A DNA stretch of 64,000 nt, taken from positions 1-64,000 of IMG/VR virus record IMGVR_UViG_3300023179_006747; one strand, written 5' to 3'. The notes under the pieces were generated by a model. It saw nothing but the letters and a program-made list of their open reading frames with translations, searched no databases and was not told the origin of the DNA. Numbering within the stretch: position 1 is the first letter of the stretch; the number at the start of each line of letters is the position of its first letter. Made by a program: the position numbers and the translations under genes. This stretch comes from a virus. Below are positions 1 through 64,000 of the stretch, one piece after another.

Positions 1-940
1 CAATTTCATAATGCCACCATTGAATATTACAAGTTGCACTTCCACCTCGTAGTCCATTTTGTTGCCAAGCCTTTACGCTACTTTCATAGATTTTTAAAAA
101 TGGAATTAAACCAGTATGAACAACTTCACCATTCTTAATGGGAGAACCAATTGCTCTAATTTTACTTATATCAATACCAATCCCACATCTATTAGCAGTA
201 GCCATACTAACAGCAGTAGCACTAGCTGTAATACTATCTTTTGTATCATCTACTCCAATTAAGCAACAACTGGCGTAATTTCTACTAGATGTTCTAACTC
301 CTGCCATTACTGGTGTTGGAAGATTAATTTTATGTTTACTAATAGCGTCATAAAATTTTCTAACATAAGAAAGCCTTGTCTCCGCTGGATATTTTGCAAA
401 AGCATAAGCTGAAATTAAGATATAAGCGAACTGAGGCGTTTCGTAAATTTGACCAGTAGTTCTATTCTTAATCAAATATTTGTCGCAAAGTTGTTTGATT
501 CCAGCGTAAGTAAAAATAAAGTCTCTATCGTGATCAATAAATTCTCCAATCTTATTTATCTCATCTTCTGAATAGTGATTCAAAATACTTAAGTCATAAA
601 CTTTATTTTTAATATTTTGGTTTAAAAATTCTAATAATCTAGGAGCGTGTTTACCTTTCCAAACATCTTTTCTAAGTTGATAGTTTAATAATCTTGCTGC
701 AACATATTGATAATTTGGTTTTTCAATTGAAATTAAATTAGCTGCACTTTCAATTAAAAGATTATGAATTTCTTTCGTGTTAATTCCATCATGAATATTA
801 ATCTTAGCATTAATTTCAATATCTGTTAAACTAACTCCACTATAACCATCAATTGCCCAATTGATTACTTTATTTATTTTTTCTATATTAAATTTTTCGG
901 TCGAACCATTTCTTTTTTTAACATTTGTATTTTTATTCAT
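1..940 (-). CDS. nrdA: Ribonucleotide reductase class I alpha subunit (partial, N-terminal 313 residues)
   Basis: Reduces ribonucleoside diphosphates to deoxyribonucleotides, supplying dNTPs for phage replication. The reading frame opens at ATG 938-940 and runs off the left edge of the window. Residues 5-95 look like the ATP-cone allosteric domain. A Cys pair at 225-226 in NYASCCLIGVDD sits where the redox-active Cys of class I enzymes lies, and LRGGSAT near residue 297 matches the family's GG(A/S)AT segment. The catalytic Cys and the C-terminal Cys pair lie outside the window. It would pair with a beta subunit (NrdB) not seen here. An ATGTAAT element (complement of 963-969) lies upstream in an 80-nt spacer. 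Family assignment is firm. Confidence 0.93.
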   Translation of the reverse strand, partial: MNKNTNVKKRNGSTEKFNIEKINKVINWAIDGYSGVSLTDIEINAKINIHDGINTKEIHNLLIESAANLISIEKPNYQYVAARLLNYQLRKDVWKGKHAPRLLEFLNQNIKNKVYDLSILNHYSEDEINKIGEFIDHDRDFIFTYAGIKQLCDKYLIKNRTTGQIYETPQFAYILISAYAFAKYPAETRLSYVRKFYDAISKHKINLPTPVMAGVRTSSRNYASCCLIGVDDTKDSITASATAVSMATANRCGIGIDISKIRAIGSPIKNGEVVHTGLIPFLKIYESSVKAWQQNGLRGGSATCNIQWWHYEI

Positions 941-1022
941 AATGTAAATAGTGCAAAAACTATATTACATCATTTTTTAATTTAAAGAAAGAAAATTTTA
1001 AAAAGTTATAAACAATTAGCTT

Positions 1023-1370
1023 TTAGTCGTTTTTAGGGTGTACGCGACCTTTTCTTTTTTTGCTCCAATCAGCTTTGTATTTCTTTTTAACTGGATCTTC
1101 GCCACCATAAACTTTTTTTCTTTTTTCTGAAAGCTCTGCGCTTTGATCCCAAAGATCTCCAAATGTGCCTTTGCGATTTTTTGTAAACTCTGAAAATTGT
1201 TTTTCGGTTGTTTCTGCTTTTAAAGTTCCATGAGTATTAACTTCTGGAGCAGTAAAAACTCTATTCCATTTTAATCCATTCTTATCTATGTAAGTATGTT
1301 CGTCATTTACTGATTGAACAATATCTATTGTTTCTTTTGTTTTAGGATTAATGTATGTATATAGTGGCAT
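1023..1370 (-). CDS. Small basic protein, FmdB-like N-terminus
   Basis: A 115-residue protein of unknown function. The first 45 residues (MPLYTYINPKTKETIDIVQ, later KWNRVFTAP) follow the pattern of FmdB-like small proteins found in many tailed phages, but the Cys pairs of the FmdB zinc ribbon are absent. The C-terminal 40 residues are very rich in Lys and Arg (KKKYKADWSKKRKGR), which suggests nucleic-acid contact. Its start codon (1368-1370) overlaps the stop of the glycosyltransferase gene upstream, so the two are co-transcribed. Family resemblance is seen by eye only. Confidence 0.6.
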   Translation of the reverse strand: MPLYTYINPKTKETIDIVQSVNDEHTYIDKNGLKWNRVFTAPEVNTHGTLKAETTEKQFSEFTKNRKGTFGDLWDQSAELSEKRKKVYGGEDPVKKKYKADWSKKRKGRVHPKND

Positions 1371-2455
1371 TATTTTAAATAGCTTATTACATTTTCAATA
1401 AATTTTTCAGAAGTAAATTCTTGCTGGAGTTTAAATCCTTCTTTATTTACTTTATCATTTTCTACTTTTTTTATTGCTAATTCGCAACCATTAATAAATT
1501 CTTCTTCATTGAAATCATAAATATTGCCTTGATTATATGGCGCCCCTTTATTAAAGAACATACCATCATAAGCTTCAATTTTAGAATTAGGTTGTACTAG
1601 GACACTATTATTTTCATTTGCCCAAGATTTATATCCATGAGCATCCATTATTACTGCGTGTTTACCCATAGCTACTGAATGAAATTCTGGTAGTCCCCAT
1701 CCTTCTGCACCACTCATTCCTAGTACGATATTAGCGCTATTTAAGAAATCGTTATAGATTTTATTCTGCCCCATGAATGGCAAGAAATTAATGTTAAAAT
1801 AAGTTTTACCTTCTAAAGTTTGAGCGATAAGATTATTTTGATCTTCTGGCTTCATAAATGGATTAAAAATGCAGCATTGTAGAGCATATTTTTTATTATT
1901 GCCAAATTTTTTAGCCCAAAGTTTAATTAGCTTTAGGTGATGCTTTCTTTTTTCAAGTTTTCCAACTAAATTAAAAACGATCCTATCATCAACAAAATAA
2001 GACTTATCTATTCTACTGAAATTATATTTATCAAACGCTAATGGAATATATTCAACATTCTTACATCCAAGGTTTTTAAATATTTCTACTGTTTCTTTTG
2101 AGGAAAAAAGTACTTTATGATTATTTTTTACAGTATTTAATTCTACTTTTGTTGGTTGATCTAATTCATAGAAACTAAGTAGAACTTGTTCATTAGAATA
2201 ACTTTCAAATGAACCATTAAGATGCCAGAGCTTAAATAATTTATTTTTTCTGTTATATGTCTCTAGCGATGAATTTATTGATTGCTGTAACCAATTTCCA
2301 AACTCTTGAGTTAAGTCTGATTGAGTAGATAGATCAACATTACCAATAGGTAAAATACCTACATTAACCTTAGAGGTATATAGTTCTCTAAGAATTAATG
2401 TAGATATCTGACCAAAACTTACTGAATTTATTGGTAAGTTAAATGTTAAACTCAT
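1370..2455 (-). CDS. Glycosyltransferase, GT4-like (GT-B fold)
   Basis: Likely transfers a sugar from a nucleotide-sugar donor. The 361-residue length fits a GT-B enzyme of the group 1/GT4 type. The second Rossmann half is recognisable: FNLVGKLEKRKHHLKLI near residue 165 is the usual 'grand tour' opening strand and helix, and MSGAEGWGLPEFHSVAMGK near residue 248 corresponds to the donor-binding E-x7-E region. No signal peptide or membrane segment is seen. It lies apart from the large glycan island at 11-27 kb, inside a nucleotide-metabolism operon, and overlaps the next gene upstream by 4 nt. Substrate unknown. Confidence 0.75.
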   Translation of the reverse strand: MSLTFNLPINSVSFGQISTLILRELYTSKVNVGILPIGNVDLSTQSDLTQEFGNWLQQSINSSLETYNRKNKLFKLWHLNGSFESYSNEQVLLSFYELDQPTKVELNTVKNNHKVLFSSKETVEIFKNLGCKNVEYIPLAFDKYNFSRIDKSYFVDDRIVFNLVGKLEKRKHHLKLIKLWAKKFGNNKKYALQCCIFNPFMKPEDQNNLIAQTLEGKTYFNINFLPFMGQNKIYNDFLNSANIVLGMSGAEGWGLPEFHSVAMGKHAVIMDAHGYKSWANENNSVLVQPNSKIEAYDGMFFNKGAPYNQGNIYDFNEEEFINGCELAIKKVENDKVNKEGFKLQQEFTSEKFIENVISYLK

Positions 2456-2757
2456 AGAATATCATCTTCATCCTCTTGAGGAACTGCTTTAACTTTACTA
2501 TTTGAAGCAGTATTTTCTACAGGTTTAGTTTCTGTAGATTTAGTTTGATTATCAAGAGGTTTAGATATATATAATCTATAATCTGGAGCTTTTTCATTTG
2601 TCTTCTTACTATTAGCAAAAACTACAACATCAATTCTTTGACCATCATGATCATTTATATAACCAGATAGAAATGACATTCCTGTTTTACTCTTTTTTTT
2701 CCAAAGTGCACCTAATTCATTTGGATTTTTATTTATATTTTGATTTGTATTATTCAT
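2452..2757 (-). CDS. Small hypothetical protein, DUF736-like core
   Basis: A 101-residue protein. The core NELGALWKKKSKTGMSFLSG followed by VVVFANSKKTNEKAPDYRLY resembles DUF736-type small proteins, which combine a short beta-sheet core with a conserved APDYR motif. No function is established for them. The last 35 residues are low-complexity and acidic (EDEDD), like tails of single-strand DNA binding proteins, but that is only a suggestion. The gene has its own consensus promoter (2764-2792) with the -10 box 6 nt from ATG, and it overlaps the following glycosyltransferase gene. Confidence 0.6.
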   Translation of the reverse strand: MNNTNQNINKNPNELGALWKKKSKTGMSFLSGYINDHDGQRIDVVVFANSKKTNEKAPDYRLYISKPLDNQTKSTETKPVENTASNSKVKAVPQEDEDDIL

Positions 2758-2763
2758 TTTTAT

Positions 2764-2792
2764 ATTGTATACCTTTTATTATATTTTGTCAA
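2764..2792 (-). promoter_or_regulatory. Sigma-70-type promoter, predicted leaderless start
   Basis: On the minus strand TTGACA (2787-2792) and TACAAT (2764-2769) are separated by 17 nt. Only 6 nt separate the -10 box from the ATG at 2755-2757, so transcription should begin at or next to the start codon. It overlaps the stop codon of the upstream sigma-factor gene. Confidence 0.75.
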
Positions 2793-3372
2793 AAGAATTT
2801 TTACTTTCAACTTTAATTTTTAATAGTTTGATAGTTTTATTATGAATATTAATAGCAGTTTGTGTGCTTATTTTTAATTTTTTAGCTATTTTATTCCAAG
2901 GCATTTTTTTATTAGAATCATTTAAATATCGCATTTTAAATATTTTTTCTATTCTATCATCAGAGCAAGCCTCAATAATATTCATAATATATTCATTAAT
3001 ATTTTTATATTCATTTTGAATTGGTGTATTCTTTTCTATTAAATAATTTAATTTATCCGTTTCTAGAGTTAAATAATGACTATTTTCATTCATACAATTA
3101 AGACATTGATATCTAATCTGATTATATAACCAAGTTGAAAACTTAGAGTTTTTATTCTCGTCAAAACTTAGTGCCGATTTATATACTATATAATCTTTTT
3201 GATCTATTATATCTTGAAGATGAACTCCAGATGCAATCATAGGGCTAGAGTATTTTTTATATAAAGAATTACAAAGAGCAGAATGTTTTTGAATTAAAGC
3301 CTTTAATGCTTCTTCGTCATTCTTTTCTTTTATATTCTTTACTAAAGTAATGTCGTCTGTTATTATATTCAT
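2779..3372 (-). CDS. Sigma-70-like RNA polymerase sigma factor
   Basis: Probably redirects host RNA polymerase to phage promoters. The 197-residue product (start chosen at 3370-3372, just after the upstream stop; an in-frame start 12 codons earlier would overlap the kinase gene) has a small region 2 (residues 15-90, including FSTWLYNQIRYQCLNCMNE) and a C-terminal helix-turn-helix like region 4 (MPWNKIAKKLKISTQTAINI, near residues 155-180). Length and layout fit small phage sigma factors such as late sigma proteins. The GTGTAAT elements upstream of virion genes are candidate targets. It lies in the same operon as the dNMP kinase, 1 nt downstream. Confidence 0.75.
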   Translation of the reverse strand: MNIITDDITLVKNIKEKNDEEALKALIQKHSALCNSLYKKYSSPMIASGVHLQDIIDQKDYIVYKSALSFDENKNSKFSTWLYNQIRYQCLNCMNENSHYLTLETDKLNYLIEKNTPIQNEYKNINEYIMNIIEACSDDRIEKIFKMRYLNDSNKKMPWNKIAKKLKISTQTAINIHNKTIKLLKIKVESKNSFDKI

Positions 3373-3373
3373 A

Positions 3374-3961
3374 TTATTTTTTATTCTGTAAATATTTTTC
3401 GTAAACATTTTTTAATTGCTTTTGCATCAACTCATATAAAAAGTTTACATCTTGACAAGTTTCCCAAGCTATACTTATATCAGATACAGCTTTAAGTTTA
3501 TTGTCGTTTGATTTTTCTTCTATATTAGCTGGTGGTATTAAAGAACCATCGTCTAGTTTTCTTGATATATGAACTAAAATACCATTATGAGATTTTAACC
3601 AAGAATACTCATCATCTTTATATTCTATATATCTTACATCTGTTATTATTGGTACAATATTGCTGCCAATTAATTTATTTACTTCTGGTTCAATTGTAGA
3701 AGTCCAGTATTTTCCTTCTGTTTGGATTCTTCTACATTTTCCATAAGCGACCATAAGTGGTCGCACTACTTCTTTATTTTCTGCTGTGCAATTTAATAAA
3801 TCTATATTGAATTTATCTTTAGTAAAATCATATAGTTCATTTTTTAATGCATCAGCAAAAGCTAGTCTTTGGGATTTAATCCCCTTTTCTTCTAGATATC
3901 TTTTTAAGATAGAATAAAAAGTATCTTTTCCAGATCGAGCTACTCCAGTTAATCCAATCAT
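3374..3961 (-). CDS. Deoxynucleoside monophosphate kinase
   Basis: Phosphorylates dNMPs to dNDPs, the step between dCMP deaminase or thymidylate synthase and dNTP formation. A P-loop GVARSGKDT lies at residues 6-14 with K12 in the Walker A lysine position, preceded by the hydrophobic strand MIGLT. The segment GKYWTSTIEPEV and the later IITDVRYIEY match the phage T4 gp1-type nucleotide kinase fold. The 195-residue length is usual for the family. It sits between genes for a sigma factor and a secreted protein, in one operon with the dCMP deaminase. Specificity among dNMPs cannot be read from sequence. Confidence 0.85.
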   Translation of the reverse strand: MIGLTGVARSGKDTFYSILKRYLEEKGIKSQRLAFADALKNELYDFTKDKFNIDLLNCTAENKEVVRPLMVAYGKCRRIQTEGKYWTSTIEPEVNKLIGSNIVPIITDVRYIEYKDDEYSWLKSHNGILVHISRKLDDGSLIPPANIEEKSNDNKLKAVSDISIAWETCQDVNFLYELMQKQLKNVYEKYLQNKK

Positions 3962-3964
3962 TCG

Positions 3965-4450
3965 TTATTCTCCATAAGATATATCTCCAGTTCCATCATA
4001 CTTTGGATAATTTTCTCCAGTACGAATTTCTTGGGTTCGTACTTGAGTTTGTATGTTTTGCTTTAAAGCTTTGGTATCTACATTAGGGTCAATATTTTTT
4101 GCTTCAAAAGGTTGAGTGAATATTGTACCATGAGATTGATTAGTTGATTTGTAATCAGTTTTATATGTCCTATACATTTTATTATTAATAATATAATATT
4201 CTGGAAAAGGTTTAGAGAATATAGTTCCATGAGACTGATTGGTTCCATTTCCGCCTCCAGTTTTGTAAGTTTGGTATACTTCTATTCCTCTAGCGGTTTT
4301 AATATAATTAAATTCTTGAAATGGTTTATTGAAAATTGTTCCATGTGATTCATTTGTTCCACCACCTGTAGTTTTATAAGTTTCGTATACGACTCCAGAT
4401 TGAGCTATTGCAAAATTAGCTATAAATGATAATAGTATTATATATTTCAT
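3965..4450 (-). CDS. Secreted or periplasmic protein with three TYKT...SHGTIF repeats
   Basis: The 161-residue product begins with a likely signal peptide (MKYIILLSFIANFAIAQS, cleavage near residue 17). The mature part consists of three imperfect repeats of about 35 residues, each with an aromatic-x-TYKT segment followed by TN(E/Q)SHGTIF and a Pro-Phe pair (starts near residues 20, 57 and 92). A 40-residue polar tail follows. I recognise no family. It overlaps the dCMP deaminase gene by 4 nt, so it is made early or mid infection rather than as a virion protein. A role at the cell envelope, such as superinfection exclusion, is possible but unproven. Confidence 0.7.
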   Translation of the reverse strand: MKYIILLSFIANFAIAQSGVVYETYKTTGGGTNESHGTIFNKPFQEFNYIKTARGIEVYQTYKTGGGNGTNQSHGTIFSKPFPEYYIINNKMYRTYKTDYKSTNQSHGTIFTQPFEAKNIDPNVDTKALKQNIQTQVRTQEIRTGENYPKYDGTGDISYGE

Positions 4451-4860
4451 ATTTTAATTAATTCTATATTATAAAATTTGAATATCTCTTTAGCTATAGA
4501 GTCCTTTTCGTATTCTTCTGAGTATATCACACTTTTAACTCCATATGCAACAATATTAGTAGCACAATTTGAGCAGGGTAATAAAGTAGAGGCTAATAAA
4601 TATGGTTCATCTCCTCTTTTCACTAATGATAAAGCATTAATTTCTGCATGAATCATATATTTCCTTCTATTATCTCTATCATTAAAGAAATCTTCATTAA
4701 TATTAAATTTAGGCAATAAACCATTATATCCTACAGATAATACTCTGCCATCTTTATTTAAGATACATACTCCAACTTTTTTATATGGATCTTCTGATCT
4801 GCTTGACCAAATTTTAGCAGTTTCAATCGCGGCTTCAATAAATGATATTCTGTTATTCAT
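4447..4860 (-). CDS. Deoxycytidylate (dCMP) deaminase
   Basis: Converts dCMP to dUMP, feeding thymidylate synthesis (ThyX is encoded at 30.4 kb). Zinc-dependent cytidine/deoxycytidylate deaminase motifs are complete: H71-A-E73 provides a zinc ligand and the proton shuttle, and P95-C96-S-N-C99 the other two zinc ligands. At 137 residues it is close to the usual length. It overlaps a possible 23-residue membrane peptide gene upstream (ATGA) and the secreted repeat protein downstream. A related deaminase activity on free nucleosides is less likely, given the ComEB-like spacing. Confidence 0.88.
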   Translation of the reverse strand: MNNRISFIEAAIETAKIWSSRSEDPYKKVGVCILNKDGRVLSVGYNGLLPKFNINEDFFNDRDNRRKYMIHAEINALSLVKRGDEPYLLASTLLPCSNCATNIVAYGVKSVIYSEEYEKDSIAKEIFKFYNIELIKI

Positions 4861-4928
4861 TTTTTAGAAAAATACCAATTTACTGCTATACCAATTCCTA
4901 TTACTATACATATAATTGTTTGTAGCAT
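4857..4928 (-). CDS. Possible 23-residue membrane peptide
   Basis: A short frame from ATG 4926-4928 ends in TGA overlapping the dCMP deaminase ATG. It encodes MLQTIICIVIGIGI followed by AVNWYFSKK: one hydrophobic helix of about 16 residues with a positively charged end, the profile of a tiny inner-membrane protein. It follows the minus-strand promoter directly. No homologue is known to me, and it could be only the leader of the operon. Confidence 0.35.
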   Translation of the reverse strand: MLQTIICIVIGIGIAVNWYFSKK

Positions 4929-4936
4929 AAGATTAT

Positions 4937-4965
4937 ATCTTAAATCTTTTTTATTTTTAAGTCAA
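4937..4965 (-). promoter_or_regulatory. Sigma-70-type promoter for the leftward metabolism operon
   Basis: On the minus strand TTGACT (4960-4965) is followed after 17 nt by TAAGAT (4937-4942), 8 nt before the ATG at 4926-4928. An overlapping TATAAT lies 4 nt further on. It diverges from the promoter of the IMP dehydrogenase-like gene. Confidence 0.6.
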
Positions 4966-4973
4966 TTATTTTC

Positions 4974-5002
4974 TTGATTCTTTATAAAGAATAGTTTAAC
5001 AT
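4974..5002 (+). promoter_or_regulatory. Sigma-70-type promoter, predicted leaderless start
   Basis: TTGATT (4974-4979), 17 nt, TAACAT (4997-5002), then 6 nt to ATG 5009-5011. There is no room for a ribosome binding site if transcription begins the usual 6-8 nt after the -10 box. Confidence 0.65.
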
Positions 5003-5008
5003 AATGAA

Positions 5009-6118
5009 ATGCAAAAACAAGAATTTAAAGAAGCTTTAAGTTACGATGATATTTCGTTACTTCCAAATTTTTCAAATATTACCTCAAGAAAAGAAGTAAA
5101 TACTACTACTAAAATTTCGAGAAATTGTAGTATCAAGATTCCGATTATTCTTTCTCCAATGGATACAGTATCTTCTGTCAAGTCTTGTATTAAAATGAAT
5201 AAACTTGGCGCAGCTGGAGTTTTGCATAGATTCATGCCTGTTGATGATCAAAGATCTAAAGCTAAAATTATTAAAGATGAAAGTGATTTTTGTGTTACTG
5301 CTATTGGTTTAAAAGATGCAGAAGAAAGAATTAGGGCTACTAGTACTTTTACTAATGTTTACTTTTTAGATACCGCAAATGGTTTAGCTAAAAATGTAGA
5401 AGATTTTCTAAGATGGTATAAAACTTCTGGATTTTCTCAAGATGTTATTGTAGGTAATACTTTAACGAAAGAAAGTGTTTATAGATTAGCTAATCTTAAA
5501 GCAGATGGTTTTAGGCATTTGATTGGTCCAGGTTCTATGTGTTTAACTCAAGTTAAAACTGGAATTGGATGCCCAAGTTTAACTGGTAATTATTACGCTT
5601 GGAAAGCTGTAAGAAATTGGGAGCTTTCTCAAGTTGATTTATTTAAACAAGATAAACCCAATCCATCTCATAGACCTAGTATTCTTGCTGATGGTGGAAT
5701 TAGATATCCAAAAGATTTAGTTAAAGCTATTGCTAGTGGATGTGATGCTGTTATTTGTGGCAGAATTTTTGCTGGACTATCTGATATTGTTGATGATGAA
5801 AATATCATTGAAATAGATGGTAAAAGATTTGCCAAGTATAGAGGTATGGCTAGTCAAGATGTTGTTGAAGATTATGATCTATATGATGGAACAAAAAAGA
5901 ATTTATTTGTAGAAGGAGATAATACTTTAATTCCTATTATTGAAAATAAATCTATTGAAGATATTGTTTATGATTTTACTAATGGCTTAAGAAGCGCTAT
6001 GAGTTATCTTGGATTTAGGAATTTACAAGATATGCGTGGTGGTTTATGGAATAATACTATACAAGCTGTTAGAAATAGTCCAAATAGTATGTATGAGGGA
6101 TTTGCTCATGGAAAATAA
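5009..6118 (+). CDS. IMP dehydrogenase / GMP reductase family enzyme
   Basis: A purine nucleotide enzyme with a (beta/alpha)8 barrel, acting on the IMP-GMP branch point. The 369-residue protein opens with ALSYDDISLLPNFS, the IMPDH/GMPR signature. It has the flap Cys at 178 in GPGSMCLTQ, the phosphate-binding ILADGGIRYPKDL near residue 224 and KYRGMAS near 275. The two CBS domains typical of bacterial IMP dehydrogenase are missing. Both the length and TQVKTGIG after the Cys favour the GMP-reductase branch, but the direction of the reaction cannot be settled from sequence alone. It stands alone with its own leaderless-type promoter. Confidence 0.88.
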   Translation: MQKQEFKEALSYDDISLLPNFSNITSRKEVNTTTKISRNCSIKIPIILSPMDTVSSVKSCIKMNKLGAAGVLHRFMPVDDQRSKAKIIKDESDFCVTAIGLKDAEERIRATSTFTNVYFLDTANGLAKNVEDFLRWYKTSGFSQDVIVGNTLTKESVYRLANLKADGFRHLIGPGSMCLTQVKTGIGCPSLTGNYYAWKAVRNWELSQVDLFKQDKPNPSHRPSILADGGIRYPKDLVKAIASGCDAVICGRIFAGLSDIVDDENIIEIDGKRFAKYRGMASQDVVEDYDLYDGTKKNLFVEGDNTLIPIIENKSIEDIVYDFTNGLRSAMSYLGFRNLQDMRGGLWNNTIQAVRNSPNSMYEGFAHGK

Positions 6119-6147
6119 TTGATTTAAATTAACAAATACCTTATAAT
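6119..6147 (+). promoter_or_regulatory. Sigma-70-type promoter, predicted leaderless start
   Basis: TTGATT (6119-6124), 17 nt, TATAAT (6142-6147), then ATAAAA and ATG at 6154. The spacing from -10 to start codon is 6 nt. Confidence 0.75.
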
Positions 6148-6153
6148 ATAAAA

Positions 6154-6405
6154 ATGAATAAAGACAATATAGATAAATTAACTTCGATTGAATATGCTAG
6201 GGCAACTGAATTTAGTCCAATAGTTAGAATATACCCTAAAATACCAAGAAATGCAGTTTGCCCTAGTACTGGAAAAAAATTTAAACATTGTTGTGGTCAA
6301 TTAAATCAAGATTTTTGTGAAAAAGCTAAAGATGCTCTAAAAGAACATCTTATGAAAATGGTAAATGAAAAAGAAGAACAAAACAAAAAAGACGAAACCA
6401 GCTAA
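6154..6405 (+). CDS. SEC-C-like zinc-binding motif protein
   Basis: An 83-residue protein whose centre reads NAVCPSTGKKFKHCCGQ (residues 33-49), close to the SEC-C metal-binding motif found at the SecA C-terminus and in many small proteins. The usual second Cys (CPCGSG) is replaced by Ser here, leaving three Cys (36, 46, 47), so metal binding may be altered. The C-terminus is charged and probably helical. In SecA the motif binds SecB and ribosomes. No such partner is implied here. It overlaps a small downstream frame. Confidence 0.65.
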   Translation: MNKDNIDKLTSIEYARATEFSPIVRIYPKIPRNAVCPSTGKKFKHCCGQLNQDFCEKAKDALKEHLMKMVNEKEEQNKKDETS

Positions 6406-6544
6406 ATATTACGCTGTATATAGCAAAAGTGACAATTTTCTTCATGGAGTATTTCCTCCATCTAAGGAAGGATTGCTTAAAGCTAAAGCTCATATTCTTA
6501 AGATAGATCCTTCTAACAAAAATTATAAAATTAAGAAATACTAA
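6365..6544 (+). CDS. Small basic protein of 59 residues
   Basis: Frame from ATG 6365-6367 to TAA 6542-6544, overlapping the end of the SEC-C gene by 41 nt in another frame. It starts with a Lys-rich stretch (MKKKNKTKKTKPAKYYAVY) and continues as FLHGVFPPSKEGLLKAKAH, ending in KIKKY. The pattern of an aromatic strand, Pro-Pro loop and amphipathic helix looks protein-like, but no family is recognised. Its stop overlaps the stop of the convergent membrane-protein gene. Confidence 0.45.
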   Translation: MKKKNKTKKTKPAKYYAVYSKSDNFLHGVFPPSKEGLLKAKAHILKIDPSNKNYKIKKY

Positions 6545-7527
6545 TTCTTTATATTTGGATCTGCTAGATCTGGATTGTGTTGAGCTTTGGTTCCTCGTTT
6601 GAAATTCTTATGTAAATTTTCATATATTACTTTAAATGTGCCTAATGGTTTTTTAGTGATATCTTGAATTTTTTGTTCTAATTTTATATCTTGTTGATTT
6701 TCTACTTTTTTAATAATTGAATTATAAGCTATAACTAAACATACTGCTAATGGATCAAAAACAATAACAATTAATATAATGAATATTCTAACTGCTGTTT
6801 CTATTTTTAATCCAAATGCATCTGCTACAAATTTAAATGTGCCAATTTCACCTTTTGTATTATCACTTTCAAGTTTCATTATTTCTTGACTATTCTCTAG
6901 GCTTTGTTTTTCTAAATTTTGAAGATCAGAAGTTACTGTAGATATTTGAGAAAATAAATTATTAATATTACTTTGAGATCCTTCAACTATCTTATTTTTG
7001 CTTTCTACTAATTTAATATCTGTTACTTTTTCAGTTTTAGCAGAACTAAAGAATCCTCCACCAGTAGTTTTAGTAGTAGTAACATCTTGTTTAACAGCAT
7101 TATCTAAAGATATTTGATATGTTTTTTGTAATTCTACAAGATCTTTGAGTTTATTTTTATTGAAATCTATTTGTGAAATATAAAAATTTTGTTGAGATTT
7201 TAAACTTTGTATTTTATTTAAATTTAAAGAATATTGAGAAAAATTACGTTGAAAAGCATCAGAGAGAAAACCAAAGATACCAAGGCTAGTTATGCACATA
7301 AGCAGTATAGTAGCAGACAGCATATATTTTTTAAGTAAATCATGTATTACTGACCAATATCTATAAAGATAACTTGCACTAACTAATTTAGCTATTTCTA
7401 GACTTCCAGCCATTATTCCAACGCCCCAAAAACTAGCTGCAAAAAGCAGAGCTATTCCTTTAACTGAAAAAAATGCAGCGCAAGAAGCTAATAAGAAGGC
7501 TGATAATCCAAGTATATATTTAAACAT
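6541..7527 (-). CDS. Membrane protein with large coiled-coil domain
   Basis: A 328-residue protein of unknown role. Three hydrophobic helices occur near residues 3-23, 25-50 and 68-92. A long Gln/Asn/Leu-rich region (about 95-230) is predicted coiled coil, broken by a Gly-rich turn (TTGGGFFSS, near 157). A fourth helix (about 246-270, IFIILIVIVFDPLAVCLVIA) is followed by a basic cytoplasmic tail. Similar proteins, with the same FDPLAV in the last helix, are known to me from large aquatic phages without an assigned function. It is preceded by a GTGTAAT element (complement of 7542-7548), suggesting late expression and perhaps a role in lysis timing or membrane remodelling. Confidence 0.7.
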   Translation of the reverse strand: MFKYILGLSAFLLASCAAFFSVKGIALLFAASFWGVGIMAGSLEIAKLVSASYLYRYWSVIHDLLKKYMLSATILLMCITSLGIFGFLSDAFQRNFSQYSLNLNKIQSLKSQQNFYISQIDFNKNKLKDLVELQKTYQISLDNAVKQDVTTTKTTGGGFFSSAKTEKVTDIKLVESKNKIVEGSQSNINNLFSQISTVTSDLQNLEKQSLENSQEIMKLESDNTKGEIGTFKFVADAFGLKIETAVRIFIILIVIVFDPLAVCLVIAYNSIIKKVENQQDIKLEQKIQDITKKPLGTFKVIYENLHKNFKRGTKAQHNPDLADPNIKN

Positions 7528-7541
7528 AATATTTAATCTAA

Positions 7542-7562
7542 ATTACACTTTTAAAATGTAAT
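7542..7562. promoter_or_regulatory. Divergent pair of (G/A)TGTAAT elements
   Basis: ATTACAC (7542-7548), read on the minus strand as GTGTAAT, faces ATGTAAT (7556-7562) on the plus strand, forming an interrupted inverted repeat between two divergent genes. Each element lies a short distance from a start codon (14 nt to ATG of the membrane protein; 7 nt to GTG 7570). It may be a pair of late promoters or a binding site. Confidence 0.45.
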
Positions 7563-7569
7563 AATATTA

Positions 7570-8085
7570 GTGATAGTATCTGAAAGAGATATTGATTTCT
7601 TTGCTAAAAAATTGGACTTATCTCCAGAAAAAGCATTTTTACTAATCCAAGATCCAGATTGTTTGCCAGAAATATTAAATAAAATTTCAGAAGAAGATAT
7701 AGATGGGATTGTTGATATAAGTTTTCCAGTATTTGCAGAAATAACTATTATAAAATATAGTAAAGATTTAAAATATTCATTTGAAGAAAAAGAATATGTC
7801 TCAGAAGCAGTTGGTTTAAAATTCTATGATTTAATTGGAGAGCCTATTTTTAAAAAATCTATACTAGAATTCAAACATGACGAAGATACAGCTAAATCAC
7901 TTTTAGTATTTTTAGGATTTTTTTATAAAAACTTACATAAAGCAAGAAGAGCTTATCCATCAGAAAATATATATTATAATATAGCAAAAAATGGATTTGA
8001 AAATTCAGACAAAATACATATATCAGAACATCTTAAAGACTGGATTAAAATATTAAGAATAATACATAATGAAGTTTGGTTTTAA
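7570..8085 (+). CDS. Hypothetical protein, 171 residues
   Basis: Starts with GTG (7570-7572), 7 nt after ATGTAAT. It is a mainly helical, acidic protein: SERDIDFFAKKLDLSPEKAF at the N-terminus, FEEKEYVSEAVGLKFYDLIG in the middle and an aromatic-rich C-terminus with ISEHLKDWIKILR. No signal peptide, membrane segment or metal motif is seen and no family is recognised. It is followed by a 386-nt stretch without plus-strand genes that holds a structured RNA candidate. Confidence 0.6.
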   Translation: MIVSERDIDFFAKKLDLSPEKAFLLIQDPDCLPEILNKISEEDIDGIVDISFPVFAEITIIKYSKDLKYSFEEKEYVSEAVGLKFYDLIGEPIFKKSILEFKHDEDTAKSLLVFLGFFYKNLHKARRAYPSENIYYNIAKNGFENSDKIHISEHLKDWIKILRIIHNEVWF

Positions 8086-8089
8086 TACG

Positions 8090-8414
8090 ATATCCTAATT
8101 ATTTAACTTTTCTTTGATATCCAAAAGGGCTTTACCTCCAGATTTTAAATATCTGAAGTTGGGTATTATCAATCCAACTTTTCTTTTGACTCCAAATTTC
8201 ACCACGATCTCAGTGATGAATGGGCCATCGCACTTACGGATCAGAGGTAGCTTCGATCACTACATTCTGCGATGCCTATAGCTACATTCCCCTTATTAGC
8301 CATATAATGTACATATAAAGGTTTTAATAGTCGTCAGCCCTTGGGACGTTGCTATCTCAAGGATTGATAGTTGATTTTTTGACATCAACAAACTGCTCTA
8401 ATTGGGAACTATGT
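8090..8414 (-). ncRNA. Candidate structured non-coding RNA with H-type pseudoknot
   Basis: This non-coding stretch is richer in G+C than its surroundings and full of paired segments. A long helix joins 8336-8344 with 8121-8131 (9 pairs, 2-nt bulge). Inside it, CATCGCA/TGCGATG (8226-8232 with 8268-8274) and GTAGCT/AGCTAC (8247-8252 with 8280-8285) interlock as an H-type pseudoknot. Hairpins pair 8156-8162 with 8174-8180, 8139-8143 with 8151-8155, 8370-8375 with 8384-8389, and 8352-8356 with 8366-8370. A consensus promoter on the minus strand ends 7 nt before 8414, so leftward transcription is favoured; the 3' end is a guess. A 34-codon minus-strand frame (GTG to TAG at 8095-8097) overlaps it. 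I recognise no known RNA family. Confidence 0.5.
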
Positions 8415-8420
8415 TAATTT

Positions 8421-8449
8421 ATAATATATTAAGTTTGAGGTTTTGTCAA
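8421..8449 (-). promoter_or_regulatory. Sigma-70-type promoter for the structured RNA
   Basis: On the minus strand TTGACA (8444-8449), 17 nt, TATTAT (8421-8426), with no start codon in range. It reads into the structured stretch, placing the RNA 5' end near 8414. It overlaps the oppositely directed promoter of the gene at 8472. Confidence 0.6.
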
Positions 8450-8463
8450 ATTTTATTTATAAT
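8435..8463 (+). promoter_or_regulatory. Sigma-70-type promoter, predicted leaderless start
   Basis: TTGAGG (8435-8440), 17 nt, TATAAT (8458-8463), then 8 nt to ATG 8472. It shares sequence with the divergent minus-strand promoter, so the two may compete. Confidence 0.5.
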
Positions 8464-8471
8464 CAATATAA

Positions 8472-8681
8472 ATGGAAATTATAAAAAATAAAGCTAGATG
8501 GTCAGTTTATGCAAATAAATGTGTTAAGCATTATAATATCTCTAATGATAATATTTATGATGAACCAGAGCAATATCCATGTATCGCAATACCCCAGTTA
8601 ATTTCTGATATAAATGGATCAAGAGTTAAATTTAATTTTGTTTATAAAAAAGATTGTCAAAAATTATTAAAAGCTTTATAA
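8472..8681 (+). CDS. Hypothetical protein, 69 residues
   Basis: A small soluble protein (begins MEIIKNKARWSVYANKCVKH) with two Cys in the first two thirds and a basic C-terminus (KKDCQKLLKAL). No family recognised. Its 3' end contains the promoter of the tmRNA gene, and it starts 8 nt after a TATAAT box, without a Shine-Dalgarno sequence. Confidence 0.55.
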   Translation: MEIIKNKARWSVYANKCVKHYNISNDNIYDEPEQYPCIAIPQLISDINGSRVKFNFVYKKDCQKLLKAL

Positions 8682-8682
8682 T
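8654..8682 (+). promoter_or_regulatory. Sigma-70-type promoter of the tmRNA gene
   Basis: TTGTCA (8654-8659), 17 nt, TATAAT (8677-8682), located inside the end of the preceding gene. The predicted transcript start near 8689 gives a 24-nt leader that would be trimmed to the mature tmRNA end at 8713. A GTGTAAG (8683-8689) follows directly. Confidence 0.65.
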
Positions 8683-8712
8683 GTGTAAGATTAGTTAGTT
8701 CTTTCACATTGG

Positions 8713-9098
8713 GCGCGTACTGGTTTCGATTTTAAGAAAATAAATTGAAATGCAAGTGGAGGTTGAATCGAGGACTCCTTAAAAAGTTTCAATTATATTA
8801 ACTGCCAAAACAGCTAAATATAAAGGTCATATCTCTGCTAGAGTTTCTCTAGTTGAGATGACCGCTTCTGTAGCCTAAGTTCTACAGCGTGACTACCTTG
8901 ACACATCTATTGGATAGTTGCGTAATTAGATGTCTTATTATTTATAGTTTTTTTGTTCTATCAGTATTAAGTATTAAAAATAAAATCGCTAAGTATGTTT
9001 GTTCTTTATCTATACAAAGCTAAAAATAAAAAGAACTAAACTTGTAGTATTTTAATTTAGATTTTTAAAAGACGAGGATTCAACTTCCTCCGCGTCCA
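8713..9098 (+). ncRNA. ssrA: Transfer-messenger RNA (tmRNA), one-piece
   Basis: Rescues stalled ribosomes and tags the unfinished protein for degradation. The ends pair as an alanine-type acceptor stem: GGGCGCG (8713-8719) with CGCGTCC (9091-9097), including the G3-U70 wobble that marks tRNA-Ala, then discriminator A at 9098. CCA is not encoded. The D-analogue GGTTTCGA and T-arm GAGGA-TTCAACT-TCCTC are present. H2 pairs an A/T-rich stretch after 8731 with one near 9050-9070. The tag frame can begin at GCC 8804 and runs 24 codons (AKTAKYKG... to ...EMTASVA) to TAA 8876, which sits in the loop of a CTGTAG/CTACAG hairpin, the normal H5 position. Exact resume codon is inferred. Confidence 0.9.
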
Positions 9099-9130
9099 AG
9101 TAAACGAATCTCTTCGTCTCCATTTTAATA

Positions 9131-9160
9131 TTAGAGATTTATCTTAGGATAAGATATAAT
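9131..9160 (+). promoter_or_regulatory. TATAAT box with leaderless spacing
   Basis: TATAAT (9155-9160) lies 6 nt before ATG 9167. The -35 region (TTAGAG, 9131-9136, 18-nt spacing) is weak. A GAGATT stretch here (9134-9139) can pair with AATCTC near 9107-9112 and may help end the tmRNA transcript. Confidence 0.45.
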
Positions 9161-9166
9161 CTTTAT

Positions 9167-9718
9167 ATGTCAATATCAACAGTAAAAGTAAAATGCGCGT
9201 ATTGTGGAAATGAATTTCAAAAATTAAAATCAGAATACAATAGAAGAATTAAAAAGAAAAATGCAGGTTTTTTCTGCAATTTAAAATGTTCTGGAAATTA
9301 TTTTGATACTAAACATTTAGCTAAATATAGAAAAATCTATAGTAAAAATATTAAAAATTATTCATCAAATCGCTTAGATGAATATAGCTCATTAAAATAC
9401 TATTTAAATAAATCTTTATATAGAAGTAAAAAGAAAGGTGTGAAATCTGATTTAACTTTAGAATATTTAAAAGAACTTTGGAATAAACAAAATGGAATCT
9501 GCCCATATACAGGAATTAAAATGGAACTTCCGAGAACAACAGCTGACGAAGATATCAAAAAAACTCCAACAAAAGCAAGTTTAGATCAAATTGTACCATC
9601 AAAAGGTTATATAAAAGGAAATGTAGAATTTGTTTGTTATAGTGTGAATGTAGCAAAAAATGATTTTACTAAAGATCAAATGATAGATTTTATAAATCAA
9701 ATTAAAAATAAACTATAG
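9167..9718 (+). CDS. HNH-type endonuclease with N-terminal zinc finger
   Basis: Probably a free-standing DNA endonuclease, of the homing type often found in phages. Residues 10-42 hold a Cys4 zinc finger (CAYCG ... FFCNLKC). The C-terminal half has the HNH-like core: ICPYTGIKMEL near residue 110 and KASLDQIVPSKGYIKGNVEF near 140, matching the SLDRIDPSKGYVEGN signature in which Asp replaces the first His, then NVAKNDFTKDQ. Length 183 residues fits. It lies directly after the tmRNA gene, a common kind of site for mobile endonucleases next to conserved RNA genes, though the RNA is not interrupted. Confidence 0.8.
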   Translation: MSISTVKVKCAYCGNEFQKLKSEYNRRIKKKNAGFFCNLKCSGNYFDTKHLAKYRKIYSKNIKNYSSNRLDEYSSLKYYLNKSLYRSKKKGVKSDLTLEYLKELWNKQNGICPYTGIKMELPRTTADEDIKKTPTKASLDQIVPSKGYIKGNVEFVCYSVNVAKNDFTKDQMIDFINQIKNKL

Positions 9719-9753
9719 AATAGTTTTCTTAAATACATAATTATATATAAAAA

Positions 9754-9760
9754 GTGTATA
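9754..9760 (+). promoter_or_regulatory. GTGTATA element, possible late promoter
   Basis: GTGTATA lies 8 nt before ATG 9769, matching the spacing of GTGTAAT elements before some virion genes. An in-frame GTG at 9754 falls inside it and is therefore unlikely to be the start codon. Confidence 0.35.
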
Positions 9761-9768
9761 TATTATAT

Positions 9769-11250
9769 ATGAAGGAAATTACACTTTTTGGCAAAACTGT
9801 TTATATTCTTGAGCAAGGTGTTGATTTTTATTCTTATGAATTAGCAGGATCTCAACCAAGTCCATGTGTTGAAGCTGGTGAACCTCGTACATTGAAAAAT
9901 AGACCAATTTCAATTTTACAAAATGTCGATGATGGACCATATGATACTAGTAATGGACAAGTTTTATGGGGAAAAACAATCTTTAATCCAGATGATGGTA
10001 GTGAAACCCAAATAAAAATATCAGAAATGTGGACTTATGGAGAACCAGAATGGAGAACGAGATATTATGAAGAAGAACTACCAGAACTAGGAAGAGCGTC
10101 CGCAAGACAATTGAGAGATTGGTGGCTATTCGAATTTACTGAAACAATGGATTATGATTGGTCTATACATTTAATTAATTATCTTTATTATGAGTATACA
10201 AGAATAAATGAAACATTTATGCATGATCATGTTCCAGGCGCTTCTACTGCTCCAATGGGAGCATCTTTATTAGCAGATATTAACGCCGCAGCAAAATATC
10301 AATTATTGTATTCTGCAGATATGGATGATCCTTTGCAAAAAGGTCCACTTATGTTTAAATCCAGAGGATTTGCGATTCAAGCATTTAAACACTTAATGGG
10401 AATAGAAGGGCCAGGATATTTTGACTATTATTTTAGAAGTAGAATAAATCTTAAAGGACATTTAATTACAACAAAAGATGGAAAGACGACTATAGAGATT
10501 AAATATTCTAATGATGATGGACGCAAAGGTGGTGCAAGAAATCAACGTCTTTGTGGACATGCATTTTTATTTATAAATTTAACTTCGAAAAATGAGGGTC
10601 AAGTACCTCCATCTATTCAAGTCGAATTAGGCGATGTTCTGGAAGCTGGTGATGAAAGCTATGTAATACAAAATTTATTTAATGTAATGGGTCCAACTCC
10701 TTCAGCAGAATTTTTAAGTTGGTGGAACAAATTATGTGATTATTACGAAAGTCTTCAAAACCAATACGAAGAAGATGCAGAATCTTCATATGATCCACCA
10801 GCAAATTATGATGAAAATGGAGTTAAATTTGGTATAATTCCTGGTGTAGATCTAAAAATTGATACTGATGGACCAGGAGTATTTTATGTTGGAGGTAGAT
10901 TTGGGTTTGGAACAAATCCTTATACTAAAGGTTTATGGCTTGGAAATCTTCGTTTTGAAGTAGGAGTAAATCCAAGAAATTATGCTAATCAAATATGGGG
11001 ACAAATGAGGGCGAGACAGCAAAATTATAGATCAACTGTTCAACAAAAAACCCAAACCAGAGTAAATAACGCCTCAGCTGGAGCTACTAATCCAACCGAC
11101 TTAGATATAAGTCAAAATCGAACATCTACTCCAAATGGCACAAGGCCATCAAATACAGACGCTGTACATGATAGCAATAAATCTGGCGCAAGTAACGGAG
11201 GATCTGATACTAGAAATTCCCAAAATAATCCTCAAGCTCCAGGCATGTAA
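9769..11250 (+). CDS. Possible structural protein with Asn/Ser/Thr-rich tail
   Basis: A 493-residue protein of unknown family. ATG 9769 is preferred over an in-frame GTG five codons earlier that overlaps a promoter-like element. The first 370 residues are globular, rich in Trp and Tyr, with SARQLRDWWLFEFTE near 110 and a Gly-rich part (GVFYVGGRFGFGTNPYTKG near 370). The last 60 residues are low-complexity and hold several Asn-X-Ser/Thr triplets (NAS, NRT, NGT, NKS, NGGS nearby). The size, composition and late-type element suggest a virion protein. Placed just before the glycosyltransferase island, its tail is a plausible glycosylation target. This is inference. Confidence 0.5.
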   Translation: MKEITLFGKTVYILEQGVDFYSYELAGSQPSPCVEAGEPRTLKNRPISILQNVDDGPYDTSNGQVLWGKTIFNPDDGSETQIKISEMWTYGEPEWRTRYYEEELPELGRASARQLRDWWLFEFTETMDYDWSIHLINYLYYEYTRINETFMHDHVPGASTAPMGASLLADINAAAKYQLLYSADMDDPLQKGPLMFKSRGFAIQAFKHLMGIEGPGYFDYYFRSRINLKGHLITTKDGKTTIEIKYSNDDGRKGGARNQRLCGHAFLFINLTSKNEGQVPPSIQVELGDVLEAGDESYVIQNLFNVMGPTPSAEFLSWWNKLCDYYESLQNQYEEDAESSYDPPANYDENGVKFGIIPGVDLKIDTDGPGVFYVGGRFGFGTNPYTKGLWLGNLRFEVGVNPRNYANQIWGQMRARQQNYRSTVQQKTQTRVNNASAGATNPTDLDISQNRTSTPNGTRPSNTDAVHDSNKSGASNGGSDTRNSQNNPQAPGM

Positions 11251-11255
11251 TTTTT

Positions 11256-11283
11256 TTGATTTTAAATTTTTTTCTTTTATAAT
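11256..11283 (+). promoter_or_regulatory. Sigma-70-type promoter opening the glycan island
   Basis: TTGATT (11256-11261), 16 nt, TATAAT (11278-11283), then 6 nt to a TTG start codon at 11290. The spacing is the same as for ATG-started leaderless genes, which supports the TTG. Confidence 0.65.
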
Positions 11284-11289
11284 ATCTTA

Positions 11290-12255
11290 TTGAATATACT
11301 TTGGCCAGACATACATTTAAATCTTACGAAAAATATAGCAAAAGCTTTTAATAAACTAGGCCATACATTAATACTTCCAAGTTCAGATTATATACCAACA
11401 AATTTACCACCAAAACAATTTAATCAATGGGCGTGGAATACAACTTGGACTCAACAAAAAGCTGATCTTGAATTTCAACATAAAAATGTAAAAGTATTAA
11501 ATAAATATCAAATATTAGACCTTAAACCAGAAATAGTATTTATTACGAGTTTTGAAAGTCAATTTGAGATATTAAATGAAATTTGGCCTCACTTAAAAGA
11601 AAAGGGCAAATTAGCTTGTTATAGCGGTAATGATTATTGGGATGGTGCTTATCCATTTTATATTATTAAAAATTATCTATGCGCGGATTATGTTGGATAT
11701 TTTCTTGCTAATAAATATAAAGTAAATCACTTGTACTATAGACCTTGGGTTGATTACGATAGGTGTACTTTTGATGGACCAACAGATGGAAATATAGTTG
11801 GAATTTATATTTCAGAATATGAAAAAAATTTTAATCAAGAATACAAAATAAGCAAAAGTCTTCAAGAAGAAACTCCATATATAGATTATCACTATCATAC
11901 AAATAGTTCTCAAGAAGAATTAACTAAAAGCTTAAAATCAAGTATTGCAACTCAACATATTAAACATCTCGAAGGATATGGAATATCAGTAATTGAAAGT
12001 ATGGCTTGCGGAAGACCAGTTCTTATGCATCGTCAAATGGCTAAAAATAAAAGTTTAATGCAGTGGAGTATTGAAAATACAACAGCCTTATTCTTTGAAA
12101 ACAATTATGAATATATCGCAAAATTAAAAGCATTATACGAAAGCAAAGATTATAGATATTATTTACAAAATATGACAGCTAGTGTTATTCGCCAGATTAT
12201 AGATAATGACAGAGAAACAGAAAAGCTTGGACATTTCCTTAATAATCTAGTATAA
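11290..12255 (+). CDS. Glycosyltransferase, GT4-like
   Basis: First gene of the glycan island. The 321-residue product has a GT-B layout: the N-terminal half begins NILWPDIHLNLTKNIAKAFN with an acceptor-side Rossmann pattern, and the C-terminal half carries LEGYGISVIESMACGRPVL (near residue 230), the donor-binding E-x7-E-type motif of GT4 enzymes. It is shorter than most GT4 proteins (usually 350-400 residues). Translation appears to start at TTG 11290, placed 6 nt after TATAAT. No signal peptide. Donor and acceptor unknown. Confidence 0.75.
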   Translation: MNILWPDIHLNLTKNIAKAFNKLGHTLILPSSDYIPTNLPPKQFNQWAWNTTWTQQKADLEFQHKNVKVLNKYQILDLKPEIVFITSFESQFEILNEIWPHLKEKGKLACYSGNDYWDGAYPFYIIKNYLCADYVGYFLANKYKVNHLYYRPWVDYDRCTFDGPTDGNIVGIYISEYEKNFNQEYKISKSLQEETPYIDYHYHTNSSQEELTKSLKSSIATQHIKHLEGYGISVIESMACGRPVLMHRQMAKNKSLMQWSIENTTALFFENNYEYIAKLKALYESKDYRYYLQNMTASVIRQIIDNDRETEKLGHFLNNLV

Positions 12256-12256
12256 T
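12227..12256 (+). promoter_or_regulatory. Sigma-70-type promoter within the glycan island
   Basis: TTGGAC (12227-12232), 18 nt, TATAAT (12251-12256), then 8 nt to GTG 12265. It lies in the end of the preceding gene. Confidence 0.55.
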
Positions 12257-12264
12257 TTTAAATA

Positions 12265-13101
12265 GTGAAAATCTGGCTCTGTGGTATTACCCAAAACGAG
12301 AAGCAGAATATTGACGATATGACTAAAGACATATATCAATATTTTGATGGGTTAATTTTTGTAGATGGTGGATCAACAGATGGTACGCTAGAAGTATTAA
12401 ATGCAAGAAAAGGCCAAGGAAAGATTATAAATCGAGAATGGTCAAATGACCATGATCTTCAAATGAACGGCTTCCTAAGAGCAAATGTAATGCAAAATGG
12501 CGATTGGTTCATTATTCGCGATAGCTGTGAAAGATTAGATATAGATTGGGTGAAGAATTTGCGTAATTTTATAGAAAATTTCTTAGAAAAGAATAAATTA
12601 AATAGCTGCGTTGACAGACAAAAAGCTTTTCTTGTTAAATATTTTGATGATATGATATTTCAAGGAAGCCCACATTGGGGTTTAAGTGGTATGAGAGGCG
12701 GATATATTGATCTTTATGAATACTATGCAAAAAATCAAAAGATGTTTGCATGGGAAGAAAGGCCATCTCAAAGAAAGCACTATATTGATAGTGATATGAA
12801 GTATTACTTTATTTATGGAAGATCAAATCATTGCGTTCTTCATTATTATGATAATGGCAAAACTCCAGAAAAATATCAACAACAAGAAAGTATAAGGCAA
12901 GCATTTAGATCTTTTTGTGAGACTTTAGGGATAAAATTCAATTTAGAGTCATTAAAAGAATACTGGCGAAATAATACTATCAATGATAATATGAAATTCT
13001 TTATTAATAATGAAAGACTCATAAGAAGATTTTATAGATTAAATATTTTAAATCATTCATTAGAGCAAATTGATTCATCAGAGGAATGGAGACTAGAATG
13101 A
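12265..13101 (+). CDS. Glycosyltransferase family 2-like
   Basis: A 278-residue GT-A fold enzyme. The start resembles GT2: KIWLCGITQNEKQNIDDMT followed by DGLIFVDGGSTDGTLEVL (residues 28-45), the strand and loop that hold the nucleotide. The later segment DWFIIRDSCERLD takes the place of the DxD metal site. The remaining part (GSPHWGLSGMRGGYIDLYEY) is unlike common GT2 members, so acceptor specificity is unknown. It starts with GTG 8 nt after a TATAAT box and overlaps the next gene with ATGA. Confidence 0.72.
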   Translation: MKIWLCGITQNEKQNIDDMTKDIYQYFDGLIFVDGGSTDGTLEVLNARKGQGKIINREWSNDHDLQMNGFLRANVMQNGDWFIIRDSCERLDIDWVKNLRNFIENFLEKNKLNSCVDRQKAFLVKYFDDMIFQGSPHWGLSGMRGGYIDLYEYYAKNQKMFAWEERPSQRKHYIDSDMKYYFIYGRSNHCVLHYYDNGKTPEKYQQQESIRQAFRSFCETLGIKFNLESLKEYWRNNTINDNMKFFINNERLIRRFYRLNILNHSLEQIDSSEEWRLE

Positions 13102-13997
13102 AATTAATAGATTGCTTCATGTATTTTAATGAAAAAGATATTGCATATCTTAGAATAAAAGAATTATATGATATTGTTGATTACTTTGTCATCAATGAAG
13201 CCACAAAGACTCATCAAGGCCAAGATAAAGAATTATCCTTTTGGAAAGATGATAGACTACAAGAATTCAAAGATAAGATCATCTACACACCAATAGAACT
13301 AGATGGAAGATTTGACGTTTTAATGCCAAAGTTTTTTCCAGATGCAAAGATTGGCGCAAAAGAGCACGAACAAAGAATAAGACTTTTTGAACAAATTGAA
13401 CCATTAAACTTAGACAATTTAGATACAATAATGATTTCAGATTGCGATGAAATTCCTAATAAAAATATATTTCAAGATATGATTAAGTATCCAATCGTTG
13501 CGCTTAATCAAATGTTTTTTGTTCATTACATTAATGTTTATACAAATAAAAATGTTACTGGAACAGTAGCTTGTAAATACGAAGGATTAAAATATTTAAA
13601 TACACTATGTTTTGGAATGGGTCTTCAAATTTTAAGAAGAGATAAAGATTTTATGCCAAGAATAGAAAATGGTGGATGGCACTATTCTTATATGGGTGGA
13701 GCAAAATCAGTTAGTCAAAAAGTAGTATCAACTTATGATGGCAATTTGAACTCTCAATGGAAAACAGAAGCAGCTGCCCAAAAATTAATTGATGAAAGTA
13801 TTAAAAATAAACAAAGCCCTTTTTCTCAAGAGCCAATTTCTATTTTAGATTTTAAATGTGCTACAATAGCTGACTTAAACTTCATAACAGCAAAAGAAGG
13901 TGGGTGGCAGAAATCATCAGCAAGATGCCAATTGCATCCAAAAATAATAGAATTAGACTTTAATAGAGATTTTGAAAATTTAAAATATAATAAATAA
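13098..13997 (+). CDS. Glycosyltransferase family 17-like (GlcNAc-transferase type)
   Basis: Resembles GT17, whose eukaryotic member adds the bisecting beta-1,4-GlcNAc of N-glycans. The 299-residue protein (start at the ATG in ATGA overlapping the previous stop) shows the family's order: KLIDCFMYFNEKDIAYLRIK with E for the glutamate after FN, VINEATKTHQG near 47, EHEQRIRLFE near 96, MISDCDEIPN near 116 with the DxD-like metal site, and GGWHYSYMGG near 195. Phages and marine bacteria are known to carry GT17 members. Acceptor unknown. Confidence 0.78.
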   Translation: MKLIDCFMYFNEKDIAYLRIKELYDIVDYFVINEATKTHQGQDKELSFWKDDRLQEFKDKIIYTPIELDGRFDVLMPKFFPDAKIGAKEHEQRIRLFEQIEPLNLDNLDTIMISDCDEIPNKNIFQDMIKYPIVALNQMFFVHYINVYTNKNVTGTVACKYEGLKYLNTLCFGMGLQILRRDKDFMPRIENGGWHYSYMGGAKSVSQKVVSTYDGNLNSQWKTEAAAQKLIDESIKNKQSPFSQEPISILDFKCATIADLNFITAKEGGWQKSSARCQLHPKIIELDFNRDFENLKYNK

Positions 13998-13998
13998 C

Positions 13999-14697
13999 AT
14001 GAATAATCCTTTTGATTTTTTTGATAGAATATATTGCATTAATCTTCTAGAAAGAGTAGATAAATGGCAACAATGTTTGGAAGAATTTAAAAAACTTGGA
14101 ATAGAAAATAAAGTGATTAGATTTAATGCAATTAAATTTATTGGTGAATTGCCAGAACAACTTAGATGGATTAATATTAGAGCTTGTGGATGTACAGCAT
14201 CTCATAGAGAAATTATAAAAATTTGTCATAATGAAAATGTCAAAAATGTATTAGTTTTAGAAGATGATGTAGAATTCCATAATGATCCAATCAAAAATTT
14301 AAGTTTATCAATAAATGAATTAAAAGATAAAAGTTGGGATATATTATATCTTGGAATGAATGTGACAGATGAAAAATTTAAACAACCTTTAGAAAGAATT
14401 AGCCCTAATTTACTAAGAATTAAAAGTGCATTGACTACGCATGCTATAGCATATAATAATTCTTCTTTTAAACCAATTTTAGAATATATACCAGAAGGAT
14501 TAGAAATAATTAATTGGCAAGCAAGAAATGAATCTTATGATGGATTTTTTATGAGGCATTTTTTAAGCCAAAATAAAGCATTTTGCACGAATGAATATTT
14601 GGCTACTCAAAGAGATAGTTTTTCAGACATTAATCTAGGGAATGCAACTTACGGGAAAGCTATTATGGAAAATTTTTATAAAATGAGACCATTATGA
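13999..14697 (+). CDS. Glycosyltransferase family 25 (LPS/collagen galactosyltransferase type)
   Basis: GT25 enzymes are usually beta-galactosyltransferases acting on lipooligosaccharide or, in eukaryotes, collagen. The 232-residue protein has the typical opening IYCINLLERVDKWQQCLEEF (residues 10-29), GCTASHREIIK near 57, and VLVLEDDVEFHNDP near 78 carrying the metal-binding acidic triad. The C-terminus includes TTHAIAYNNSSF, the usual acceptor-side segment. Length matches bacterial LOS transferases. It overlaps the next gene by 4 nt in the same operon. Confidence 0.85.
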   Translation: MNNPFDFFDRIYCINLLERVDKWQQCLEEFKKLGIENKVIRFNAIKFIGELPEQLRWINIRACGCTASHREIIKICHNENVKNVLVLEDDVEFHNDPIKNLSLSINELKDKSWDILYLGMNVTDEKFKQPLERISPNLLRIKSALTTHAIAYNNSSFKPILEYIPEGLEIINWQARNESYDGFFMRHFLSQNKAFCTNEYLATQRDSFSDINLGNATYGKAIMENFYKMRPL

Positions 14698-15503
14698 TAA
14701 CATTTTTTCAATTAGGCAAATATGGAGCAATTGGTAATCAACTTTTTCAATATGCTACATTATATTCAATAGGTAAAATAAATAATTATACAATTAAAAT
14801 TCCAAAAACTGAAGAACATTTTGATGAAGGAACAAACAGAATCCAACATTATTTTTTAAATTGTTTTGATAACATATTTGCAGAAATATTAACGGAAGAA
14901 GATAAAAAATTAATAAAATATAAAGCGCACGATGAAAATGCTATATCTTATAATCAAAATATGTTTAATATACCAGACTTTACAACATTAGAAGGATATT
15001 TTCAATCATATAAATATTTTATTGGTTTTGAACAAGATTTAAAAAAGCAATTTCAATTTAAAAAATCTATAATAAACTCTATAAATGCAAAGTATAATAT
15101 AAATTATAAAAATTTTTCTTCTGTACATTTAAGATATGGAGATTACGCGCATAGGCAAAATTATCATCCAATTATGGATAAAGATTACTATAAAAAAGCC
15201 TTTGAATTGCTAGACTCCTCAAACTATCTCGTATTTTCAGACAGCATAGAATATGCGAAAGTAATCTTTAATGATTTTAAAAATATTAATTTTATATTTG
15301 TAGAAAATAATCACGCATTTGAAGATATGTATCTTATGTCGGTATGTAAAGATAATATTTTAGCTAATAGCAGTTTTTCTTGGTGGGCGGCATGGCTTAA
15401 TGAAAATAATAAAGTAATAGCTCCAAAAAATTGGCTTGGCCCTGCTTATTATGGAAGATGGAATATAGAAGACTTAATACCAAAAGAATGGATTATCATA
15501 TGA
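14694..15503 (+). CDS. Glycosyltransferase family 11 (alpha-1,2-fucosyltransferase type)
   Basis: Transfers fucose from GDP-fucose to galactose in the family's known members. The 269-residue protein has GAIGNQLFQYATLYSIGKI (residues 10-28), the GDP-fucose-binding SVHLRYGDYA near 142, FSDSIEYA near 180, and NSSFSWWAAWLNENN near 227, which are the conserved GT11 motifs in order. It is immediately followed by a GT10 fucosyltransferase gene (ATGA overlap), and GDP-mannose 4,6-dehydratase, the first step to GDP-fucose, is encoded at 24.9 kb. Confidence 0.88.
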   Translation: MITFFQLGKYGAIGNQLFQYATLYSIGKINNYTIKIPKTEEHFDEGTNRIQHYFLNCFDNIFAEILTEEDKKLIKYKAHDENAISYNQNMFNIPDFTTLEGYFQSYKYFIGFEQDLKKQFQFKKSIINSINAKYNINYKNFSSVHLRYGDYAHRQNYHPIMDKDYYKKAFELLDSSNYLVFSDSIEYAKVIFNDFKNINFIFVENNHAFEDMYLMSVCKDNILANSSFSWWAAWLNENNKVIAPKNWLGPAYYGRWNIEDLIPKEWIII

Positions 15504-16357
15504 ATAAAAAAATATTTAACTTATTAGACAATAACTTCGCGCACGACAAATATGTTGTAGCAGGGATAGATTCAAAATATATCGAATGGGACAGATCATT
15601 AAAAGATTTAGAAAATCCATTCTTTTATTCGCATATAAGAATGCGCGATATTATTAGTAAAAATACAGACAAAGAAAAATCTTACGGACTTATTGTTGAA
15701 TCAAGAGCAATAGAAGGACAAATGTATGATTTTATTGAACCAATACTTCATAGATTTAATAAAGTATTCACTCATAATTCTGCATTTTTAAAAAAATATG
15801 AAAATTGTAAGTGGATTCCAGGAGGAGGAATATGGGTCGAAGGTAGAGAAGGCGCGCCACATGGAGAAGGACAAATGAAGATTTTTGATAAAACTAAATT
15901 ATGCTCAATGGTATCATCAAACAAACAAATGTGTTATTTACATCTAGTAAGATTACAAATTATGGATTATTTAAAAGACAACAATAAGATAGATAAATTT
16001 TTTGGTGGAGGTGGCCCAGGAGACGCGGGATGGCTTCCAATTTTTAGGACATTAAAAGATTATATGTTTTCTATAGTAATAGAAAATTTTGTAGACGATT
16101 TATATTTTACAGAAAAAATATTAAATTGTTTTGCTACAGGAGTTATACCAATATATCTCGGAGCAAAAAACATACATACAGTTTTTAATAAAGATGGAAT
16201 AATGCAATTTGATTCACTTGAAAAATTAAATGAAATTTTAAATAAAATCTCTCCAGAAGAATATTACTCTAGAATAAATGCAGTTAAAGAAAATTATGAA
16301 AAATGCTTACAATTTAAATCAATTGAAGATTATATTTATCTAAATTATTTATCATGA
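15500..16357 (+). CDS. Glycosyltransferase family 10 (alpha-1,3/4-fucosyltransferase type)
   Basis: Resembles GT10 fucosyltransferases that make Lewis-type antigens. The start (285 residues) is taken at the ATG overlapping the GT11 stop. In the C-terminal half, KDYMFSIVIENFVDDLYFTE (near residue 185) and KILNCFATGVIPIYLGAKNI match the GDP-fucose-binding FSIVxEN...YxTEK and G-x-x-P-x-Y-x-G-A motifs. The preceding SMVSSNKQMCYLHLVRLQIM also fits. No membrane anchor is present, as in bacterial FutA-like enzymes. Regiospecificity cannot be read. Confidence 0.82.
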   Translation: MNKKIFNLLDNNFAHDKYVVAGIDSKYIEWDRSLKDLENPFFYSHIRMRDIISKNTDKEKSYGLIVESRAIEGQMYDFIEPILHRFNKVFTHNSAFLKKYENCKWIPGGGIWVEGREGAPHGEGQMKIFDKTKLCSMVSSNKQMCYLHLVRLQIMDYLKDNNKIDKFFGGGGPGDAGWLPIFRTLKDYMFSIVIENFVDDLYFTEKILNCFATGVIPIYLGAKNIHTVFNKDGIMQFDSLEKLNEILNKISPEEYYSRINAVKENYEKCLQFKSIEDYIYLNYLS

Positions 16358-17220
16358 AAAACATTTTAATACTAGGAAAAGGTTATATAGGATCAGGTTT
16401 ATTTGAGTATATAAAAATAAAAGAAGATATTTCTGCAGAAATTAAATCAAAAAGTGAACTTAATTATCTAGATTATTCTATATTAGACAATTATATATTT
16501 AATGCAAAAGCGAAAGGGCTAGATTACATAATAAATTGCGTCGGATACACTGGGAGGCCTAATGTTGAAGGTTGTGAATATGACAAAGAGACATGCTGGA
16601 AATATAATGTAAATATTCCAATACTTTTTACTGAAATAGCTAATCATTACGATATACCAATTATTCACGTAAGCAGTGGATGTATATATACTGGATATGA
16701 GAAAGATTATAGCGAAGAAGATGAACCTAATTTTGGTTTATATAATAATAGTAGTTTTTATAGTAAAACAAAACATGCTTGCGAAATTTCTTTAAAAAAT
16801 ACTAATAGTTATATATTTAGGATAAGAATGCCGTTCTCCTATAAATCTTCTAATAGAAATTATATTAATAAAATATTACAATATGATAATTTAATAAGTT
16901 ATAAAAATAGCTTAACATGCGTTGAGGATTTAAATGAATTCGTATATAAATTTATAAATTTAAAAGATAAACCTAAATTTGGAATATTTAATGTTTTGAA
17001 TTCTGGATCAGCCACGGCAAAAGATGTTGTTAATATTTTACAAAAATATAAATTAGAAAACAAAAACTGGAAATTTTTAGATCAAAAAGAAATGAATTTT
17101 AAAACGCCAAGAAGTAATTGTGTTTTGTCTGTACAGAAAATTGAAAAATTAAAATTAGAATTACCTAACGTAATAATTAGTTTAGAAAATAGTATTAAAA
17201 ATTTTCATAATAATTTATGA
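16354..17220 (+). CDS. NAD(P)-dependent sugar-nucleotide epimerase/reductase (extended SDR)
   Basis: A 288-residue extended short-chain dehydrogenase. The Rossmann start NILILGKGYIGSGLFEYI (residues 3-20) binds NAD(P). INCVGYTGRPNVEGCE, then HVSSGCIYTG with the catalytic Ser, and Y-S-K-T-K near 137 carry the active site. The nearest types are RmlD (dTDP-4-keto-rhamnose reductase) and GDP-fucose synthase-like reductases. With GMD in the same island, formation of a GDP-6-deoxyhexose is attractive, but the substrate is unproven. It sits between the GT10 and GT15 genes with 4-nt overlaps on both sides. Confidence 0.8.
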   Translation: MKNILILGKGYIGSGLFEYIKIKEDISAEIKSKSELNYLDYSILDNYIFNAKAKGLDYIINCVGYTGRPNVEGCEYDKETCWKYNVNIPILFTEIANHYDIPIIHVSSGCIYTGYEKDYSEEDEPNFGLYNNSSFYSKTKHACEISLKNTNSYIFRIRMPFSYKSSNRNYINKILQYDNLISYKNSLTCVEDLNEFVYKFINLKDKPKFGIFNVLNSGSATAKDVVNILQKYKLENKNWKFLDQKEMNFKTPRSNCVLSVQKIEKLKLELPNVIISLENSIKNFHNNL

Positions 17221-17978
17221 ATAATAAGATTATTTATCTTTTAAGAGATTCACCATTAGATTTAAAACTTTTTGATAAAAGTATAGAACTTTTAAAAATT
17301 AATTTTTTACCTACAAATAATTATCCAATAGTAATTTTTCATGAAAATATTCCAATAGATATTTTTGAAAATATCCAAAACAAACATCAAATTAAATTCA
17401 ATATACAAAAAATAAACTTTGAAATACCTAAATTTTTAGATGAACAAAAAGTTCCCGCAGAAGTCATGACGAAATCAATCGGATATAGACATATGTGCAG
17501 ATTTTATGCTGGAGAAATGTATTTTCAAGAAATACTTAAAGATACAAATTATTATTTAAGACTAGATAATGACTCTTTTTTCACTGAACCCATGCAATAT
17601 GATTTATTTAAGCATATGGAAGATAATAATTATATCTATGGATATAATGCTACTCTAGGAGATAATCCGCAAGTTACAGTAGGTCTTTTAGAAGCATGCC
17701 AAGTATATAGCCAAACAAGAAAAGTTATAAAAAATATTAACGATATACCATTTCCTCAAGTATATTATACAAATTTTGAAATTGCAAAATTTAATTGGTT
17801 TTTAACTCCAGAATATTTAGATTTCTATAATTTTATAGATATGTTAGGAGGAATTTACCAATACAGATGGGGAGACCATATAATTAAATTTTTAGGCTTA
17901 TCAATGCTTTTAGAAGATAAATATAAGCATCATTTTAAAAATTTACCATATGTGCATGGCAATTTTTTTAACTATTAA
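17217..17978 (+). CDS. Glycosyltransferase family 15-like (alpha-1,2-mannosyltransferase type)
   Basis: Strongly patterned like fungal KRE2/MNT1 mannosyltransferases, which extend O- and N-linked mannose chains. In order: SIGYRHMCRFYAGEMYFQE (near residue 85), YYLRLDNDSFFTEPMQYDLF (near 113) with the Asp cluster, NFEIAKFNWFLTPEYLDFY (near 184) including the nucleophile-candidate Glu, and GGIYQYRWGDHIIKFLGLSM (near 208), then HVHGNFF-like PYVHGNFF at the end. The 253-residue length covers the catalytic domain only; no signal anchor is present. GT15 is rare outside fungi, apart from scattered viruses and bacteria. Confidence 0.8.
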   Translation: MNNKIIYLLRDSPLDLKLFDKSIELLKINFLPTNNYPIVIFHENIPIDIFENIQNKHQIKFNIQKINFEIPKFLDEQKVPAEVMTKSIGYRHMCRFYAGEMYFQEILKDTNYYLRLDNDSFFTEPMQYDLFKHMEDNNYIYGYNATLGDNPQVTVGLLEACQVYSQTRKVIKNINDIPFPQVYYTNFEIAKFNWFLTPEYLDFYNFIDMLGGIYQYRWGDHIIKFLGLSMLLEDKYKHHFKNLPYVHGNFFNY

Positions 17979-18847
17979 TGAATGTTATTTTATTTAATTT
18001 TGGTAAAAACCATTTATATTTCCAAGATTGTATAAATCAGATTCTTAATTATAATCACGATATAAAAATATATTTTATTGGAAATGAAAATCAATTTATA
18101 AATGGCGCAAATTTTATAAACATTAATGAATTCAATAATCAAGATCTTATAAAAGAATTTAAAAATATTTCATTTTATGAAGATGATGGAAATCCATTAT
18201 GGAGAGCATCAATGGCTAGATTTTTTTATATTGAATCTTTTATTAAACAAAATAATCTTGTAGATGTATTTCATTTTGATAATGACGTTATGATATATGA
18301 AAATTTTAATAAAATTTTAAATAGTAAAAATGCTACAGATGAAAATATTATTACTCCAACGAATGAATTTAATTTAACCTGTGGAATGATGTATATTAAA
18401 AATGATAATTCTATTTCAAAATTAAACGAAAAACTTTTCGAAAAATTAAAACTTGGCGTGGGCGGTATATACAACAACTATCCAAAAAGAGGTTCGAGTT
18501 TAGATCCATTTATGGTTAATGAAATGACCATACTTAAAATTATTCAAGAAGAAAATAAAAACTTATTATCTTTATTTCCTATACTACCCACTGATTTAAA
18601 TTTTAATCAATACGGAATTTGTTTTGATCCTTCTTCTTGGGGTCAATGTATTGGAGGAACAAATTGTGGACACGGGCCAGGTTGGGCTGGAGAACATCAT
18701 TATATTGGTAGAGAAATATTAAAAAATAAATATAAAATATTATTTGAAAATAAAAAACCAGAAATATTAGATTTAAATATAAATATTAAATATCCTTTAT
18801 TCAATCTGCATATACATTCTAAAAATTTAAATATATTTTTAAGTTAG
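17978..18847 (+). CDS. Putative glycosyltransferase (GT-A-like)
   Basis: A 289-residue protein without a clear family. It looks like a GT-A enzyme: the N-terminal strand NVILFNFGKNHLYFQDCINQ, a DVFHFDNDVMIYENF segment near residue 95 as a DxD metal site, and a TCGMMYIKNDNS strand near 136 as seen on the acceptor side. The C-terminal CGHGPGWAGEHHYIGRE has several His and Gly that may close the donor site. Starts directly at the stop of the GT15 gene. The substrate is unknown. Confidence 0.6.
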   Translation: MNVILFNFGKNHLYFQDCINQILNYNHDIKIYFIGNENQFINGANFININEFNNQDLIKEFKNISFYEDDGNPLWRASMARFFYIESFIKQNNLVDVFHFDNDVMIYENFNKILNSKNATDENIITPTNEFNLTCGMMYIKNDNSISKLNEKLFEKLKLGVGGIYNNYPKRGSSLDPFMVNEMTILKIIQEENKNLLSLFPILPTDLNFNQYGICFDPSSWGQCIGGTNCGHGPGWAGEHHYIGREILKNKYKILFENKKPEILDLNINIKYPLFNLHIHSKNLNIFLS

Positions 18848-18872
18848 AATTTAATTTTAAAATCTATATAAT
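18844..18872 (+). promoter_or_regulatory. Sigma-70-type promoter inside the glycan island
   Basis: TTAGAA (18844-18849), 17 nt, TATAAT (18867-18872), 12 nt before ATG 18885, in one of the few gaps of the island. Confidence 0.5.
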
Positions 18873-18884
18873 ATTAAGATCAAA

Positions 18885-19481
18885 ATGAAAAATTTTCCTA
18901 AACCATATTCAAATGAAGGAGAAATGCTTCCGTATGAACGATTTAAACTATTTAATTGGATATATGACGCGAATCCTAAGGCTATAATAGAAATTGGATC
19001 TGGAGTTGGTCATGGTTCTACTTACTATATGGCAGAAGCATTAAGGCAAAGAGGCGAAAAAGGCATAATTTATAGTTGCGATCCAAAAAGATCAATTTAC
19101 CAAGATTTACTAAATGATTATCCAAGTATTAAATACTATCCAATCAAATCTTTTGAACTTATACAAAACTTAATATTAAATAAAATTGAAATAGATTATA
19201 TATTTTTTGATGGACCAGAGATTCCAGACCTTGCATTAGAAGATATTAAAACTCTTGAACAATATATTAAATCTGGTACATATTTTAGCATGCACGACTG
19301 GTGTACGGAACCTAGAAAATATGATAATCATATATCAATTAAATCATTAAAAATAAAACCATATTTACAAAATTCAAATAAATGGGAAAAGATAGAGGAA
19401 CTGTCAGGATTACAAAAGAACAGTAATTTTGATGATATGCCGTATGATTCTGTTGGATTATGTTTATATAGATTTAAATAA
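18885..19481 (+). CDS. SAM-dependent methyltransferase-like protein
   Basis: A 198-residue Rossmann-fold protein. AIIEIGSGVGHGSTYYMAEA (residues 33-52) is the SAM-binding motif I, IIYSCDPKRS supplies the acidic motif II, and IDYIFFDGPEIPDLALEDIK (near 104) is the motif IV region, as in class I methyltransferases of the Methyltransf_24 kind. The His-Asp in FSMHDW near 140 is shared by sugar- and lipid-modifying members. It may O-methylate a sugar of the glycan. It has its own promoter and is followed by the GT47-like gene with a 1-nt overlap. Confidence 0.7.
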   Translation: MKNFPKPYSNEGEMLPYERFKLFNWIYDANPKAIIEIGSGVGHGSTYYMAEALRQRGEKGIIYSCDPKRSIYQDLLNDYPSIKYYPIKSFELIQNLILNKIEIDYIFFDGPEIPDLALEDIKTLEQYIKSGTYFSMHDWCTEPRKYDNHISIKSLKIKPYLQNSNKWEKIEELSGLQKNSNFDDMPYDSVGLCLYRFK

Positions 19482-20362
19482 TGGAACTAATTTGCGGAGA
19501 TAAATTTCAACAGTTGGCAGATATATCAATATTGATTGATAATGAAGATAATTACAGATCAGGAATTATACAAAATCAATTAAAAAATATAAATACAAAT
19601 CTACATATATTCAATAATGATAATAAAAATTATATTCCAGATAGCATAAAATATGCAAAAAAAATCTTTGTATATACAGATATTTTAAATTTTTTCTTTA
19701 AAAATATTCTTCCTTTTATACAAACAAAATTTATTTTAATAAGTCATAACAGCGATTTAGGGGTATCCTCTGAATATGAAAGATTTTTAAATTCAGATAA
19801 GATTATAAAATGGTATTGTCAAAACGCCGCATTTAATCATGAAAAGCTTATTCCAATACCTATAGGAATCGCGAATAAGCAATGGGAACATGGAAATGAA
19901 GAAATTTTTAAAAAAAATTATAATGATTTTAAAGATAAAAATAAAGCGTTTGGATGTTTTAATATAACTACAAATAGTTCATTTAGAACGCGAATTTGGG
20001 AAATTTGTAGTCAAAGTAAAATATGTGATATGTACTCAAAATTAGATTTTCAAACTTTTGTCAAAATTATGTCTAAATATAAATATACGCTTTGCCCAAT
20101 AGGAAATCCAGTCGCAGGATCAGCAGGAGATAATCATAAAGTATATGAATCATTATATGTAAATAGTATACCTATAGTTTTTGAGAATCAAAAAATAATT
20201 TATGATAATATATATAAATATTTGCCAGTAATATTTGCGCAAGATGTTAATATCCTGTCAGATGAAATTAAATTAGAAGAAGAATTCTTAAAAATAAAAG
20301 AAAAGTCTAAAGAAAAAATTGATTTCAATTATTGGAAAAATATAATAAATAATAACTTATAA
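19481..20362 (+). CDS. Exostosin-like glycosyltransferase (GT47-type)
   Basis: A 293-residue GT-B-like enzyme. The first half is divergent, but the donor-binding end shows SKYKYTLCPIGNPVAGSAGD (near residue 203) followed by KVYESLYVNSIPIVFENQKI, matching the exostosin signature in which an acidic residue precedes the A/V-x-x-G-x-I-P strand. KLIPIPIGIANKQWEHGN near 125 is another shared segment. GT47 members transfer GlcA, Gal or Xyl in eukaryotes. Donor here is unknown. No membrane anchor. Confidence 0.62.
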   Translation: MELICGDKFQQLADISILIDNEDNYRSGIIQNQLKNINTNLHIFNNDNKNYIPDSIKYAKKIFVYTDILNFFFKNILPFIQTKFILISHNSDLGVSSEYERFLNSDKIIKWYCQNAAFNHEKLIPIPIGIANKQWEHGNEEIFKKNYNDFKDKNKAFGCFNITTNSSFRTRIWEICSQSKICDMYSKLDFQTFVKIMSKYKYTLCPIGNPVAGSAGDNHKVYESLYVNSIPIVFENQKIIYDNIYKYLPVIFAQDVNILSDEIKLEEEFLKIKEKSKEKIDFNYWKNIINNNL

Positions 20363-20366
20363 ATTT

Positions 20367-20672
20367 ATGGTAACGATAAATTACAAAGGCAGGACCGCAA
20401 ATCATTTTATACAGCATATTGTTGGGCATTTTCTTGCTAGGAAATATAATTTAAAGTTGACACAAGAGTCTCCAATTAATAATCCAACTATAAAATTTAA
20501 TGATATAAATAATAGCCAAATAGGGCGAAATAGGATTATTGTTGATGATACCAACTGGCTGGATATAGTTTTTAATAATTTTAAATATGATTCACCATCT
20601 TTTTATTTAGATGGATTTTTTAATAATAGAAAATTTTTTGAATTTTTTGAAGAAGATATCAAAAACATATGA
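20367..20672 (+). CDS. N-terminal half of a GT11-like glycosyltransferase (split gene, part 1)
   Basis: A 101-residue protein that starts like GT11 or related GDP-sugar transferases: GRTANHFIQHIVGHFLARKYNL (shortened here: GRTANHFIQH at residue 8) corresponds to GxxGNxLFQ. It ends where such enzymes continue into the nucleotide-binding half. The next gene, overlapping by 4 nt in a different frame, supplies the missing half. The two products may work as a heterodimer, or the gene may have been broken by a frameshift. Confidence 0.5.
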   Translation: MVTINYKGRTANHFIQHIVGHFLARKYNLKLTQESPINNPTIKFNDINNSQIGRNRIIVDDTNWLDIVFNNFKYDSPSFYLDGFFNNRKFFEFFEEDIKNI

Positions 20673-21136
20673 TTATACAATATGATCATTCAATAAATCA
20701 AAATGACGTTATAGTTCATTATAGAATTGGAGATCTGACGCAAATACCTAGATGTATTCTTCCATTAGAATATTATTGTGAAGCTTTAGAGTCTATACAA
20801 TTTAATCAAGGCTATATTACTTCAGACACACTAGAGCATGAATTATGTCAAAAATTAATAAAAAAATATAATTTAATTCCACTTGCTTTGAGTCCTTCGG
20901 ATACAATTGCCTATTGCAAAAATTTTAATAAAATTATCCTTTCAGAAGGAGGCTTTTCTTGGTCGATTGGCTTTCTAAGTAAAGCTAAAGAAATTATCTG
21001 TAATCAAAGAGAGTTGATTTGGCATGGGGATATATTTTTTGAAAAATGGAAAAAATTAAGATGGGATTATTCACCAGATGCAATTTACGATAAAGTTCAA
21101 TTAAAAGAATATAAACCAATAAAATTAAATGACTAA
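20669..21136 (+). CDS. C-terminal half of a GT11-like glycosyltransferase (split gene, part 2)
   Basis: A 155-residue protein beginning with a short strand and then DVIVHYRIGDLTQIPRC (near residue 13), the counterpart of the GDP-binding H-x-R-x-G-D segment of GT11. GYITSDTLEHELCQ and KIILSEGGFSWSIGFLSKAK (near 90) replace the S-x-S-S-F-S-W motif. It lacks the N-terminal lobe, which is encoded just upstream. Overlaps the acetyltransferase gene by 8 nt. Confidence 0.5.
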   Translation: MIIQYDHSINQNDVIVHYRIGDLTQIPRCILPLEYYCEALESIQFNQGYITSDTLEHELCQKLIKKYNLIPLALSPSDTIAYCKNFNKIILSEGGFSWSIGFLSKAKEIICNQRELIWHGDIFFEKWKKLRWDYSPDAIYDKVQLKEYKPIKLND

Positions 21137-21542
21137 TGTAATACTAGGCAAAAATACAGTTATTTCAAACTATACAAATCTATATGGATGTAAGTTAGGA
21201 GATGAAGTATTTATTGGCCCATTTGTAGAAATTCAAAAAAATTCATTTATTGGCGATAAAACTAGAATTAGTAGTCATTCTTTTATTTGCGAAGGAGTTG
21301 AGATAGGAATAAATTGCTTTATTGGACATGGAGTAATGTTTACCAATGATAAATTTACTGAAAATAAAAATGATTGGATTTTAAGAAAAACTAAAATTGG
21401 CAATAACGTGAGGATAGGAAGTAATTCTACAATTTTACCTGTAAATATCGGAGATAATGTAGTCATTGGAGCAGGATCAGTAGTTACAAAAGATATTCCA
21501 TCAAATACAATTGTTTATGGTAATCCAGCGAGAATTAAATAA
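21129..21542 (+). CDS. Hexapeptide-repeat acyltransferase (WbpD-like)
   Basis: A 137-residue left-handed beta-helix protein made of hexapeptide repeats such as VFIGPFVEI, IGINCFIGHGVMFTND, IGNNVRIGSNSTILP and IGDNVVIGAGSVVTKDI, ending VYGNPARIK. This is the form of sugar N- or O-acetyltransferases that use acetyl-CoA, trimeric in known cases. The gene order acetyltransferase, dehydrogenase, aminotransferase matches the WbpD-WbpB-WbpE set that makes 2,3-diacetamido sugars in Pseudomonas. The role as a 3-N-acetyltransferase is inferred from context. Starts before the previous stop and ends 1 nt over the next start. Confidence 0.85.
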   Translation: MTNVILGKNTVISNYTNLYGCKLGDEVFIGPFVEIQKNSFIGDKTRISSHSFICEGVEIGINCFIGHGVMFTNDKFTENKNDWILRKTKIGNNVRIGSNSTILPVNIGDNVVIGAGSVVTKDIPSNTIVYGNPARIK

Positions 21543-22414
21543 TGAAAAAAATAGGATTAATAGGATTTGGATATTGGGGTAAAATAATTTATAAGAATTT
21601 AAAAGAATTGGGTTATTCAATTACTATAACTGATAAATTTTCTATTGATAAAAGTTTAATAAAAAATGATGATAAGATAGTTGATTCATATATGGAAATT
21701 AAAGATGTAGATAAAGTTTTTGTTGTTACTCCTTGTGAATCTCATGAAAAAATAGTGTCCTATTTCCTAAATAAGAAAATAGATGTATTTTGCGAAAAAC
21801 CGCTAACTTTAAATTTTGATCAATCTAAGAATTTATTTAATATTGCTCGTAAAAATAATGCAAAATTATTTGTTGATTGGATATTTATATTTAATGATGC
21901 AATTAATTACATTAAACACTTATTAGAAGCAAATACTCATGGTAAACTATTAAATATATCTATGAGGCGATTAAATAAAGGGCCAATTAGAAACGATGTA
22001 AATGCAAGATATGATCTGACGTCGCATGATTTATCAATTTTAATTTATTTAATAGATATAGAGATTAAAAGAAATTTTTTTTATGACTATCGTAAATTAT
22101 CAACTTCTTTTAAAGAAGATAGTTGCATAGGAGTTTTAGAATTTAAAAACAATATAACATGCACAATTGAATCCAGCTGGGAACATCCAATAAAAGACAG
22201 ACAATGCATATTTGAATTTGAAAATGGTATTTTAATTTGGGACGATATAAGTCAAACAATAAAAGTTAATAACATTGAAATAAACTTTCCGAAAACAGAA
22301 TCTCCACTGAAAAAATCATTGAAAACTTTTATAAATTCTACTTTTGACACCAATCAGATAAAACGGATAACACTTGAAGTCGCTAAAATTTTAGAAAAAA
22401 AATATGAAAATTAA
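21542..22414 (+). CDS. Gfo/Idh/MocA-family sugar dehydrogenase (WbpB-like)
   Basis: A 290-residue NAD(P)-dependent oxidoreductase. KKIGLIGFGYWGKIIYKNLK at the N-terminus is the nucleotide-binding G-x-G-x-x-G, and VDVFCEKPLTLNFDQSK-like sequence near residue 82 (FCEKPLTLN) gives the conserved EKP with the catalytic Lys. The C-terminal alpha/beta domain continues with CTIESSWEHP. Next to an aminotransferase it likely oxidises a sugar C3 hydroxyl to a ketone before transamination, as WbpB does. Slightly shorter than usual (about 320-340). Confidence 0.83.
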   Translation: MKKIGLIGFGYWGKIIYKNLKELGYSITITDKFSIDKSLIKNDDKIVDSYMEIKDVDKVFVVTPCESHEKIVSYFLNKKIDVFCEKPLTLNFDQSKNLFNIARKNNAKLFVDWIFIFNDAINYIKHLLEANTHGKLLNISMRRLNKGPIRNDVNARYDLTSHDLSILIYLIDIEIKRNFFYDYRKLSTSFKEDSCIGVLEFKNNITCTIESSWEHPIKDRQCIFEFENGILIWDDISQTIKVNNIEINFPKTESPLKKSLKTFINSTFDTNQIKRITLEVAKILEKKYEN

Positions 22415-23522
22415 ATTTAACGACTTAAATGCTCAATGGAAAATAATAAAAGAGTCTTGCGAAAAAGATATAAATCTATTATTTCAAAATTCAGATTTTA
22501 TCTTAGGAGAAAAAGTATTAGACTTTGAAAGTAATTTTTCTAAATTTTGTAATGTAAAATATTCAATAGGAGTTTCTTCAGGCACAGATGCCATAAAATT
22601 AGCTGGGTTATCATTAATCGAAGATACTTTATCAAAAAATATTTTGATATTTATTCCAGTTAATACATTTATTGCGACATATATTGGCTTAAAAGATGCT
22701 TTTCCAAATGCAAAATTTATTTTAATAGATTGCGACGATTTTTATCAAATAGATACAAATATTTTAGAAGAACAAGTCTTAAAAAATCGAAAAGATTTTA
22801 ATCATTGCATCATTGCTCCTGTTCATCTTTATGGATATACGGCGAATATGAGTAAAATAAAACAAATATCTAAAAAAAATAATTGTTTTATATTAGAAGA
22901 TTCATCTCAAGCCCATGGCGCAATTGATGATGAAAATAATTTAGCTGGATCAACGGGAGATGTGTCAGCGTTTTCTTTATATCCTGGCAAAAATTTAGGC
23001 GCAGCAGGAGACGCGGGCATAATCACTACAAATAATTTAAAAATTTTTGAAAAAATTAAATTACTTAGAAATTACGGATCAGTAAAAAAATATAGTCACG
23101 AAATCTTTGGATTTAATTATAGATTAGATACAATGCAAGCCATTATTTTAAATCAAAAATTAAAGTTTTTAAATGAATGGAATTCAAAAAGAAGATTGAT
23201 CATAAATGAGATTTGTCTGAATGTAAGTAATCAAAAAATTATTATGCCGCAGACGCCAAATTATTGCAAAATACCAGCACATCATATTTTTCCAGTAAGA
23301 GTAAAAGACAGAGAAAATTTTATTAATTATTTAAATAATAATTTAATTGAGAACGGAATTCATTATCCTGTCCCACTAAATAAACTAGACTTTATAAAAG
23401 CAGATTTTATATCCAATAATAAAAGCAATATTTTTTGCGATGAATTAGTCAGTTTACCAATACATCCATTTATTTCCCATCTAGAAATAGAAAAAATTAT
23501 TAGTATTTTACAAAAATATTAA
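22404..23522 (+). CDS. PLP-dependent sugar aminotransferase (DegT/DnrJ/EryC1/StrS, WbpE-like)
   Basis: Adds an amino group to a keto-sugar nucleotide using glutamate. The 372-residue protein shows the family order: GVSSGTDAIKLAGLSLI (near 56) for phosphate binding, ILEDSSQAHGA with Asp166 near the pyridine nitrogen, and FSLYPGKNLGAAGDAG (near 190) with Lys196 as the Schiff-base lysine. Typical length. Overlaps the dehydrogenase gene by 11 nt. The three genes 21129-23522 form a compact cassette for an amino sugar. Confidence 0.9.
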   Translation: MKIKFNDLNAQWKIIKESCEKDINLLFQNSDFILGEKVLDFESNFSKFCNVKYSIGVSSGTDAIKLAGLSLIEDTLSKNILIFIPVNTFIATYIGLKDAFPNAKFILIDCDDFYQIDTNILEEQVLKNRKDFNHCIIAPVHLYGYTANMSKIKQISKKNNCFILEDSSQAHGAIDDENNLAGSTGDVSAFSLYPGKNLGAAGDAGIITTNNLKIFEKIKLLRNYGSVKKYSHEIFGFNYRLDTMQAIILNQKLKFLNEWNSKRRLIINEICLNVSNQKIIMPQTPNYCKIPAHHIFPVRVKDRENFINYLNNNLIENGIHYPVPLNKLDFIKADFISNNKSNIFCDELVSLPIHPFISHLEIEKIISILQKY

Positions 23523-23533
23523 TAACATATATT

Positions 23534-24022
23534 ATGAGCGACTATTTTAGTCATCAACAATATCTTTTAAAAGAATTAAACTCTTTAAATAATAATTCTA
23601 TTGTTTTAGAATTAGGGATTGGCGAAGGAAGTTCTTCTTTAATGTATGATTTTTGCAAAAATAATCCATACTCAAAAGTATATGCTTTTGAATCCGATCA
23701 AATTTGGCTAGATAAAATTAAACCTAAATATAGTTTAGACAATTATATTATAGAGTATATTGATGATTGGAATAATATAAATAAATATATTAATTATAAA
23801 AAAATTGATTTAGCCTTCATTGATCAAGCTCCATGGGAAGCAAGAGTAGCTACTATTAATTTATTAAAAAATAATACTAATATTTTTGTTGTTCATGATT
23901 ATGATTATTATAATATAGGCTATCCAAGCCTTAGAGTTAATAATCAAGAATCTTGGTGGGGCAAAATTATTCTAAAGAATTTATTCTTGAAGATAATTAC
24001 GAACTGTTACCACCAACTTTAG
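23534..24022 (+). CDS. Methyltransferase-like protein, probably frameshifted near its 3' end
   Basis: The first 140 residues look like a class I SAM-binding fold: IVLELGIGEGSSSLMYDFCK (motif I, near residue 23), VYAFESDQIW (motif II), and IDLAFIDQAPWEARVATIN (motif IV). FVVHDYDYYN near 115 resembles the other methyltransferase in the island. After NNQESWWGK the frame runs into a poor tail and stops at 24022. In the -1 frame a protein-like continuation (SKEFILEDNYELLPPTLV) runs to TAA 24037-24039. One missing base in the A run at 23963-23966 would join them. Confidence 0.6.
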   Translation: MSDYFSHQQYLLKELNSLNNNSIVLELGIGEGSSSLMYDFCKNNPYSKVYAFESDQIWLDKIKPKYSLDNYIIEYIDDWNNINKYINYKKIDLAFIDQAPWEARVATINLLKNNTNIFVVHDYDYYNIGYPSLRVNNQESWWGKIILKNLFLKIITNCYHQL

Positions 24023-24039
24023 TTATGAGAAAAAAATAA
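23971..24039 (+). other. Out-of-frame continuation of the methyltransferase-like gene
   Basis: Reads SKEFILEDNYELLPPTLV-MRKK in the -1 frame and ends with TAA. It fits the expected C-terminal strand pair of the upstream protein better than the annotated ending. No classic slippery heptamer is visible, so a mutation or sequencing indel is more likely than programmed frameshifting. Confidence 0.5.
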
Positions 24040-24051
24040 AATTATTCAATA

Positions 24052-24840
24052 ATGAAAAATGCAACAATTTTAGTCACAGACTTAAATCATCTAAAATATA
24101 TAAAATATAATATCAACAATATTCGCCAGAATATAAAAAATACAGATATTGTAATACTTACAAATGAAAAAGATTTTCCATTAATAAATGAAGAATTAAA
24201 AGAAAAAAATGTATTTATATATTCCGTAGAAAATAAAAATAGTCCCTATTATTTAAAATATCATATTTTTGACAAATATTTTAAAAAATGGGATAATCTG
24301 TTATATTTAGATTGCGACACAATGATTTTAGAAAACGCATCTAAGCTATTTGATTTATTGAACAACGAGAATGAAATGTTTGTAGACTTTGAAGAGCATA
24401 AGATATTTGATTTTTTTAATTTATCTAACGAAGAAATAGAACAAAATCAAGACCAATTCAAAAGTTTATTAAATGAAAAAAATATTAATAAAATTGGATT
24501 TAATAGTGGTATACTTTTGTATAAATCTTCACTTATATCGGAAGAGAATGCGGATAAACTAAAATCTTATCATTTAAAATATGCGGATATTAATAAACAT
24601 GGCAAAGAACAAAATATATTATGGAATCTTAAGCCAGGAACAGACCAACCAATTATAAATTTAGTTTTTTTAGAAAAATGCAAAAAAGTACCAAATAACT
24701 ATTTTAGTTATTGGGGAAGATATAATTCAAATAGTCTAATTTTACATTTTTGTCGTTGGCATGCCCCATGGTTTAATGAAGAATTTAATGAAAAAATAAA
24801 TAAAAGATACGTAGATTATTTCAATGAAAATAAGAATTGA
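24052..24840 (+). CDS. Glycosyltransferase family 8-like
   Basis: A 262-residue retaining GT-A enzyme by appearance. LYLDCDTMILENASKLFDLL (near residue 83) carries the DxD metal site in the typical GT8 context, KIGFNSGILLYKSSLIS (near 144) is the conserved NSG strand, DQPIINLVFLEKC (near 200) the D-Q motif, and LHFCRWHAPWF near the end supplies the metal-binding His. Members include glycogenin and LPS galactosyl/glucosyltransferases. Donor here unknown. It stands in the glycan island just before the GDP-mannose dehydratase. Confidence 0.75.
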   Translation: MKNATILVTDLNHLKYIKYNINNIRQNIKNTDIVILTNEKDFPLINEELKEKNVFIYSVENKNSPYYLKYHIFDKYFKKWDNLLYLDCDTMILENASKLFDLLNNENEMFVDFEEHKIFDFFNLSNEEIEQNQDQFKSLLNEKNINKIGFNSGILLYKSSLISEENADKLKSYHLKYADINKHGKEQNILWNLKPGTDQPIINLVFLEKCKKVPNNYFSYWGRYNSNSLILHFCRWHAPWFNEEFNEKINKRYVDYFNENKN

Positions 24841-24864
24841 TTTTATTTATTAAAATGATATAAT
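24837..24864 (+). promoter_or_regulatory. Sigma-70-type promoter of the GDP-mannose dehydratase gene
   Basis: TTGATT (24837-24842), 16 nt, TATAAT (24859-24864), then an A-rich 14-nt leader to ATG 24879. Unlike most promoters here it leaves room for a short leader. Confidence 0.6.
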
Positions 24865-24878
24865 AAAAAAAGATAAAA

Positions 24879-26024
24879 ATGAACCAAAACATAAAAGAAA
24901 CATATTATGGTAAAAAAATAGATACATCAAATATTTTAAATATTGAAGATGCAAGTAGGCTAATCAATGGTAAAAAAACTATAGTAGTTACTGGAGTTAC
25001 TGGCCAAGATGGAAGTCATATGATTGATTTTTTGCTTAAAAACACAGATTATCTTATTTTTGGCGGAGTAAGAAGATTGAGCGTTTATAATCACGAAAAT
25101 ATTAGACATATAAAATCTGATAGATTTTATCTCATTAATTTTGATTTAACTGATTCTCACGCTATAGCTAGAACAGTAGAGAAATTACAGCCAGATTATT
25201 TTATTAATTTTGCAGCACAAAGTTTTGTAGCTAGTAGTTGGGATTTTTCTAGACAGACTTGGCATACCAACTCAACGGCAGTTTTAGATATTCTAGAAGC
25301 AATTAGATTATACAAACCGTCTTGTAGACTTTATCAAGCTGGTTCTAGTGAAGAATTTGGAAATGTACAATACTCTCCGCAAGACGAAAATCATCCTTTA
25401 AAACCAAGAAGCCCCTACGGAGCAAGTAAAGCCGCGTCTAGACAATTAGTAAAAGTTTATAGAGAATCTTATGGAATATACGCAATTCAAGGTTGGCTAT
25501 TTAATCATGAAGGCATAAGAAGAGGCGAAGAATTCGTTACCAGAAAAATTACTAAAAATGTAGCTCGTATTTTTAATGCTATTAAAAATAAAGAAGATTT
25601 TAGTCCTCTTGAGTTAGGCAATATCGAAGCTAAACGAGATTGGAGCGATGCAGAAGATTTTGTTGAAGGAGTCTGGATGATGTTGAATCAAGATAAATAT
25701 AATCCTAATTATTCTGGAGAACCAAAAGAATATATATTCTCCTCAAATGAAACTCATACAATTAAAGAATTTGCAGAAAAAGCATTTAAATATGCGGGAA
25801 TTGAGGGAGAATGGGTCGGAGAAGGTGAACATATTATGTTTATAAATAAAGATAAAAAAACATTAATTCAAATTAATCCTAAATTTTATAGGCCAGCAGA
25901 AGTAGAATTATTACTTGGAAATTCAAATAAAGCAAGAGAAGAATTGAATTGGAAACCTAAAATTTCATTTGACAACCTTGTTGAAAAAATGGTAAAATGG
26001 GATATTGAAAAATACAAATCATAA
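24879..26024 (+). CDS. gmd: GDP-mannose 4,6-dehydratase
   Basis: Converts GDP-mannose to GDP-4-keto-6-deoxymannose, the precursor of GDP-fucose, GDP-rhamnose and GDP-perosamine. The 381-residue extended SDR has VVTGVTGQDGSHMIDFLL (near residue 36) for NADP binding, NFAAQSFVASSW (near 110), YQAGSSEEFGNVQYSP (near 150) with the catalytic Ser/Glu pair, RSPYGASKAASRQLVKVYR (near 175) with Tyr-x3-Lys, and FNHEGIRRGEEFVTRKI, the GDP-mannose dehydratase hallmark. YRPAEVELLLGNSNKA near the end is also typical. Some 30 extra N-terminal residues are unusual. Together with two fucosyltransferases it implies a fucose-type sugar. Confidence 0.95.
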   Translation: MNQNIKETYYGKKIDTSNILNIEDASRLINGKKTIVVTGVTGQDGSHMIDFLLKNTDYLIFGGVRRLSVYNHENIRHIKSDRFYLINFDLTDSHAIARTVEKLQPDYFINFAAQSFVASSWDFSRQTWHTNSTAVLDILEAIRLYKPSCRLYQAGSSEEFGNVQYSPQDENHPLKPRSPYGASKAASRQLVKVYRESYGIYAIQGWLFNHEGIRRGEEFVTRKITKNVARIFNAIKNKEDFSPLELGNIEAKRDWSDAEDFVEGVWMMLNQDKYNPNYSGEPKEYIFSSNETHTIKEFAEKAFKYAGIEGEWVGEGEHIMFINKDKKTLIQINPKFYRPAEVELLLGNSNKAREELNWKPKISFDNLVEKMVKWDIEKYKS

Positions 26025-26340
26025 ACTTTGCCAATTTATAGTTAAAAAATATGTCAGAGGAAATATTAATTGGCCAAGAGAAATTAAAATAGCACAAAAA
26101 TTAGTGAAAAGGTTTAATTCTTTTGATTTTTGGGATAATCTTAAAGACTTAGGAAGTCCACCTCCATCATTAGCTTGGTTTCTTAAAGCAGAAGGTAAAG
26201 CATTTATATTAAAAGAATATGAAAAATTTAACTTAGATTTTAATAAACAGGAAATAAAAATAGAAACTAATAAAATAGGTGAAGATAAAAATATTTGCTT
26301 AAAACCCAAAAGTTTAATAGAATTTATAAGAAAAAAATGA
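26005..26340 (+). CDS. Hypothetical protein, 111 residues
   Basis: Begins at TTG 26005 inside the end of gmd (20-nt overlap), since no later start would keep the conserved-looking basic N-terminus. The protein is basic, with FIVKKYVRGNINWPREIKIA and KDLGSPPPSLAWFLKAEGKA, and probably helical. No motif or family is recognised. It is translationally coupled to gmd and to the following glycosyltransferase (ATGA overlap). The start choice is uncertain. Confidence 0.5.
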   Translation: MKNTNHKLCQFIVKKYVRGNINWPREIKIAQKLVKRFNSFDFWDNLKDLGSPPPSLAWFLKAEGKAFILKEYEKFNLDFNKQEIKIETNKIGEDKNICLKPKSLIEFIRKK

Positions 26341-27044
26341 AAAATATAGCACTTACATCAGCAATAAATTACAATGATTATTTAAAAATTTTTAAACAGC
26401 ATAATTATAATTATTTTGATGAAATACATGTTGTTACAGATACAAATGAAGATAAAGAATTAGAGGAAATATGCAAAGATTCTAAATTTAATTTAATAAA
26501 AACTGATAAATTTTACACCTTTGAAGGTCAATCTGCAAAGTTTAATCGTGGAGCAGCGTATACATATGCTATGTCTTTATTTAAAAATCCAGAAATTATT
26601 ACAATTATAGATGCTGATACTTTATTGCCAGAAAGTTACAATAATATATTTACAGAATTAAAATCTAAAGATAAATTTGATCAAATGATAAGTGCCAGAA
26701 GATTTGTTTTAGAAACATATCAAGACTATTCAAAAGTATTTTTAGAAAAAGACCCAAACTATAAATTAGAAATGAGAAGTTTTGATTGGGGTTGGGGATA
26801 TTTACAAATTTTTCATGCAAAAAGTAAATGGTTAAAAAATGGATTAATATATCCAGAAAATTATGATTGTGCAGTATCAGATTTTATGTTTAGAAGACAA
26901 TTTGGATGGCATATTTTTAGACAAGATACAGAAGAACATTATTGGGATCCAGAGGCGCAAGTATGCTTAAGGCAATTTCCAGTATATGGTCTAGGTCCAA
27001 ATAATATTAATTCGAGAGGTCGCCGTGCGCCAGCATTTAAATAA
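26337..27044 (+). CDS. Putative glycosyltransferase (GT-A-like)
   Basis: A 235-residue protein. The start is taken at the ATG of ATGA, overlapping the upstream stop. It opens with a strand and loop (NIALTSAINYNDYLKIF), then DEIHVVTDTNEDKELEEICK, FNRGAAYTYAMSLFKNPEII and IIDADTLLPESYNNIF (near residue 84), where DAD is the likely metal site. FDWGWGYLQIFHAKSKWL and the acidic SDFMFRRQFG form the expected acceptor side. The layout is that of a compact GT2-like catalytic domain. Last gene of the glycan island. Confidence 0.62.
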   Translation: MKNIALTSAINYNDYLKIFKQHNYNYFDEIHVVTDTNEDKELEEICKDSKFNLIKTDKFYTFEGQSAKFNRGAAYTYAMSLFKNPEIITIIDADTLLPESYNNIFTELKSKDKFDQMISARRFVLETYQDYSKVFLEKDPNYKLEMRSFDWGWGYLQIFHAKSKWLKNGLIYPENYDCAVSDFMFRRQFGWHIFRQDTEEHYWDPEAQVCLRQFPVYGLGPNNINSRGRRAPAFK

Positions 27045-27049
27045 TTTAC

Positions 27050-27077
27050 TTGCATTTTTTTAAAAGAAAGATATAAT
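27050..27077 (+). promoter_or_regulatory. Sigma-70-type promoter opening the replication module
   Basis: TTGCAT (27050-27055), 16 nt, TATAAT (27072-27077), then 6 nt to ATG 27084. Predicted leaderless start. Confidence 0.65.
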
Positions 27078-27083
27078 AAAATT

Positions 27084-28226
27084 ATGGGAAGAAAACCTAA
27101 AGAAGAAATTGTTGAATCATCTGGACCAAGCGCATCAGATAGATTGTTGTCATTTTTAAAAGATAATAAAGAAGATCATTATAATTTTGAAGATGAGGTT
27201 TATTATAAGGTATCTACTGGTAGTTTAAATTTAGATATTGCTACAGGTGGTGGTTTATGCCCAGGTTTACATAGATTTATTGGCATGAATGAAGGTGGTA
27301 AAACCTCAGAAGCACTTGAAGTAACCAAAAACTTTCTTAAATCAATAGAAAATTCTAGAGCTTTACTTTTCAAAGCAGAAGGAAGATTAAGTAAAGAAAT
27401 CAAAGAGCGTTCTGGAATTAAGTTCGTAACCGATCCTAAAGAATGGGTTGATGGAACTTGTTTTGTATTTGAATGCAATATTTTTGAAACAGTTTCAGAA
27501 TTAATGAAAGATTTAATTCAATCTAATGATGAGAATAAAAAATATATGTTTATTCTCGATTCAGTTGATGGATTGATGACTAAAGGCGATGCTCAAAAAA
27601 GCATGACAGAAGCAACAAAAGTTGCAGGAGGAGCAGTAATCTCATCAATGTTAATGAAGAAAATTTCTCTTGCACTTTCTAAACGTGGACATATGGCGAT
27701 TTTTATTAGTCAAGTTCGATCTGATATTAAACTTGATCCTTATGCAGCAAATAAAGATATTCGTCAAACTACTGCTACTGGTGGAAATGCATTATTACAT
27801 TTTGCTAATTGGATTCTTGAATTTGAACCAAAGTTTAATAAAGATCTTATTCTTGAAAAACCAAATGATAAATATGATCCAGTTAAGAATAAAATTATCG
27901 GCCATAATGTTAAAATTGTTATTAAAAAATCCACAAATGAATCAACAAATTCTAAAGTTCAATACCCAATTAAATATGGCCGTAAGGATGGTTCTTCTGT
28001 TTGGAGAGAATATGAAGTTATTGATCAAATCCTTGCTTGGGAATTTGCAACAACAAAAGGTGCATGGGTAACATTCTCAGACGAGATTATTGATGAACTT
28101 AAAAAATCAAATCTAGAACTTAAGAAGCAACATCAAGGAATAGACAATCTAAGATCTTATCTTGAAGAAAATAAACCAATCGTAGATTATTTTTATAATA
28201 AATTCATTAATACTCTTGCATCATGA
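27084..28226 (+). CDS. RecA/UvsX-family recombinase
   Basis: Pairs homologous DNA strands using ATP. The 380-residue protein has Walker A GMNEGGKTS (residues 67-75, K73) after the SGSLNLDIATGGG-like stretch that opens the RecA core, Walker B YMFILDSVDGL (near 152), and the ISQVRSDIKLDPYA...TTATGGNALLHFAN segment (near 212) that forms the DNA-binding loop region. Length lies between RecA (350) and T4 UvsX (391). The Gln in ISQVR is the likely sensor of ATP state. Transcribed with an endonuclease gene (4-nt overlap). Its neighbours are helicase and primase genes. Confidence 0.87.
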   Translation: MGRKPKEEIVESSGPSASDRLLSFLKDNKEDHYNFEDEVYYKVSTGSLNLDIATGGGLCPGLHRFIGMNEGGKTSEALEVTKNFLKSIENSRALLFKAEGRLSKEIKERSGIKFVTDPKEWVDGTCFVFECNIFETVSELMKDLIQSNDENKKYMFILDSVDGLMTKGDAQKSMTEATKVAGGAVISSMLMKKISLALSKRGHMAIFISQVRSDIKLDPYAANKDIRQTTATGGNALLHFANWILEFEPKFNKDLILEKPNDKYDPVKNKIIGHNVKIVIKKSTNESTNSKVQYPIKYGRKDGSSVWREYEVIDQILAWEFATTKGAWVTFSDEIIDELKKSNLELKKQHQGIDNLRSYLEENKPIVDYFYNKFINTLAS

Positions 28227-28642
28227 GATTGTTGAATATTAACGGCAAGCTCGTTAATAAAAATGTAAGAAACTACGAAATAAATTGGAATGGAAAATCT
28301 AGAAGTAAATTACAATTTAAATTCAAACAATTCTTCTACCCTTATTGGAAAAATCATATTGTTTATGAAGAATTTCCAGTTTACGGAAGTATGCTCAAAG
28401 TAGATTTATTAAATGCAACTAAAAAGATAGCAGTTGAGATACAAGGTAATCAACACGAAAGCTTTAATAAATTTTTTCATGATAATTCTAGATTAAAATA
28501 CCTTCAAAGTATAAAAAGAGATGTTAAAAAAGAAAAATGGCTAGAAATCAATGGATTTAAATTCTTAGAACTCTATGAAAATGACTTAAAAAATCTGTCA
28601 CCACAATATATAGAAGAAAAGTGTAGAATATTAATTATTTAA
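28223..28642 (+). CDS. PD-(D/E)XK endonuclease-like protein
   Basis: A 139-residue nuclease of the restriction-like fold. VDLLNATKKIAVEIQGNQHE (near residue 59) supplies D...E-x-Q, here as Asp60 and Glu73-Ile-Gln, with a following His, in the style of Vsr or Holliday-junction nucleases. KKEKWLEINGFKFLELYEND near the end forms the closing strand and helix seen in DUF559/Vsr relatives. Coupled to the recombinase gene by ATGA, it may resolve or trim recombination intermediates. Exact subfamily is not assigned. Confidence 0.68.
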   Translation: MRLLNINGKLVNKNVRNYEINWNGKSRSKLQFKFKQFFYPYWKNHIVYEEFPVYGSMLKVDLLNATKKIAVEIQGNQHESFNKFFHDNSRLKYLQSIKRDVKKEKWLEINGFKFLELYENDLKNLSPQYIEEKCRILII

Positions 28643-28654
28643 GTGTAAAATTTT

Positions 28655-28921
28655 GTGGTGACTAATAAAAAAAAATTCAACTTCCCAACATCTCTTTTAA
28701 AACAAATTGATGAGTGCAGTTTTGGCGGATATATTCTTTTTAATTTTTCTAATAAAGGTGAACCTCAGGTATATACAAAATTCGATAATCAAATAAATGC
28801 TATGGCTTTATTATATTATTTAAACACATGGGGACAAAGCATAGACCAACTTAATTTAGAAGCCACTACCGATTTAATAGCCAGAAAAAACGAAGACGAA
28901 GATTCAGAAGAAGAAGATTAA
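28655..28921 (+). CDS. Hypothetical acidic-tailed small protein
   Basis: An 88-residue protein starting with GTG at 28655 (or at the next GTG). It has a basic start (TNKKKFNFPTSLLKQ), a small beta-rich centre (GGYILFNFSNKG) and a strongly acidic end (NEDEDSEEED). A GTGTAAA (28643-28649) lies 5 nt before the start. No family recognised. The acidic tail and its place between a nuclease and the helicase suggest a replication accessory, not more. Confidence 0.5.
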   Translation: MVTNKKKFNFPTSLLKQIDECSFGGYILFNFSNKGEPQVYTKFDNQINAMALLYYLNTWGQSIDQLNLEATTDLIARKNEDEDSEEED

Positions 28922-28924
28922 AAC

Positions 28925-28953
28925 TTGACTTTTAATTTCTAGTTTGGTATCAT
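28925..28953 (+). promoter_or_regulatory. Sigma-70-type promoter of the helicase operon
   Basis: TTGACT (28925-28930), 17 nt, TATCAT (28948-28953), then 9 nt ending AAAGG before ATG 28963. Here AAAGG could act as a minimal ribosome binding site if the transcript includes it. Confidence 0.7.
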
Positions 28954-28962
28954 ATATAAAGG

Positions 28963-30447
28963 ATGATTTATTCTTTACAAGTAGAAAGACACGTATTAAG
29001 CGGTCTATTAAAACATCAAGATTTATTTGCAGATATTGATGTATTTTTAACAGAAAATGACTTCTATAATGATGTTCATTGTACTATTTATTCAATATTC
29101 AAAAATATCAAGCATAAGGGCGAAAATGTAGATAAAGTATTATTAGCCGAAAAGATTAAGAATCTTGGAATTTCATTTAAAGATGAAATTAATATATTTG
29201 ATTACATTGATAATTTAAGTTTTTCTCAAATTACCGAAGAAGCTACGATGACAGCTTGCAAAGAATTAATAAAATTAAGAGTCCGTAGAGAGATATCTCA
29301 AACAGCAGATAAATTAAAAGAATATGTAAATAAAAACTCAGAAGATTCTATGGATGAAATTATTGGTAAAATTGATCAAATTTATAATAAAAAAATATCA
29401 TCATATTCAGAAAATGATGTTCCAATAAATATTTTTGAAGGAGTTGAGGATCTTATTGAAGAAATTGGCAATAGCCCTAAAGATGATACTGGATTAATAA
29501 CTCCATATTCTGAATTTAATAGAATGTATGGTGGACTAAAAAATGGTAATATTTATGCAATTGCAAGTAGACCAGGTCAAGGTAAATCAACTTGGTTAAA
29601 TGATATTTGTTTTAAAACTTCGATTAATCCAAAAAATAAAACCAAAACTCTTATTCTTGATACAGAAATGCAAACAGTAGATATTCAATTAAGAATGGTT
29701 GCGTCTTTAAGTGGAGTTCCAGTTTGGTATCTTGAAACTGGTAATTGGCGCAAAAATGAAGAAATGACAAAAAAAGTAAGAGAGGCTTGGAATAAAGTCA
29801 AGAAATATGAATATTTTCATTATCATGTAGGAAATAAAAATATTGATCAAGTATGCTCTATTATTCGTAGATGGTATCTTTCTAAAGTCGGCAGAGGCAA
29901 TCAAGCTATGATTGCTTATGATTATATTAAACTAACTGGAGAAAAAGTAGGTCAAAATTGGGCAGAGCATCAAGCAATCGGAGACAAGATTGATAAATTG
30001 AAAAGAATCTCAGAAGAAATTCATTGTCCAATTATTACTGCTATGCAGTTAAATAGAACTGGCGAAAGTTTCAATCGAAAAGGTTCAGAAGTTGTTGATG
30101 ATAGTTCTGTAATTTCGCTTTCAGATAGATTACAATGGTTTGCATCATTTGTAGCAATTTTTAGAAGAAAAACACTAGATGAAATTACTCTTGATGGTCA
30201 AGCATTTGGAACTCACAAGTTAATTCCTACCAAAACTAGATTCCAAGGAAAAGATGCAGCTGGTCACCAAGATTTAGTTAGAAGATTAGATTGTACTGGT
30301 AAAGAAATCTGGTCACAAAATTATTTAAATTATAATGTTCAAAACTTTAACATCGAAGAAAGAGGATCACTCGCAGATGTAGCAGAGCGTCAAAGAGAGC
30401 AATACGAACTTAATGATGCAAATGCAAATGATGGAGAACTATTATGA
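28963..30447 (+). CDS. dnaB: Replicative DNA helicase, DnaB family
   Basis: Unwinds DNA at the replication fork. The 494-residue protein has the DnaB N-terminal helical domain (MIYSLQVERHVLSGLLKHQ, residues 1-110) and a RecA-like motor: Walker A IASRPGQGKST (residues 200-210, K208), LILDTEMQTVDIQLRMVA (near 230), Walker B-type MIAYDYIKLTG (near 317), and PIITAMQLNRTG (near 350) with the polar sensor. The C-terminus is acidic and flexible. Size is that of bacterial DnaB or T4 gp41. Coupled to thyX by ATGA and followed by the primase gene. Confidence 0.9.
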   Translation: MIYSLQVERHVLSGLLKHQDLFADIDVFLTENDFYNDVHCTIYSIFKNIKHKGENVDKVLLAEKIKNLGISFKDEINIFDYIDNLSFSQITEEATMTACKELIKLRVRREISQTADKLKEYVNKNSEDSMDEIIGKIDQIYNKKISSYSENDVPINIFEGVEDLIEEIGNSPKDDTGLITPYSEFNRMYGGLKNGNIYAIASRPGQGKSTWLNDICFKTSINPKNKTKTLILDTEMQTVDIQLRMVASLSGVPVWYLETGNWRKNEEMTKKVREAWNKVKKYEYFHYHVGNKNIDQVCSIIRRWYLSKVGRGNQAMIAYDYIKLTGEKVGQNWAEHQAIGDKIDKLKRISEEIHCPIITAMQLNRTGESFNRKGSEVVDDSSVISLSDRLQWFASFVAIFRRKTLDEITLDGQAFGTHKLIPTKTRFQGKDAAGHQDLVRRLDCTGKEIWSQNYLNYNVQNFNIEERGSLADVAERQREQYELNDANANDGELL

Positions 30448-31100
30448 ATGTAGACTTAGTATCAATTACAAAACCAGAAATCAAAGGAATTAAAAATCCA
30501 GAAGACTTAGTGGCATTTTGCGCTAGAGTTAGCAATCCATCTAATCAGATGAATGTTGAAACTGCACCAAAGTTATTAAAATTCTTAATTAAACATAAAC
30601 ATTGGAGTCCATTTGAACTTGTTGATATGTGCGTTGAAATTAAAACAAGCAGAGGAATTGCAGCCCAAATTCTTAGACATAGATCATTTAGTTTTCAAGA
30701 ATTTAGTCAAAGATATAGTGTCGCAAATGAGTTCGAAGATATTGAGCTTCGATTACAAGGAGATAAGAACAGACAAGTTGGTGAAATTCTTATGTCTACA
30801 AATACTGATGCATATGATAAAGTAAATGAACTTCTAGTAGAATCACTATCGCTTTCTCAACATTGTTATGATACAATGATTGAAAATGGAGTTGCAAAAG
30901 AAGTTGCGAGAATGATATTGCCTTTAACAACTCAAACTACAATGTATATGAAAGGCTCATTGAGAAGTTGGATTCACTACATTGAATTGAGAACAGAACA
31001 AAATACTCAAAAAGAACATAGAATGATTGCAGAAAGATGCAAGAAGATTTTTATTAAAGAATTTCCTACAATAAGTGAGGCTTTAGAATGGAAGAATTAA
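30444..31100 (+). CDS. thyX: Flavin-dependent thymidylate synthase
   Basis: Makes dTMP from dUMP with FAD, methylene-tetrahydrofolate and NADPH. The 218-residue protein carries the ThyX motif at residues 78-91 as RHRSFSFQEFSQRY, with Gln where Asn is common. KLLKFLIKHKHWSPFELVDM precedes it, and YMKGSLRSWIHYIELRTE near 170 holds the C-terminal Arg that contacts dUMP. Length is typical. With dCMP deaminase at 4.4 kb it forms a dCMP to dUMP to dTMP route. Overlaps both neighbours. Confidence 0.95.
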   Translation: MNVDLVSITKPEIKGIKNPEDLVAFCARVSNPSNQMNVETAPKLLKFLIKHKHWSPFELVDMCVEIKTSRGIAAQILRHRSFSFQEFSQRYSVANEFEDIELRLQGDKNRQVGEILMSTNTDAYDKVNELLVESLSLSQHCYDTMIENGVAKEVARMILPLTTQTTMYMKGSLRSWIHYIELRTEQNTQKEHRMIAERCKKIFIKEFPTISEALEWKN

Positions 31101-31993
31101 ATGTATACCAAATCTTAACAGATCTTGGTTATCAATTAAAAGATTGTGGAAAAGAATTTAGAGCTAAACCTTTATATAGGGATAGCGATAATGATTCCGT
31201 ATTAAGAATTTATAAAGATACTGGTAAATGGGTAGATTTCAAGCAAAATATAAGTGGAGATATAAACTCATTAGTTAAATTAACACTAAAACTAGAACAT
31301 TCAAGCGAAGCCCAAGAATGGCTTAAGAATAAAAATTTTGCATTTAAGAACCCTACTGAAGCCAAGAAACCACTTATAAAATCTTCTAAAAAATTTGATA
31401 CAGAAATTCTTTCTAGATTAGATGATAATCATGCTTATTGGTTGAAAAGAGGAGTTGATATTGAGACATTAAAAGTTTTTAAAGGTGGAGTTGCAAAAAT
31501 GGGCAAGATGAAGAATAGATATGTATTTCCTATTTTTAATGCCAAGAATAATATCATAGGATTTTCTGGAAGAGATATTACAAATTTATCCAAAATAAAG
31601 TGGAAACATATTGGCGAAAAAACAGAGTTTGTTTATCCATTATTTATAAACTCAGAGATTATACAAAAGCAAAAAGAAATAATCCTAGTTGAAAGTATTG
31701 GAGATATGTTAAGTTTATGGCAATCTGGAGTTAAGAATACCCTTGTTACATTTGGAACTAGTTTAAGTTTAGCTATATTAAATTATTGTTTAAAACTTGA
31801 TCCTAAAAAGATATATATTAGTTTGAATAATGATTCAAACAAAAATAATGCTGGAAATATTGCAGCAGAAAAAACTCAAGTTAGATTGAGTAGATATTTT
31901 GATAAAAGTCAATTAAAAATAGCCCTACCACCTAAAAAAGATTTTGGTGAGATGACAAAAGAAGAAATAATTCAATGGAAAAACAATCTTTAA
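31088..31993 (+). CDS. DNA primase with Toprim domain (DnaG-like)
   Basis: Synthesises RNA primers for DNA replication. The 301-residue protein begins with a DnaG-like segment (YLDKG-type: GDINSLVKLTLKLEHSSEA at 57), but the zinc-binding Cys residues of DnaG are missing. The catalytic core follows: MKNRYVFPIFNAKNNIIGFSG (near 145), FVYPLFINSEIIQKQKEIIL, then Toprim LVESIGDMLSLWQSG with the Glu, and YISLNNDSNKNNAGNIAA with the second acidic site. About half the length of bacterial DnaG, it has no helicase-binding C-terminal domain. It overlaps the thyX stop by 13 nt. Confidence 0.82.
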   Translation: MEELNVYQILTDLGYQLKDCGKEFRAKPLYRDSDNDSVLRIYKDTGKWVDFKQNISGDINSLVKLTLKLEHSSEAQEWLKNKNFAFKNPTEAKKPLIKSSKKFDTEILSRLDDNHAYWLKRGVDIETLKVFKGGVAKMGKMKNRYVFPIFNAKNNIIGFSGRDITNLSKIKWKHIGEKTEFVYPLFINSEIIQKQKEIILVESIGDMLSLWQSGVKNTLVTFGTSLSLAILNYCLKLDPKKIYISLNNDSNKNNAGNIAAEKTQVRLSRYFDKSQLKIALPPKKDFGEMTKEEIIQWKNNL

Positions 31994-32940
31994 AAGTATT
32001 ATCCGCCTCTAGAATTAAAACTCTTGAGACTTGTTCTTGGGTTTATTGGAACAACTATCATACCAAAATTCCACAATCTCAAAATGATGGAGCTTTAAGA
32101 GGAACAATTTGTCATACAATTTTTGAATTACTATTAAATAAAAGACATCTTAAAAATTATAAAAGAATAATAAAAAAGAATTCAATTGATGGTGATCAGG
32201 GAGTAAACAGATTAGTTAAAAAGTTATCATCAAAAGTTAAACTAGACGAAAGTAATTATAAGTTATTAAACGATATGATTTTAGTTGGTCTTAAAAATGA
32301 TTTCTTTGGAGAAGGTGGCGAAATAGTTAAGCCAGAGTATGATTTTGATATTAAAAATGATGAACCAAAATATCATATTCGTGGGTTTATAGATAAACCT
32401 ATTAAAATCAAAAAAGAAATGCATATAATTGATTATAAAAGCTCTAAATATAAGTTTAGGGGAGATGACCTTGAAGCTAATATTCAAGCTATGATGTATA
32501 GTCTAGCAAGTAAAAAAATATGGCCTAAATTAAAACCAATAGTAAAATTCTTATTTCTTAGATTTCCAAAACAACCAATTCAAGAACTATCTTTTTCTGA
32601 TGATGAAATTAAAGGATTTGAGCATTATCTTGAACATATTAATGATTATGTTAATAAATTTAATGAAGAATCTGCCAGATCAAACTTTGCAGTAGATAAT
32701 GTTAAGAATAAATGGATGTGCCAAGTTGGTGGATGGAAATGCCCATATAAAGATCCATATATATATTATGTTAAATTAAATGATAAGGGCGAAGTAATAG
32801 AAACTAGTCTAGAAGATAATTTTAAAGATATTAAAGGATTTAAAGTAGAAACTCGAAAATATGAAGGATGCCCTAAGTTTCAAACTACTTCGGCTAAAGA
32901 TGATTTTCTAGATGATTCAAAAGACGAATTTTTAGATTGA
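31975..32940 (+). CDS. RecB/Cas4-like PD-(D/E)XK exonuclease
   Basis: A 321-residue nuclease. SASRIKTLETCSWVYWNNYH at the start and RGTICHTIFELLL near 44 (His of motif I), then YHIRGFIDKPIKI (Asp, motif II, near 137), HIIDYKSSKYKF (Asp/Glu-x-Lys, motif III, near 151) and EANIQAMMYSLA follow the RecB/AddB/Cas4 order. Cys in the first 20 residues and CQVGGWKCPY (near 244) plus a late Cys could hold an iron-sulfur cluster as in Cas4 and AddB. Role: DNA end processing in replication-recombination. Overlaps the primase gene by 19 nt. Confidence 0.77.
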   Translation: MEKQSLKVLSASRIKTLETCSWVYWNNYHTKIPQSQNDGALRGTICHTIFELLLNKRHLKNYKRIIKKNSIDGDQGVNRLVKKLSSKVKLDESNYKLLNDMILVGLKNDFFGEGGEIVKPEYDFDIKNDEPKYHIRGFIDKPIKIKKEMHIIDYKSSKYKFRGDDLEANIQAMMYSLASKKIWPKLKPIVKFLFLRFPKQPIQELSFSDDEIKGFEHYLEHINDYVNKFNEESARSNFAVDNVKNKWMCQVGGWKCPYKDPYIYYVKLNDKGEVIETSLEDNFKDIKGFKVETRKYEGCPKFQTTSAKDDFLDDSKDEFLD

Positions 32941-32965
32941 TATATTTATAAACTCTTGTTATATT
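32937..32965 (+). promoter_or_regulatory. Sigma-70-type promoter of the polymerase genes
   Basis: TTGATA (32937-32942), 17 nt, TATATT (32960-32965), then 7 nt to ATG 32973. A TTG at 32964 in the same frame lies inside the -10 box, so the ATG is preferred. Confidence 0.65.
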
Positions 32966-32972
32966 GGTAAAA

Positions 32973-33719
32973 ATGATACCTTTATTTAAATCTCATTATT
33001 CTTTAGGAAGATCAATTCTTACTTTAGAAGATAAGTCTGAAAGAGATGAGTATCCAGATTCTATCATTCAAATAGCTAAACAAAATAAATTAAAAGAGAT
33101 ATTCCTAGTAGAAGATAATATGTCTTCATTTCTTGAAGCTTATACAAACTGCAAGAATAATGATATTAAATTAAATTATGGATTAAGAATTTCAGTTACA
33201 GAGTCAATGAGTGATAAAACTGATGAATCAAGATCTAAAAACTCAAAATTTATACTTTTCTTTAAAAATAAAAAGGGTTACGAATCTTTAACAAAACTAT
33301 TTAGTATTGGTGCAAAAGATGGCTTTTATTATGAACCTAGACTAGATTATACTACAATAAACAATAACTGGTCGGATGATTTAATTATGGGTATTCCATT
33401 CTATGATTCTTTTATATTTAATAATACTTTAAAAAACAGTATATGTGTTCCTCAAATAGATTTTACAAAACCAGTAGTGTTTATTGAACAAAATGAATTA
33501 CCTTTTGATTTTATTATTAAAGATAAAATGTTATCATTTGCAGAAAAGAATAAACTAGAAGTTTTTAATGCAAAAAGTATTTACTATACTGATAAAAAAG
33601 ATTTTAAAACATACTTAACATTCAGATGTATCAACAACAGAAGCGTTTTGAATAAACCAGACATTGAGCATATGAGTAGCAATGAGTTTTGTTTTGAAAG
33701 TTGGAAAAATAATAAATAA
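32973..33719 (+). CDS. DNA polymerase III alpha PHP-domain-like protein (split DnaE, part 1)
   Basis: A 248-residue protein that looks like the N-terminal PHP domain of DnaE. MIPLFKSHYSLGRSILTLED matches the FVHLHVHTEYSLLDG opening, here with only one His left. IQIAKQNKLKEIFLVEDN fits the 'ALTDH' region, LNYGLRISVT the 'GIE' strand and NKKGYESLTKLFSIGAKDGF the conserved helix after it. EVFNAKSIYYTDKKDF near 192 matches the 'ATNDVHYL' region. Most metal ligands are lost, so it is probably structural. The catalytic part is a separate gene three genes downstream (35158). Together they would equal most of a DnaE. Confidence 0.7.
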   Translation: MIPLFKSHYSLGRSILTLEDKSERDEYPDSIIQIAKQNKLKEIFLVEDNMSSFLEAYTNCKNNDIKLNYGLRISVTESMSDKTDESRSKNSKFILFFKNKKGYESLTKLFSIGAKDGFYYEPRLDYTTINNNWSDDLIMGIPFYDSFIFNNTLKNSICVPQIDFTKPVVFIEQNELPFDFIIKDKMLSFAEKNKLEVFNAKSIYYTDKKDFKTYLTFRCINNRSVLNKPDIEHMSSNEFCFESWKNNK

Positions 33720-33720
33720 T

Positions 33721-34299
33721 ATGAAAACTCAAGATCCAGAAGTAATAGTTAATCAATACGGCAATAAAGCAAGACAAATACAAAGTAGAGAGGATAGGTC
33801 ATATGATTATAAAAATATGCTTTATGATGAAGATAGTTTATATTCAATTGATGTAGATTTAATTTGCATAAAATATGAAAGACCTAAAATACCAACTATT
33901 GTAGCTGGACTTGAACTTACTTTAATAAATAATTATCAATCAAGATATGACATTGAAATTATAGATGACCAAGAATGGAAAACTACTGTTGAATGTAGAC
34001 CGCATCCTAATTTTTTTAAATCAATTATGACGCGATACAGAAATCAAGGACAAGGTAATTTAAGCGTATTTATCATAAGTAAGCATAATGCGCCATCTGT
34101 TATTGTCGCATTTTCTAAAGATTTAATGCATTTTTATCTTTATAATTTGACTAAAGATAATAATAAATGGTTTTATCAAAACAAACCAGCCCACTTAATA
34201 TGGCATTATAAAATAAGAAATCAAAAAATTCCAGATGATTTTTATAAAAGACATAAAATCTTGAATACCGAACAAGAATCGTTTATAATCAATACATAA
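33721..34299 (+). CDS. Hypothetical protein, 192 residues
   Basis: The start is taken at ATG 33721, after the upstream stop; an earlier in-frame start would overlap the PHP gene. The protein has a helical, charged first third (QYGNKARQIQSREDRSYD) and a beta-rich rest with RYDIEIIDDQEWKTTVECRP near 68 and SVFIISKHNAPSVIVAFSKD near 108. No motif or family is recognised. Its place between PHP and proofreading genes suggests a replisome part, without more support. Confidence 0.55.
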   Translation: MKTQDPEVIVNQYGNKARQIQSREDRSYDYKNMLYDEDSLYSIDVDLICIKYERPKIPTIVAGLELTLINNYQSRYDIEIIDDQEWKTTVECRPHPNFFKSIMTRYRNQGQGNLSVFIISKHNAPSVIVAFSKDLMHFYLYNLTKDNNKWFYQNKPAHLIWHYKIRNQKIPDDFYKRHKILNTEQESFIINT

Positions 34300-34300
34300 T

Positions 34301-34939
34301 ATGGACGAGCATCTTTTAAGATATGATAAGAATAAGACTTTGGTTTTTATAGATTGTGAAACATTCAATCTTTGTTTAAACTTTTGTCATAATCTTCCTT
34401 GGCAAATTGCTATGCTTAAAGTTCAAGGCGACAAAAAAATTGATCAAAAGAATTTTTATTTAAAATGGCAAACAGATTTAAAAATCAGTCAAGACGCAGC
34501 CAGAATTACCAGATATGATCATAAGAAAGTTCAAAAAGAAGGTTATGACCCAAAAGAGATATTTCCAACTATTAAAGATTGGTTAGATCACGCAGATTAC
34601 ATCGTTGGTCACAATACTCTTGGATTTGACATCTATCTCATAAAAGAGTATTATAAATACATGGGTTGTAATTGGCATCACCTTGTAAATAAATTTATTG
34701 ACACAAACGCAATTGCTAGAGGAATAAAATATGAAATGCCTTATTCTTCAAAAGATAATTTAATTGAATATCAATATAAAATTCTTCATACTAGAAAAAA
34801 GAATATTAAAAGTTCTTTAACTTTCTTAGGTAAAGAAAATGGAATAGAACATGACTACGAAAAACTTCATGATGCTATTAATGATCTTGACTTGAATTTA
34901 AAAGTATGGAATAAATTAAAGTGGCAATTAGAGGTATAA
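34301..34939 (+). CDS. DEDDh 3'-5' exonuclease (DnaQ-like, proofreading)
   Basis: A 212-residue exonuclease. VFIDCETFNL holds Asp18 and Glu20 (motif I), HNTLGFDIYLIKEYY the motif II Asp110, and the C-terminal HDAINDLDLNLKVW the motif III His190 and Asp195, the full DEDDh set. The length equals DnaQ-type proofreading exonucleases. Lying between the PHP and polymerase genes, it probably edits for the phage DNA polymerase III alpha. Followed by a 74-residue gene after 1 nt. Confidence 0.85.
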   Translation: MDEHLLRYDKNKTLVFIDCETFNLCLNFCHNLPWQIAMLKVQGDKKIDQKNFYLKWQTDLKISQDAARITRYDHKKVQKEGYDPKEIFPTIKDWLDHADYIVGHNTLGFDIYLIKEYYKYMGCNWHHLVNKFIDTNAIARGIKYEMPYSSKDNLIEYQYKILHTRKKNIKSSLTFLGKENGIEHDYEKLHDAINDLDLNLKVWNKLKWQLEV

Positions 34940-34940
34940 C

Positions 34941-35165
34941 ATGGCATCATTAGACGATATTTATGATATAATTCAAAAACTAGAAGATAGTGGAATAGAA
35001 TATTTACTTATAACTGTTCAAAAAGGCAAGAAACAAGGTAAAGCAGATGTATTTTTTAGTTTAAAAGATAAAGCATCTATGAAAATATTAGCAACTGGAT
35101 TAGAAGCTTTTAATAAAGAAATAGATAATATTGATAGACTAGATGAAGATAAAGATTATGAGTAA
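34941..35165 (+). CDS. Hypothetical protein, 74 residues
   Basis: A small acidic protein with one helix (LDDIYDIIQKLEDSGIEYLL) and a lysine-rich turn (VQKGKKQGKADVFFSL), ending in an acidic tail (DRLDEDKDYE). It overlaps the polymerase gene by 8 nt, so the two are translationally coupled. No family recognised. A small subunit of the replication complex is possible. Confidence 0.55.
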   Translation: MASLDDIYDIIQKLEDSGIEYLLITVQKGKKQGKADVFFSLKDKASMKILATGLEAFNKEIDNIDRLDEDKDYE

Positions 35166-37740
35166 TATTTTAAAAGACGAAGTATTTTCTAGTAAGTTTA
35201 CAACCACAGACCTTGGACTACATGGAGTTAGACTTCCAGAATTTAATATTGACTTATCTTTAAAAAGACATCTTAATATTAGTGAAGATGTTTCTAATTA
35301 TGATTTTCTCAGAGCATTAGCATTAAATGGTTTTAAAGATCTAAAAATAGAAAAAGATAATAAAGACTATAAGAAATATATTGATAGAGCAAAATACGAA
35401 CTAGAAACATTAAAAGAATTAGGATTTATAGATTATATCTTATTAGTATGGGATGTTATTAATTTTTGTAAAACAAATAATATACCAGTTGGGTTAGGTA
35501 GAGGTTCAGCTGCTGGCTCACTTATTCTTTATCTAATTGGCGTAACTAGAATTGATCCAGTTAAATATGATCTTTATTTCGAAAGATTTATATCCAAGAT
35601 TCGAGCCAAAAAGCAAGTTATTAATGGAATAACATATCTTGATGGGAGTTTGATGTGTGATGTTGATTTAGATATTTGTTATTATAATCGTCAAAAAGTA
35701 TTACAATATTTAGAATCTAAATTTAAAGGTAAAACTAGTAAGATCTTAACTCTTAATACTTTGAGCGGAAAATTGTTAATTAAAGAATGCGGTAAAATTA
35801 TTGGAGAAAAGACAGAAGAAGAAATGACCAATATATCCTCTTTAATTCCAAAGGTATTTGGTCAAGTTAAAGATATTAATACTGCATACGAAGAAGTATC
35901 AAAATTTAAAGAATGGTGTGATGAAAACAAAGAAACATTTCAAATCGCTTTAAAGCTAAGGGATCTTATTAAAAATAAAGGAGTTCATCCATCTGGAGTT
36001 CTTCTTTCTTATTATGATCTAGAAACAGTATGTCCGACAGAATTTTCTTCTGATAAAGAACCAGTTTCAAGTTTTGATATGAATTGGGTTAGTTTATTTA
36101 ATATTAAACTTGATATCTTGGGATTAAGAAGCGTTTCAGTAGTAGATGATGTTTGTAAAAATATTGGAATCAAAGTTCAAGATATTGATTTAAATCATGA
36201 ATCTATCTATAGAAATTTACAAGATTTAAAATGTCCTCATGGTTTGTTTCAAATCGAAGCAGAAACCAATTTTAGAGTTTGTCAAAAAGTAAAACCAAAA
36301 AATCTAGAAGAACTTAGTGGAGTATTAGCTCTAGCAAGACCTGGAGCATTACAATTCGTAGATAAATACGCTGGTCATACAAATTATCAGCAATCAGAAA
36401 GTATTCATCCATTTTTTGATGATATTCTGAAACAAACTGGTGGAGTAGCATTGTATCAAGAGCAATTGATGAAAATGGCTAATAAGATTGGATTTACTTT
36501 GGACGAAGCAGAAATCTTAAGAAGAATCGTAGGTAAAAAGAAAACCGAAGAGATCAAAACTTGGAAAAAAAAGATTGAATCAAAGATCAAAGAGAATAAA
36601 ATACCAAAAGAGGTAGGAGAAATTCTATGGAAGATTCTAGAAGATTCTGCGAATTACTCATTTAATAAGAGTCATTCACTTGCTTATGCGGCTTTAGCAG
36701 CAGTTACAATTTATTTAAAATTTAATTATTCTCAACAATTCTTTTTATCTTTATTGAAAATGAGCAGAAATGAACCAGATCCAATTGGTGAAATTTCTAA
36801 GATTCAAAAAGAAATGCATGAGTTTGATATTAAACTTCTTCCCCCACATATTATTAAATCAGAAATGGATTTTTCTACAGAAGATAAGGACATTAGATTC
36901 GGATTATTATCAATCAAAGGTATAAGTGATAAATCTATTGAAAAACTAAATAGTTTTAGAAATAAGTATTCTAATAAGTTTGAGATTTTCCAAGCAGCAG
37001 AAGAAGCTGATCTTAATATTGGAGTATTATCTTCTTTAATTCAAGCAGGAGCATTGAGTGGTTTTAATCAATCTAGAAGTAAAATTGTATTAGAAGCCCA
37101 ATTATGGAATATTCTAACTGCTAAAGAAAAGAAATATTCAATTTCATTTGCAGATAAGTTTGATTACGATTTAATTAAAATTATTAAACATCTTAATAAA
37201 TTTACTGATGAAAAGAATCATTTAGTTATTAAAGATACAAGATTAAATACTATTAAAGCAAAATATGCGCCATATCTTGAAATCTATAATCAGAATAGTA
37301 AAAGTGAAAGTTTTGCTAATTGGTATTATGAAAAGAGACTTTTGGGATATACATATAATAAAAATCTAAGAGATATCTTCTCTGAGAAGAGAGAAAATCT
37401 TAAATATATTAGCGATATTATAGATGAACCAGTTAATAACAAAGTAGCATTTGTTGGTCAAATAGAAGAAGTATATACTGGCGTATCAAAAAATGAAAAG
37501 AAAACAAGATATGTAAGATTAAAAATATCTGACGAAACCAGTTCAATAAGCGTACTAATATTCAATGATAATATTGAAAATAACAAATTATTAAATAATA
37601 AAGCTTTTGAAGAAGGAAATATTGTTATCGCCAAAGGATCAAAGAGAGATGATTGTATATTTGGAGACTTGATTGCCATTCAAGATCATCAAATTTATAT
37701 GAAATTAAATGACTTAAAAAAGATAGATAAAAATAATTGA
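35158..37740 (+). CDS. dnaE: DNA polymerase III alpha subunit, catalytic part (split DnaE, part 2)
   Basis: Main replicative polymerase of the C family, here 860 residues from ATG 35158 (an earlier ATG lies within the previous gene). Diagnostic segments in order: VGLGRGSAAGSLILYLIG (residues 111-128), MCDVDLDICYYNRQ (166-179) carrying the two catalytic Asp (170 and 172 by alignment with PDFDID), KGVHPSGVLLS, FNIKLDILGLRSVSVV with the third Asp, TGGVALYQEQLMKMA, and NYSFNKSHSLAYAALA (fingers). The C-terminus has a DNA-binding helix-hairpin region and an OB fold (VAFVGQIEEVYTGVS). It lacks the PHP domain, which a separate gene encodes upstream. Confidence 0.92.
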   Translation: MSNILKDEVFSSKFTTTDLGLHGVRLPEFNIDLSLKRHLNISEDVSNYDFLRALALNGFKDLKIEKDNKDYKKYIDRAKYELETLKELGFIDYILLVWDVINFCKTNNIPVGLGRGSAAGSLILYLIGVTRIDPVKYDLYFERFISKIRAKKQVINGITYLDGSLMCDVDLDICYYNRQKVLQYLESKFKGKTSKILTLNTLSGKLLIKECGKIIGEKTEEEMTNISSLIPKVFGQVKDINTAYEEVSKFKEWCDENKETFQIALKLRDLIKNKGVHPSGVLLSYYDLETVCPTEFSSDKEPVSSFDMNWVSLFNIKLDILGLRSVSVVDDVCKNIGIKVQDIDLNHESIYRNLQDLKCPHGLFQIEAETNFRVCQKVKPKNLEELSGVLALARPGALQFVDKYAGHTNYQQSESIHPFFDDILKQTGGVALYQEQLMKMANKIGFTLDEAEILRRIVGKKKTEEIKTWKKKIESKIKENKIPKEVGEILWKILEDSANYSFNKSHSLAYAALAAVTIYLKFNYSQQFFLSLLKMSRNEPDPIGEISKIQKEMHEFDIKLLPPHIIKSEMDFSTEDKDIRFGLLSIKGISDKSIEKLNSFRNKYSNKFEIFQAAEEADLNIGVLSSLIQAGALSGFNQSRSKIVLEAQLWNILTAKEKKYSISFADKFDYDLIKIIKHLNKFTDEKNHLVIKDTRLNTIKAKYAPYLEIYNQNSKSESFANWYYEKRLLGYTYNKNLRDIFSEKRENLKYISDIIDEPVNNKVAFVGQIEEVYTGVSKNEKKTRYVRLKISDETSSISVLIFNDNIENNKLLNNKAFEEGNIVIAKGSKRDDCIFGDLIAIQDHQIYMKLNDLKKIDKNN

Positions 37741-37765
37741 CATTTTTAAATATAAGTAGTAACAT
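37737..37765 (+). promoter_or_regulatory. Sigma-70-type promoter, predicted leaderless start
   Basis: TTGACA (37737-37742), 17 nt, TAACAT (37760-37765), then 8 nt to ATG 37774. The -35 box includes the polymerase stop codon. Confidence 0.7.
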
Positions 37766-37773
37766 ATATTAAT

Positions 37774-38316
37774 ATGATATCATTTTATAAACCAAATAGT
37801 AAAAATACAGGAACAGCTTGTAGTTTCAGCGTAAATTCAAAAGATAATTCTGTCTGGGGATCATTAATCAAGCAAAGTTCTTGGAATGATGCAAAAAAGA
37901 TTGGGTCTTTTTCAGAAAATCAAAATAATCCTAATAAAAGTGTTAAAGTCAAGTTTTCTCTCACAGAAGCAGCTGGACTTCTTGACGCTTTAGAAAGAAA
38001 TGTAGAATTTTCAGCATATCATACTTCTGAAAAACAAATAACAAAAATTAAACTAGCCCCTTATATTAGAGATGAAAAGCAAGTTGGTTTTTCATATAGC
38101 GTTAATAAAGAAGATAAACAAAATTTGGAAAACAAACAATCATATTTGATTGGGTTTTATTTTAATGAAGCAAGACTATTAAAAGAATTTTTGACTTATT
38201 CTTTAAATTCTGTTTTTGAAGCCCAACGAATTGAAGCTATAAAGAAAGCGAAAAATTCGACAAAAGAAACCAAGGAAATTAGCGAAAGTAATCAAGAAGA
38301 TAGCGAACTCTGGTAA
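37774..38316 (+). CDS. Hypothetical protein, possible single-strand DNA binding
   Basis: A 180-residue protein, beginning MISFYKPNSKNTGTACSFSV with VWGSLIKQSSWNDAKKIGSF next. It then has a beta-rich pattern (KVKFSLTEAAGLLDALERN, SAYHTSEKQ) and ends with a Lys-rich helix and an acidic tail (SNQEDSELW). The mix of a beta sheet, a basic surface and an acidic end recalls phage single-strand DNA-binding proteins, but no OB-fold motif can be shown. It is in the replication region with its own promoter, and its stop overlaps the next ATG by 1 nt. Confidence 0.5.
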   Translation: MISFYKPNSKNTGTACSFSVNSKDNSVWGSLIKQSSWNDAKKIGSFSENQNNPNKSVKVKFSLTEAAGLLDALERNVEFSAYHTSEKQITKIKLAPYIRDEKQVGFSYSVNKEDKQNLENKQSYLIGFYFNEARLLKEFLTYSLNSVFEAQRIEAIKKAKNSTKETKEISESNQEDSELW

Positions 38317-40232
38317 TGGAACGAAAAAAGAAAGTTTTAATACAAACAGATTTTTCTTTAGCCAAAACTGGCTTTGGAAGAAACGCGAAAACTTTACTTA
38401 AATATTTATATTCTACAAATAAATATGATTTAGTTCATTATTCATGTGGAATGACTTATGATCATCCAGATTTTAAGAAAACTCCATGGAAAACAGTAGG
38501 CTCTTTACCTAATACTCAACAAGAATTAGATCAATTAAATAGAGATCCTAATTTGGCTAGAATGGCAAGTTATGGTGCACATCTTTTAGATAAAGTTATT
38601 AATGATGAAAAACCAGATGTTTATATTGCTGTTCAAGATATTTGGGGAGTAGATTTTGCTATTGAAAAGCCTTGGTTTGATAAAATAGCATCTGTAATTT
38701 GGACCACATTAGATTCTCTTCCTATTCTTCAATCTGCTGTTACAAGTGCACCAAAAATTAAGAATTATTGGATTTGGAGTAATTTTGCTACAAAAGCTTT
38801 ACATAAAATGGGATATGGCCACGTTAAGACCATGCATGGTTCGCTTGAGGATAAAGAGTTTTATCGCCTATCAGATTTTGATAGAAACCAACTTAGAAAA
38901 AAACACAATATTCCACAAGATGCATTTATAATTGGATTCGTTTTCAGAAATCAATTAAGAAAAAGTGTTCCAAATTTATTACAAGGTTATGCTCTATGGA
39001 AAAAGAATAATCCAGAAATTAAAAATACATATCTTCTTTTGCATACTCACTGGGGAGAAGGTTGGAATATTCATAAACTAGCTTCAGAATTTGGGGTAGA
39101 TCATAATGAAATATTAACAACTTATATTTGTAGAAATTGTGGAGAATACCAAATTAAAACATTTTCTGGTTTAGATGTAGATTGTAAATTTTGTGGAGTA
39201 CAAAAAAGTCAGACTACAACAAATGTATCAGTTGGGGTAACAGAGCAACAATTAAATGAAATTTATAATTTTATGGATGTTTATTGTCATCCATTTACAA
39301 GTGGTGGACAAGAAATACCTATCCAAGAGGCCAAATTAACCGAATTAATTACTCTTGTAACAAATTACAGTTGTGGAGAAGAAATGTGCGAACCAGAAGC
39401 TAATTCACTATCTTTAGAATGGAATGAATACAGAGAACATGGAACGGAATTTATCAAAGCCTCTACTTATCCAGAATCAATAGCTAAACAATTAAATATT
39501 GTATATAAAATGCCACAGCATAAAAGACTTGAAATGGGTAGGAAAGCTAGAGAATGGACTATTAAAAATTTCGGTATTCAAAATGTAGGAAAATCTATAG
39601 AAGAGTTTATAGATAAACAACAATTAGTTGATTGGACTAAAGTATTAGAAAATTCTCAAGATAAGAAAGATCCATATTGTCAAATACCAAATATTGTAGA
39701 TGATGGAGATTGGATATTATTTATGTATCATAATATTCTTAAAATGAAAAATATTGACAAAAATGACTCTGGATACTTATATTGGATGGGAGAACTTAGT
39801 AAGGGCGCAAAAAAACAAGACATAGAAAATTATTTTAGAAACGTAGCTTTAAAAGAAAATGAACAAGAAAAACAAATAAAATTTGAAGATCTTCTTGATA
39901 AAAAAGATAAAGGACGAGTAATCTATGTCATGCCAGAAAGTGCTGGAGATATTTTCTTAAGTACAGCCTTATTTAAATCTATTAAAAATAGATATCCAGA
40001 TTATAGTTTGTATGTTGCTACAAAACCACAGTACAAAGATATTTTAGAAGGTAATCCATATGTTCATAGATGGATTGAATATAACCCAATCATGGATAAT
40101 CTAATTTGGCTAGAAGGAAATAGTCAACATGATGGATATTTTGATATCGCTTATTTACCATATACTTGCACTCAAAGAAACTTGAACTATCTCCACAATG
40201 GCTTAGATAAAGTAGAATTTCAATTAACTTAA
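38316..40232 (+). CDS. GT4 glycosyltransferase with zinc ribbon, fused to GT9 N-terminal half
   Basis: A 638-residue multidomain protein. Residues 1-450 form a GT4-like GT-B enzyme (KVLIQTDFSLAKTGFGRNAK; HPFTSGGQEIPIQEAKL near 325 as the donor site). A Cys4 zinc ribbon is inserted near residues 271-297 (YICRNCGEY ... CKFCGVQ). From about residue 532, GRVIYVMPESAGDIFLSTAL followed by FKSIKNRYPDYSLYVATKPQ is the start of a heptosyltransferase (GT9) N-terminal Rossmann domain, cut at residue 638. The remainder of a GT9 enzyme follows as the next gene. Located among replication genes. Donor unknown. Confidence 0.75.
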   Translation: MERKKKVLIQTDFSLAKTGFGRNAKTLLKYLYSTNKYDLVHYSCGMTYDHPDFKKTPWKTVGSLPNTQQELDQLNRDPNLARMASYGAHLLDKVINDEKPDVYIAVQDIWGVDFAIEKPWFDKIASVIWTTLDSLPILQSAVTSAPKIKNYWIWSNFATKALHKMGYGHVKTMHGSLEDKEFYRLSDFDRNQLRKKHNIPQDAFIIGFVFRNQLRKSVPNLLQGYALWKKNNPEIKNTYLLLHTHWGEGWNIHKLASEFGVDHNEILTTYICRNCGEYQIKTFSGLDVDCKFCGVQKSQTTTNVSVGVTEQQLNEIYNFMDVYCHPFTSGGQEIPIQEAKLTELITLVTNYSCGEEMCEPEANSLSLEWNEYREHGTEFIKASTYPESIAKQLNIVYKMPQHKRLEMGRKAREWTIKNFGIQNVGKSIEEFIDKQQLVDWTKVLENSQDKKDPYCQIPNIVDDGDWILFMYHNILKMKNIDKNDSGYLYWMGELSKGAKKQDIENYFRNVALKENEQEKQIKFEDLLDKKDKGRVIYVMPESAGDIFLSTALFKSIKNRYPDYSLYVATKPQYKDILEGNPYVHRWIEYNPIMDNLIWLEGNSQHDGYFDIAYLPYTCTQRNLNYLHNGLDKVEFQLT

Positions 40233-40246
40233 TATATCATAAATAA

Positions 40247-41398
40247 ATGAGACTTTTAGATACATATGCTACAAATACAGGATCAAAAATAGATAAACCA
40301 TTTATATATACAAAATATTTTCCACTTCCATTAGAAAAATATATAACTATTCAAAACCAAACTCCTTATGATTCTAGAAATTATTCATACTGGCAAGAAG
40401 TTATAAATTTAATACAACCTTTTTTATCAAAAGTTAATATTCATATTATTCAAGTTGGAACAAAAGATGAAAGAGCACTAGGTGGAGTAATTAACCTACT
40501 AGGTCAAACAAATATAAATCAACTAGCTTATGTTATTCAGAATTCCAAATTGCATTTTGGCGCAGATAGTCTTTGTGTACATTTAGCTTCTAGTTTTGAT
40601 ATTCCTATTGTGTCATTGTATAGTATAAGTAATCCCAATGTTGCAGGACCACATTTTGGAAATAAAGACAAGCATATTCTATTAAAAGGATATGAAAGAA
40701 TTGGAAATAAAAAACCATCCTATTCACAAGTAGAAAGCCCCAAATCTATTGATACTATTAAGCCAGAAGAAATTGCAGAAGGCATACTAAAACTATTAAA
40801 TATTGAATTTCCAAAAATGCCAGAAACAGTATTTATTGGTCAAGATTTTAATGTTAAAAGTTTTGAAATTATACCAGATCAACCGCTAGATCTTGCTTCT
40901 ATACCAGTTGAAAATCCAATTATTAGATTAGACTACTCTTTTAATGAAGAAGTTTTAGAGTCAATCTTATCACAAAGAAAGAGTATCATTTTTACCAATA
41001 AACCTATCAAAAAAGATATAATTGAAAAATATAAGCAAAATATTAACCAATTAATTTATATTATTGAAGAAAATAATAGCGTAAATTTTGTTAAACTATT
41101 GAAGAGTAATTCTATTAATTACGTTCTACTATCATTCCTACCAGAAGAAGTTTTAAATAAATTTAAAATTGATTATTTGGATTATAATTTAATAGTTAAT
41201 AGAAAGCACAAGACTAAAGAAGAGACTAAAATATCAAATATTGATAATCTTTATTACAATTCCTCAAGAACACTATATTCTTCTAAAGGCAAAAGCGTTT
41301 CTAGGTATGACTGGTTAAATGGAACTGGCAATAAAGTAGTAGATGATGTTGAATTTTGGAAAGAAGCTGATAATTTCTATATTTTTAAGTTGACTTAA
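40247..41398 (+). CDS. GT9 (heptosyltransferase-like) C-terminal half plus extra domain
   Basis: A 383-residue protein. Residues 55-180 match the C-terminal half of ADP-heptose LPS heptosyltransferases: NIHIIQVGTKDERALGG (near 68), LAYVIQNSKLHFGADSLCVHLASSFDIP (in parts, near 98) with the D-S-x-x-x-H-L-A motif, and VSLYSISNPNVAGPH. Residues 210-383 are of unknown fold. The matching N-terminal half ends the previous gene, 14 nt upstream in another frame. The two may form a two-chain enzyme or be the result of gene fission. Confidence 0.7.
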   Translation: MRLLDTYATNTGSKIDKPFIYTKYFPLPLEKYITIQNQTPYDSRNYSYWQEVINLIQPFLSKVNIHIIQVGTKDERALGGVINLLGQTNINQLAYVIQNSKLHFGADSLCVHLASSFDIPIVSLYSISNPNVAGPHFGNKDKHILLKGYERIGNKKPSYSQVESPKSIDTIKPEEIAEGILKLLNIEFPKMPETVFIGQDFNVKSFEIIPDQPLDLASIPVENPIIRLDYSFNEEVLESILSQRKSIIFTNKPIKKDIIEKYKQNINQLIYIIEENNSVNFVKLLKSNSINYVLLSFLPEEVLNKFKIDYLDYNLIVNRKHKTKEETKISNIDNLYYNSSRTLYSSKGKSVSRYDWLNGTGNKVVDDVEFWKEADNFYIFKLT

Positions 41399-41418
41399 TA
41401 TACAATCTGTAGTATCAT
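41390..41418 (+). promoter_or_regulatory. Sigma-70-type promoter, predicted leaderless start
   Basis: TTGACT (41390-41395), 17 nt, TATCAT (41413-41418), then 6 nt to ATG 41425. The -35 box overlaps the end of the preceding gene. Confidence 0.75.
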
Positions 41419-41424
41419 TACTAA

Positions 41425-42249
41425 ATGAGCCCTAAAATCAAATCAGAAGAAAATACCATTTCAATTGGTAGTTCAGAGTTATTTAATGTTGTCAATAAAG
41501 GACTAGATATTCAAATCGAAAATACTGTCACTCCAACATCTCAAGTTACTCCTCCGAAACTAGTAACTAGAAATCAACATGGTCTTATTGAAGATCAAAC
41601 TTTAAATTATGTATTTAATGATGATGGAACTATTAATTGGCGTAAAATGGTAAAAACTGAACATCTTGTACCAAATAGACAGAAGACTCAAGAAACAGAT
41701 GTTTCAAAACTTCAAGATAAAGATTTGCTTATTCTTTTGGGTGGAATCAAGGAGCTTGCTCAAATCCGTGGATATACAAGTGTTGAGTATAAAGTAGTAG
41801 CAGCCTCTGAAAGTTATTTCGCAACAAGTTGTAAAATTACTTGGCTTCCAAATTATGAAACTGGTGGAAAAGAGATCGTGTTCGAGTCTCTTGCTGACGC
41901 AACTGTAAATAATACAAAGAGTTTCGCTAGATTCTTTTTAGCTGCAATTGCAGAGAATAGAGCATTTGTTCGTTGTGTGCGTAATTTCTTAAAGATTAAC
42001 ATTGTTTCTCAAGAAGAACTTGGAGATGCAAAACTTCTTGATGATTCATCATCTGTAAATGAAAATCCAACATCTCCTCAATCGTTACTTGAAAAAGTCA
42101 TGAAAGAGAAGGGTGTGAATTTTGATGCTCTTAAGAAAAGACTTATTAAAGAAAAATTTGAAAATGCAGAGAATCTAAATTCAATTACTGATATATCAAA
42201 AGTAAAAATATTTGAATTAATTGATAGACTTAAAAAAGTAAAAGATTAA
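41425..42249 (+). CDS. Candidate single-strand annealing/recombination protein
   Basis: A 274-residue protein. The centre LIILLGGIKELAQIRGYTSV-like run (ILLGGIKELAQIRGY, near residue 103) with VAASESYFATSCKITWLP and FESLADATVNNTKSF, then ARFFLAAIAENRAFVRCVRN (near 175), has the alternation and conserved aromatic-Arg pattern of Rad52/Erf-type annealing proteins and related phage proteins. The last 70 residues are flexible followed by a small helical domain (KEKGVNFDALKKRLIKEKFE) that may bind a partner. Its own strong promoter fits an early recombination function. The family call is by eye only. Confidence 0.5.
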   Translation: MSPKIKSEENTISIGSSELFNVVNKGLDIQIENTVTPTSQVTPPKLVTRNQHGLIEDQTLNYVFNDDGTINWRKMVKTEHLVPNRQKTQETDVSKLQDKDLLILLGGIKELAQIRGYTSVEYKVVAASESYFATSCKITWLPNYETGGKEIVFESLADATVNNTKSFARFFLAAIAENRAFVRCVRNFLKINIVSQEELGDAKLLDDSSSVNENPTSPQSLLEKVMKEKGVNFDALKKRLIKEKFENAENLNSITDISKVKIFELIDRLKKVKD

Positions 42250-42542
42250 TAATCCTTATATTTGATTAGTTGATTTCTTACGAAATAAAGATTAATAAAA
42301 AATCCACAAAAAGCACTAAATAAGTTGCTAAAATAAGAATAAGTCAAAAAATCAAATGGATTAATAAAAAAACTAATAACTAAAGATATCCAAAAACTAG
42401 AACATTCATGGCAAAGTAAAGGCTTATGAATATATGGAATCTTAGCTATAAAATTACGAAAAGGTCTAGCTATTTCAGTATCGCTCCAAGCATAAGTTAC
42501 TCCTAAACAAAGAAATAAATATATTAAAAATTGATAAAACAT
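42246..42542 (-). CDS. Small membrane protein, DUF1360-like
   Basis: A 98-residue protein with two or three hydrophobic helices (MFYQFLIYLFLCLGVTYAW; FWISLVISFFINPF; FSNLFSAFCGFFINLYF). Between them KPLLCHECSSFWISLV has a C-x-x-C next to SFW, as in DUF1360-type phage membrane proteins. Such proteins often sit among phage structural or lysis genes, and a holin-like role has been guessed elsewhere but is not proven. Its stop overlaps the stop of the convergent annealing-protein gene; it lies 1 nt from the gene upstream. Confidence 0.6.
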   Translation of the reverse strand: MFYQFLIYLFLCLGVTYAWSDTEIARPFRNFIAKIPYIHKPLLCHECSSFWISLVISFFINPFDFLTYSYFSNLFSAFCGFFINLYFVRNQLIKYKDY

Positions 42543-42998
42543 TTAAATAAAATAAACAATGAGTTTATCTGATTTTTCTATAATCGAAAAAGATCTAAAC
42601 ATTACTCTTTCATTTAAGAGTCTTTCTGCTAATCTTTTCCAATCTTCATCAGTTTTACCGATTTGAAAAACTCTTGCGGAATTCGCAGTAAATTGTTGAG
42701 CATTCATTGGATTAGGTATAGGTTGTTGAGTAGATCTAATTTCTTGTTCTTTTTGAACTATTAAATTATTAATTTCTGGATTAGTTAATAATTCATTGAA
42801 GTAATTAGCATCATTTTGTATTCTGCTTTGCAAAAATCCTCTTACTCTACCTTTACAAGAACAATTAGGGTTATCTCTAGAGCTAGTAAGATCACCTAAA
42901 ATATCAGGAAATTTATCTTTTATAGAATTGAAAAAAGTTTCATTTTTAAGAAAAGTACTAAAGAATACTGGTGAATTAAGTAGTTCTTGAAATGTCAT
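42543..42998 (-). CDS. Hypothetical protein, 151 residues
   Basis: An acidic, mostly helical protein. A Cys pair in DNPNCSCKGRVRGFLQSRI (residues 43-61) could bind a metal or form a disulfide. The C-terminal RVFQIGKTDEDWKRLAERLL with IIEKSDKLIVYFI closes the fold. No family recognised. It lies with a small membrane protein and a tube-like protein in a leftward operon of the virion region, so a minor structural or assembly role is likely. Confidence 0.55.
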   Translation of the reverse strand: MTFQELLNSPVFFSTFLKNETFFNSIKDKFPDILGDLTSSRDNPNCSCKGRVRGFLQSRIQNDANYFNELLTNPEINNLIVQKEQEIRSTQQPIPNPMNAQQFTANSARVFQIGKTDEDWKRLAERLLNERVMFRSFSIIEKSDKLIVYFI

Positions 42999-43039
42999 AT
43001 ATTTATTATAATTAATATAATAATATATTTCAATTAATT

Positions 43040-43846
43040 TTATACGCCACTTAAGATAAAAGTTTGTAAGGTAATATTTAATTTAGCGTCATCAGAAACA
43101 CTATAATTCAACTGAGTTTGATTAGTTATTAAATTGGATAGGTTAAATGATAGTAATGATTGGTTGGTATTATATTTCTTAAAAGAAAGATTTAAATTTT
43201 TTTGAGATATTCCTGTTAATATATTCGTCACTTTTTCTTGAGTATAATTACTTACAGAAAATGAAAAATTCAAAGATATAGAAATAGGATATTTTATAAC
43301 AACACTTGTTGGCAAATAATTCCCAATAGTATAAACTCCTTCTCTTGGGACATCTATATTTATATTAAAAGAGTCTAATCTATTGTTATCTGCTTCTGTT
43401 AAATTTAAATCTACATAACAATTATCACCAATAGCAAAATCATTTAGTGTTTTTGGTTGATAAGTAAAAGTTCCATTTGTATTACCTAATTCTCCTAACA
43501 CAAGACTTTTAATGCTAACTTGAGGATAATCATTTAATTTATAATTTAAAGAATAATTTGTTAAATAACCACTAGAAAATGTAAAATAATTATTACCATA
43601 CTCTATTCGGCCATTAAATGAACTAGAACCAGTATAGTTTATAAATTGATCGTTAGAACTTAATAAGTAATTTAAATCAATATTAGCTACAACTGGTTTT
43701 GCAACAAAGTAATTTAAATTAGAATCATTGATTGCTATAGATGGATTTATATTATTATCATAGTTAATACCCAAACTTTGAACTCCATTAACCAAAGAAT
43801 CATTTAGATAAAAGTTCTGATTTTCTATAGAATATACATTAAACAT
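43040..43846 (-). CDS. Tail-tube-like structural protein (possible paralogue of the major tail protein)
   Basis: A 268-residue beta-rich protein. The order SFNGRIEYGNNYFTFSSGYL, LTNYSLNYKLNDYPQVSIKS, RLDSFNINIDVPREGVYTIG, KYPISISLNFSFSVSNYTQE and YSVSDDAKLNITLQTFI recalls the main domain of the 387-residue protein at 60.2 kb (NYSFNVDRTDV, ASISVEGLNMNFQ, NISFDLGRTPIQRLGNK, PLTVNLSVDAQVADM), suggesting a shared tube-type fold. It may cap the tube or link tube and tip. Preceded by GTGTAAT 8 nt from its ATG. The relation is seen by eye. Confidence 0.5.
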   Translation of the reverse strand: MFNVYSIENQNFYLNDSLVNGVQSLGINYDNNINPSIAINDSNLNYFVAKPVVANIDLNYLLSSNDQFINYTGSSSFNGRIEYGNNYFTFSSGYLTNYSLNYKLNDYPQVSIKSLVLGELGNTNGTFTYQPKTLNDFAIGDNCYVDLNLTEADNNRLDSFNINIDVPREGVYTIGNYLPTSVVIKYPISISLNFSFSVSNYTQEKVTNILTGISQKNLNLSFKKYNTNQSLLSFNLSNLITNQTQLNYSVSDDAKLNITLQTFILSGV

Positions 43847-43854
43847 TAACTATA

Positions 43855-43877
43855 ATTACACCACTTTTAAGTGTAAA
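43855..43877. promoter_or_regulatory. Divergent pair of GTGTAA elements between tail operons
   Basis: ATTACAC (43855-43861, GTGTAAT on the minus strand) faces GTGTAAA (43871-43877) on the plus strand. The leftward element is 8 nt from ATG of the tube-like gene. The rightward element is followed by AGGAGG (43882-43887), a strong ribosome binding site, before ATG 43898. TTACAC/GTGTAA can pair as a hairpin. Confidence 0.5.
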
Positions 43878-43897
43878 ATATAGGAGGTAAAAGGTAT

Positions 43898-44446
43898 ATG
43901 GCTAGTATTTATGACACCATTCCATCTTGGAGTTCTCTAAGTACTTATAATAAGTACGATATAGTGCTAGGTAGTGATAATAAATATTATTATTCAATTA
44001 TAGATTCTAATATTGGTATAGGAAATAATCCCATAACGCCAGGGAATCTTCAAGTAGATTGGGATGGATATGTACTTTTAAATGGTAATTTAATACCTAA
44101 TTTTTGGTGGAAACCATCATATAACGCAAGAATAGATTCTAAACCAAGAATTAAAACAATTCAATTTGGTAATGGATATCAACAAAGAATAAATGATGGA
44201 TTAAATAGCAATCTTGTAGAATTTACATTAAATTTTGACAATAGAAATGAAAAAGAAACTGTATCTATTTTGCACTTCTTGAGAACAAGAAATGGCCAAG
44301 AATCTTTTATCTATAATCTTCCAACAATATATTCTAAATCTGCAAATAATTTAAATACAGAATTTATTTGTCAAGAATGGGCGCCTTCTTATATATCTTA
44401 TAATAATTACTCTATAGAAGCTAAGTTCATAGAAGTACCAGCTTAA
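43898..44446 (+). CDS. Minor tail protein M-like (tail tip)
   Basis: A 182-residue tail-tip component. FWWKPSYNARIDSKPRIKTI followed by QFGNGYQQRINDGLNSNLVE (near residues 68-108) is the signature of lambda gpM/DUF2460-like minor tail proteins, and SILHFLRTRNGQESFIYNLP is the conserved end. The N-terminal 65 residues are extra and may form an added small domain. A strong AGGAGG precedes the start. It is the first gene of a rightward operon in the order M, L, K, I, J, as in lambda. Confidence 0.85.
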   Translation: MASIYDTIPSWSSLSTYNKYDIVLGSDNKYYYSIIDSNIGIGNNPITPGNLQVDWDGYVLLNGNLIPNFWWKPSYNARIDSKPRIKTIQFGNGYQQRINDGLNSNLVEFTLNFDNRNEKETVSILHFLRTRNGQESFIYNLPTIYSKSANNLNTEFICQEWAPSYISYNNYSIEAKFIEVPA

Positions 44447-44450
44447 TATT

Positions 44451-45821
44451 ATGCCTACATCATCTGAAGTTTACAATTTAATAGTAAGCGGTACTCAGTC
44501 AATTAATACTGAATTAAGTTCTTTAACTCCATCAACACAAGTTATTTTATATGAAATTGATTTATCAGAAATTGCACCAACAATGATAAACTATAATTAT
44601 AATGGTCAGCAACCAATTAATAATGGAGTATTTAGAATTTATAATGATTACAATTTATTTAATAAAATTACTAATCAATATGGAACAATAAAATGGCAAA
44701 ATAATTTTTATTATCCATTTCCAATTTTTACCGAAGGATTTGAATATACATCAGCAGGCACTTTACCAACACCAAAATTTTCAATTTCAAATCTTTCCCC
44801 AGACTATTCATCTAATTCATTTTATAGATATATTAGAATGCAGATGCAAAGTTTGGGAGATATAATTGGCGCAAAATTTACAAGAATAAAAACATTTTTA
44901 AAATATCTTGATGGATCAAATTTTTCTCAGGGTTATAATCCATACAATTCAGTAACAGGATTATATGAAGTTGAACTTCCAAAAGATATTTATTATATAG
45001 ATCGAAAAACAGTTGAAAATAAAAATATAATTGAATATCAATTAAATTCAATTTTAGATATAGAAAATTTAACTCTTCCAGGGAGAACAATTTTTGCTAA
45101 AAAATGCCCATTTCAATATAGAGGAGAAGGATGTATTTATGAATATGATAGTAGATTAACATATTTACATAGTGGAATTTACGCAAATGTACCTAATTCT
45201 CCAATTAACGTGAGAGGACTTCAAACAGCACCGCCAGTTTCTACGGATAATGATCAATTATTTATTGGTGGAATTTTTTCTACTGGAGTAGTAGGAACGG
45301 CAGAAAATACAGCTATATTTAGAATTACTGGAGGGCTTGGAAATTCTGGAATATGGAGAGAAACTTCTGATTATGTTTCTGGAGATTTTGTTTATATTCA
45401 AAATAGAGGATTAAAATTTTATTATGTATGTATAAATAATAATAATGCAAATCCATTTAATGCTCCGCCAAATACAACTTATTGGGCATCTGATTCATGC
45501 TCTAAAAGTTTAAATGCATGTAGATCAAGGTGGTTAAAAAATCCAGCATTTAGACCGATGATTTGGCCTACTGATCGAGGTGGAGAAACTTATACTCAAA
45601 CAACAGGAAGAATGTATTGGTTATATGCGACTGGAGAAAGAATAGGTTTATGGGTAACTGGAATAAATGGAGTACCTGCTTATTTTCCAAGAAGACCTGG
45701 AGCAGAAGATCCATCATCTACTAGAGCGCATGGTATTCCAAAAGATGCAAATGGAAATTATTTAAATGGATTCCTTCCATTTGGAGGATTTCCAGGAACG
45801 AGTCAACCAGGACAATTATGA
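44451..45821 (+). CDS. Minor tail protein L-like (Fe-S tail-tip protein)
   Basis: A 456-residue relative of lambda gpL. The Cys set that holds an iron-sulfur cluster in gpL is visible: KKCPFQYRGEGCIYEYD (near residues 217-233) and later SDSCSKSLNACRSRW (near 346). Between them about 110 residues, absent from gpL, form an inserted domain with GGLGNSGIWRETSDYVSGDF, a carbohydrate-binding-like strand pattern. The Gly/Pro-rich C-terminus is extended. gpL bridges tube and tip in lambda. Overlaps gpK by 4 nt. Confidence 0.85.
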   Translation: MPTSSEVYNLIVSGTQSINTELSSLTPSTQVILYEIDLSEIAPTMINYNYNGQQPINNGVFRIYNDYNLFNKITNQYGTIKWQNNFYYPFPIFTEGFEYTSAGTLPTPKFSISNLSPDYSSNSFYRYIRMQMQSLGDIIGAKFTRIKTFLKYLDGSNFSQGYNPYNSVTGLYEVELPKDIYYIDRKTVENKNIIEYQLNSILDIENLTLPGRTIFAKKCPFQYRGEGCIYEYDSRLTYLHSGIYANVPNSPINVRGLQTAPPVSTDNDQLFIGGIFSTGVVGTAENTAIFRITGGLGNSGIWRETSDYVSGDFVYIQNRGLKFYYVCINNNNANPFNAPPNTTYWASDSCSKSLNACRSRWLKNPAFRPMIWPTDRGGETYTQTTGRMYWLYATGERIGLWVTGINGVPAYFPRRPGAEDPSSTRAHGIPKDANGNYLNGFLPFGGFPGTSQPGQL

Positions 45822-46537
45822 TAGATAAAAAAATAAAAAATTTTATCAAAAATCATTCTTTAAAAAATAATCCAAAAGAAAGTTGTGGCTTTATTGTTCA
45901 AGATAATGAAATTTTTAAATGTATTCCTTGTGAAAATATAGCTGAAAATTCAATAGAAAATTTTAAAATTTCACCTAAAGAGTATTTAAATATTAAAAAT
46001 AAATATAAAAAAATATTTTATATCTATCATAGTCATACAAATAATAATGAAAATTTTTCTCCAGCAGATATATCTTGTTCAGAAGGCCTTTGTTTGCCAA
46101 TTATAATGTATAGTTTAAATAGTAATATATTTAAAATTTATGAACCAATAAATATTAATAAATCTTATATTGGAAGATATTTTCAAATAGGAAAATATGA
46201 TTGTTATACATTAATTAAAGATTTTTTGAAAAATGAATTAAATATAGATATTTCAGCGATAATTACTGATTATACAGATTTTATTGATGCTCAAAATGTT
46301 TTTAATAAAAATTTATCTTTAAATTTTTTAGAAAAAAAAGGATTTAAATTAATAGAAAATAAAGAATCTTTAGAAAAAAATGATATATTGATTTTACACA
46401 GTAATTTAGGTAAACATTTTGCTCTTTACCTTGGAAATGATAAAATATTACATCAACCAATGCTTAGTTTCTCAAAAATAGAAAATTATTGTAATTTTTA
46501 TAAAAGGCATACTGAATTAGTATACAGAAAGATTTAA
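45818..46537 (+). CDS. Tail assembly protein K-like: JAMM and NlpC/P60 peptidases
   Basis: A two-domain 239-residue protein like lambda gpK. The N-terminal domain has the zinc metallopeptidase JAMM motif: Glu21 in KESCGF and H71-S-H73-x7-S81-x2-D84. The C-terminal domain is NlpC/P60-like with Cys129 in KYDCYTLIKDFL and His200 in GKHFALYLGN, with a third His212. In lambda-like phages this protein helps assemble the tip, and its peptidoglycan hydrolase domain may open the cell wall during DNA entry. All key residues seem present, so both activities may be intact. Confidence 0.9.
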   Translation: MIDKKIKNFIKNHSLKNNPKESCGFIVQDNEIFKCIPCENIAENSIENFKISPKEYLNIKNKYKKIFYIYHSHTNNNENFSPADISCSEGLCLPIIMYSLNSNIFKIYEPININKSYIGRYFQIGKYDCYTLIKDFLKNELNIDISAIITDYTDFIDAQNVFNKNLSLNFLEKKGFKLIENKESLEKNDILILHSNLGKHFALYLGNDKILHQPMLSFSKIENYCNFYKRHTELVYRKI

Positions 46538-46538
46538 T

Positions 46539-47318
46539 ATGATAAGGGTAAATTTACATGGTAAATTGGGAGAGGATCTTGGCGAATCTTGGGAACTTGA
46601 TGTCTCAACTGTATCTGAAGCGCTTCGAGCTATAGATATTAATACTAAACAATTAAGAAAATGGCTTATAGATTATAAAGATGAATATGAGTATGAAATT
46701 TTAGTTAATAATAACAATCTTTTTACTGAAAATCCAAATTTTAAAACTATTCAAGATATTAAAAATTCAGAACTATTTTTAGACATAAAAGAAAAAATAC
46801 AAACAATTGATATTGTTCCATCTATTATTGGATCTGGTGCTTTTTTAAAAATAGCTGTAGGTGCAGTTGCAGTTATAGGAGCAATCGCAGCAGTAGCTTT
46901 TACAGGTGGATTAGCTTCTCCATTTGTTTTACCAGCACTTGCGGTTGCTGTAGCTGGTTTAGGATTAATCGCAGCAGGAACTAGTGAATTGCTGTCTAAA
47001 CCACCACCAAGTGTTCCGTTTACAGCGCAACAAACTAATCCAATAGAAGGCCAAGGAGAAGCTGGAGGAGCAACATCCTATCTTTTTAATGGACCAGTAA
47101 ATACAGTAGGCGAAGGTGGGCCAGTTCCAGTCGGATATGGACAACTTATTGTTGGAGGAAATAATGTTTTTAGTAGTTATGATATAATATATAGAGCTTA
47201 TGTTTCTGATTTTACCACCGACACACTTCAAGCTTATTCTCAAGGCGATAGTCAATACATATTTAACAGCAGATGCTATTTAATAGATCAAAATCCATTA
47301 AATACTTTACCATTTTAA
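46539..47318 (+). CDS. Tail assembly protein I-like
   Basis: A 259-residue relative of lambda gpI. The N-terminal ubiquitin-like part reads MIRVNLHGKLGEDLGESWEL, then ALRAIDINTKQLRKWL. The middle holds a hydrophobic Ala/Gly-rich stretch (about residues 105-155, FLKIAVGAVAVIGAIAAVAF) that may insert into a membrane. The C-terminus contains FNGPVNTVGEGGPVPVGYGQ with LIVGGNNVFSSYD, the motif shared by gpI and needed with gpK and gpJ. In lambda gpI is lost from the final tail. Starts 1 nt after the K gene. Confidence 0.85.
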   Translation: MIRVNLHGKLGEDLGESWELDVSTVSEALRAIDINTKQLRKWLIDYKDEYEYEILVNNNNLFTENPNFKTIQDIKNSELFLDIKEKIQTIDIVPSIIGSGAFLKIAVGAVAVIGAIAAVAFTGGLASPFVLPALAVAVAGLGLIAAGTSELLSKPPPSVPFTAQQTNPIEGQGEAGGATSYLFNGPVNTVGEGGPVPVGYGQLIVGGNNVFSSYDIIYRAYVSDFTTDTLQAYSQGDSQYIFNSRCYLIDQNPLNTLPF

Positions 47319-47322
47319 TTTT

Positions 47323-50300
47323 ATGGGAAATCCTAATTTATACGCAGATGGTTTAAATTTTCTTTTGTTTCCTGGAAATATTGGACTTGGTACAGCTGGA
47401 TATAATTTTCCAGAAAGCATAGCTCAAGATGATGGTGGTGGAGCAGGAAATATATCATTGAGTTTTAGTGGAAGTATAATTCCTTATCAAAATACAACTA
47501 AAGCTGTAGATTGGTTTAGGGGTCCTAGTGGATTTCAATCCAGATTTACTCCATTAGCAGTATTAACTGGTACACTATATAGAAGATTTGACGATTTTAC
47601 TTTACGTTTTGCAAATCCACCTGGAGCACCGAGTTTAAAAACAATATTTGGTGTTAGTAATGATTCTAATGTAGAAGCAGGAACAGCACCTCAAGAAAAT
47701 GGAGTATATTTAACAGAAAGATTTAAAAATGGTAGAGCTTTTAATTCCATTTCTCAAGTTAATATATTAGATTTAATTTCAGAAGGACCGATTGAAGGTT
47801 TTGTATCTGGATTATATATTTATAATATTAGTGGTAAAACTACTGGAGACATAGGATACACAAGCGTAACTTTTCAACCATTTGAACAAACCTACAGCAA
47901 TCCAGAAACAAGATCAATATATTGGAATGATACACCAATTACAGATCTTGCAGGATATTATAATTTTCAATATGCAAATTATAAATATACATATGGCGAA
48001 AAAACAAATGATCATACAGTATATAATCCATATTTAAATCTTTATGAAGACCGAAAAGATTACTTTGGTCAACAAGTTGATAAAAATAGAATTCCATTGC
48101 AAACATCTGTAACAAAAAGTATTAATGAAACTTTATATGGCTTTTACGTAATAAGTGGAAATAATCAAATATTAACACCAAAAACTTATTATGTATATAA
48201 TACAGATATTTCTTCTTTAAAGATAAATATTAAAATAAATAATTTATTTGAAACAATTTTAACTGGTTTAAATGCTGGTGATGTAATGCAACAAAAATTA
48301 ACATTAAGATTTGTTATTTATAGAATTTTAAAAGATGGACAATTAGTTCAAGTTGATACTTCTAAATATTATCCTTATATATCATCTTATTATTCTCAAG
48401 ACGATATTCTTCTACAAGGAAAAATTCAAAGTAATCCAACAATGATTACTTATGAAATAATGCTTAGACCTTATGCAGAAAATAGTCCTTGGTTTGAAAT
48501 TTTTCCAAATCAAATTGGATGGGCAATAGATATAACTAAAAGAACAAGAGAAGCTATAGGTGCGGGATTAAACAATTCAACAAGCATAGATAGTATTACT
48601 GAAGTTTATTCTGATCGTTTTGTTTATCCAGATGCAGCGCTAGTTTATTCCAAATTTGATGCCAGATATTTTAATGACATTCCATCTAGAAGTTACGAAC
48701 TTAAATTATTAAAAGTCAAAATTCCAATTAATTACGATCCAATTACAAGAAATTACTCTGGACCATGGAATGGACAATTTAAAGTAGCTTGGACTGATAA
48801 TCCTGCTTGGTGTTTTTATGATTTAATTACAAATAATAGATTCGGATTAGGAAAATTTATTGATGCAAGTTTAACTGATAAATGGACTTTATATGAAGTT
48901 GGTCAATATTGCGATCAATTAGTATCAGATGGAGTTGGTGGTTTAGAGCCTAGATTTAGATGCAATTTATACATGAATACCAAAGAAGAAGCATACAAAG
49001 TTTTAAACGACATGGCAAGTGTTTTTAGAGCTATTATTTATTATTCAGCTGGTCAAATAACAGTAGCTCAAGACTCATTAAAAGAACCAATATATCTTTT
49101 CAATAATAGTAATGTAATAGATGGAACATTTAATTATTCTGACGCCTCTAAAAAGGCAAGAAAAACTGTAGCGATTGTAAGATATAATGATGAAAATAAT
49201 AATTACAAACCTGGAATAGAATATATCGAAGACAAAACTTCTATATTGAAATACGGAATACGAGAAACAGAAATTGCAGCATTTGGTTGCACAAGTCAAA
49301 ATCAAGCAAGAAGAGTTGGAAAATGGTTGTTGCTTACTCAAAATACAGAAACAGAATTAGTTGATTTCCAAGTTGGTTTAGAAGGTCATTATTTAAGACC
49401 TGGAGATGTTATTTCAGTTTATGATCAATACAGAAAAAATCAATCATATGCAGGAAGAACATTAGAACTAACTAGTGGATATGCAATACTAGATATACCT
49501 TATGATTATGCTAATACTTATGCAATTACTGGTGTTAATATTAATAATTCATTTGCATTTAATATATTAACTCCAACTTATAATTTAAATTTTGGAACAC
49601 AACTTGGCGATCTTTATGCTACTGGTTTTTCTGATATTACATCTTCTGGAATAACAGGATTAAATAGTTCATTTATTAGAAGAAGTCAATTACAATCAAT
49701 CACAGTAAATAATCCACAAAATTATATAACTAGTGGATCTGGAATATACTCTAACAATGTAAGACTTAATTTTCCAACTAGCTTAAAAATTAATAATTAT
49801 AGTTTACCACAAAATACAGTTTGGAGTATAGATATAAATACTTCTGGCTATGCAATCGCAGGAATTAATACTAGATCTCAAATTAACAACCCAAGTAATA
49901 CTCTATATCCAGGATATTATTTAGAGTCATATCTTAATAAACCTAAAAAATATAGAGTATTAAATATTAGCGAAAAAGAAACAGATACATTTAATATTAA
50001 TGCTCTAGAATATAATGATCAAAAATATACAAATATTGATAATTTAGCAACTTTAGTAAATGTTCCAGTAAGACCACCTTCTCCAGTTGCTCCATCTGTA
50101 TTTTTAAGTGGAATATTTAGAGATCCAAATAAAAGTTTTAGTGATGGTTATTGTGCAACAACTCCTTGTAATGGAACAATTTATACTACAAATCAAGGAG
50201 GAATCAATAGTATCATGTATAATATTCAACCTCCACCAAATAATTCTGCAAATAGTTTATATTATATTTATGTTAAACCATTTAGTGATTTCACTAGCTC

Positions 50301-50553
50301 AACCCAAACTCCACAAGTATTTTTGGCTAATGTACTATCGCCAACAAATATAAGAACTGGTTTAACTCCTAATGATTGGATTAATGGAACAATTCCCCCT
50401 TTCTTAACTCCAACTGGTGCTGGAACTTATTATTTTAGAATTTTTGCAGAAAATAACGTTGGAGAAAGATCCAACCCAGTTAATATATCATATAATTTAA
50501 CTAATCAAGCTTCTGTATTTAGCGTACAAGCTTCTGGATATAACGTATATTAA
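47323..50553 (+). CDS. Tip attachment (host specificity) protein J-like
   Basis: The 1076-residue central tip protein, probably the host-receptor binding fibre. The N-terminal third has VNILDLISEGPIEGFVSGLY-type gpJ sequence (near residue 147) and ETRSIYWNDTPITD. KWTLYEVGQYCDQLVSDGVG, RFRCNLYMNTKEEAYKVLND and AVFRAIIYYSAGQITVAQDS (near 520-580) are the tail-hub segments shared with gpJ and T5/Mu-like hub proteins. RLLLTQNTE-like WLLLTQNTETELVDFQVGLE continues the hub. The C-terminus has fibronectin-like repeats (FLSGIFRDPNKSFS, TYYFRIFAENNVG) that would carry receptor specificity. Confidence 0.9.
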   Translation: MGNPNLYADGLNFLLFPGNIGLGTAGYNFPESIAQDDGGGAGNISLSFSGSIIPYQNTTKAVDWFRGPSGFQSRFTPLAVLTGTLYRRFDDFTLRFANPPGAPSLKTIFGVSNDSNVEAGTAPQENGVYLTERFKNGRAFNSISQVNILDLISEGPIEGFVSGLYIYNISGKTTGDIGYTSVTFQPFEQTYSNPETRSIYWNDTPITDLAGYYNFQYANYKYTYGEKTNDHTVYNPYLNLYEDRKDYFGQQVDKNRIPLQTSVTKSINETLYGFYVISGNNQILTPKTYYVYNTDISSLKINIKINNLFETILTGLNAGDVMQQKLTLRFVIYRILKDGQLVQVDTSKYYPYISSYYSQDDILLQGKIQSNPTMITYEIMLRPYAENSPWFEIFPNQIGWAIDITKRTREAIGAGLNNSTSIDSITEVYSDRFVYPDAALVYSKFDARYFNDIPSRSYELKLLKVKIPINYDPITRNYSGPWNGQFKVAWTDNPAWCFYDLITNNRFGLGKFIDASLTDKWTLYEVGQYCDQLVSDGVGGLEPRFRCNLYMNTKEEAYKVLNDMASVFRAIIYYSAGQITVAQDSLKEPIYLFNNSNVIDGTFNYSDASKKARKTVAIVRYNDENNNYKPGIEYIEDKTSILKYGIRETEIAAFGCTSQNQARRVGKWLLLTQNTETELVDFQVGLEGHYLRPGDVISVYDQYRKNQSYAGRTLELTSGYAILDIPYDYANTYAITGVNINNSFAFNILTPTYNLNFGTQLGDLYATGFSDITSSGITGLNSSFIRRSQLQSITVNNPQNYITSGSGIYSNNVRLNFPTSLKINNYSLPQNTVWSIDINTSGYAIAGINTRSQINNPSNTLYPGYYLESYLNKPKKYRVLNISEKETDTFNINALEYNDQKYTNIDNLATLVNVPVRPPSPVAPSVFLSGIFRDPNKSFSDGYCATTPCNGTIYTTNQGGINSIMYNIQPPPNNSANSLYYIYVKPFSDFTSSTQTPQVFLANVLSPTNIRTGLTPNDWINGTIPPFLTPTGAGTYYFRIFAENNVGERSNPVNISYNLTNQASVFSVQASGYNVY

Positions 50554-50556
50554 TTT

Positions 50557-51972
50557 ATGAAAGTAAAAAATTTAAATTTAACATTAGAGTGGGAAACTTT
50601 AAGAAGTATTCCTAATGAAGTAGAAGTAGACCAACAATTTCCTTCTTATAATGTAAAAGTAAAAAATAAAGATAACACTTTACTATATCAAGTTCTAGAA
50701 TCAAAAGATTATGAACCAATCACAGAATACTCTTGGGCGAATCATGAATTTGCAAAAAAACCAAAATTACAAGTTGAAATTCTTAAAAACAAGGCTAAAA
50801 ATTTATTTAAATATGATTTTGAAAACAATTACTTTAAATATAAAGAATTAAGTAATAAACTTGGTTTTTTTAAAGATTTAATATTTGAAGTAGATTACAA
50901 CAATGATGGTAAAGGAGATTTTCAATTAAATGTAGAATATGCTGAAATTGAGAAGCTAGATAAAAATATTTTATTTAATAAGATTTACCGCAGTAGCGAT
51001 TACCTTACTGTAAAACTACTTATAAATAAAGAATATTTTAAACAACAAGAAGTCTATTCGTTACTTATATTAAGTGAAGTTTCAAACAAATTAGTTAAAA
51101 ATAAAAAACTAACAAATTTATTTACTGAAAAAGTTGAAGAAAAATGGCTTGATGTAAATGATTCAACGGCACTATTAACAATACCTTTTATTGAAAGTGA
51201 TATTGTTGAAATATCTGAAAACTTAAATATCAAAGTTATTCCACTTAATTATCTTCAATCTGAATTATATAAGTTTTTGAGACCAAGAGAATCGCAAGAA
51301 GACATTAATAATCTATACGAAGAATACTTTGCTAATCAAACATTTAATATTGGCAAAATATATAAACAATCTGTAAATAATGAAACTGTAGTATTTTATC
51401 AAAATTACTTATATTTATTTAATAATGAAAGCTTAAATTCAAATAGTTTAAATTCAGATTTATCAATTAATGATATGGTATTTAATAGTTATTTCCCACT
51501 TTTAAATAAAGATCAAACAGATAAAACTATATGCTTATCTAATGATTTAAATACAGATGATGTGCTTGATAATCATTATAACCTACAAAAGGGATATTTA
51601 GGCTTTTATGGTAAAGATTCAACTTCTTATGAAGATGTAGCTATTGACTTAGATTATCTTCAAAATCAAGGGGTACTTCAAGCCAAAATCACTGAAATCG
51701 AAGAAAATAGCAATACTTGCAATATTTATATTGAATATATAACCACTTTTTATAATAATGAGAAGTTCTATATAGAAACTAGTAATAATCTCAAATATAT
51801 TGAAAAATATAAGACAAATATTGATAATAAGGATTATATCACTTTATTATTTAAATATTCTTATGATTTACAAGCTTTAAATGAATTTTTAAACGAAAAT
51901 CCTTCTATCAATAAATCCCAAATTATATCAGATAAAGATTTAATTAACTTTTCAGCTAAGTTAATATTATAA
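50557..51972 (+). CDS. Tail-fibre-associated hypothetical protein
   Basis: A 471-residue protein that follows gpJ after 3 nt and ends the tip operon. It is acidic, of beta and helical mix, without repeats. VDYNNDGKGDFQLNVEY near residue 112 has the D-x-N-x-D-G-x-G-D spacing of a calcium-binding loop (dockerin/EF-hand type). It may be a fibre or tip ornament. No family is recognised, and it is converged upon by the tape-measure gene with 1 nt between stops. Confidence 0.6.
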   Translation: MKVKNLNLTLEWETLRSIPNEVEVDQQFPSYNVKVKNKDNTLLYQVLESKDYEPITEYSWANHEFAKKPKLQVEILKNKAKNLFKYDFENNYFKYKELSNKLGFFKDLIFEVDYNNDGKGDFQLNVEYAEIEKLDKNILFNKIYRSSDYLTVKLLINKEYFKQQEVYSLLILSEVSNKLVKNKKLTNLFTEKVEEKWLDVNDSTALLTIPFIESDIVEISENLNIKVIPLNYLQSELYKFLRPRESQEDINNLYEEYFANQTFNIGKIYKQSVNNETVVFYQNYLYLFNNESLNSNSLNSDLSINDMVFNSYFPLLNKDQTDKTICLSNDLNTDDVLDNHYNLQKGYLGFYGKDSTSYEDVAIDLDYLQNQGVLQAKITEIEENSNTCNIYIEYITTFYNNEKFYIETSNNLKYIEKYKTNIDNKDYITLLFKYSYDLQALNEFLNENPSINKSQIISDKDLINFSAKLIL

Positions 51973-51973
51973 C

Positions 51974-54900
51974 TTATCTTTGTTGTTTTTTGTAAATTGC
52001 TGAACTTAATAATCCGCCAGGTCTTTGTTGTTCTGTTATAACTCTTATTACTTGAGTTTTGATTTTTTCTGCCAAGTCTCTATTATTGTTTGCTTGTGAG
52101 TTTTGATTTGTTTGATCAGATTGAGTGCTTTCGGTAGTGCTACCTTGCTGATTCATGTTAACAACAACACTAACGTTATTTGTTGGAGAATAGTTTCCAG
52201 AAGTCTCTCCTGTAGTGCTAGTACCAACTCCACCACCATCAGCAAATTTTTTAACTCTACCACTATTTAAATCATCAAAGAATTTTTTACCATATAAATT
52301 AACAGCTTCTTTTCTCATTACGAATTCACCACCCATAAGCATCGCAGGAATATTGTCTGCACTACTTCCACCAGAAGCAAATCTTCTAGGTTGTCCACCG
52401 TTAGCTAAAAATGCTAATCCTGCTCCAGCTAAACCTAAGCCAAAAGACATATAAGCTCCTCTGCTCTTTGCGCTTTTTTGGGTATTATATTGATTTTGTA
52501 TTTCTTGATTTAATCTAATATTTTCATCAAGTGCTTGTCTATTGGATTCATTAACTCCTTCAACATATTGAAGATAACTAATAAGAGTTTGTTCTCTTTC
52601 TTGTCTTATTCTATTTTGTGGATTGTTTGGATCAAGAATAGCTTGTAAACTTAAATTAGAACTAAAAACATTTCCTCCACCAGTTGGATATGATGCATCA
52701 TTATATCTATAGGTGTTTGTTCCAAGATAAGAAGATTCACCACCATATGCAAATCCTTTGATTCTGCCACCATTGATCATATGTAATAAACCAGAACCAT
52801 ATTTATCTACAGCGCTTTTTCTAATAACATATTCTCCACCACTTAACATAGCTGGAATATCATCTCTTGTTCCTGATCCACCCATTACATTACCACCAGT
52901 AGAATAACCTTTAATTAATCCACCTTTTGATTTACCTCCAAATAATCCACCAAATAAGCCACCAAATAATCCTCCACCACCCCCTCCACCTCCAAATATA
53001 TTACTTGTGCTACCAAAAAGTTTACCAAAAATTAAATTAGTACTAAATTCAAGAGCCAATTGTTGTATTTTGTCGCTAATATTAAGTGCCATTTTTGTGA
53101 AAGCATCGCTAGCAGTAGCAGTTCCATTAGCAAAAGATAAGAAAGCATTATTAAATTCACTTTTAATTGTTCGCGCTGTATCTGCTGCGCCAAGTTGAGC
53201 TTCTCTATACGAATCTTCGGCACGATTATCAAATTGATCAAAAAATGCTAGACCAATGTCTCCAAGACTCCTTCTTCCACCTAATATTTGTTTTTCTCTG
53301 GTGGCTTGTTGATCTGCTCTATATTGATCTGCAAAAACTAATCCTCTTTCTCTTTGGCTTCTACTTACCAAACGTTCTTGAGCTCCTTCGACTCCTATAC
53401 TAAATTTATCTAAGTCTCCCGCTGCTTGAGCAAGAGCTTCATTTACTTGAGTAATATATTTTGCTTCAACTTTTTTTCTTTCTGTTTCATTTAATATTGA
53501 TTTTCTAAGTCCTTCTTGAAGATCTAAAACTTTTGCAGTTGCAATTCTATTTGCATTTAAATCTTTGTTTGCATCTAATACTGCTTTACCATATTCTTTT
53601 AATGCTTGTGGACTTAAATTATCTTTAAATCTTTTAAGTGCTTCAGCGCTAGATGAAACATCTCCTGCTTGTTCAGCTCTTCTTAAAATAGCATCTCTTG
53701 TATATCTTACTATTTTTTCCATTTCCTTGGCAAGACCTTTTGTATCTATGCCTAATTCTTTTAATTTTTTACTTAATTCAGTTGTACCTTGGTCAAGATC
53801 ATCAAAAGAAAGTTTTTCTAATTCAGTTAAAGTTTTATTTACAGTTTCTTTCTCTACTCCAGCTTTTAACAATAATCTTCCAATAGGATCTAAAATTGCT
53901 ACAGTTTCTTTTATTAAATTTTGTTCTTCTGGTGGAATAATTGATCCTTGCGCGCCAGTAATAGTTGGAGCAAAAACTTGATCTTCTGACATGCCTCCAA
54001 CACTTAATTTTGTTCCTATAATAGGAGTACCTTGACCATATTTTGCATTTCTGGCTTGAAGATTTGTTATTACAGTTCCTAATTCTTGTAAAAATTCATC
54101 TCGTAATTTTGGATTACTAATAACTTCTCCTCGAATAGATGTTCCCTTTGTAGTTCTAAAATTTAAAATTGCATCTGTGAATTTTTGGAGTTCATCTCCT
54201 TTTAATGATTTGTCTGCTGTAATTTGTAATATACTTGCTAAATTATCTGTATTTATCGCAGAAGTTTGTAGTGCGATTTGAATTTGCCCTAAAGTTTGAG
54301 TAATATTATCAAAATTTCCAGTAGAAACTGCGTCTCTTAAAGATTTTTGTAATGTAGATGGGGTATTAGCTAGTATTGTAGCTAAACTTTCATTACTATC
54401 AGATAGTATTTTTTGTTTTTCTTCGCTACTTAAAGTTTCATCTTTCAATTTTTCTAAAACTTGATTATAAGATTGTACTGCTGATGAAAATGTTTCTAAT
54501 TTATCTTTATTACTTTCAGAAACAATTATAGCATCTTTTGTTGTTTGATCTAAACCATTTAATGAGTTTACTAAACTTAATAAAACTCCAGTTAAAAATG
54601 CTCCACCAGCAACTTTTTTTCCTCCACCAGATAATAGAGCTGATCCAGCATAACCTGCTCCTTGAACTACAGCTCCAACTCCTGCTCTTGCTTTTTCATC
54701 TGTTATACTATCTTGAATTTTTGATCCTAATCTATCTATTGCTATAAATAATGCTGCACTTAAAACTTGTTGAAGAATAAATCTGACTGCAGTTGCTCCT
54801 CCTGCTTCAGCTGCTCCTGCTGCTAATAGTGGCAAAATAAAGTTTGGAACAAAACCTTTTGATGCGCCAGCGCTTTTTGCTCTATTTGAACCATATCTTC

Positions 54901-57727
54901 TTATACCTTGACCCAATCCCATTGGTTCATCTTTTGTATTATAAACTCCTAAACCAAGAGGATTCGAGGAAGAAGTTAATCTAGAATCTCTGCCTATTCT
55001 TATTCTTGATATTGGCGTTCCAGCACCAGCTTCTCTTCCAATTGCATCATTTAATGCGGTGAAATTAGGAATAAATCCACCAAAAGCTTTTCTAGTTTTA
55101 GCTGTGCTATATTTTCCAAATTGCATCATACCCTGTTCTTTATAAATTTTATTTGCAAAACTTTGTAAATTACCTTCAGATAATCCACTTTTAAAATCTG
55201 CTAGAAGCGTTGTAAAACCAAAAAGTTTTTGTAAATGTCCTAAATTTCTTCCTCCTCTAACATCAAAATCTCCAAATCCCTTTGGTGTTTCTAATTCAGT
55301 ATATTTTAATGCTGTTTTTATTCCAACTTCGAAAGCAGAACCAACTGCAGCGCGAACTGCTCCATATGCTCCTTTTTCTCCAGACCTTGTAAATTCTGCA
55401 GCTAAAGTTGATCTATTTACGCTTCTTCCTAAAGGTTTTAATGTATCAATAAAACTACTTGTATTATCTAGAATACTATTAGTTATAGTTGTGCCTAATC
55501 TTATTTTATCGTCAGTTAAATCTCCTTCTAACTTATTTCTTTTCATTCCATAAACTGGAACATTTGTAATTGCAAATTCTGAAGATTTACCTTTTGGAGA
55601 AAATGGTCCAACTAATTTTCTTGAAGATCCTATAAATGGTAATAATATACTAGCAATATTACTAACATCTAAGGGTTTAACTCCTGCAACTGGACCACGA
55701 GTAGTTCTACTCAATACTCCTTGTAATTGAGCTTCACTAACTGTTTCTCCATTTATTTTATATGATTTTGTTCCAGGAATTTGATATTTTTTAGCATCTG
55801 CTAAGGATTTAATTCCTGCAGATCTAATTATTCCTGCTGGTCCAGTAGCAAAATTAGGAATGAATCCACTACTTACATATGGATTAAATCCATATACTGA
55901 ATTAAATTGACTTTGATAATTTTTTCCAGCAGTACTTCCCATAGGAGGCATAATTGCTGGTTGGCTCATTCCAGGAAATCTTTTAACTTTTTCTGCTGAA
56001 TTATAGGTAACAGAACCTTCTCCAGGAATATTCATTTTACGAACATATCCAGGAATATATCCACCAGCTAATGCTCCTAAAATTTCTGAACTAGCAAAAT
56101 TAGGAATAAATCCTCCACTTTTTGCCTTTAATGTTCCACCTTTAGCAGTAACTCCTCTACCAATTAATCCACCAGTTAATGAAGATGATAATGCAGCAGC
56201 TCTTTCTCTTTCTATTGTTTGCTGTCTAATAATATTTAATATTTTAGTTTCTACATCCAAAACGCTTATTTCTTTATTGTAAACTGATTGAACAAGAGCC
56301 GTCTCTTGAGATAAGACTTGATTTATTTTTGCTTGAATTGCTGCTCTTTCTTCGGATTTTGTATTTAAATTTAAAATTGTTTGTAAAGATTGAGCTGCAA
56401 ATTTTCCTAAATTAAAAACTAATTTTGTAATAACAGCTGTTAATAAAATAACTCCAGGACCACTTATGAAACTTCCAATTCCTTCTAATATACCTTTTCC
56501 TATTTTACTTCCTATTCCTTTGCCATCAATATCAATACTTTCTAATCCTTTATTAAGTAGATTAAGTAAATTTTCTATTGTTGGACCAAAAGATATTCTA
56601 CCAATATCTGATCCTACTTTAGTTAAGTTAACGAATGTTTTATTAATTAATGAAGATAATGTTTGATTTAATGCTTCATTTCTTGTGATAGCTTCATTTG
56701 TGGCACTTGATGCTACTTTTAATGCATTTCCATAAGTAGAATATTGTTTCTCTAAATCACCTAAAGCAGCTTTTAAAATATTAATTTGGAAAACACCACC
56801 AACTAATTCTCCTACTTGAGCTTTTTGTGAATCTGCTAAATTATTAAATGTATTAGAAAGATTAGATAAAACTTGTATAGCTGGTAATGTATCACCCTCT
56901 AAAGTTCTTACTTGAATACCTAGTTCTTCTAATTGATCAAGAGTTTCTGTTCTTTGAATTCTAGTGAAAATAGTTTTTAAAGAGTTACCAATTACTGCAC
57001 CACCTCTAGCAGTAGTTTGCTGAACACTTGTTACAATTGCTAATAATTGATCAAAATCAACTCCTGCGTCAGCTGCAGATGATCCTACTCGTTTAATAGC
57101 TTCTGCAAGATCAGCGCTACTAACTGCAAATGCAGCATCAACATTTGCTAATTTATTAATAATAGTTGTAGAATCTAATCCAGCTTTATTAAAACTATTA
57201 ATTGTGGCTGTTAAAGCTTCTACTGCACTTACTGTATCAAGTCCACTAAGACGAGTTAAGATAAGAGCATCTCTTGTTCTTTTTAATGTTTCTTCTAAAC
57301 TCAAACCTTGACGAGAAAGTTCTGTGGCGGCTTGAGCAACGACATCGAAACTTTGACCTGTATTTTTAGCAATATCAAATAAATTGCTACCAAATTGATT
57401 TAATGTCTTAGAGCTAACATTTAATATAACATTAATATCTGTTAGAGATTTTTGAACATCTATTGTGCTTTTAATTAAAGATGTAAAAGCTTTTTCTACA
57501 GTATATATTAATCCAGCACTGGCACCGAATGCGATAACACGAGCATTAGATGCATCTAAAGATTTTTGAAACTCATTTGCAGCGCCAGTAATACGTCCAA
57601 GTGGCTGAGTAAAGGCTTTTTCATTTAATCCTTTAAATTTAAAATCACGCGCCAAGGCGCTCTGAATATCTCTTTCGAGTTGCCTTGTATCCGCTCCTAC
57701 TGAAATTGAAGCTGAAGTCCTAGCCAT
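51974..57727 (-). CDS. Tape measure protein
   Basis: At 1917 residues it sets tail length. The N-terminal third is the TP901-type core: KSTIDVQKSLTDINVILNVS, FDVVAQAATELSRQGLSLEE, LADINAAF-like KLANVDAAFAVSSADLAEAI and RGGAVIGNSLKTIFTRIQRT (residues 90-260). Hydrophobic stretches occur near 400-440 and 960-1070. A GFIPNF-type motif recurs near residues 536, 619, 882 and 956 (GFVPNF). Near the C-terminus two copies of a repeat, IPAMLSGGEYVIRKSAVDKY (near 1622) and IPAMLMGGEFVMRKEAVNLY (near 1794), are typical of tape measure C-termini. A ribosome binding site AAGGAATAAGG precedes the ATG. If 0.15 nm per residue applies, the tail would be near 290 nm, but that is a rule of thumb. Confidence 0.93.
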   Translation of the reverse strand: MARTSASISVGADTRQLERDIQSALARDFKFKGLNEKAFTQPLGRITGAANEFQKSLDASNARVIAFGASAGLIYTVEKAFTSLIKSTIDVQKSLTDINVILNVSSKTLNQFGSNLFDIAKNTGQSFDVVAQAATELSRQGLSLEETLKRTRDALILTRLSGLDTVSAVEALTATINSFNKAGLDSTTIINKLANVDAAFAVSSADLAEAIKRVGSSAADAGVDFDQLLAIVTSVQQTTARGGAVIGNSLKTIFTRIQRTETLDQLEELGIQVRTLEGDTLPAIQVLSNLSNTFNNLADSQKAQVGELVGGVFQINILKAALGDLEKQYSTYGNALKVASSATNEAITRNEALNQTLSSLINKTFVNLTKVGSDIGRISFGPTIENLLNLLNKGLESIDIDGKGIGSKIGKGILEGIGSFISGPGVILLTAVITKLVFNLGKFAAQSLQTILNLNTKSEERAAIQAKINQVLSQETALVQSVYNKEISVLDVETKILNIIRQQTIERERAAALSSSLTGGLIGRGVTAKGGTLKAKSGGFIPNFASSEILGALAGGYIPGYVRKMNIPGEGSVTYNSAEKVKRFPGMSQPAIMPPMGSTAGKNYQSQFNSVYGFNPYVSSGFIPNFATGPAGIIRSAGIKSLADAKKYQIPGTKSYKINGETVSEAQLQGVLSRTTRGPVAGVKPLDVSNIASILLPFIGSSRKLVGPFSPKGKSSEFAITNVPVYGMKRNKLEGDLTDDKIRLGTTITNSILDNTSSFIDTLKPLGRSVNRSTLAAEFTRSGEKGAYGAVRAAVGSAFEVGIKTALKYTELETPKGFGDFDVRGGRNLGHLQKLFGFTTLLADFKSGLSEGNLQSFANKIYKEQGMMQFGKYSTAKTRKAFGGFIPNFTALNDAIGREAGAGTPISRIRIGRDSRLTSSSNPLGLGVYNTKDEPMGLGQGIRRYGSNRAKSAGASKGFVPNFILPLLAAGAAEAGGATAVRFILQQVLSAALFIAIDRLGSKIQDSITDEKARAGVGAVVQGAGYAGSALLSGGGKKVAGGAFLTGVLLSLVNSLNGLDQTTKDAIIVSESNKDKLETFSSAVQSYNQVLEKLKDETLSSEEKQKILSDSNESLATILANTPSTLQKSLRDAVSTGNFDNITQTLGQIQIALQTSAINTDNLASILQITADKSLKGDELQKFTDAILNFRTTKGTSIRGEVISNPKLRDEFLQELGTVITNLQARNAKYGQGTPIIGTKLSVGGMSEDQVFAPTITGAQGSIIPPEEQNLIKETVAILDPIGRLLLKAGVEKETVNKTLTELEKLSFDDLDQGTTELSKKLKELGIDTKGLAKEMEKIVRYTRDAILRRAEQAGDVSSSAEALKRFKDNLSPQALKEYGKAVLDANKDLNANRIATAKVLDLQEGLRKSILNETERKKVEAKYITQVNEALAQAAGDLDKFSIGVEGAQERLVSRSQRERGLVFADQYRADQQATREKQILGGRRSLGDIGLAFFDQFDNRAEDSYREAQLGAADTARTIKSEFNNAFLSFANGTATASDAFTKMALNISDKIQQLALEFSTNLIFGKLFGSTSNIFGGGGGGGGLFGGLFGGLFGGKSKGGLIKGYSTGGNVMGGSGTRDDIPAMLSGGEYVIRKSAVDKYGSGLLHMINGGRIKGFAYGGESSYLGTNTYRYNDASYPTGGGNVFSSNLSLQAILDPNNPQNRIRQEREQTLISYLQYVEGVNESNRQALDENIRLNQEIQNQYNTQKSAKSRGAYMSFGLGLAGAGLAFLANGGQPRRFASGGSSADNIPAMLMGGEFVMRKEAVNLYGKKFFDDLNSGRVKKFADGGGVGTSTTGETSGNYSPTNNVSVVVNMNQQGSTTESTQSDQTNQNSQANNNRDLAEKIKTQVIRVITEQQRPGGLLSSAIYKKQQR

Positions 57728-57750
57728 GCCTTATTCCTTTACTATAAGGA

Positions 57751-57757
57751 ATTACAC
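57751..57757 (-). promoter_or_regulatory. GTGTAAT element upstream of the tape measure gene
   Basis: ATTACAC on the plus strand reads GTGTAAT on the minus strand, 23 nt before the ATG. A short inverted repeat (ATTCCTT/AAGGAAT, 57733-57752) lies between it and the start and includes part of the ribosome binding site. Confidence 0.45.
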
Positions 57758-57788
57758 GAAATATTATTAATTATGATAGTATTAGAGA

Positions 57789-58799
57789 CTAAATGCCATG
57801 CATTTTCATTAAATCTTCCATAGTTAAGGTTCCACCTTTTTTCAATGCTTCTTTATGTAGACTTATGCCATTTTCATCTTTACCTATCTTGGCTAGATCT
57901 TCTTTTTTGGCTCCTACTATAGAAGTAGCAATTGCGCCTTCTGTTTTCTTTTGATTGTTTTCATTTTTACTTAATACTTCTTCTACATTTTTACTGCTTT
58001 CTAACCAATCTATAAGTTTATCTGGATCTTCATAATATTCATCTGGTGGTTTATGTTTAGCTTCAGATAATGCATTTTTAAAATATCTAGCATAACCAAA
58101 AACTTCCATTTGATAAAAAGTTAAATAAACTATAGGCTTTCCATACATATAATATGGATTATCATCTGATAGATTAAATAAACTAAGATAATATGAGGAT
58201 AATGCTATTTTTTTGAGATTTTTATCAACATAATTTTTATTCATGTTATTATAGATGTCTAGAATTTCAGATAAATCTCTATTTTCAAGCTCATCAAACT
58301 CTTGTTCTGAAAAGAATTTATTCTTTAAATCTTTATCTTTAAATAAAGAATTAAACATATAGTATTCATTTACTTTTTTATTAGCATAATCCTCAACAGT
58401 AAAACCTAGCAAATCTTTTCTTTCTGCAATCAATGTGAATAATTTAATATTTTCTTCATTAATTTGTTTATTGATCTGAGCGATATCATCATTTCTAAAT
58501 AGTTTAGACTTAGTTTGTTTTAAACCAGAAATATAAGATTTTATCTTCTTTATCTCTTCGTTTTTTTCGTTTGACCATAGATTTTCTTTTATAATATATT
58601 CTTCTTTTTGCTGTTCTGTTGGAAGTCCATTTCTCTTGGCTTTTTGTATAAATTCTTGCTTGATATGATCAATATCGCCAGAATCAATACTAGTATTATG
58701 TTTAAAATATAACTTATTATTTTTATAATAAGCTATTGTATAGCCTTTTAATATATCAACAAAAAGAATCCTAAGCTTGTTTTTATCTATTGTGTCCAA
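57789..58799 (-). CDS. Hypothetical tail-region protein, 336 residues
   Basis: A helical, Lys/Glu-rich protein between tube and tape-measure genes. It starts MDTIDKNKLRILFVDILKG with a hydrophobic strand, then long charged helices (KKIKSYISGLKQTKSKLF near 86), and ends LKKGGTLTMEDLMKMHGI. The place of tail assembly chaperones or of a head/tail scaffold fits, but no family motif is seen. Starts 3 nt after the preceding gene's stop and has no separate promoter. Confidence 0.55.
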   Translation of the reverse strand: MDTIDKNKLRILFVDILKGYTIAYYKNNKLYFKHNTSIDSGDIDHIKQEFIQKAKRNGLPTEQQKEEYIIKENLWSNEKNEEIKKIKSYISGLKQTKSKLFRNDDIAQINKQINEENIKLFTLIAERKDLLGFTVEDYANKKVNEYYMFNSLFKDKDLKNKFFSEQEFDELENRDLSEILDIYNNMNKNYVDKNLKKIALSSYYLSLFNLSDDNPYYMYGKPIVYLTFYQMEVFGYARYFKNALSEAKHKPPDEYYEDPDKLIDWLESSKNVEEVLSKNENNQKKTEGAIATSIVGAKKEDLAKIGKDENGISLHKEALKKGGTLTMEDLMKMHGI

Positions 58800-58802
58800 T
58801 CA

Positions 58803-59561
58803 TTATTCCTTAGTTTTATCTTCTTTTTGTGTCATTCCAAGAAGTTTTTCAAATTCATCTTGAGAAGCGGCTCTGCCAATATACCAGAAACTTATCAAAT
58901 AAAGAAGTTTTTGTAAAGCTAATTTTTCTAAATTGCTATCACTTTCTTCAATCTCATCATATCTTTTAAGTTTTTCTTCATAAGAACCTTCATTGAATAG
59001 TTCTTTAAATTTTTTGTCATCACCTTGAATAAGGCTAAGTTGAAGAACCCACCACATGATTGTTTTATTTCTTGCTCTATTTTCTGCGGTTTGTTCAAAA
59101 AGATTAGCTTGAGCCATTTCATATTTTTGCAATCTATCGCGAGCATTATTCATTTTTTCTATAACGCTTTTAATGTTATCTTTCTCTTCTTCTGTGCGAA
59201 TAGATTCTTCTTTTATAGATAACTTTTGAAATTCATTTTGAAGATTGAAAAATTCAATATAAAGTTCATTATACTCCTTTTGTTCTTCATCGCTTAGAAC
59301 TCCACCATCATTATTAAATCTTTTAGCTAATAGAGCGCGAGTTAATAGTCCAGCTTTAATTCCTTCTGATAGTTTGACTCCATAAAATAATTCTGCCTCA
59401 TCAAATAAACTTCTTGTTGGTTTTTTAATAGCTAATTTAACTGGCACGGTAGTTTTAACCTTAGAAGTAATCTTTACTTCTTCGCCTTTTTCGTTAGTAG
59501 AAACATCTACTTTTTCAACTTCTTTTTCTTGAAAGATATCAAATTCAAACATTGTTTTCAT
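58803..59561 (-). CDS. Probable tail assembly chaperone
   Basis: A 252-residue protein. N-terminal FEFDIFQEKEVEKVDVST and the segment VKLAIKKPTRSLFDEAELFY (near 41) followed by SEGIKAGLLTRALLAKRFNN are the style of phage tail chaperone and packaging proteins of large aquatic phages. The remainder is a charged helix bundle with NKTIMWWVLQLSLI near 165 and KLALQKLLYLISFWY near 210. The gene lies where lambda G/GT are, between major tail protein and tape measure. No frameshift site is visible. Overlaps the previous gene by 4 nt. Confidence 0.5.
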   Translation of the reverse strand: MKTMFEFDIFQEKEVEKVDVSTNEKGEEVKITSKVKTTVPVKLAIKKPTRSLFDEAELFYGVKLSEGIKAGLLTRALLAKRFNNDGGVLSDEEQKEYNELYIEFFNLQNEFQKLSIKEESIRTEEEKDNIKSVIEKMNNARDRLQKYEMAQANLFEQTAENRARNKTIMWWVLQLSLIQGDDKKFKELFNEGSYEEKLKRYDEIEESDSNLEKLALQKLLYLISFWYIGRAASQDEFEKLLGMTQKEDKTKE

Positions 59562-59833
59562 ATTTTTTCTCCATTATTATTAATCAAATCTTGTAAATAG
59601 CTTTTAATTTTACCATAATAAACTACTCCACCAATTGTTTTAATGAATTGATGCTTTTTATTGTCATCCCAATTTTGATAGTTTCTAATAAAATTAGGAT
59701 TTTTAAATGTTGTTAAACTTGGCCTTAAGATTCCAAAATTATCCTTTAAGCTTTTTTGTATGCTTTGAACAGAAAGATTTCCTTCAATTATTTCATCTAT
59801 AGGAAAATTATAATTTAATTTCTTTGATTTCAT
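59558..59833 (-). CDS. Small hypothetical tail-region protein, 91 residues
   Basis: Opens MKSKKLNYNFPIDEIIEGNL and continues SVQSIQKSLKDNFGILRPSL with FIRNYQNWDDNKKHQFIKTI, a small basic helical protein. Overlaps both neighbours by 4 nt, so it is made together with them. No family recognised. Position suggests a tail assembly chaperone. Confidence 0.55.
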   Translation of the reverse strand: MKSKKLNYNFPIDEIIEGNLSVQSIQKSLKDNFGILRPSLTTFKNPNFIRNYQNWDDNKKHQFIKTIGGVVYYGKIKSYLQDLINNNGEKI

Positions 59834-60054
59834 TTGAGTGTTATATTGATTTTACTGAAACTTTCTTCTATCTCTCTTACAGCATCATTAGCATTATCGA
59901 GGACTCTTTTGCGTATTTTTTGATAAGTTTCATCATTTATATTATAGCCAGAATCGGATAAATCTTCAAGAATAAAAAAGAAATTTTTGTAGATGTTTGT
60001 AATTTTCCTCTTTATCTGAAAAAGAGTAATATCTTTTATAGGATCGTTTTCCAT
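59830..60054 (-). CDS. Small hypothetical tail-region protein, 74 residues
   Basis: A charged helical protein (DPIKDITLFQIKRKITNIYK; EEDLSDSGYNIND-like ILEDLSDSGYNINDETYQKI) ending FSKINITLK. It is the first gene after the terminator that follows the major tail protein gene. A GTGTAAT element (complement of 60093-60099) lies 38 nt upstream and AAAGGTAAAAG serves as ribosome binding site. No family recognised; probably a chaperone partner. Confidence 0.5.
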   Translation of the reverse strand: MENDPIKDITLFQIKRKITNIYKNFFFILEDLSDSGYNINDETYQKIRKRVLDNANDAVREIEESFSKINITLK

Positions 60055-60092
60055 AATCTTTTACCTTTATCTAACCCTTTACCTTGACTTGA

Positions 60093-60099
60093 ATTACAC
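60093..60099 (-). promoter_or_regulatory. GTGTAAT element after the major tail protein terminator
   Basis: GTGTAAT on the minus strand starts right behind the T run of the terminator, 38 nt before ATG 60052-60054. It would restart late transcription beyond the terminator. Confidence 0.4.
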
Positions 60100-60101
60100 A
60101 A

Positions 60102-60135
60102 AAAATAACCCCCACGAGAACGTGAGGGTTATTTT
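60102..60135 (-). terminator. Rho-independent terminator after the major tail protein gene
   Basis: AAAATAACCC (60102-60111) pairs with GGGTTATTTT (60126-60135), then one C-A mismatch and CACG/CGTG, with a 4-nt loop (60117-60120). On the minus strand the stem is followed by a T run, as in an intrinsic terminator. It lies 25 nt behind the stop codon of the major tail protein gene. The symmetric stem might also stop rightward transcripts. Confidence 0.85.
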
Positions 60136-60159
60136 ATAACTTAATTTATGTATTATTTA

Positions 60160-61323
60160 TTAGAATTGTCCGTTGATAAATAATCCATTGTTGGTATCTT
60201 GAGGTCCACCAATTTGACTTTGCCATGTTAGGGTAACTGTTTTATTGCTACCGATATCAGAACTATATTCTTGACTTACTAACTTAGCACCTTTGATTTT
60301 GAACTTAGCCATTGTCAATGTGTTGTCACTTGGACTCTTGATTGTTACTGATGGGCTGTATGAGAAGCTGTCATCATTAACCAAGTTAGCTAGGTTACCA
60401 GTTACCATATCAGCTACTTGAGCATCAACACTTAGATTTACTGTTAATGGGAAGTCGATTGGTCTTGTGAAGGCGAATTTATTACCTAGTCTTTGAATTG
60501 GAGTACGACCTAAATCAAAGCTAATATTATAGCTTTGAATATTCATGGTTGTTGTATCTACTCCACCAACTCCAGTTTGAACTTGAATATCTAAAGTAAT
60601 ATCTCCTGGGCGAAGTGCGCTAATTGCATTTCCACTTCCAATACCAACATTTTGAACTGTTGCTGGTAATGCGTAAAAATTTGTTAAAACTGCGCCATTG
60701 GTAGGATTAACTGCAGGAATATAATTTCCACTCAAACCTTTTTGGAAATTCATATTCAATCCTTCAACACTTATTGAAGCTGTTGGGAAGTTTCCTACAG
60801 ATCCTTCAGTTGAATAAGATGAAATGAATGCGTTACCAATTCCGATAACTCCGTTATTTCCAGATGTTATATCTGTATAACCTACTGCATCATTACCTTC
60901 TGGTACTGTACGAATAAAGTAATTTCTTTCATCTTGAGTACTATTTAAAATTCCAGAGATAGCTGAAATATTAGAATCTGCACTACCAGAAACTACTGTG
61001 AATCCTAGAATATTTTCATTTGAAAGATTTCCTAGAATATAGCTAAAATCTAATGAGACTGTTGGACTGGTTAAAATTACACGATCAATCGCTGCCAATT
61101 GTCCGAATTGATTAACATCTGTACGATCAACGTTGAAACTGTAATTAGCAGTTTGAATTCTTTGAAGTTGTTTTACTAAATTTCCACTTGCTGCTGGCCA
61201 TCCGCCTGCGGCATTTTCATCATTTGTTTTTGTACCATTTACTAGAGTGAAATGATATCCAGTTGCTGGAGATGGTCCAGCGTAAAGAGCTTCTGATTGA
61301 TAAATTATACGATTTCTTGGCAT
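60160..61323 (-). CDS. Major tail (tube) protein
   Basis: A 387-residue protein, likely the repeated tube subunit. It has richer codon variety, its own GGAG ribosome binding site (10 nt before ATG), a GTGTAAT element and a private terminator, all signs of high expression. Beta-rich throughout: QTANYSFNVDRTDVNQFGQL, SLDFSYILGNLSNENILGF, ASISVEGLNMNFQKGLSGNY, YNISFDLGRTPIQRLGNKFA, FPLTVNLSVDAQVADM. About 150 residues are more than a minimal tube protein, suggesting an added domain. The assignment rests on position, size and sequence character. Confidence 0.8.
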   Translation of the reverse strand: MPRNRIIYQSEALYAGPSPATGYHFTLVNGTKTNDENAAGGWPAASGNLVKQLQRIQTANYSFNVDRTDVNQFGQLAAIDRVILTSPTVSLDFSYILGNLSNENILGFTVVSGSADSNISAISGILNSTQDERNYFIRTVPEGNDAVGYTDITSGNNGVIGIGNAFISSYSTEGSVGNFPTASISVEGLNMNFQKGLSGNYIPAVNPTNGAVLTNFYALPATVQNVGIGSGNAISALRPGDITLDIQVQTGVGGVDTTTMNIQSYNISFDLGRTPIQRLGNKFAFTRPIDFPLTVNLSVDAQVADMVTGNLANLVNDDSFSYSPSVTIKSPSDNTLTMAKFKIKGAKLVSQEYSSDIGSNKTVTLTWQSQIGGPQDTNNGLFINGQF

Positions 61324-61347
61324 ATTAGTTATTCTCCATTTATTGTT

Positions 61348-61354
61348 ATTACAC
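61348..61354 (-). promoter_or_regulatory. GTGTAAT element upstream of the major tail protein gene
   Basis: On the minus strand GTGTAAT ends 24 nt before ATG 61321-61323, with GGAGAATAAC between as ribosome binding site. An A/T-rich tract of about 25 nt lies just upstream of the element. Confidence 0.5.
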
Positions 61355-61379
61355 CGATTTTTTTATTTTTTCTACTTTT

Positions 61380-62249
61380 TTATTGCCTTGGATATCTATT
61401 TTTTGACACCTCAAAATCAACAAAAGCAGAGTATACATTTCTATTTAAGCTATTGGTAGCATTAAGTAGTCTTGTGTCAGTTTTAGTAACATTTACTTCA
61501 TTAATATACAGATAATCATCAGTATTAGCTTTATTTGCAGTATAATTAATATAATTAAAATTATTATTTGAAGTATTAACAGACCCTAATGAATTAAAAG
61601 GCATTTCATTTGGATATATTAATGGTATTAATTCGCGAGCAGTATCTCTCATTATACTTGTTACAGCATCTAGATTGAATACGCTATCAGCCAATATAAT
61701 AGCTCTAACATTACCTACCGTTTGGTCAAAACCACCAAAAGCAAGAGGTTTATTTTTACCGCCTTGATATTTCAAATATATAACAGGATACGTTTCAGAA
61801 CCAATTGGCAATCCAGTAGGATTTTGATATGTTTTAGGATTAACTTGATATTGAGTTTCAAATAATAAATTTTCTTCTGTTTTACTGGTTAAATATATAT
61901 TAAAATCTTTAACAGCATAATTTCCACTAAGTGCTTTTGTAGGATCCGATATTGGTTGGCTAAAATATAGTTGACCTTCTGCTGCGTTAATTCCACTTAA
62001 ATTATTTTGCCCAGGAATTGTAAAAATTCCATTGATATAAACTCCACTTATAATATTTGCGCCAATTATAGAAGAATCTATAACCATTTGCTTTAATGGA
62101 GCGCCATATGTATAATATCCATAATACATATTAGCAAGAGGATAAAACACACTTTGATAATTAGTATAACCTTGGCCTTTAGTTAAAATTTTATTATCCA
62201 ACCAAAGTAGCATACTAGTCATTAAAATATTATCAAATTGAGGGATCAT
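61380..62249 (-). CDS. Putative tail completion/terminator-region protein
   Basis: A 289-residue protein with the start MIPQFDNILMTSMLLWLDNK and a beta-rich remainder (DFNIYLTSKTEENLLFETQY near 110; NVRAIILADSVFNLDAVTSI near 180), ending VDFEVSKNRYPRQ. It lies between a HK97 gp10-like position and the tube gene, the place of tail terminator proteins such as lambda gpU, but is about twice as long. No motif confirms the function. Starts 1 nt after the preceding stop. Confidence 0.5.
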   Translation of the reverse strand: MIPQFDNILMTSMLLWLDNKILTKGQGYTNYQSVFYPLANMYYGYYTYGAPLKQMVIDSSIIGANIISGVYINGIFTIPGQNNLSGINAAEGQLYFSQPISDPTKALSGNYAVKDFNIYLTSKTEENLLFETQYQVNPKTYQNPTGLPIGSETYPVIYLKYQGGKNKPLAFGGFDQTVGNVRAIILADSVFNLDAVTSIMRDTARELIPLIYPNEMPFNSLGSVNTSNNNFNYINYTANKANTDDYLYINEVNVTKTDTRLLNATNSLNRNVYSAFVDFEVSKNRYPRQ

Positions 62250-62250
62250 T

Positions 62251-62841
62251 TTATTTTAAATTCTTTATAAAATTATTATAAAGCTCCGTCATATATTTTA
62301 CTGGTCTATAAGCTGTAGTTCTAACTTTATTTTTAGATTGAATTCCTCGTCCAGATCTACTAGTTGGAAATAATAATCCATAAACATAATAACCAAAACC
62401 AGAAATTCCATCTTCTATTCCTTTAACCCAACTTCTACCTCTTTCAAAAGGTAGTGGTGTTGCAGTCTTTATTTCATCCAAAGAAGGAGTAAAAACATTA
62501 AATTTTAATTGAAGACTTTTTTTATCAAAAGTTGAATTTTTATCTAAAAATGTATTTTGTTTTATTAAATTAGTTAAGTCTTCGACTGGTTTATCTTCGC
62601 TATCAAATCCAATAAATGCAAAAAGATTTTCTTTACCATTTAAAGTTGCGCTTATATTCTCGCCATCTGGTCCTTCATTTAATTCTTTTGATACTGGATG
62701 TTCTTCTATTTCAGTAATATATTGATCTAAATTTTCTTTTAAAATTTCTTGAGCAAAAATAATTGCTTCTTTTTTAAGAGTTTCTTGATATGAATTTGCA
62801 ATTTCTTCTTTGATTTGCTTAAAATTAATTTTTGCAGCCAT
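62251..62841 (-). CDS. Putative head-tail connection protein (HK97 gp10-like position)
   Basis: A 196-residue protein with start at ATG 62839-62841, directly after the upstream stop (an earlier in-frame ATG would overlap it). It is basic at the end and helical at the start (KINFKQIKEEIANSYQETLK). The segment TATPLPFERGRSWVKGIEDG (near 137) followed by ISGFGYYVYG resembles tail-neck proteins. The gene order adaptor, stopper, this gene, terminator-like and tube fits the HK97/lambda scheme. Exact role inferred from position. Confidence 0.5.
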   Translation of the reverse strand: MAAKINFKQIKEEIANSYQETLKKEAIIFAQEILKENLDQYITEIEEHPVSKELNEGPDGENISATLNGKENLFAFIGFDSEDKPVEDLTNLIKQNTFLDKNSTFDKKSLQLKFNVFTPSLDEIKTATPLPFERGRSWVKGIEDGISGFGYYVYGLLFPTSRSGRGIQSKNKVRTTAYRPVKYMTELYNNFIKNLK

Positions 62842-62842
62842 A

Positions 62843-63283
62843 TTATTTTGTTTGCTCCAATCCATATACATAATATGTATTATTTAAATATTTTTTAACA
62901 ACATCTTCTGTGATAATATTCCATGTTTTTCCATCAAATTCAAGTTTTATAGTTCTTCCATTTGCAATAAAATCTCTAGCATCTTGTCTAACTTTTAAAG
63001 TAACATCTCCTCTTGCAAAAACTAATTTTAAATCACTATTAACAGCATCTGTGTCTCTTGCGTTATTATAATAAATTCTTCCATTAAAAATTCCAGTTAC
63101 AGGAATATAAGTATAATTTACTGCATCCGAACTTGATCCATATCCATATAATGGAGCGCTTTGAACTTGTTCTACAATTCTTATTGGATCCTTATGAATA
63201 ATAAATGGTCTAGAAAAATAAGTAAAAAAATCATCATAATCTTGCGAAAAATCTGCCGCAGTTGTTGAGTTTATAAAGCTCAT
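62843..63283 (-). CDS. Putative head-tail stopper protein
   Basis: A 146-residue beta-rich protein. GIFNGRIYYNNARDTDAVN, LKLVFARGDVTLKVRQDARD and FIANGRTIKLEFDGKTWNII (near residues 65-122) look like the beta-barrel of head-completion/stopper proteins such as HK97 gp7 or SPP1 gp16, which bind below the adaptor ring. Follows the adaptor-like gene after 4 nt. By position and size only. Confidence 0.5.
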   Translation of the reverse strand: MSFINSTTAADFSQDYDDFFTYFSRPFIIHKDPIRIVEQVQSAPLYGYGSSSDAVNYTYIPVTGIFNGRIYYNNARDTDAVNSDLKLVFARGDVTLKVRQDARDFIANGRTIKLEFDGKTWNIITEDVVKKYLNNTYYVYGLEQTK

Positions 63284-63287
63284 AAAA

Positions 63288-63800
63288 TTAAGATGAATAC
63301 CAAATTGTTCTTACATTATAAAAGGCATTCCTATAAAGTGGATCATAAATTCCTTGTACTGTATCATCACCAGCAACTTGAACTGGGAAGCTGTTATTGC
63401 TCTTGTATTGAGTAATCAAATCTTTTAATTCATCATACTCTTGCTTTCTAACTGATATATAACTTTTTAAAATTTCATTTTTATTAGCCTTTTGGACACT
63501 TCCAATATCATCTTTAATTGTAATAAAGTCTGTTGTTGCTAGACTTCCTGTACTTTTAATTCTAATATCAAAAAAATATACAGAATACATTTTTTTAAAT
63601 ATATACTTTTCCATGTCCGACAGATTTGGAGCTATTTCAAATGTTGTACTATCTACTGAAAATTCAGTATTAAGTGCATTATTTAAACCACCAATATTTC
63701 TTCTTACCCAAGCGGCTATAGCTGCAATACTAAGATCACTAGGTTCGCCCAATTCTTCATATATTTCTTGGGCAATAGAGGCTACTGTATTTGTAATCAT
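63288..63800 (-). CDS. Putative head-tail adaptor (connector) protein
   Basis: A 170-residue helical protein. SIAQEIYEELGEPSDLSIAA and IAAWVRRNIGGLNNALNTEF at the start are the helical pattern of gp6/gp15-type adaptors, and FDIRIKSTGSLATTDFITIK with later KQEYDELKDLITQYKSNN continue it. The order with the next genes supports it. A GTGTAAT element stands 7 nt before its ATG, so the gene may be leaderless as well as late. Confidence 0.55.
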   Translation of the reverse strand: MITNTVASIAQEIYEELGEPSDLSIAAIAAWVRRNIGGLNNALNTEFSVDSTTFEIAPNLSDMEKYIFKKMYSVYFFDIRIKSTGSLATTDFITIKDDIGSVQKANKNEILKSYISVRKQEYDELKDLITQYKSNNSFPVQVAGDDTVQGIYDPLYRNAFYNVRTIWYSS

Positions 63801-63807
63801 ATAATAA

Positions 63808-63814
63808 ATTACAC
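63808..63814 (-). promoter_or_regulatory. GTGTAAT element before the adaptor gene
   Basis: ATTACAC on the plus strand reads GTGTAAT on the minus strand, 7 nt from ATG 63798-63800, with no recognisable -35 hexamer. Confidence 0.45.
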
Positions 63815-63829
63815 TATAAATTTAATAGA

Positions 63830-64000
63830 TTACCAAGATGCTATGGCTGTTCTTTTCCAACTATTTGTAGCTACACAAACATATAGATAATTAGAATCTG
63901 TAGCCAGATCATATTGATTTCCTGCGCTAGTTGGCGTGGCTGGAGGAGATACAAAAGAACCACCACCTCCACCACCACCATTTATTGTAATTGTTGCTGT
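63830..64000 (-). CDS. C-terminal end of a structural protein (partial)
   Basis: The last 56 codons of a gene that enters from the right edge. A run of eight Gly residues is followed by SFVSPPATPTSAGNQYDLAT and DSNYLYVCVATNSWKRTAIA, ending SW. The end motif (D-x-x-Y-x-Y-V-C-x-A-x-x-x-W-K-R) is a small beta fold seen at the C-terminus of many phage capsid-decoration, fibre or virion proteins. It is followed by the adaptor gene. Full identity cannot be judged. Confidence 0.6.
   Translation of the reverse strand, partial: TATITINGGGGGGGSFVSPPATPTSAGNQYDLATDSNYLYVCVATNSWKRTAIASW

Follow-up and report, generated by a model that had tools for sequence, protein, structure and literature searches.

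Known glycosyltransferase clusters

Glycosyltransferase (GT) clusters comparable to the one described here are already known in cyanophages and pelagimyophages. Synechococcus phage S-SCSM1 (MK867354) combines in a single plus-strand run a GDP-mannose 4,6-dehydratase (GMD), methyltransferases and about nine annotated GTs, among them an alpha-1,2-fucosyltransferase. In pelagimyophages, which are myoviruses, the host recognition cluster is a hypervariable GT island located between conserved modules; it lies between VrlC and gp14 in the structural region of a T4-like genome and is accompanied by tail fibres (PMC7029224). Mimiviruses and chloroviruses have clade-specific sets of glycogenes, chloroviruses share a conserved core oligosaccharide, and a mimivirus gene for a fibril component, R135, is counted within a glycogene cluster (PMC9614988). 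In mycobacteriophages, glycans are found on capsid and tail tube subunits (Freeman et al. 2023, cited in PMC12619734). Phage GT clusters are often assumed, with no direct test, to be host cell-wall genes, for example in PMC9602691 and PMC7029224.

We have analyzed a stretch of viral DNA of 64,000 nt (IMG/VR record IMGVR_UViG_3300023179_006747, positions 1 to 64,000), which we call the window. The record is a tailed-phage contig: Its lineage recurs in many IMG/VR records, but the phage collection that we searched has no close relative of it. Positions 11290-27044 show the features of a phage GT cluster, several GTs and sugar-nucleotide enzymes in one gene run. S-SCSM1 is similar in content, but it belongs to the Kyanoviridae, its GMD is only 46% identical to that of the window, and its GDP-L-fucose synthase and GDP-mannose epimerase are a further difference. 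The location of a variable island between conserved modules is shared with pelagimyophages. Nevertheless, the window has a siphophage-type tail module (tape measure, J), its island lies between the gene for an unrecognised 498-aa protein and UvsX, and the end of the island is GMD-UvsX. The clade-specific gene sets of mimiviruses and chloroviruses and the conserved core of the latter also resemble the island, but these are eukaryotic viruses whose glycans are known, while the window comes from a bacteriophage known solely through metagenome records. As for mycobacteriophages, the comparison is with a window that codes for about twelve GTs together with sugar-nucleotide enzymes and whose glycan product is predicted only. 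As a side observation, the gene at 60160-61323 was considered as the major capsid protein and dropped, its fold points to a major tail tube protein.

Gene content of the island

The island had been proposed, in the original prediction, to be an uninterrupted plus-strand run of GTs with their own sugar-nucleotide enzymes. Both points hold: The plus strand carries all 21 ORFs, and the Pfam, PHROG and PDB matches agree with such a content. Seven GTs exceed the Pfam gathering scores (GT4, GT17, GT25, GT11, GT10, GT15 and GT8), and about five are weaker. Among the families assigned, GT2 (slightly), the GT47-like gene and a GT2_4 gene are below these scores.

The first gene is a GT4-type GT (11290..12255; PF00534, 1.3e-6, 28.5 bits against a cut-off of 26.4). 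It is followed by GT2 (12265..13101; PF00535, 1.1e-4, 22.7 bits against 23.3; PHROG 13126, which is a GT family, 3.2e-11), GT17 (13086..13997; PF04724, 7.8e-16) and GT25 (13999..14697; PF01755, 3.1e-9). Two genes of fucosyltransferase families come next. The GT11-type protein (14694..15503; PF01531, 2.1e-22; PHROG 2644, 1.5e-64) has an HxRxGD motif, and a PDB sequence search with it gave no match at 0.01. The GT10-type gene (15500..16357; PF00852, 2.4e-10; PDB 9s6a, 7.1e-8) is taken from the ATG at 15500, the ORF is listed from 15431.

The GT15-type gene (17217..17978) belongs to the yeast alpha-mannosyltransferase family, with 111 bits against a curated cut-off of 25 (PF01793, 9.8e-32). It also matches PDB 1s4n (2.9e-19), with NFE and RWGD stretches in common. 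No tblastn match at 1e-5 was found for GT4 or GT15 among 50,697 phage records. A possible GT at 17978..18847 gave no GT family match in Pfam and PHROG searches and presents only a DxD motif (DND at residue 101). A GT47/exostosin-like protein follows at 19481..20362 (PF03016, 6.9e-4, 19.5 bits, below the cut-off of 33.4). The two ORFs at 20367-20672 and 20669-21136 (together 20367..21136; PHROG 2644, 5e-5, second ORF only) are probably halves of one GT11-like gene, since both match a single ORF of a relative, G014. Near the end of the island are a GT8-type gene (24052..24840; PF01501, 9.3e-9) and a GT2_4-like gene (26337..27044, ORF listed from 26295; PF13704, 9.7e-5, 23.2 bits, below 27.5), which occurs in only 8 of the 80 related UvsX loci discussed below.

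All the sugar-nucleotide enzymes that had been named were matched to families. GMD, near the UvsX end, is at 24879..26024 (PF16363, 3.1e-104; PDB 2z1m, 1.1e-82). The SDR reductase (16354..17220) is RmlD-type by Pfam and resembles nucleotide-rhamnose 3,5-epimerase/4-reductases: It matches PDB 7jid, a UDP-L-rhamnose synthase (1.3e-18), and 4qqr (3.8e-25), which we take to be UER1, of plant origin. This rhamnose-synthase-like enzyme and GT15 are now placed in a phage. A hexapeptide-repeat acyltransferase (21129..21542; PF00132, 2.1e-21; best PDB match GlmU, with QdtC also among the matches), a GFO/IDH/MocA dehydrogenase (21542..22414; PF01408, 3.4e-13) and a DegT-type sugar aminotransferase (22404..23522; PF01041, 2.5e-63; PDB 7b0d, 2e-71; QdtB, 3frk, 3.8e-66) form a trio. 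It could be a WbpB/E/D-type route; the QdtB and QdtC matches suggest that it may lead to a 3-amino sugar. Two methyltransferase-like genes had been proposed: The one at 18885..19481 is a Methyltransf_24 (PF13578, 3.3e-7), while 23534..24022, which resembles one only by eye, has no family match in Pfam or PHROG. A conserved 111-aa protein (26005..26340) is present in 74 of the 80 UvsX loci (tblastn). The conserved replication block starts with a UvsX-like recombinase (27084..28226, plus strand; PHROG 97, 8.7e-33).

Joining of the genes by overlaps of 1-20 nt is only partly confirmed: From the 498-aa ORF to UvsX, using the ATG starts at 15500 (GT10) and 26337 (last GT), 13 of the 22 junctions overlap by 1-20 nt and nine are gaps of 1-39 nt. 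Promoter-like sites are found at about chance level (162 vs 148.4) and terminator-like sites number 9 vs 4.7 (sd 2.5). Two of the latter, at 15630 and 20595, are on the plus strand within island genes, so a single transcript is not proved.

By hydropathy, none of the island proteins contains a transmembrane-like stretch, in agreement with the lack of a membrane anchor noted originally. The hydropathy result also bears on Gtr-type seroconversion, whose gene set includes the membrane proteins GtrA and GtrB. The lack of a flippase is also upheld: Matches to PF01943 (flippase), PF02397 (WbaP-type) and PF00953 (WecA-type) are absent from 20 records, the window's included, while the same searches detected them in 13/14, 9/14 and 12/14 control genomes. 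The flippase and the initiating lipid-carrier transferase of a Wzx/Wzy O-antigen or capsule operon are thus missing in all 20. This fits the proposed cytoplasmic route on a soluble target, and soluble cytoplasmic assembly is supported as far as sequence searches go.

Variation among related loci

We have compared the window with 80 IMG/VR loci whose UvsX is 85-97% identical. A GMD near UvsX recurs over these loci, and the set of GTs changes. In fact, a GMD family match is found in 35 of 36 records, and the only exception, G005, is cut at UvsX. When 20 relatives and the window are clustered, flanking ORFs included, 127 of 215 ORF clusters are singletons. One example is the L082/L127 record. Its flanking genes corresponding to 5009, 6541 and 7570 are 98, 94 and 100% identical, UvsX 97%, small flanking ORFs 82-95% and an HNH-like ORF 57%; within the island, by best-hit labels, only GT4 (53%), a GT10-like gene (41%) and GMD (87%) are recovered. 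The ends of the island persist while the gene content between them changes.

Homologues of GT4 were detected in 37 IMG/VR loci, at 38-88% identity. Among 18 distinct loci, which were selected via GT4 and contain it by construction, GT4 (86%, 18/18), GT2 (median 89%, 18/18) and GT17 (median 85%, 18/18) are conserved and keep a single order. Conservation is weaker for GT25 (58%, 16/18), GT11 (67%, 16/18) and GT10 (30%, 13/18); the SDR is present in three (71%), GT15 and the gene at 17978 in none. Comparison of gene order with relatives had been suggested: The GT4-GT2-GT17 order is kept, the middle genes are replaced. Such a gradient resembles what would be expected of a shared core to which variable outer sugars are added. 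The five GTs tested are under purifying selection, with dN/dS medians of 0.07-0.28 (0.10 for GT4). Given these values and the homologues in relatives, the island is more than a chance assembly.

The divergent protein preceding the island

A very divergent 498-aa protein is coded directly before the island (9754..11250, plus strand, possible ATG start at 9769). The original prediction missed this protein, which lies outside the coordinates given, as well as the change of content between relatives. No PHROG or Pfam family was found for it, and homologues at the same place are only 22-26% identical. A large, highly divergent protein precedes GT4 in 24 of 26 loci, in L102 inverted; over all 37 GT4 loci it is absent in 13, L124, L126 and 11 more distant ones. 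The type of protein does not track the GT25 allele: At L110 (a pair of ORFs) and L123 (724 aa), GT25 shows 87-90% identity, as it does at L103 and L112, which have the window-type protein.

The GC content of the 498-aa gene (0.345) is the second highest among the genes tabulated in the window, and in 15/19 loci no gene exceeds the GC of the divergent protein or of one ORF of a pair. Other high values are those of the major tail tube protein (0.357), a tail assembly gene (0.340) and the tape measure (0.327). On the other hand, J (0.288) and the minor tail genes 44451 (0.301) and 45818 (0.185) are low, so virion genes cannot be clearly told by a high GC. Ser/Thr/Pro tracts of at least 0.45 are found in 8/19 divergent proteins vs 2/332 other ORFs; the 498-aa protein (0.40) is third in the window (tied), after two tail proteins. 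It has no signal-like hydrophobic start by hydropathy, and its AlphaFold model (12 aligned sequences) is of low confidence, with a mean pLDDT of 47.6. A degenerate DNA pattern for an N-terminal W...F motif gave no match in 20 records. A pattern scan of IMG/VR with this protein found nothing, a weak null as its homologues adjoin GT4; the same caution applies to the GT15 scan. In G014, a mucin-like (TSAPVV)n protein is located 1.7 kb before two GT10 matches, with two ORFs between. Mucin-like proteins beside GTs were rejected as a rule: Such a repeat beside GT10 is found only in G014 of seven long relatives, in the others of which only GT10 was mapped.

Possible function

Our preferred reading, tentative and a little short of an even chance, is that the island forms a phage module for glycan assembly, which acts in the host cytoplasm on a protein acceptor. 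Starting from the nucleotide sugars of the host, GMD and the other sugar-nucleotide enzymes would make 6-deoxy and amino sugars, which soluble GTs would attach singly to the acceptor. GT4, GT2 and GT17, kept across relatives, would build a common inner core, GT25, GT11 and GT10 would lengthen it, and the replaceable middle genes may provide phage-specific outer sugars. A phage protein that ends up on the virion would probably serve as acceptor: The 498-aa protein beside GT4 is the leading candidate for this role. Such a glycan might mask the phage from host or competitors, or determine receptor choice. It is also possible, if rather doubtful, that island and neighbour form a single diversifying glycoprotein cassette, in which a GT line would act together with a partly mucin-like protein that evolves fast and is carried on the virion. 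In that case the inner core would be fixed and the outer sugars exchanged via recombination between conserved flanking genes, and the bacteriophage would display a glycan coat of its own making that changes, as in chloroviruses or mimivirus fibrils.

We infer a protein target rather than the host surface or DNA. Remodelling of the host surface is unlikely but deserves attention: The GTs would lengthen or cap the glycans of LPS, capsule or surface proteins on the infected cell, with export by the host flippase and ligase, and so prevent superinfection or the loss of progeny on cell debris. The authors of S-SCSM1 (PMC9602691) and of the pelagimyophage cluster (PMC7029224) read their GT genes in this way, GT25 is an LPS biosynthesis family according to Pfam, and G014 has near its island one protein with autotransporter repeats and another that is pseudopilin-like. 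The absence of flippase and lipid-carrier transferase from the 20 records argues against it, though the host could supply both, as does the large protein lacking a signal-like start at the island head.

Phage DNA, the other soluble target originally suggested, is weakened, and hypermodification of its bases against restriction appears improbable. The island does adjoin replication genes, and phage GTs classically glucosylate hydroxymethylated bases (PMC9614988). The T4-type combination of a thymidylate-synthase-family hydroxymethylase with a DNA GT was not found: PF00303 exceeds the cut-off in none of the 20 records, which may be incomplete (one weak hit, G023), and the one thymidylate gene noticed in the window, at 30444, is ThyX-like by eye. 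Twelve GTs are more than DNA glucosylation needs. Moreover, the known members of GT15, GT17, GT11 and GT10 act on glycans of proteins and lipids. A neutral store of genes, with a recombination hotspot by UvsX gathering polysaccharide genes that have no joint product, would explain the many singletons and the split GT11-like gene; the dN/dS values, the constant order of GT4, GT2 and GT17 and the nearly constant GMD make it very improbable. The existence of many colinear islands with a shared core, differing outside it and placed beside a candidate acceptor, makes the target of such clusters testable.

Neither of two host searches names a host. A UvsX profile search of genome contigs, with two patterns only, gave no confirmed relative. 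Nine relatives of GMD were found in genome contigs; the nearest of them, on a 6-kb contig from a Woesebacteria MAG, shares 65% identity.

Gene content of the island

The island between 11290 and 27044 contains 21 ORFs, all of them in the plus strand. GT4, GT17, GT25, GT11, GT10, GT15 and GT8 exceed the Pfam gathering scores; the GT2 gene at 12265, the GT47-like gene at 19481 and the GT2_4-like gene at 26295 are under them. PHROGs matches back the gene at 12265 and, in the split GT11-like pair, the second ORF; the sole glycosyltransferase (GT) sign in ORF 17978 is a DxD motif. Together these make about 12 GTs, in line with the original prediction.

The GDP-mannose dehydratase (GMD) is clearly identified (PDB 2z1m, 1.1e-82), with a score under the NCBIfam equivalog cut-off (325 bits vs 415). 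No GDP-fucose synthase is named among the matches of the island proteins: It may be supplied by the host, or the GMD product may be used otherwise. The closest PDB matches of the SDR at 16354 are the 3,5-epimerase/4-reductase 4qqr (3.8e-25; plant UER1) and the UDP-L-rhamnose synthase 7jid. The GT15 protein matches a yeast-type 2-alpha-mannosyltransferase (PDB 1s4n, 2.9e-19). QdtB is among the PDB matches of the DegT enzyme and QdtC among those of the hexapeptide protein, which makes an amino sugar a plausible product.

Two further GT-like genes (PHROG 2170) are found outside the island, at 1370-2455 (-) and 38316-40232 (+). They are matched at 65 and 67% identity in the virus record G014, so the lineage may also carry core GTs beyond the island.

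Distribution among related viruses

A scan of IMG/VR with UvsX gave 177 relatives, and the best 80 of them (85-97% identity) were kept. Short loci are frequent in this set, and 52 extend further than 3 kb upstream of UvsX. By tblastn, GMD is found in 64/80 and the 111-aa protein in 74/80, but individual window GTs in between 0 and 15 loci. A match to the GMD family is present in 35 of the 36 records searched. For 20 records we have taken a stretch of up to 20 kb upstream of UvsX. GMD is present in all 20; the 111-aa protein is a complete ORF in just three, probably because the stretches end at the first base of UvsX, which cuts this ORF. The DegT gene is found in four (23-25% identity), while GT15, 17978, Methyltransf_24, both split-GT ORFs, hexapeptide, GFO and 23534 are found in none.

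The ORFs of these stretches and the window genes form 215 clusters, 127 of them singletons. A family scan covered 129 cluster representatives, which stand for 252 plus-strand ORFs (100 aa or longer) from the 12 kb nearest to UvsX: The 25 families listed of 86 include Methyltransf_24 (10), GT2 (7), Epimerase (6), RmlD (5) and others. Therefore, the locus before UvsX carries sugar-related genes throughout the relatives, with differing content. In the record of loci L082 and L127, three flanking genes are 94-100% identical to the window and UvsX 97%; yet the only best-hit labels within its island are GT4 (53%), a GT10-like gene (41%) and GMD (87%).

In two distant relatives (L124 and L126, UvsX 47%), GT4 and more genes come directly after UvsX, so the island is there on the opposite side of the recombinase gene. 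Another relative has PseI/NeuB-like, acetolactate-synthase-like and AroB-related enzymes in its island (L087:2884-7391, -), all under cut-off, which would point to other unusual sugars.

Conservation along the glycosyltransferases

Two scans gave 26 (GT4 scan) and 37 (profile scan) GT4 loci. Conservation was compared in 18 distinct close loci, left from 22 after four duplicates were removed and chosen through GT4, which is found in 18/18 by construction (86%). GT2 (89%) and GT17 (85%) are also present in 18/18, GT25 (58%) and GT11 (67%) in 16/18, GT10 in 13/18 (30%), GT8 in 6/18 (46%), and the SDR (71%) and the GT47-like gene (25%) in 3/18 each. GT15, 17978 and Methyltransf_24 are found in 0/18; the loci extend at most 10 kb past GT4, and an absence here carries little weight for genes located from about 22 kb onward. 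Median dN/dS is 0.10 for GT4, 0.07 for GT2 and 0.11 for GT17 (n=18 each), 0.28 for GT25 and 0.18 for GT11 (n=16 each). We read this as suggesting that inner-core enzymes are retained and outer-sugar enzymes swapped between relatives. Gene order may then mirror the order of sugar addition.

A candidate acceptor

A 498-aa ORF (9754..11250, +) lies immediately upstream of GT4. The same position is filled in 24/26 GT4 loci (20/22 without duplicates), by one protein of 427-786 aa or by a pair (409-464 aa and 238-278 aa); in L122 the contig breaks off within it, and in L102 it is inverted. The 498-aa protein is matched over half its length in only 4 of the 18 distinct loci, at 22-26%. Compared with GT4, at 82-88%, this amounts to very rapid change. 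Six of these proteins, including that of the window, align with 18 invariant columns; across loci they are only a putative single family.

The gene before GT4, or one of the pair, has the highest GC of the locus in 15/19 cases. In the window its GC of 0.345 ranks second, the major tail tube protein being higher at 0.357, but the J and minor tail genes have just 0.19-0.30. Over 40 residues, a Ser/Thr/Pro fraction of 0.45 or more is reached by the divergent proteins of 8/19 loci, vs 2/332 other ORFs, and the divergent protein ranks first in 13/19 loci. The tract of the window protein peaks at 0.40, third and tied. In 13 of the 37 GT4 loci, no protein of this divergent kind precedes GT4. The 498-aa protein is therefore proposed as a candidate acceptor of the glycan rather than a proven one.

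The record G014 encodes a protein of 772 aa that carries (TSAPVV)n repeats, located 1.7 kb upstream of the first of two GT10 matches. An open frame runs off the record end (its richest 60 residues are 72% Ser/Thr/Pro), and a third GT10 match is 5 kb from the record start. Ser/Thr/Pro-rich ORFs are found in 6/7 long relatives; the repeat protein with GT10 is found in G014 only, in the others GT10 alone was mapped. The repeat protein of G014 (L141:5050-7368, G014 85050-87368) and the open frame at the record end (from G014 167042) are both mucin-like, with repeats rich in Thr/Ser/Pro/Ala, and they resemble each other in an N-terminal motif around W-xxx-DFD. The same record has a short adenylosuccinate-synthase-like gene (L141:2314-3306, 330 aa; PurA 260 bits, PurZ 99.5, all under cut-off), with a possible bearing on 2-aminoadenine DNA. 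Near its island (L140:206-3342, -; G014 60203-63342) are an autotransporter-repeat protein (TIGR02601) and a prepilin-type-start protein (TIGR02532), which may hint at the host's surface.

Membrane export and DNA modification

Hydropathy gives no transmembrane-like stretch in any island protein, and the flippase PF01943 is matched in 0/20 records. The same is true of the WbaP-type (PF02397) and WecA-type (PF00953) lipid-carrier transferases; controls for the three families were positive in 13, 9 and 12 of 14 genomes, respectively. The thymidylate-synthase-type enzyme PF00303 is over cut-off in 0/20 records, with one weak match in G023. Although the records may be incomplete, these negative results speak against both a copied O-antigen operon and DNA glucosylation of the T4 kind.

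Comparison with known clusters

GT clusters are already known in phages, and the island is a variant that we have not found described before. Going by titles and the openings of abstracts, with coverage of subscription journals mostly lacking, no paper listed describes it. In 50,697 phage records, tblastn at 1e-5 gives no match to either the GT4 or the GT15 protein. The nearest likeness in a cultured phage is the S-SCSM1 cluster. Its authors interpret it as cell-wall modification (PMC9602691). In pelagimyophages the host recognition cluster is hypervariable and contains GTs (PMC7029224), Moraphages have four GT groups within the core genome (PMC12619734), GMD and GTs also occur in lake cyanophages (PMC10611076), and prasinoviruses have GTs and a hypervariable region (PMC12906663). 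Mimiviruses and chloroviruses offer a parallel, with glycogenes that are specific to clades alongside a conserved core (PMC9614988).

Source record

The record G000 has 64,111 bases, nearly all covered by the window, which is AT-rich. Its tail module is of siphophage type, with a J-type protein (47323), a tape measure (51974) and, at 60160, a major tail tube protein whose fold matches 8xan (E 1.7e-10). UvsX, primase and ribonucleotide reductase are also encoded. The best phage matches of the helicase are annotated as DnaB-like (about 26% identity), and the polymerase matches DnaE-type records. The longest relative examined, G014, is 171,916 bases long and its ends are repeated; the window may therefore be only part of a larger genome. 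At 5009-6118 there is an IMP dehydrogenase/GMP reductase-like gene, which scores under NCBIfam cut-offs and is shared at 85-98% identity with relatives from the GT4 loci. The phage also has a tmRNA gene at 8711-9099 (Rfam RF00023, 109.6 bits), whose predicted 24-residue tag ends in ...ASVA.

Follow-up and report, generated by a model that had tools for sequence, protein, structure and literature searches.

Glycan gene array of the window

The window, which is the whole stretch of 64 kb analysed here, carries an array of about 20 glycan genes recognized by Pfam search at approximately 11.3–27.0 kb. The predicted genes of the array and its borders are listed with the E-values of the profile matches.

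9754..11250, plus strand: protein of 498 aa directly upstream of the cassette, with C-terminal tail rich in Ser, Thr, Pro, Asn, and Gly; candidate glycan acceptor
11290..12255, plus strand: GT4-type glycosyltransferase, opens the conserved proximal block (PF00534, 1.3e-6)
12265..13101, plus strand: GT2-type glycosyltransferase (PF00535, 1.1e-4, slightly below cut-off)
13086..13997, plus strand: GT17 glycosyltransferase (PF04724, 7.8e-16)
13999..14697, plus strand: GT25 glycosyltransferase (PF01755, 3.1e-9)
14694..15503, plus strand: GT11 glycosyltransferase for 6-deoxyhexose or other sugar (PF01531, 2.1e-22; phrog_2644, 1.5e-64)
15500..16357, plus strand: GT10 glycosyltransferase (PF00852, 2.3e-10)
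16354..17220, plus strand: SDR of the NRS/ER (3,5-epimerase/4-reductase) kind, closes the lineage-typical module (PF04321, 1.2e-17)
17217..17978, plus strand: GT15 glycosyltransferase of Kre2/Ktr type, opens an apparently imported module (PF01793, 9.8e-32)
17978..18847, plus strand: probable GT-A glycosyltransferase with DND motif (no family above cut-off)
18885..19481, plus strand: SAM methyltransferase, Methyltransf_24 (PF13578, 3.3e-7)
19481..20362, plus strand: GT47 (exostosin)-like glycosyltransferase (PF03016, 6.9e-4, below cut-off)
20669..21136, plus strand: short GT11-like protein (PF01531, 0.035 only, below cut-off)
21129..21542, plus strand: hexapeptide acyltransferase (PF00132, 2.1e-21)
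21542..22414, plus strand: Gfo/Idh/MocA sugar oxidoreductase (PF01408, 3.4e-13)
22404..23522, plus strand: DegT/DnrJ sugar aminotransferase (PF01041, 2.5e-63)
24052..24840, plus strand: GT8-type glycosyltransferase (PF01501, 9.3e-9)
24879..26024, plus strand: GDP-mannose 4,6-dehydratase (GMD), marks the distal end of the island and is conserved (PF16363, 3.1e-104)
26337..27044, plus strand: GT2-like glycosyltransferase (PF13704, 8.5e-5, below cut-off)
27084..28226, plus strand: RecA-like recombinase, conserved marker after the island (297 relatives in viral contigs)

A preliminary description of this DNA reported five consecutive transferase genes (GT17, GT25, GT11, GT10, and GT15) in one phage operon. 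All five family assignments are correct, with Pfam matches above the curated cut-offs, but the genes are not consecutive, as the SDR gene 16354–17220 lies between GT10 and GT15. Adjacent genes from GT25 through GT15 overlap by 4 bases, an arrangement as in one operon, and the array is longer than had been described: GT4, GT2, GT47-like, and GT8 enzymes, methyltransferases, DegT, Gfo/Idh, hexapeptide acyltransferase, and GMD also belong to it. No membrane segment was found in any cassette enzyme of the window. The GMD matched TIGR01472 at 4.8e-97, yet below the equivalog cut-off. The ORF 20367–20672 and the following GT11-like one are possibly parts of a split GT11-type enzyme. The structural model of the 17978–18847 product has weak likeness to GT6 and GT8 folds (TM about 0.4), and no GT family could be assigned to it by fold; its relatives are absent from 32 loci of the same lineage and were found in eight GT15 loci. 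The GT47-like gene has a counterpart in 13 of 81 GT15 loci.

Family signatures and the position of GT15

Loss of catalytic residues, which the preliminary description had named as a result that would speak against it, was not observed, as signature residues are retained in all five enzymes. Invariant are D119, D121, and E122 of the GT17 DxDE motif (18-row alignment), E88-D89-D90 of the GT25 EDD motif (14 rows), H145, R147, D150, and Y151 of HxRxGDY in GT11 (18 rows, with N225-S226 also kept), and R151, E195, and N196 of GT10 (15 rows), including the E-N donor-site motif. The function name "bisecting GlcNAc" of GT17 comes from animal MGAT3; no N-glycan core enzyme was seen in the cassette. Relatives of GT11, GT10, and GT17 are carried by cultured cyanophages, and those of GT11 and GT10 also by bacterial plasmids; "eukaryote-like" in the sense of origin is not supported. 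A GT11 gene of Chelatococcus adjoins an ABC transporter.

The mannosyltransferases of GT15 are known best for their fungal members and have been studied in the cell walls of yeast. The enzyme of the window has 253 aa, and its PF01793 match covers positions 59–323 of the 325 in the profile. N-F-E188, Y90, R115, D117/D119, and H247 are aligned with the family; E188, H247, Y90, and R115 match the N-F-E glutamate, the metal-site His, and the Y/R motifs of Kre2. Some other viral members lack the Glu, with Asp (L004) or Phe (L012) in its place. With the AlphaFold model (pLDDT 91.9), the top 11 Foldseek hits were all GT15 (E 3e-18 to 2e-16), followed by the next family at 1.6e-8, and TMq to Kre2 with GDP/Mn was 0.88. 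The modelled fold is thus closer to the solved GT15 enzymes, which are all fungal, than to other GT-A families.

No GT15 was found in 50,697 catalogued phage records or in 72,556 plasmids. Scanning of viral contigs with a single sequence gave none, while alignment-based scans gave 26 and later at least 109 viral contigs besides the window; a negative result from a single-sequence scan therefore carries little weight. Some of these contigs have a terminase, and one (L010) has T4-type replication genes, as read by eye. A limited survey of cellular genomes gave one archaeal contig in a pattern scan and 1/87 in a phylum search; one GT15 adjoins an archaeal trp operon. GT15 in phages appears to be unreported so far. 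Its occurrence in more than 100 phage contigs changes the possible origin of the family and offers small soluble versions for study.

Of the family trees with eukaryotic members that had been proposed, the one for GT15 was built. It has 77 rows; the three from fungi group together in a clade of their own, at a distance of about 1.6 changes per column from the 74 phage and archaeal rows. This very long branch argues against a eukaryote-like origin even for the one family best known from fungi. The nearest relatives of the window GT15 are L030 and L031 (48–50%). Orthology with the GT15 at the same locus of a sister lineage (L066, L096, and L103) was rejected in an AU test (p 0.0089) based on a quick tree with some long branches; judged from these sequences, the two GT15 genes come from separate branches.

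Variability of the island among relatives

RecA relatives were found on 297 viral contigs, the best 80 of which are 85–97% alike, and the source is an abundant uncultured tailed-phage lineage with a hypervariable glycan island. The comparison covered 32 loci, which are fragments and mutually non-independent. Close relatives have exchanged the island content at a single locus, as in a hypervariable phage glycosylation island, and the distal GMD and RecA are conserved; GMD is present in 32/32 loci and mostly 79–94% alike. The island starts with GT4-GT2-GT17-GT25-GT11, and GT10 usually comes next. In 13 backbone-bearing relatives, GT4 (13/13, 81–88% alike, median identity to the window 87%), the first GT2, 12265..13101 (13/13, median 88%), and GT17 (13/13, 54–91%, median 84%) are always present, followed by GT25 (12/13, 48–90%, median 59%) and GT11 (12/13, 62–81%, median 71%). 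GT10 has a median of 30%, GT15 is in none of the 13, and the GT2-like gene 26337..27044 is in five of them (75–91%). The medians of GT25 and GT11 interrupt an otherwise smooth gradient of identity. Taken by its sequence relationships, the window island is a mosaic. The five families are not one inherited unit, contrary to the "set" described previously: GT15 occurs in none of 50 close relatives, and among 50 GT15-bearing viral contigs GT10 occurs in two and GT17 in one.

The best solved relatives of the SDR are the 3,5-epimerase/4-reductase 4qqr (3.8e-25) and the UDP-L-rhamnose synthase 7jid (1.3e-18). GCI, YSKTK (YxxxK), and RNYINKI are aligned, the Cys of the first and the Lys of the last being conserved in NRS/ER enzymes beside YxxxK. 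By this similarity to plant rhamnose epimerase/reductase, it is probably an enzyme of 6-deoxy-L-hexose donor synthesis. The dTDP-glucose dehydratase RmlB was found in six of seven loci with this SDR versus two of 25 without it, and the window GT10 is 64–70% alike to those of four relatives carrying RmlB versus 28–30% for six relatives without RmlB. The cassette includes GMD, but a GDP-fucose synthase could not be identified in it. A GDP-fucose pathway composed of GMD and SDR is consequently weakened to "fucose or rhamnose" by the solved relatives and the co-occurrence with RmlB, and the sugar assignments of the preliminary description are not supported: L-rhamnose is indicated at least as much as L-fucose. 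We know of no association of GT10 with L-rhamnose as donor.

The 9754–11250 protein had no PHROG or Pfam match. Its counterparts beside GT4 in relatives are 23–26% alike or show no detectable similarity, while GT4 itself is 81–88% alike. By S+T+P+G+N content, the C-terminal 80 residues rank among the highest 3% of 503 ORFs in 10/10 loci. Other virion proteins also resemble this tail in composition; the J-like tail protein scores 0.47. It is the first candidate for the glycan acceptor, which would most likely be a phage protein.

Possible function and comparison with known systems

A complex multi-step glycan, as suggested in the preliminary description, is supported. We give about an even chance to the island encoding an assembly line for a glycan in the cytosol, whose outer steps can be exchanged and whose target is a phage protein; this is the likeliest of the readings considered. 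Soluble glycosyltransferases would act sequentially in the host cytosol, in an order read from that of the genes; gene order may differ from order of action. The proximal block GT4, GT2, GT17, GT25, and GT11 would make a shared stem, to which GT10 and its SDR would append a 6-deoxy-L-hexose in one subtype. The distal genes (GT15, GT-A, GT47-like, methyltransferases, and amino- and acetyl-sugar enzymes) would add strain-specific decoration; GT15 would be a retaining enzyme that transfers a single sugar, probably mannose in alpha linkage with GDP-mannose as donor. With the 9754–11250 protein as first candidate carrier, the virion surface would be varied in this way. With a cultured phage, the conserved start and swappable end would be a natural series for matching gene content to glycan structure and host range.

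Remodelling of the host O-chain or capsule during infection, with exclusion of other phages, is possible but somewhat unlikely. GT25, GT11, GT10, and DegT are common bacterial polysaccharide enzymes, and the transporter beside the Chelatococcus GT11 also fits with it. Such a function was proposed for similar glycosyltransferase-rich hypervariable islands of pelagimyophages (PMC7029224). However, neither a flippase or polymerase nor a lipid-carrier sugar transferase or exporter turned up in the window, its cassette enzymes have no membrane segments, and multi-spanning ORFs are only five of 559 in 32 relatives. Host carriers could still serve the phage, and transporters or other targets could sit outside the 64 kb window, since the genomes of relatives have 140–172 kb. 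Placement of sugars on modified bases of phage DNA is known for phage glycosyltransferases with diverse glycans (Pyle 2024, as cited in PMC12619734), but is very improbable here: the genes next to the cassette showed no enzyme for hydroxymethylation of bases, and so many families that extend chains, together with genes for donor synthesis and outer genes prone to swapping, would better fit a surface glycan.

The branched, fucosylated, mannose-containing glycan of the preliminary description, with bisecting-GlcNAc and Lewis-type steps taken from eukaryotic pathways, agrees with the five family calls and with the solely fungal solved GT15 relatives. It is nevertheless improbable given the lack of an identified GDP-fucose synthase in the cassette, the SDR and GT10 subtype accompanying RmlB, the cyanophage relatives of GT10, GT11, and GT17, the distance of the phage GT15 branch from fungi, and a gene set that is not kept together. 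Recent capture of GT15, and of further genes, from fungi or another eukaryotic source is hardly credible, even though the family is known best from fungi and its solved structures are all fungal; the distance of the three fungal rows from the rest of the 77-row tree and the GT15 adjoining an archaeal trp operon stand against it.

More tentatively, and as a whole rather unlikely, the assembly line could be read further: environmental tailed phages would be a large unreported reservoir of GT15 that predates the fungal branch or runs parallel to it, GT15 would serve as an exchangeable outer step in making a virion glycan, the protein carrier encoded beside the island would diverge together with the sugars, and GT10 of this subtype would transfer L-rhamnose. 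If true, this would be the phage equivalent of glycan-based antigenic variation.

Among known systems, Synechococcus cyanophage RB11-B resembles the window by GT17 next to a fucosyltransferase-annotated gene and by DegT, two GT2, GT11, and FkbM methyltransferase; it also has dTDP-4-dehydrorhamnose 3,5-epimerase and epimerase/dehydratase genes. Synechococcus cyanophage S-SM2 has a GT10 relative (37.7%). Both are T4-like cyanophages, and none of the 50,697 phage records gave a match to GT15, which the window has. Fungal Kre2/Mnt1 and Ktr4 share the fold and aligned catalytic residues with the window GT15, which differs by having no membrane anchor or Golgi targeting, by its 253 aa, and by D-N-D in place of the fungal E-P-D; identity is about 21–35%, depending on the alignment. 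The host-recognition island of pelagimyophages, which are aquatic phages, is hypervariable, rich in glycosyltransferases, and flanked by conserved modules (PMC7029224). It is located between VrlC and gp14, however, and consists largely of GT8 and tail fibres, whereas the window island precedes GMD-RecA and begins with a proximal block that is conserved. In mycobacteriophages, phage glycosyltransferases decorate C-termini of virion proteins (Freeman 2023, as cited in PMC12619734); few enzymes are involved there, in contrast to the long variable assembly line and putative acceptor of the window. Chlorovirus PBCV-1 synthesizes its own GDP-L-fucose and GDP-D-rhamnose, has its own glycosyltransferases, and bears a capsid protein glycan with conserved core and virus-specific outer sugars (PMC9614988). 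It is a virus of eukaryotic algae with different enzymes and a known acceptor, while that of the window island is a candidate.

Genome features of the window

The source virus record is 64,111 bases long. The window encodes a phage tape measure protein (phrog_4211, 1e-49), a DnaE-like polymerase and a RecA-like gene, and tmRNA is its only RNA family above the gathering score. Further features of the window are as follows:

1370-2455 and 38316-41398: more genes of glycosyltransferase-like type that lie outside the island; 38316-40232 matches phrog_2170
5009-6118: gene that resembles IMP dehydrogenase/GMP reductase in its motifs, with 85-98% identity in the lineage relatives that have the gene in range
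8711-9099: tmRNA gene, called both by Rfam (RF00023, 109.6 bits) and by ARAGORN; its tag peptide, AKTAKYKGHISARVSLVEMTASVA, is unusually long
9167-9718: ORF immediately past the tmRNA, HNH-endonuclease-like (motif only)
32964-37740: DNA polymerase III alpha, apparently split into a PHP-like N-terminal ORF (32964-33719) and a polymerase ORF (35143-37740), with other genes between them, one exonuclease-like; the parts lie in identical order in contigs L066 and L103

Composition and exchange of the glycosyltransferase island

The five families reported in the preliminary description (GT17, GT25, GT11, GT10 and GT15) each scored above the curated cut-off in Pfam and are present in one array, but not strictly side by side: an NRS/ER-like gene (SDR, 16354-17220) separates GT10 from GT15, so that five families are spread over six genes. 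With this one correction the observation is confirmed, and its interpretation is partly supported. From GT25 through GT15, every gene-gene border has a four-base overlap, and no membrane segments were found by hydropathy among the cassette enzymes. The cassette extends to about 27.0 kb with further glycosyltransferases, methyltransferases, DegT, Gfo/Idh, a hexapeptide acyltransferase and GDP-mannose 4,6-dehydratase (GMD).

RecA alignment recognized 297 related contigs, with RecA identity of 85-97% in the best 80. In 32 contigs of this lineage the sequence preceding RecA was read over at most 20 kb. GMD is present at all 32 loci. Window-type GT4 and GT2 (81-94%) were found at 13 of them, followed in the window gene order by GT17 (13/13), GT25 (12/13), GT11 (12/13) and GT10 (10/13); the other loci carry other gene sets. 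Median identity to the window was 87% for GT4, 88% for GT2, 84% for GT17, 59% for GT25, 71% for GT11, 30% for GT10, 71% for SDR (four loci) and 89% for GMD, and no locus had GT15. A Pfam search, positive on GT15 viral records and on the archaeal phylum mentioned below, likewise found GT15 in 0 of 50 lineage records. The probable GT-A glycosyltransferase gene at 17978-18847 is at none of the 32 lineage loci versus 8 of 81 GT15 loci, and the GT47-like gene (19481-20362) is at 13 of the 81. The cassette thus looks like a composite of a front typical of the lineage (through SDR) and a back end also found in other phages, the two meeting at about 17217.

GT15 protein and its distribution

The window GT15 matched PF01793 (9.8e-32) and Kre2 (2.9e-19). 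In alignment with Kre2 and Ktr4 the signature residues were not lost, as N-F-E188, R115, H247 and the RWGD motif are retained; the roles of these residues in Kre2 are general knowledge. With 20 phage and archaeal sequences as input, the structure model reached a pLDDT of 91.9. Its eleven top solved matches are all GT15, Kre2 and CmsA leading, and the first match from another family is weaker by many orders of magnitude.

No GT15 was found in 50,697 phage records (two different queries), in 72,556 plasmids or, by Pfam search, in 14 control genomes. When viral contigs were scanned with alignments, GT15 was found first in 26 and then in 109 of them, and all 27 records behind the 26-contig set exceeded the Pfam cut-off. 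Terminase was identified on nine of the 50 longest GT15 contigs (six above cut-off), and T4-like genes for a nuclease and a clamp were recognised by eye on GT15 contig L010. The archaeal MAG contig L028 has at its edge (3-596) a GT15 fragment, 41% identical to the window protein and adjoining a trp operon; one of 87 genomes of this phylum has GT15.

In a GT15 tree of 77 rows, the window clusters with viral contigs L030 and L031 (support 99). The three fungal rows are set apart as a single clade on a very long branch. A eukaryotic origin is not upheld. Contigs L069, L080, L082 and L090 have two different GT15 genes at one locus, in different subclades. A second lineage (L066, L096, L103; RecA 56%) shares the replication module and carries GT15 upstream of GMD-RecA-DnaB, the same place as in the window, but from a different branch. 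More than one GT15 acquisition seems to have occurred at this locus. Grouping of the two GT15 types was rejected (AU p 0.0089), a result of moderate weight because of the quick tree and long branches. A search of the literature collection used here found no paper on GT15 in phages; new here is that GT15 is a widespread, mobile component of phage glycan islands.

Sugar donor, acceptor and role of the island

The top solved relatives of SDR are the 3,5-epimerase/4-reductase 4qqr (3.8e-25) and 7jid, a UDP-L-rhamnose synthase; the Cys and Lys of the epimerase type line up in the alignment. RmlB (dTDP-glucose dehydratase) is present at six of seven lineage loci with SDR relatives (at least 36%) versus 2 of 25 others (Fisher one-sided 2e-4), and at 4/4 loci with window-type GT10 (64-70%) versus 0/6 with the other GT10 type (p 0.005), p values that overstate independence because the loci are related. 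Three of these RmlB proteins exceeded the NCBIfam equivalog cut-off. As the window has neither RmlB nor a recognised fucose synthase, two donor options stand: L-rhamnose may be supplied through an RmlB of the host or an unseen one, or L-fucose through GMD and SDR. The earlier assignments of fucose, bisecting GlcNAc and galactose go beyond this evidence, and the product named earlier is not upheld. The IMP dehydrogenase/GMP reductase-like gene could feed the GDP-sugar supply.

The gene before GT4 (9754-11250) is much more variable than its neighbour, with 23-26% or undetectable similarity to its counterparts against 81-88% for GT4. Across close relatives (counterparts in contigs L184, L189, L193, L201, L214 and L215) it is replaced or diverged beyond recognition. 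At 10/10 loci where a gene of this kind is present, the protein ends in a Ser/Thr/Pro/Gly/Asn-rich tail, whose C-terminal 80 residues rank within the top 3% among 503 ORFs by content of S, T, P, G and N. By composition, the protein would fit a surface or virion protein bearing glycans. The window's cassette showed neither an exporter nor a polymerase. The rival view is that the island would alter the host O-chain, the role proposed for pelagimyophage islands (PMC7029224).

The island type is already known, and the present case is a new form of it. A parallel is found in chloroviruses, which have a conserved glycan core, variable outer sugars and virus-made donors (PMC9614988).
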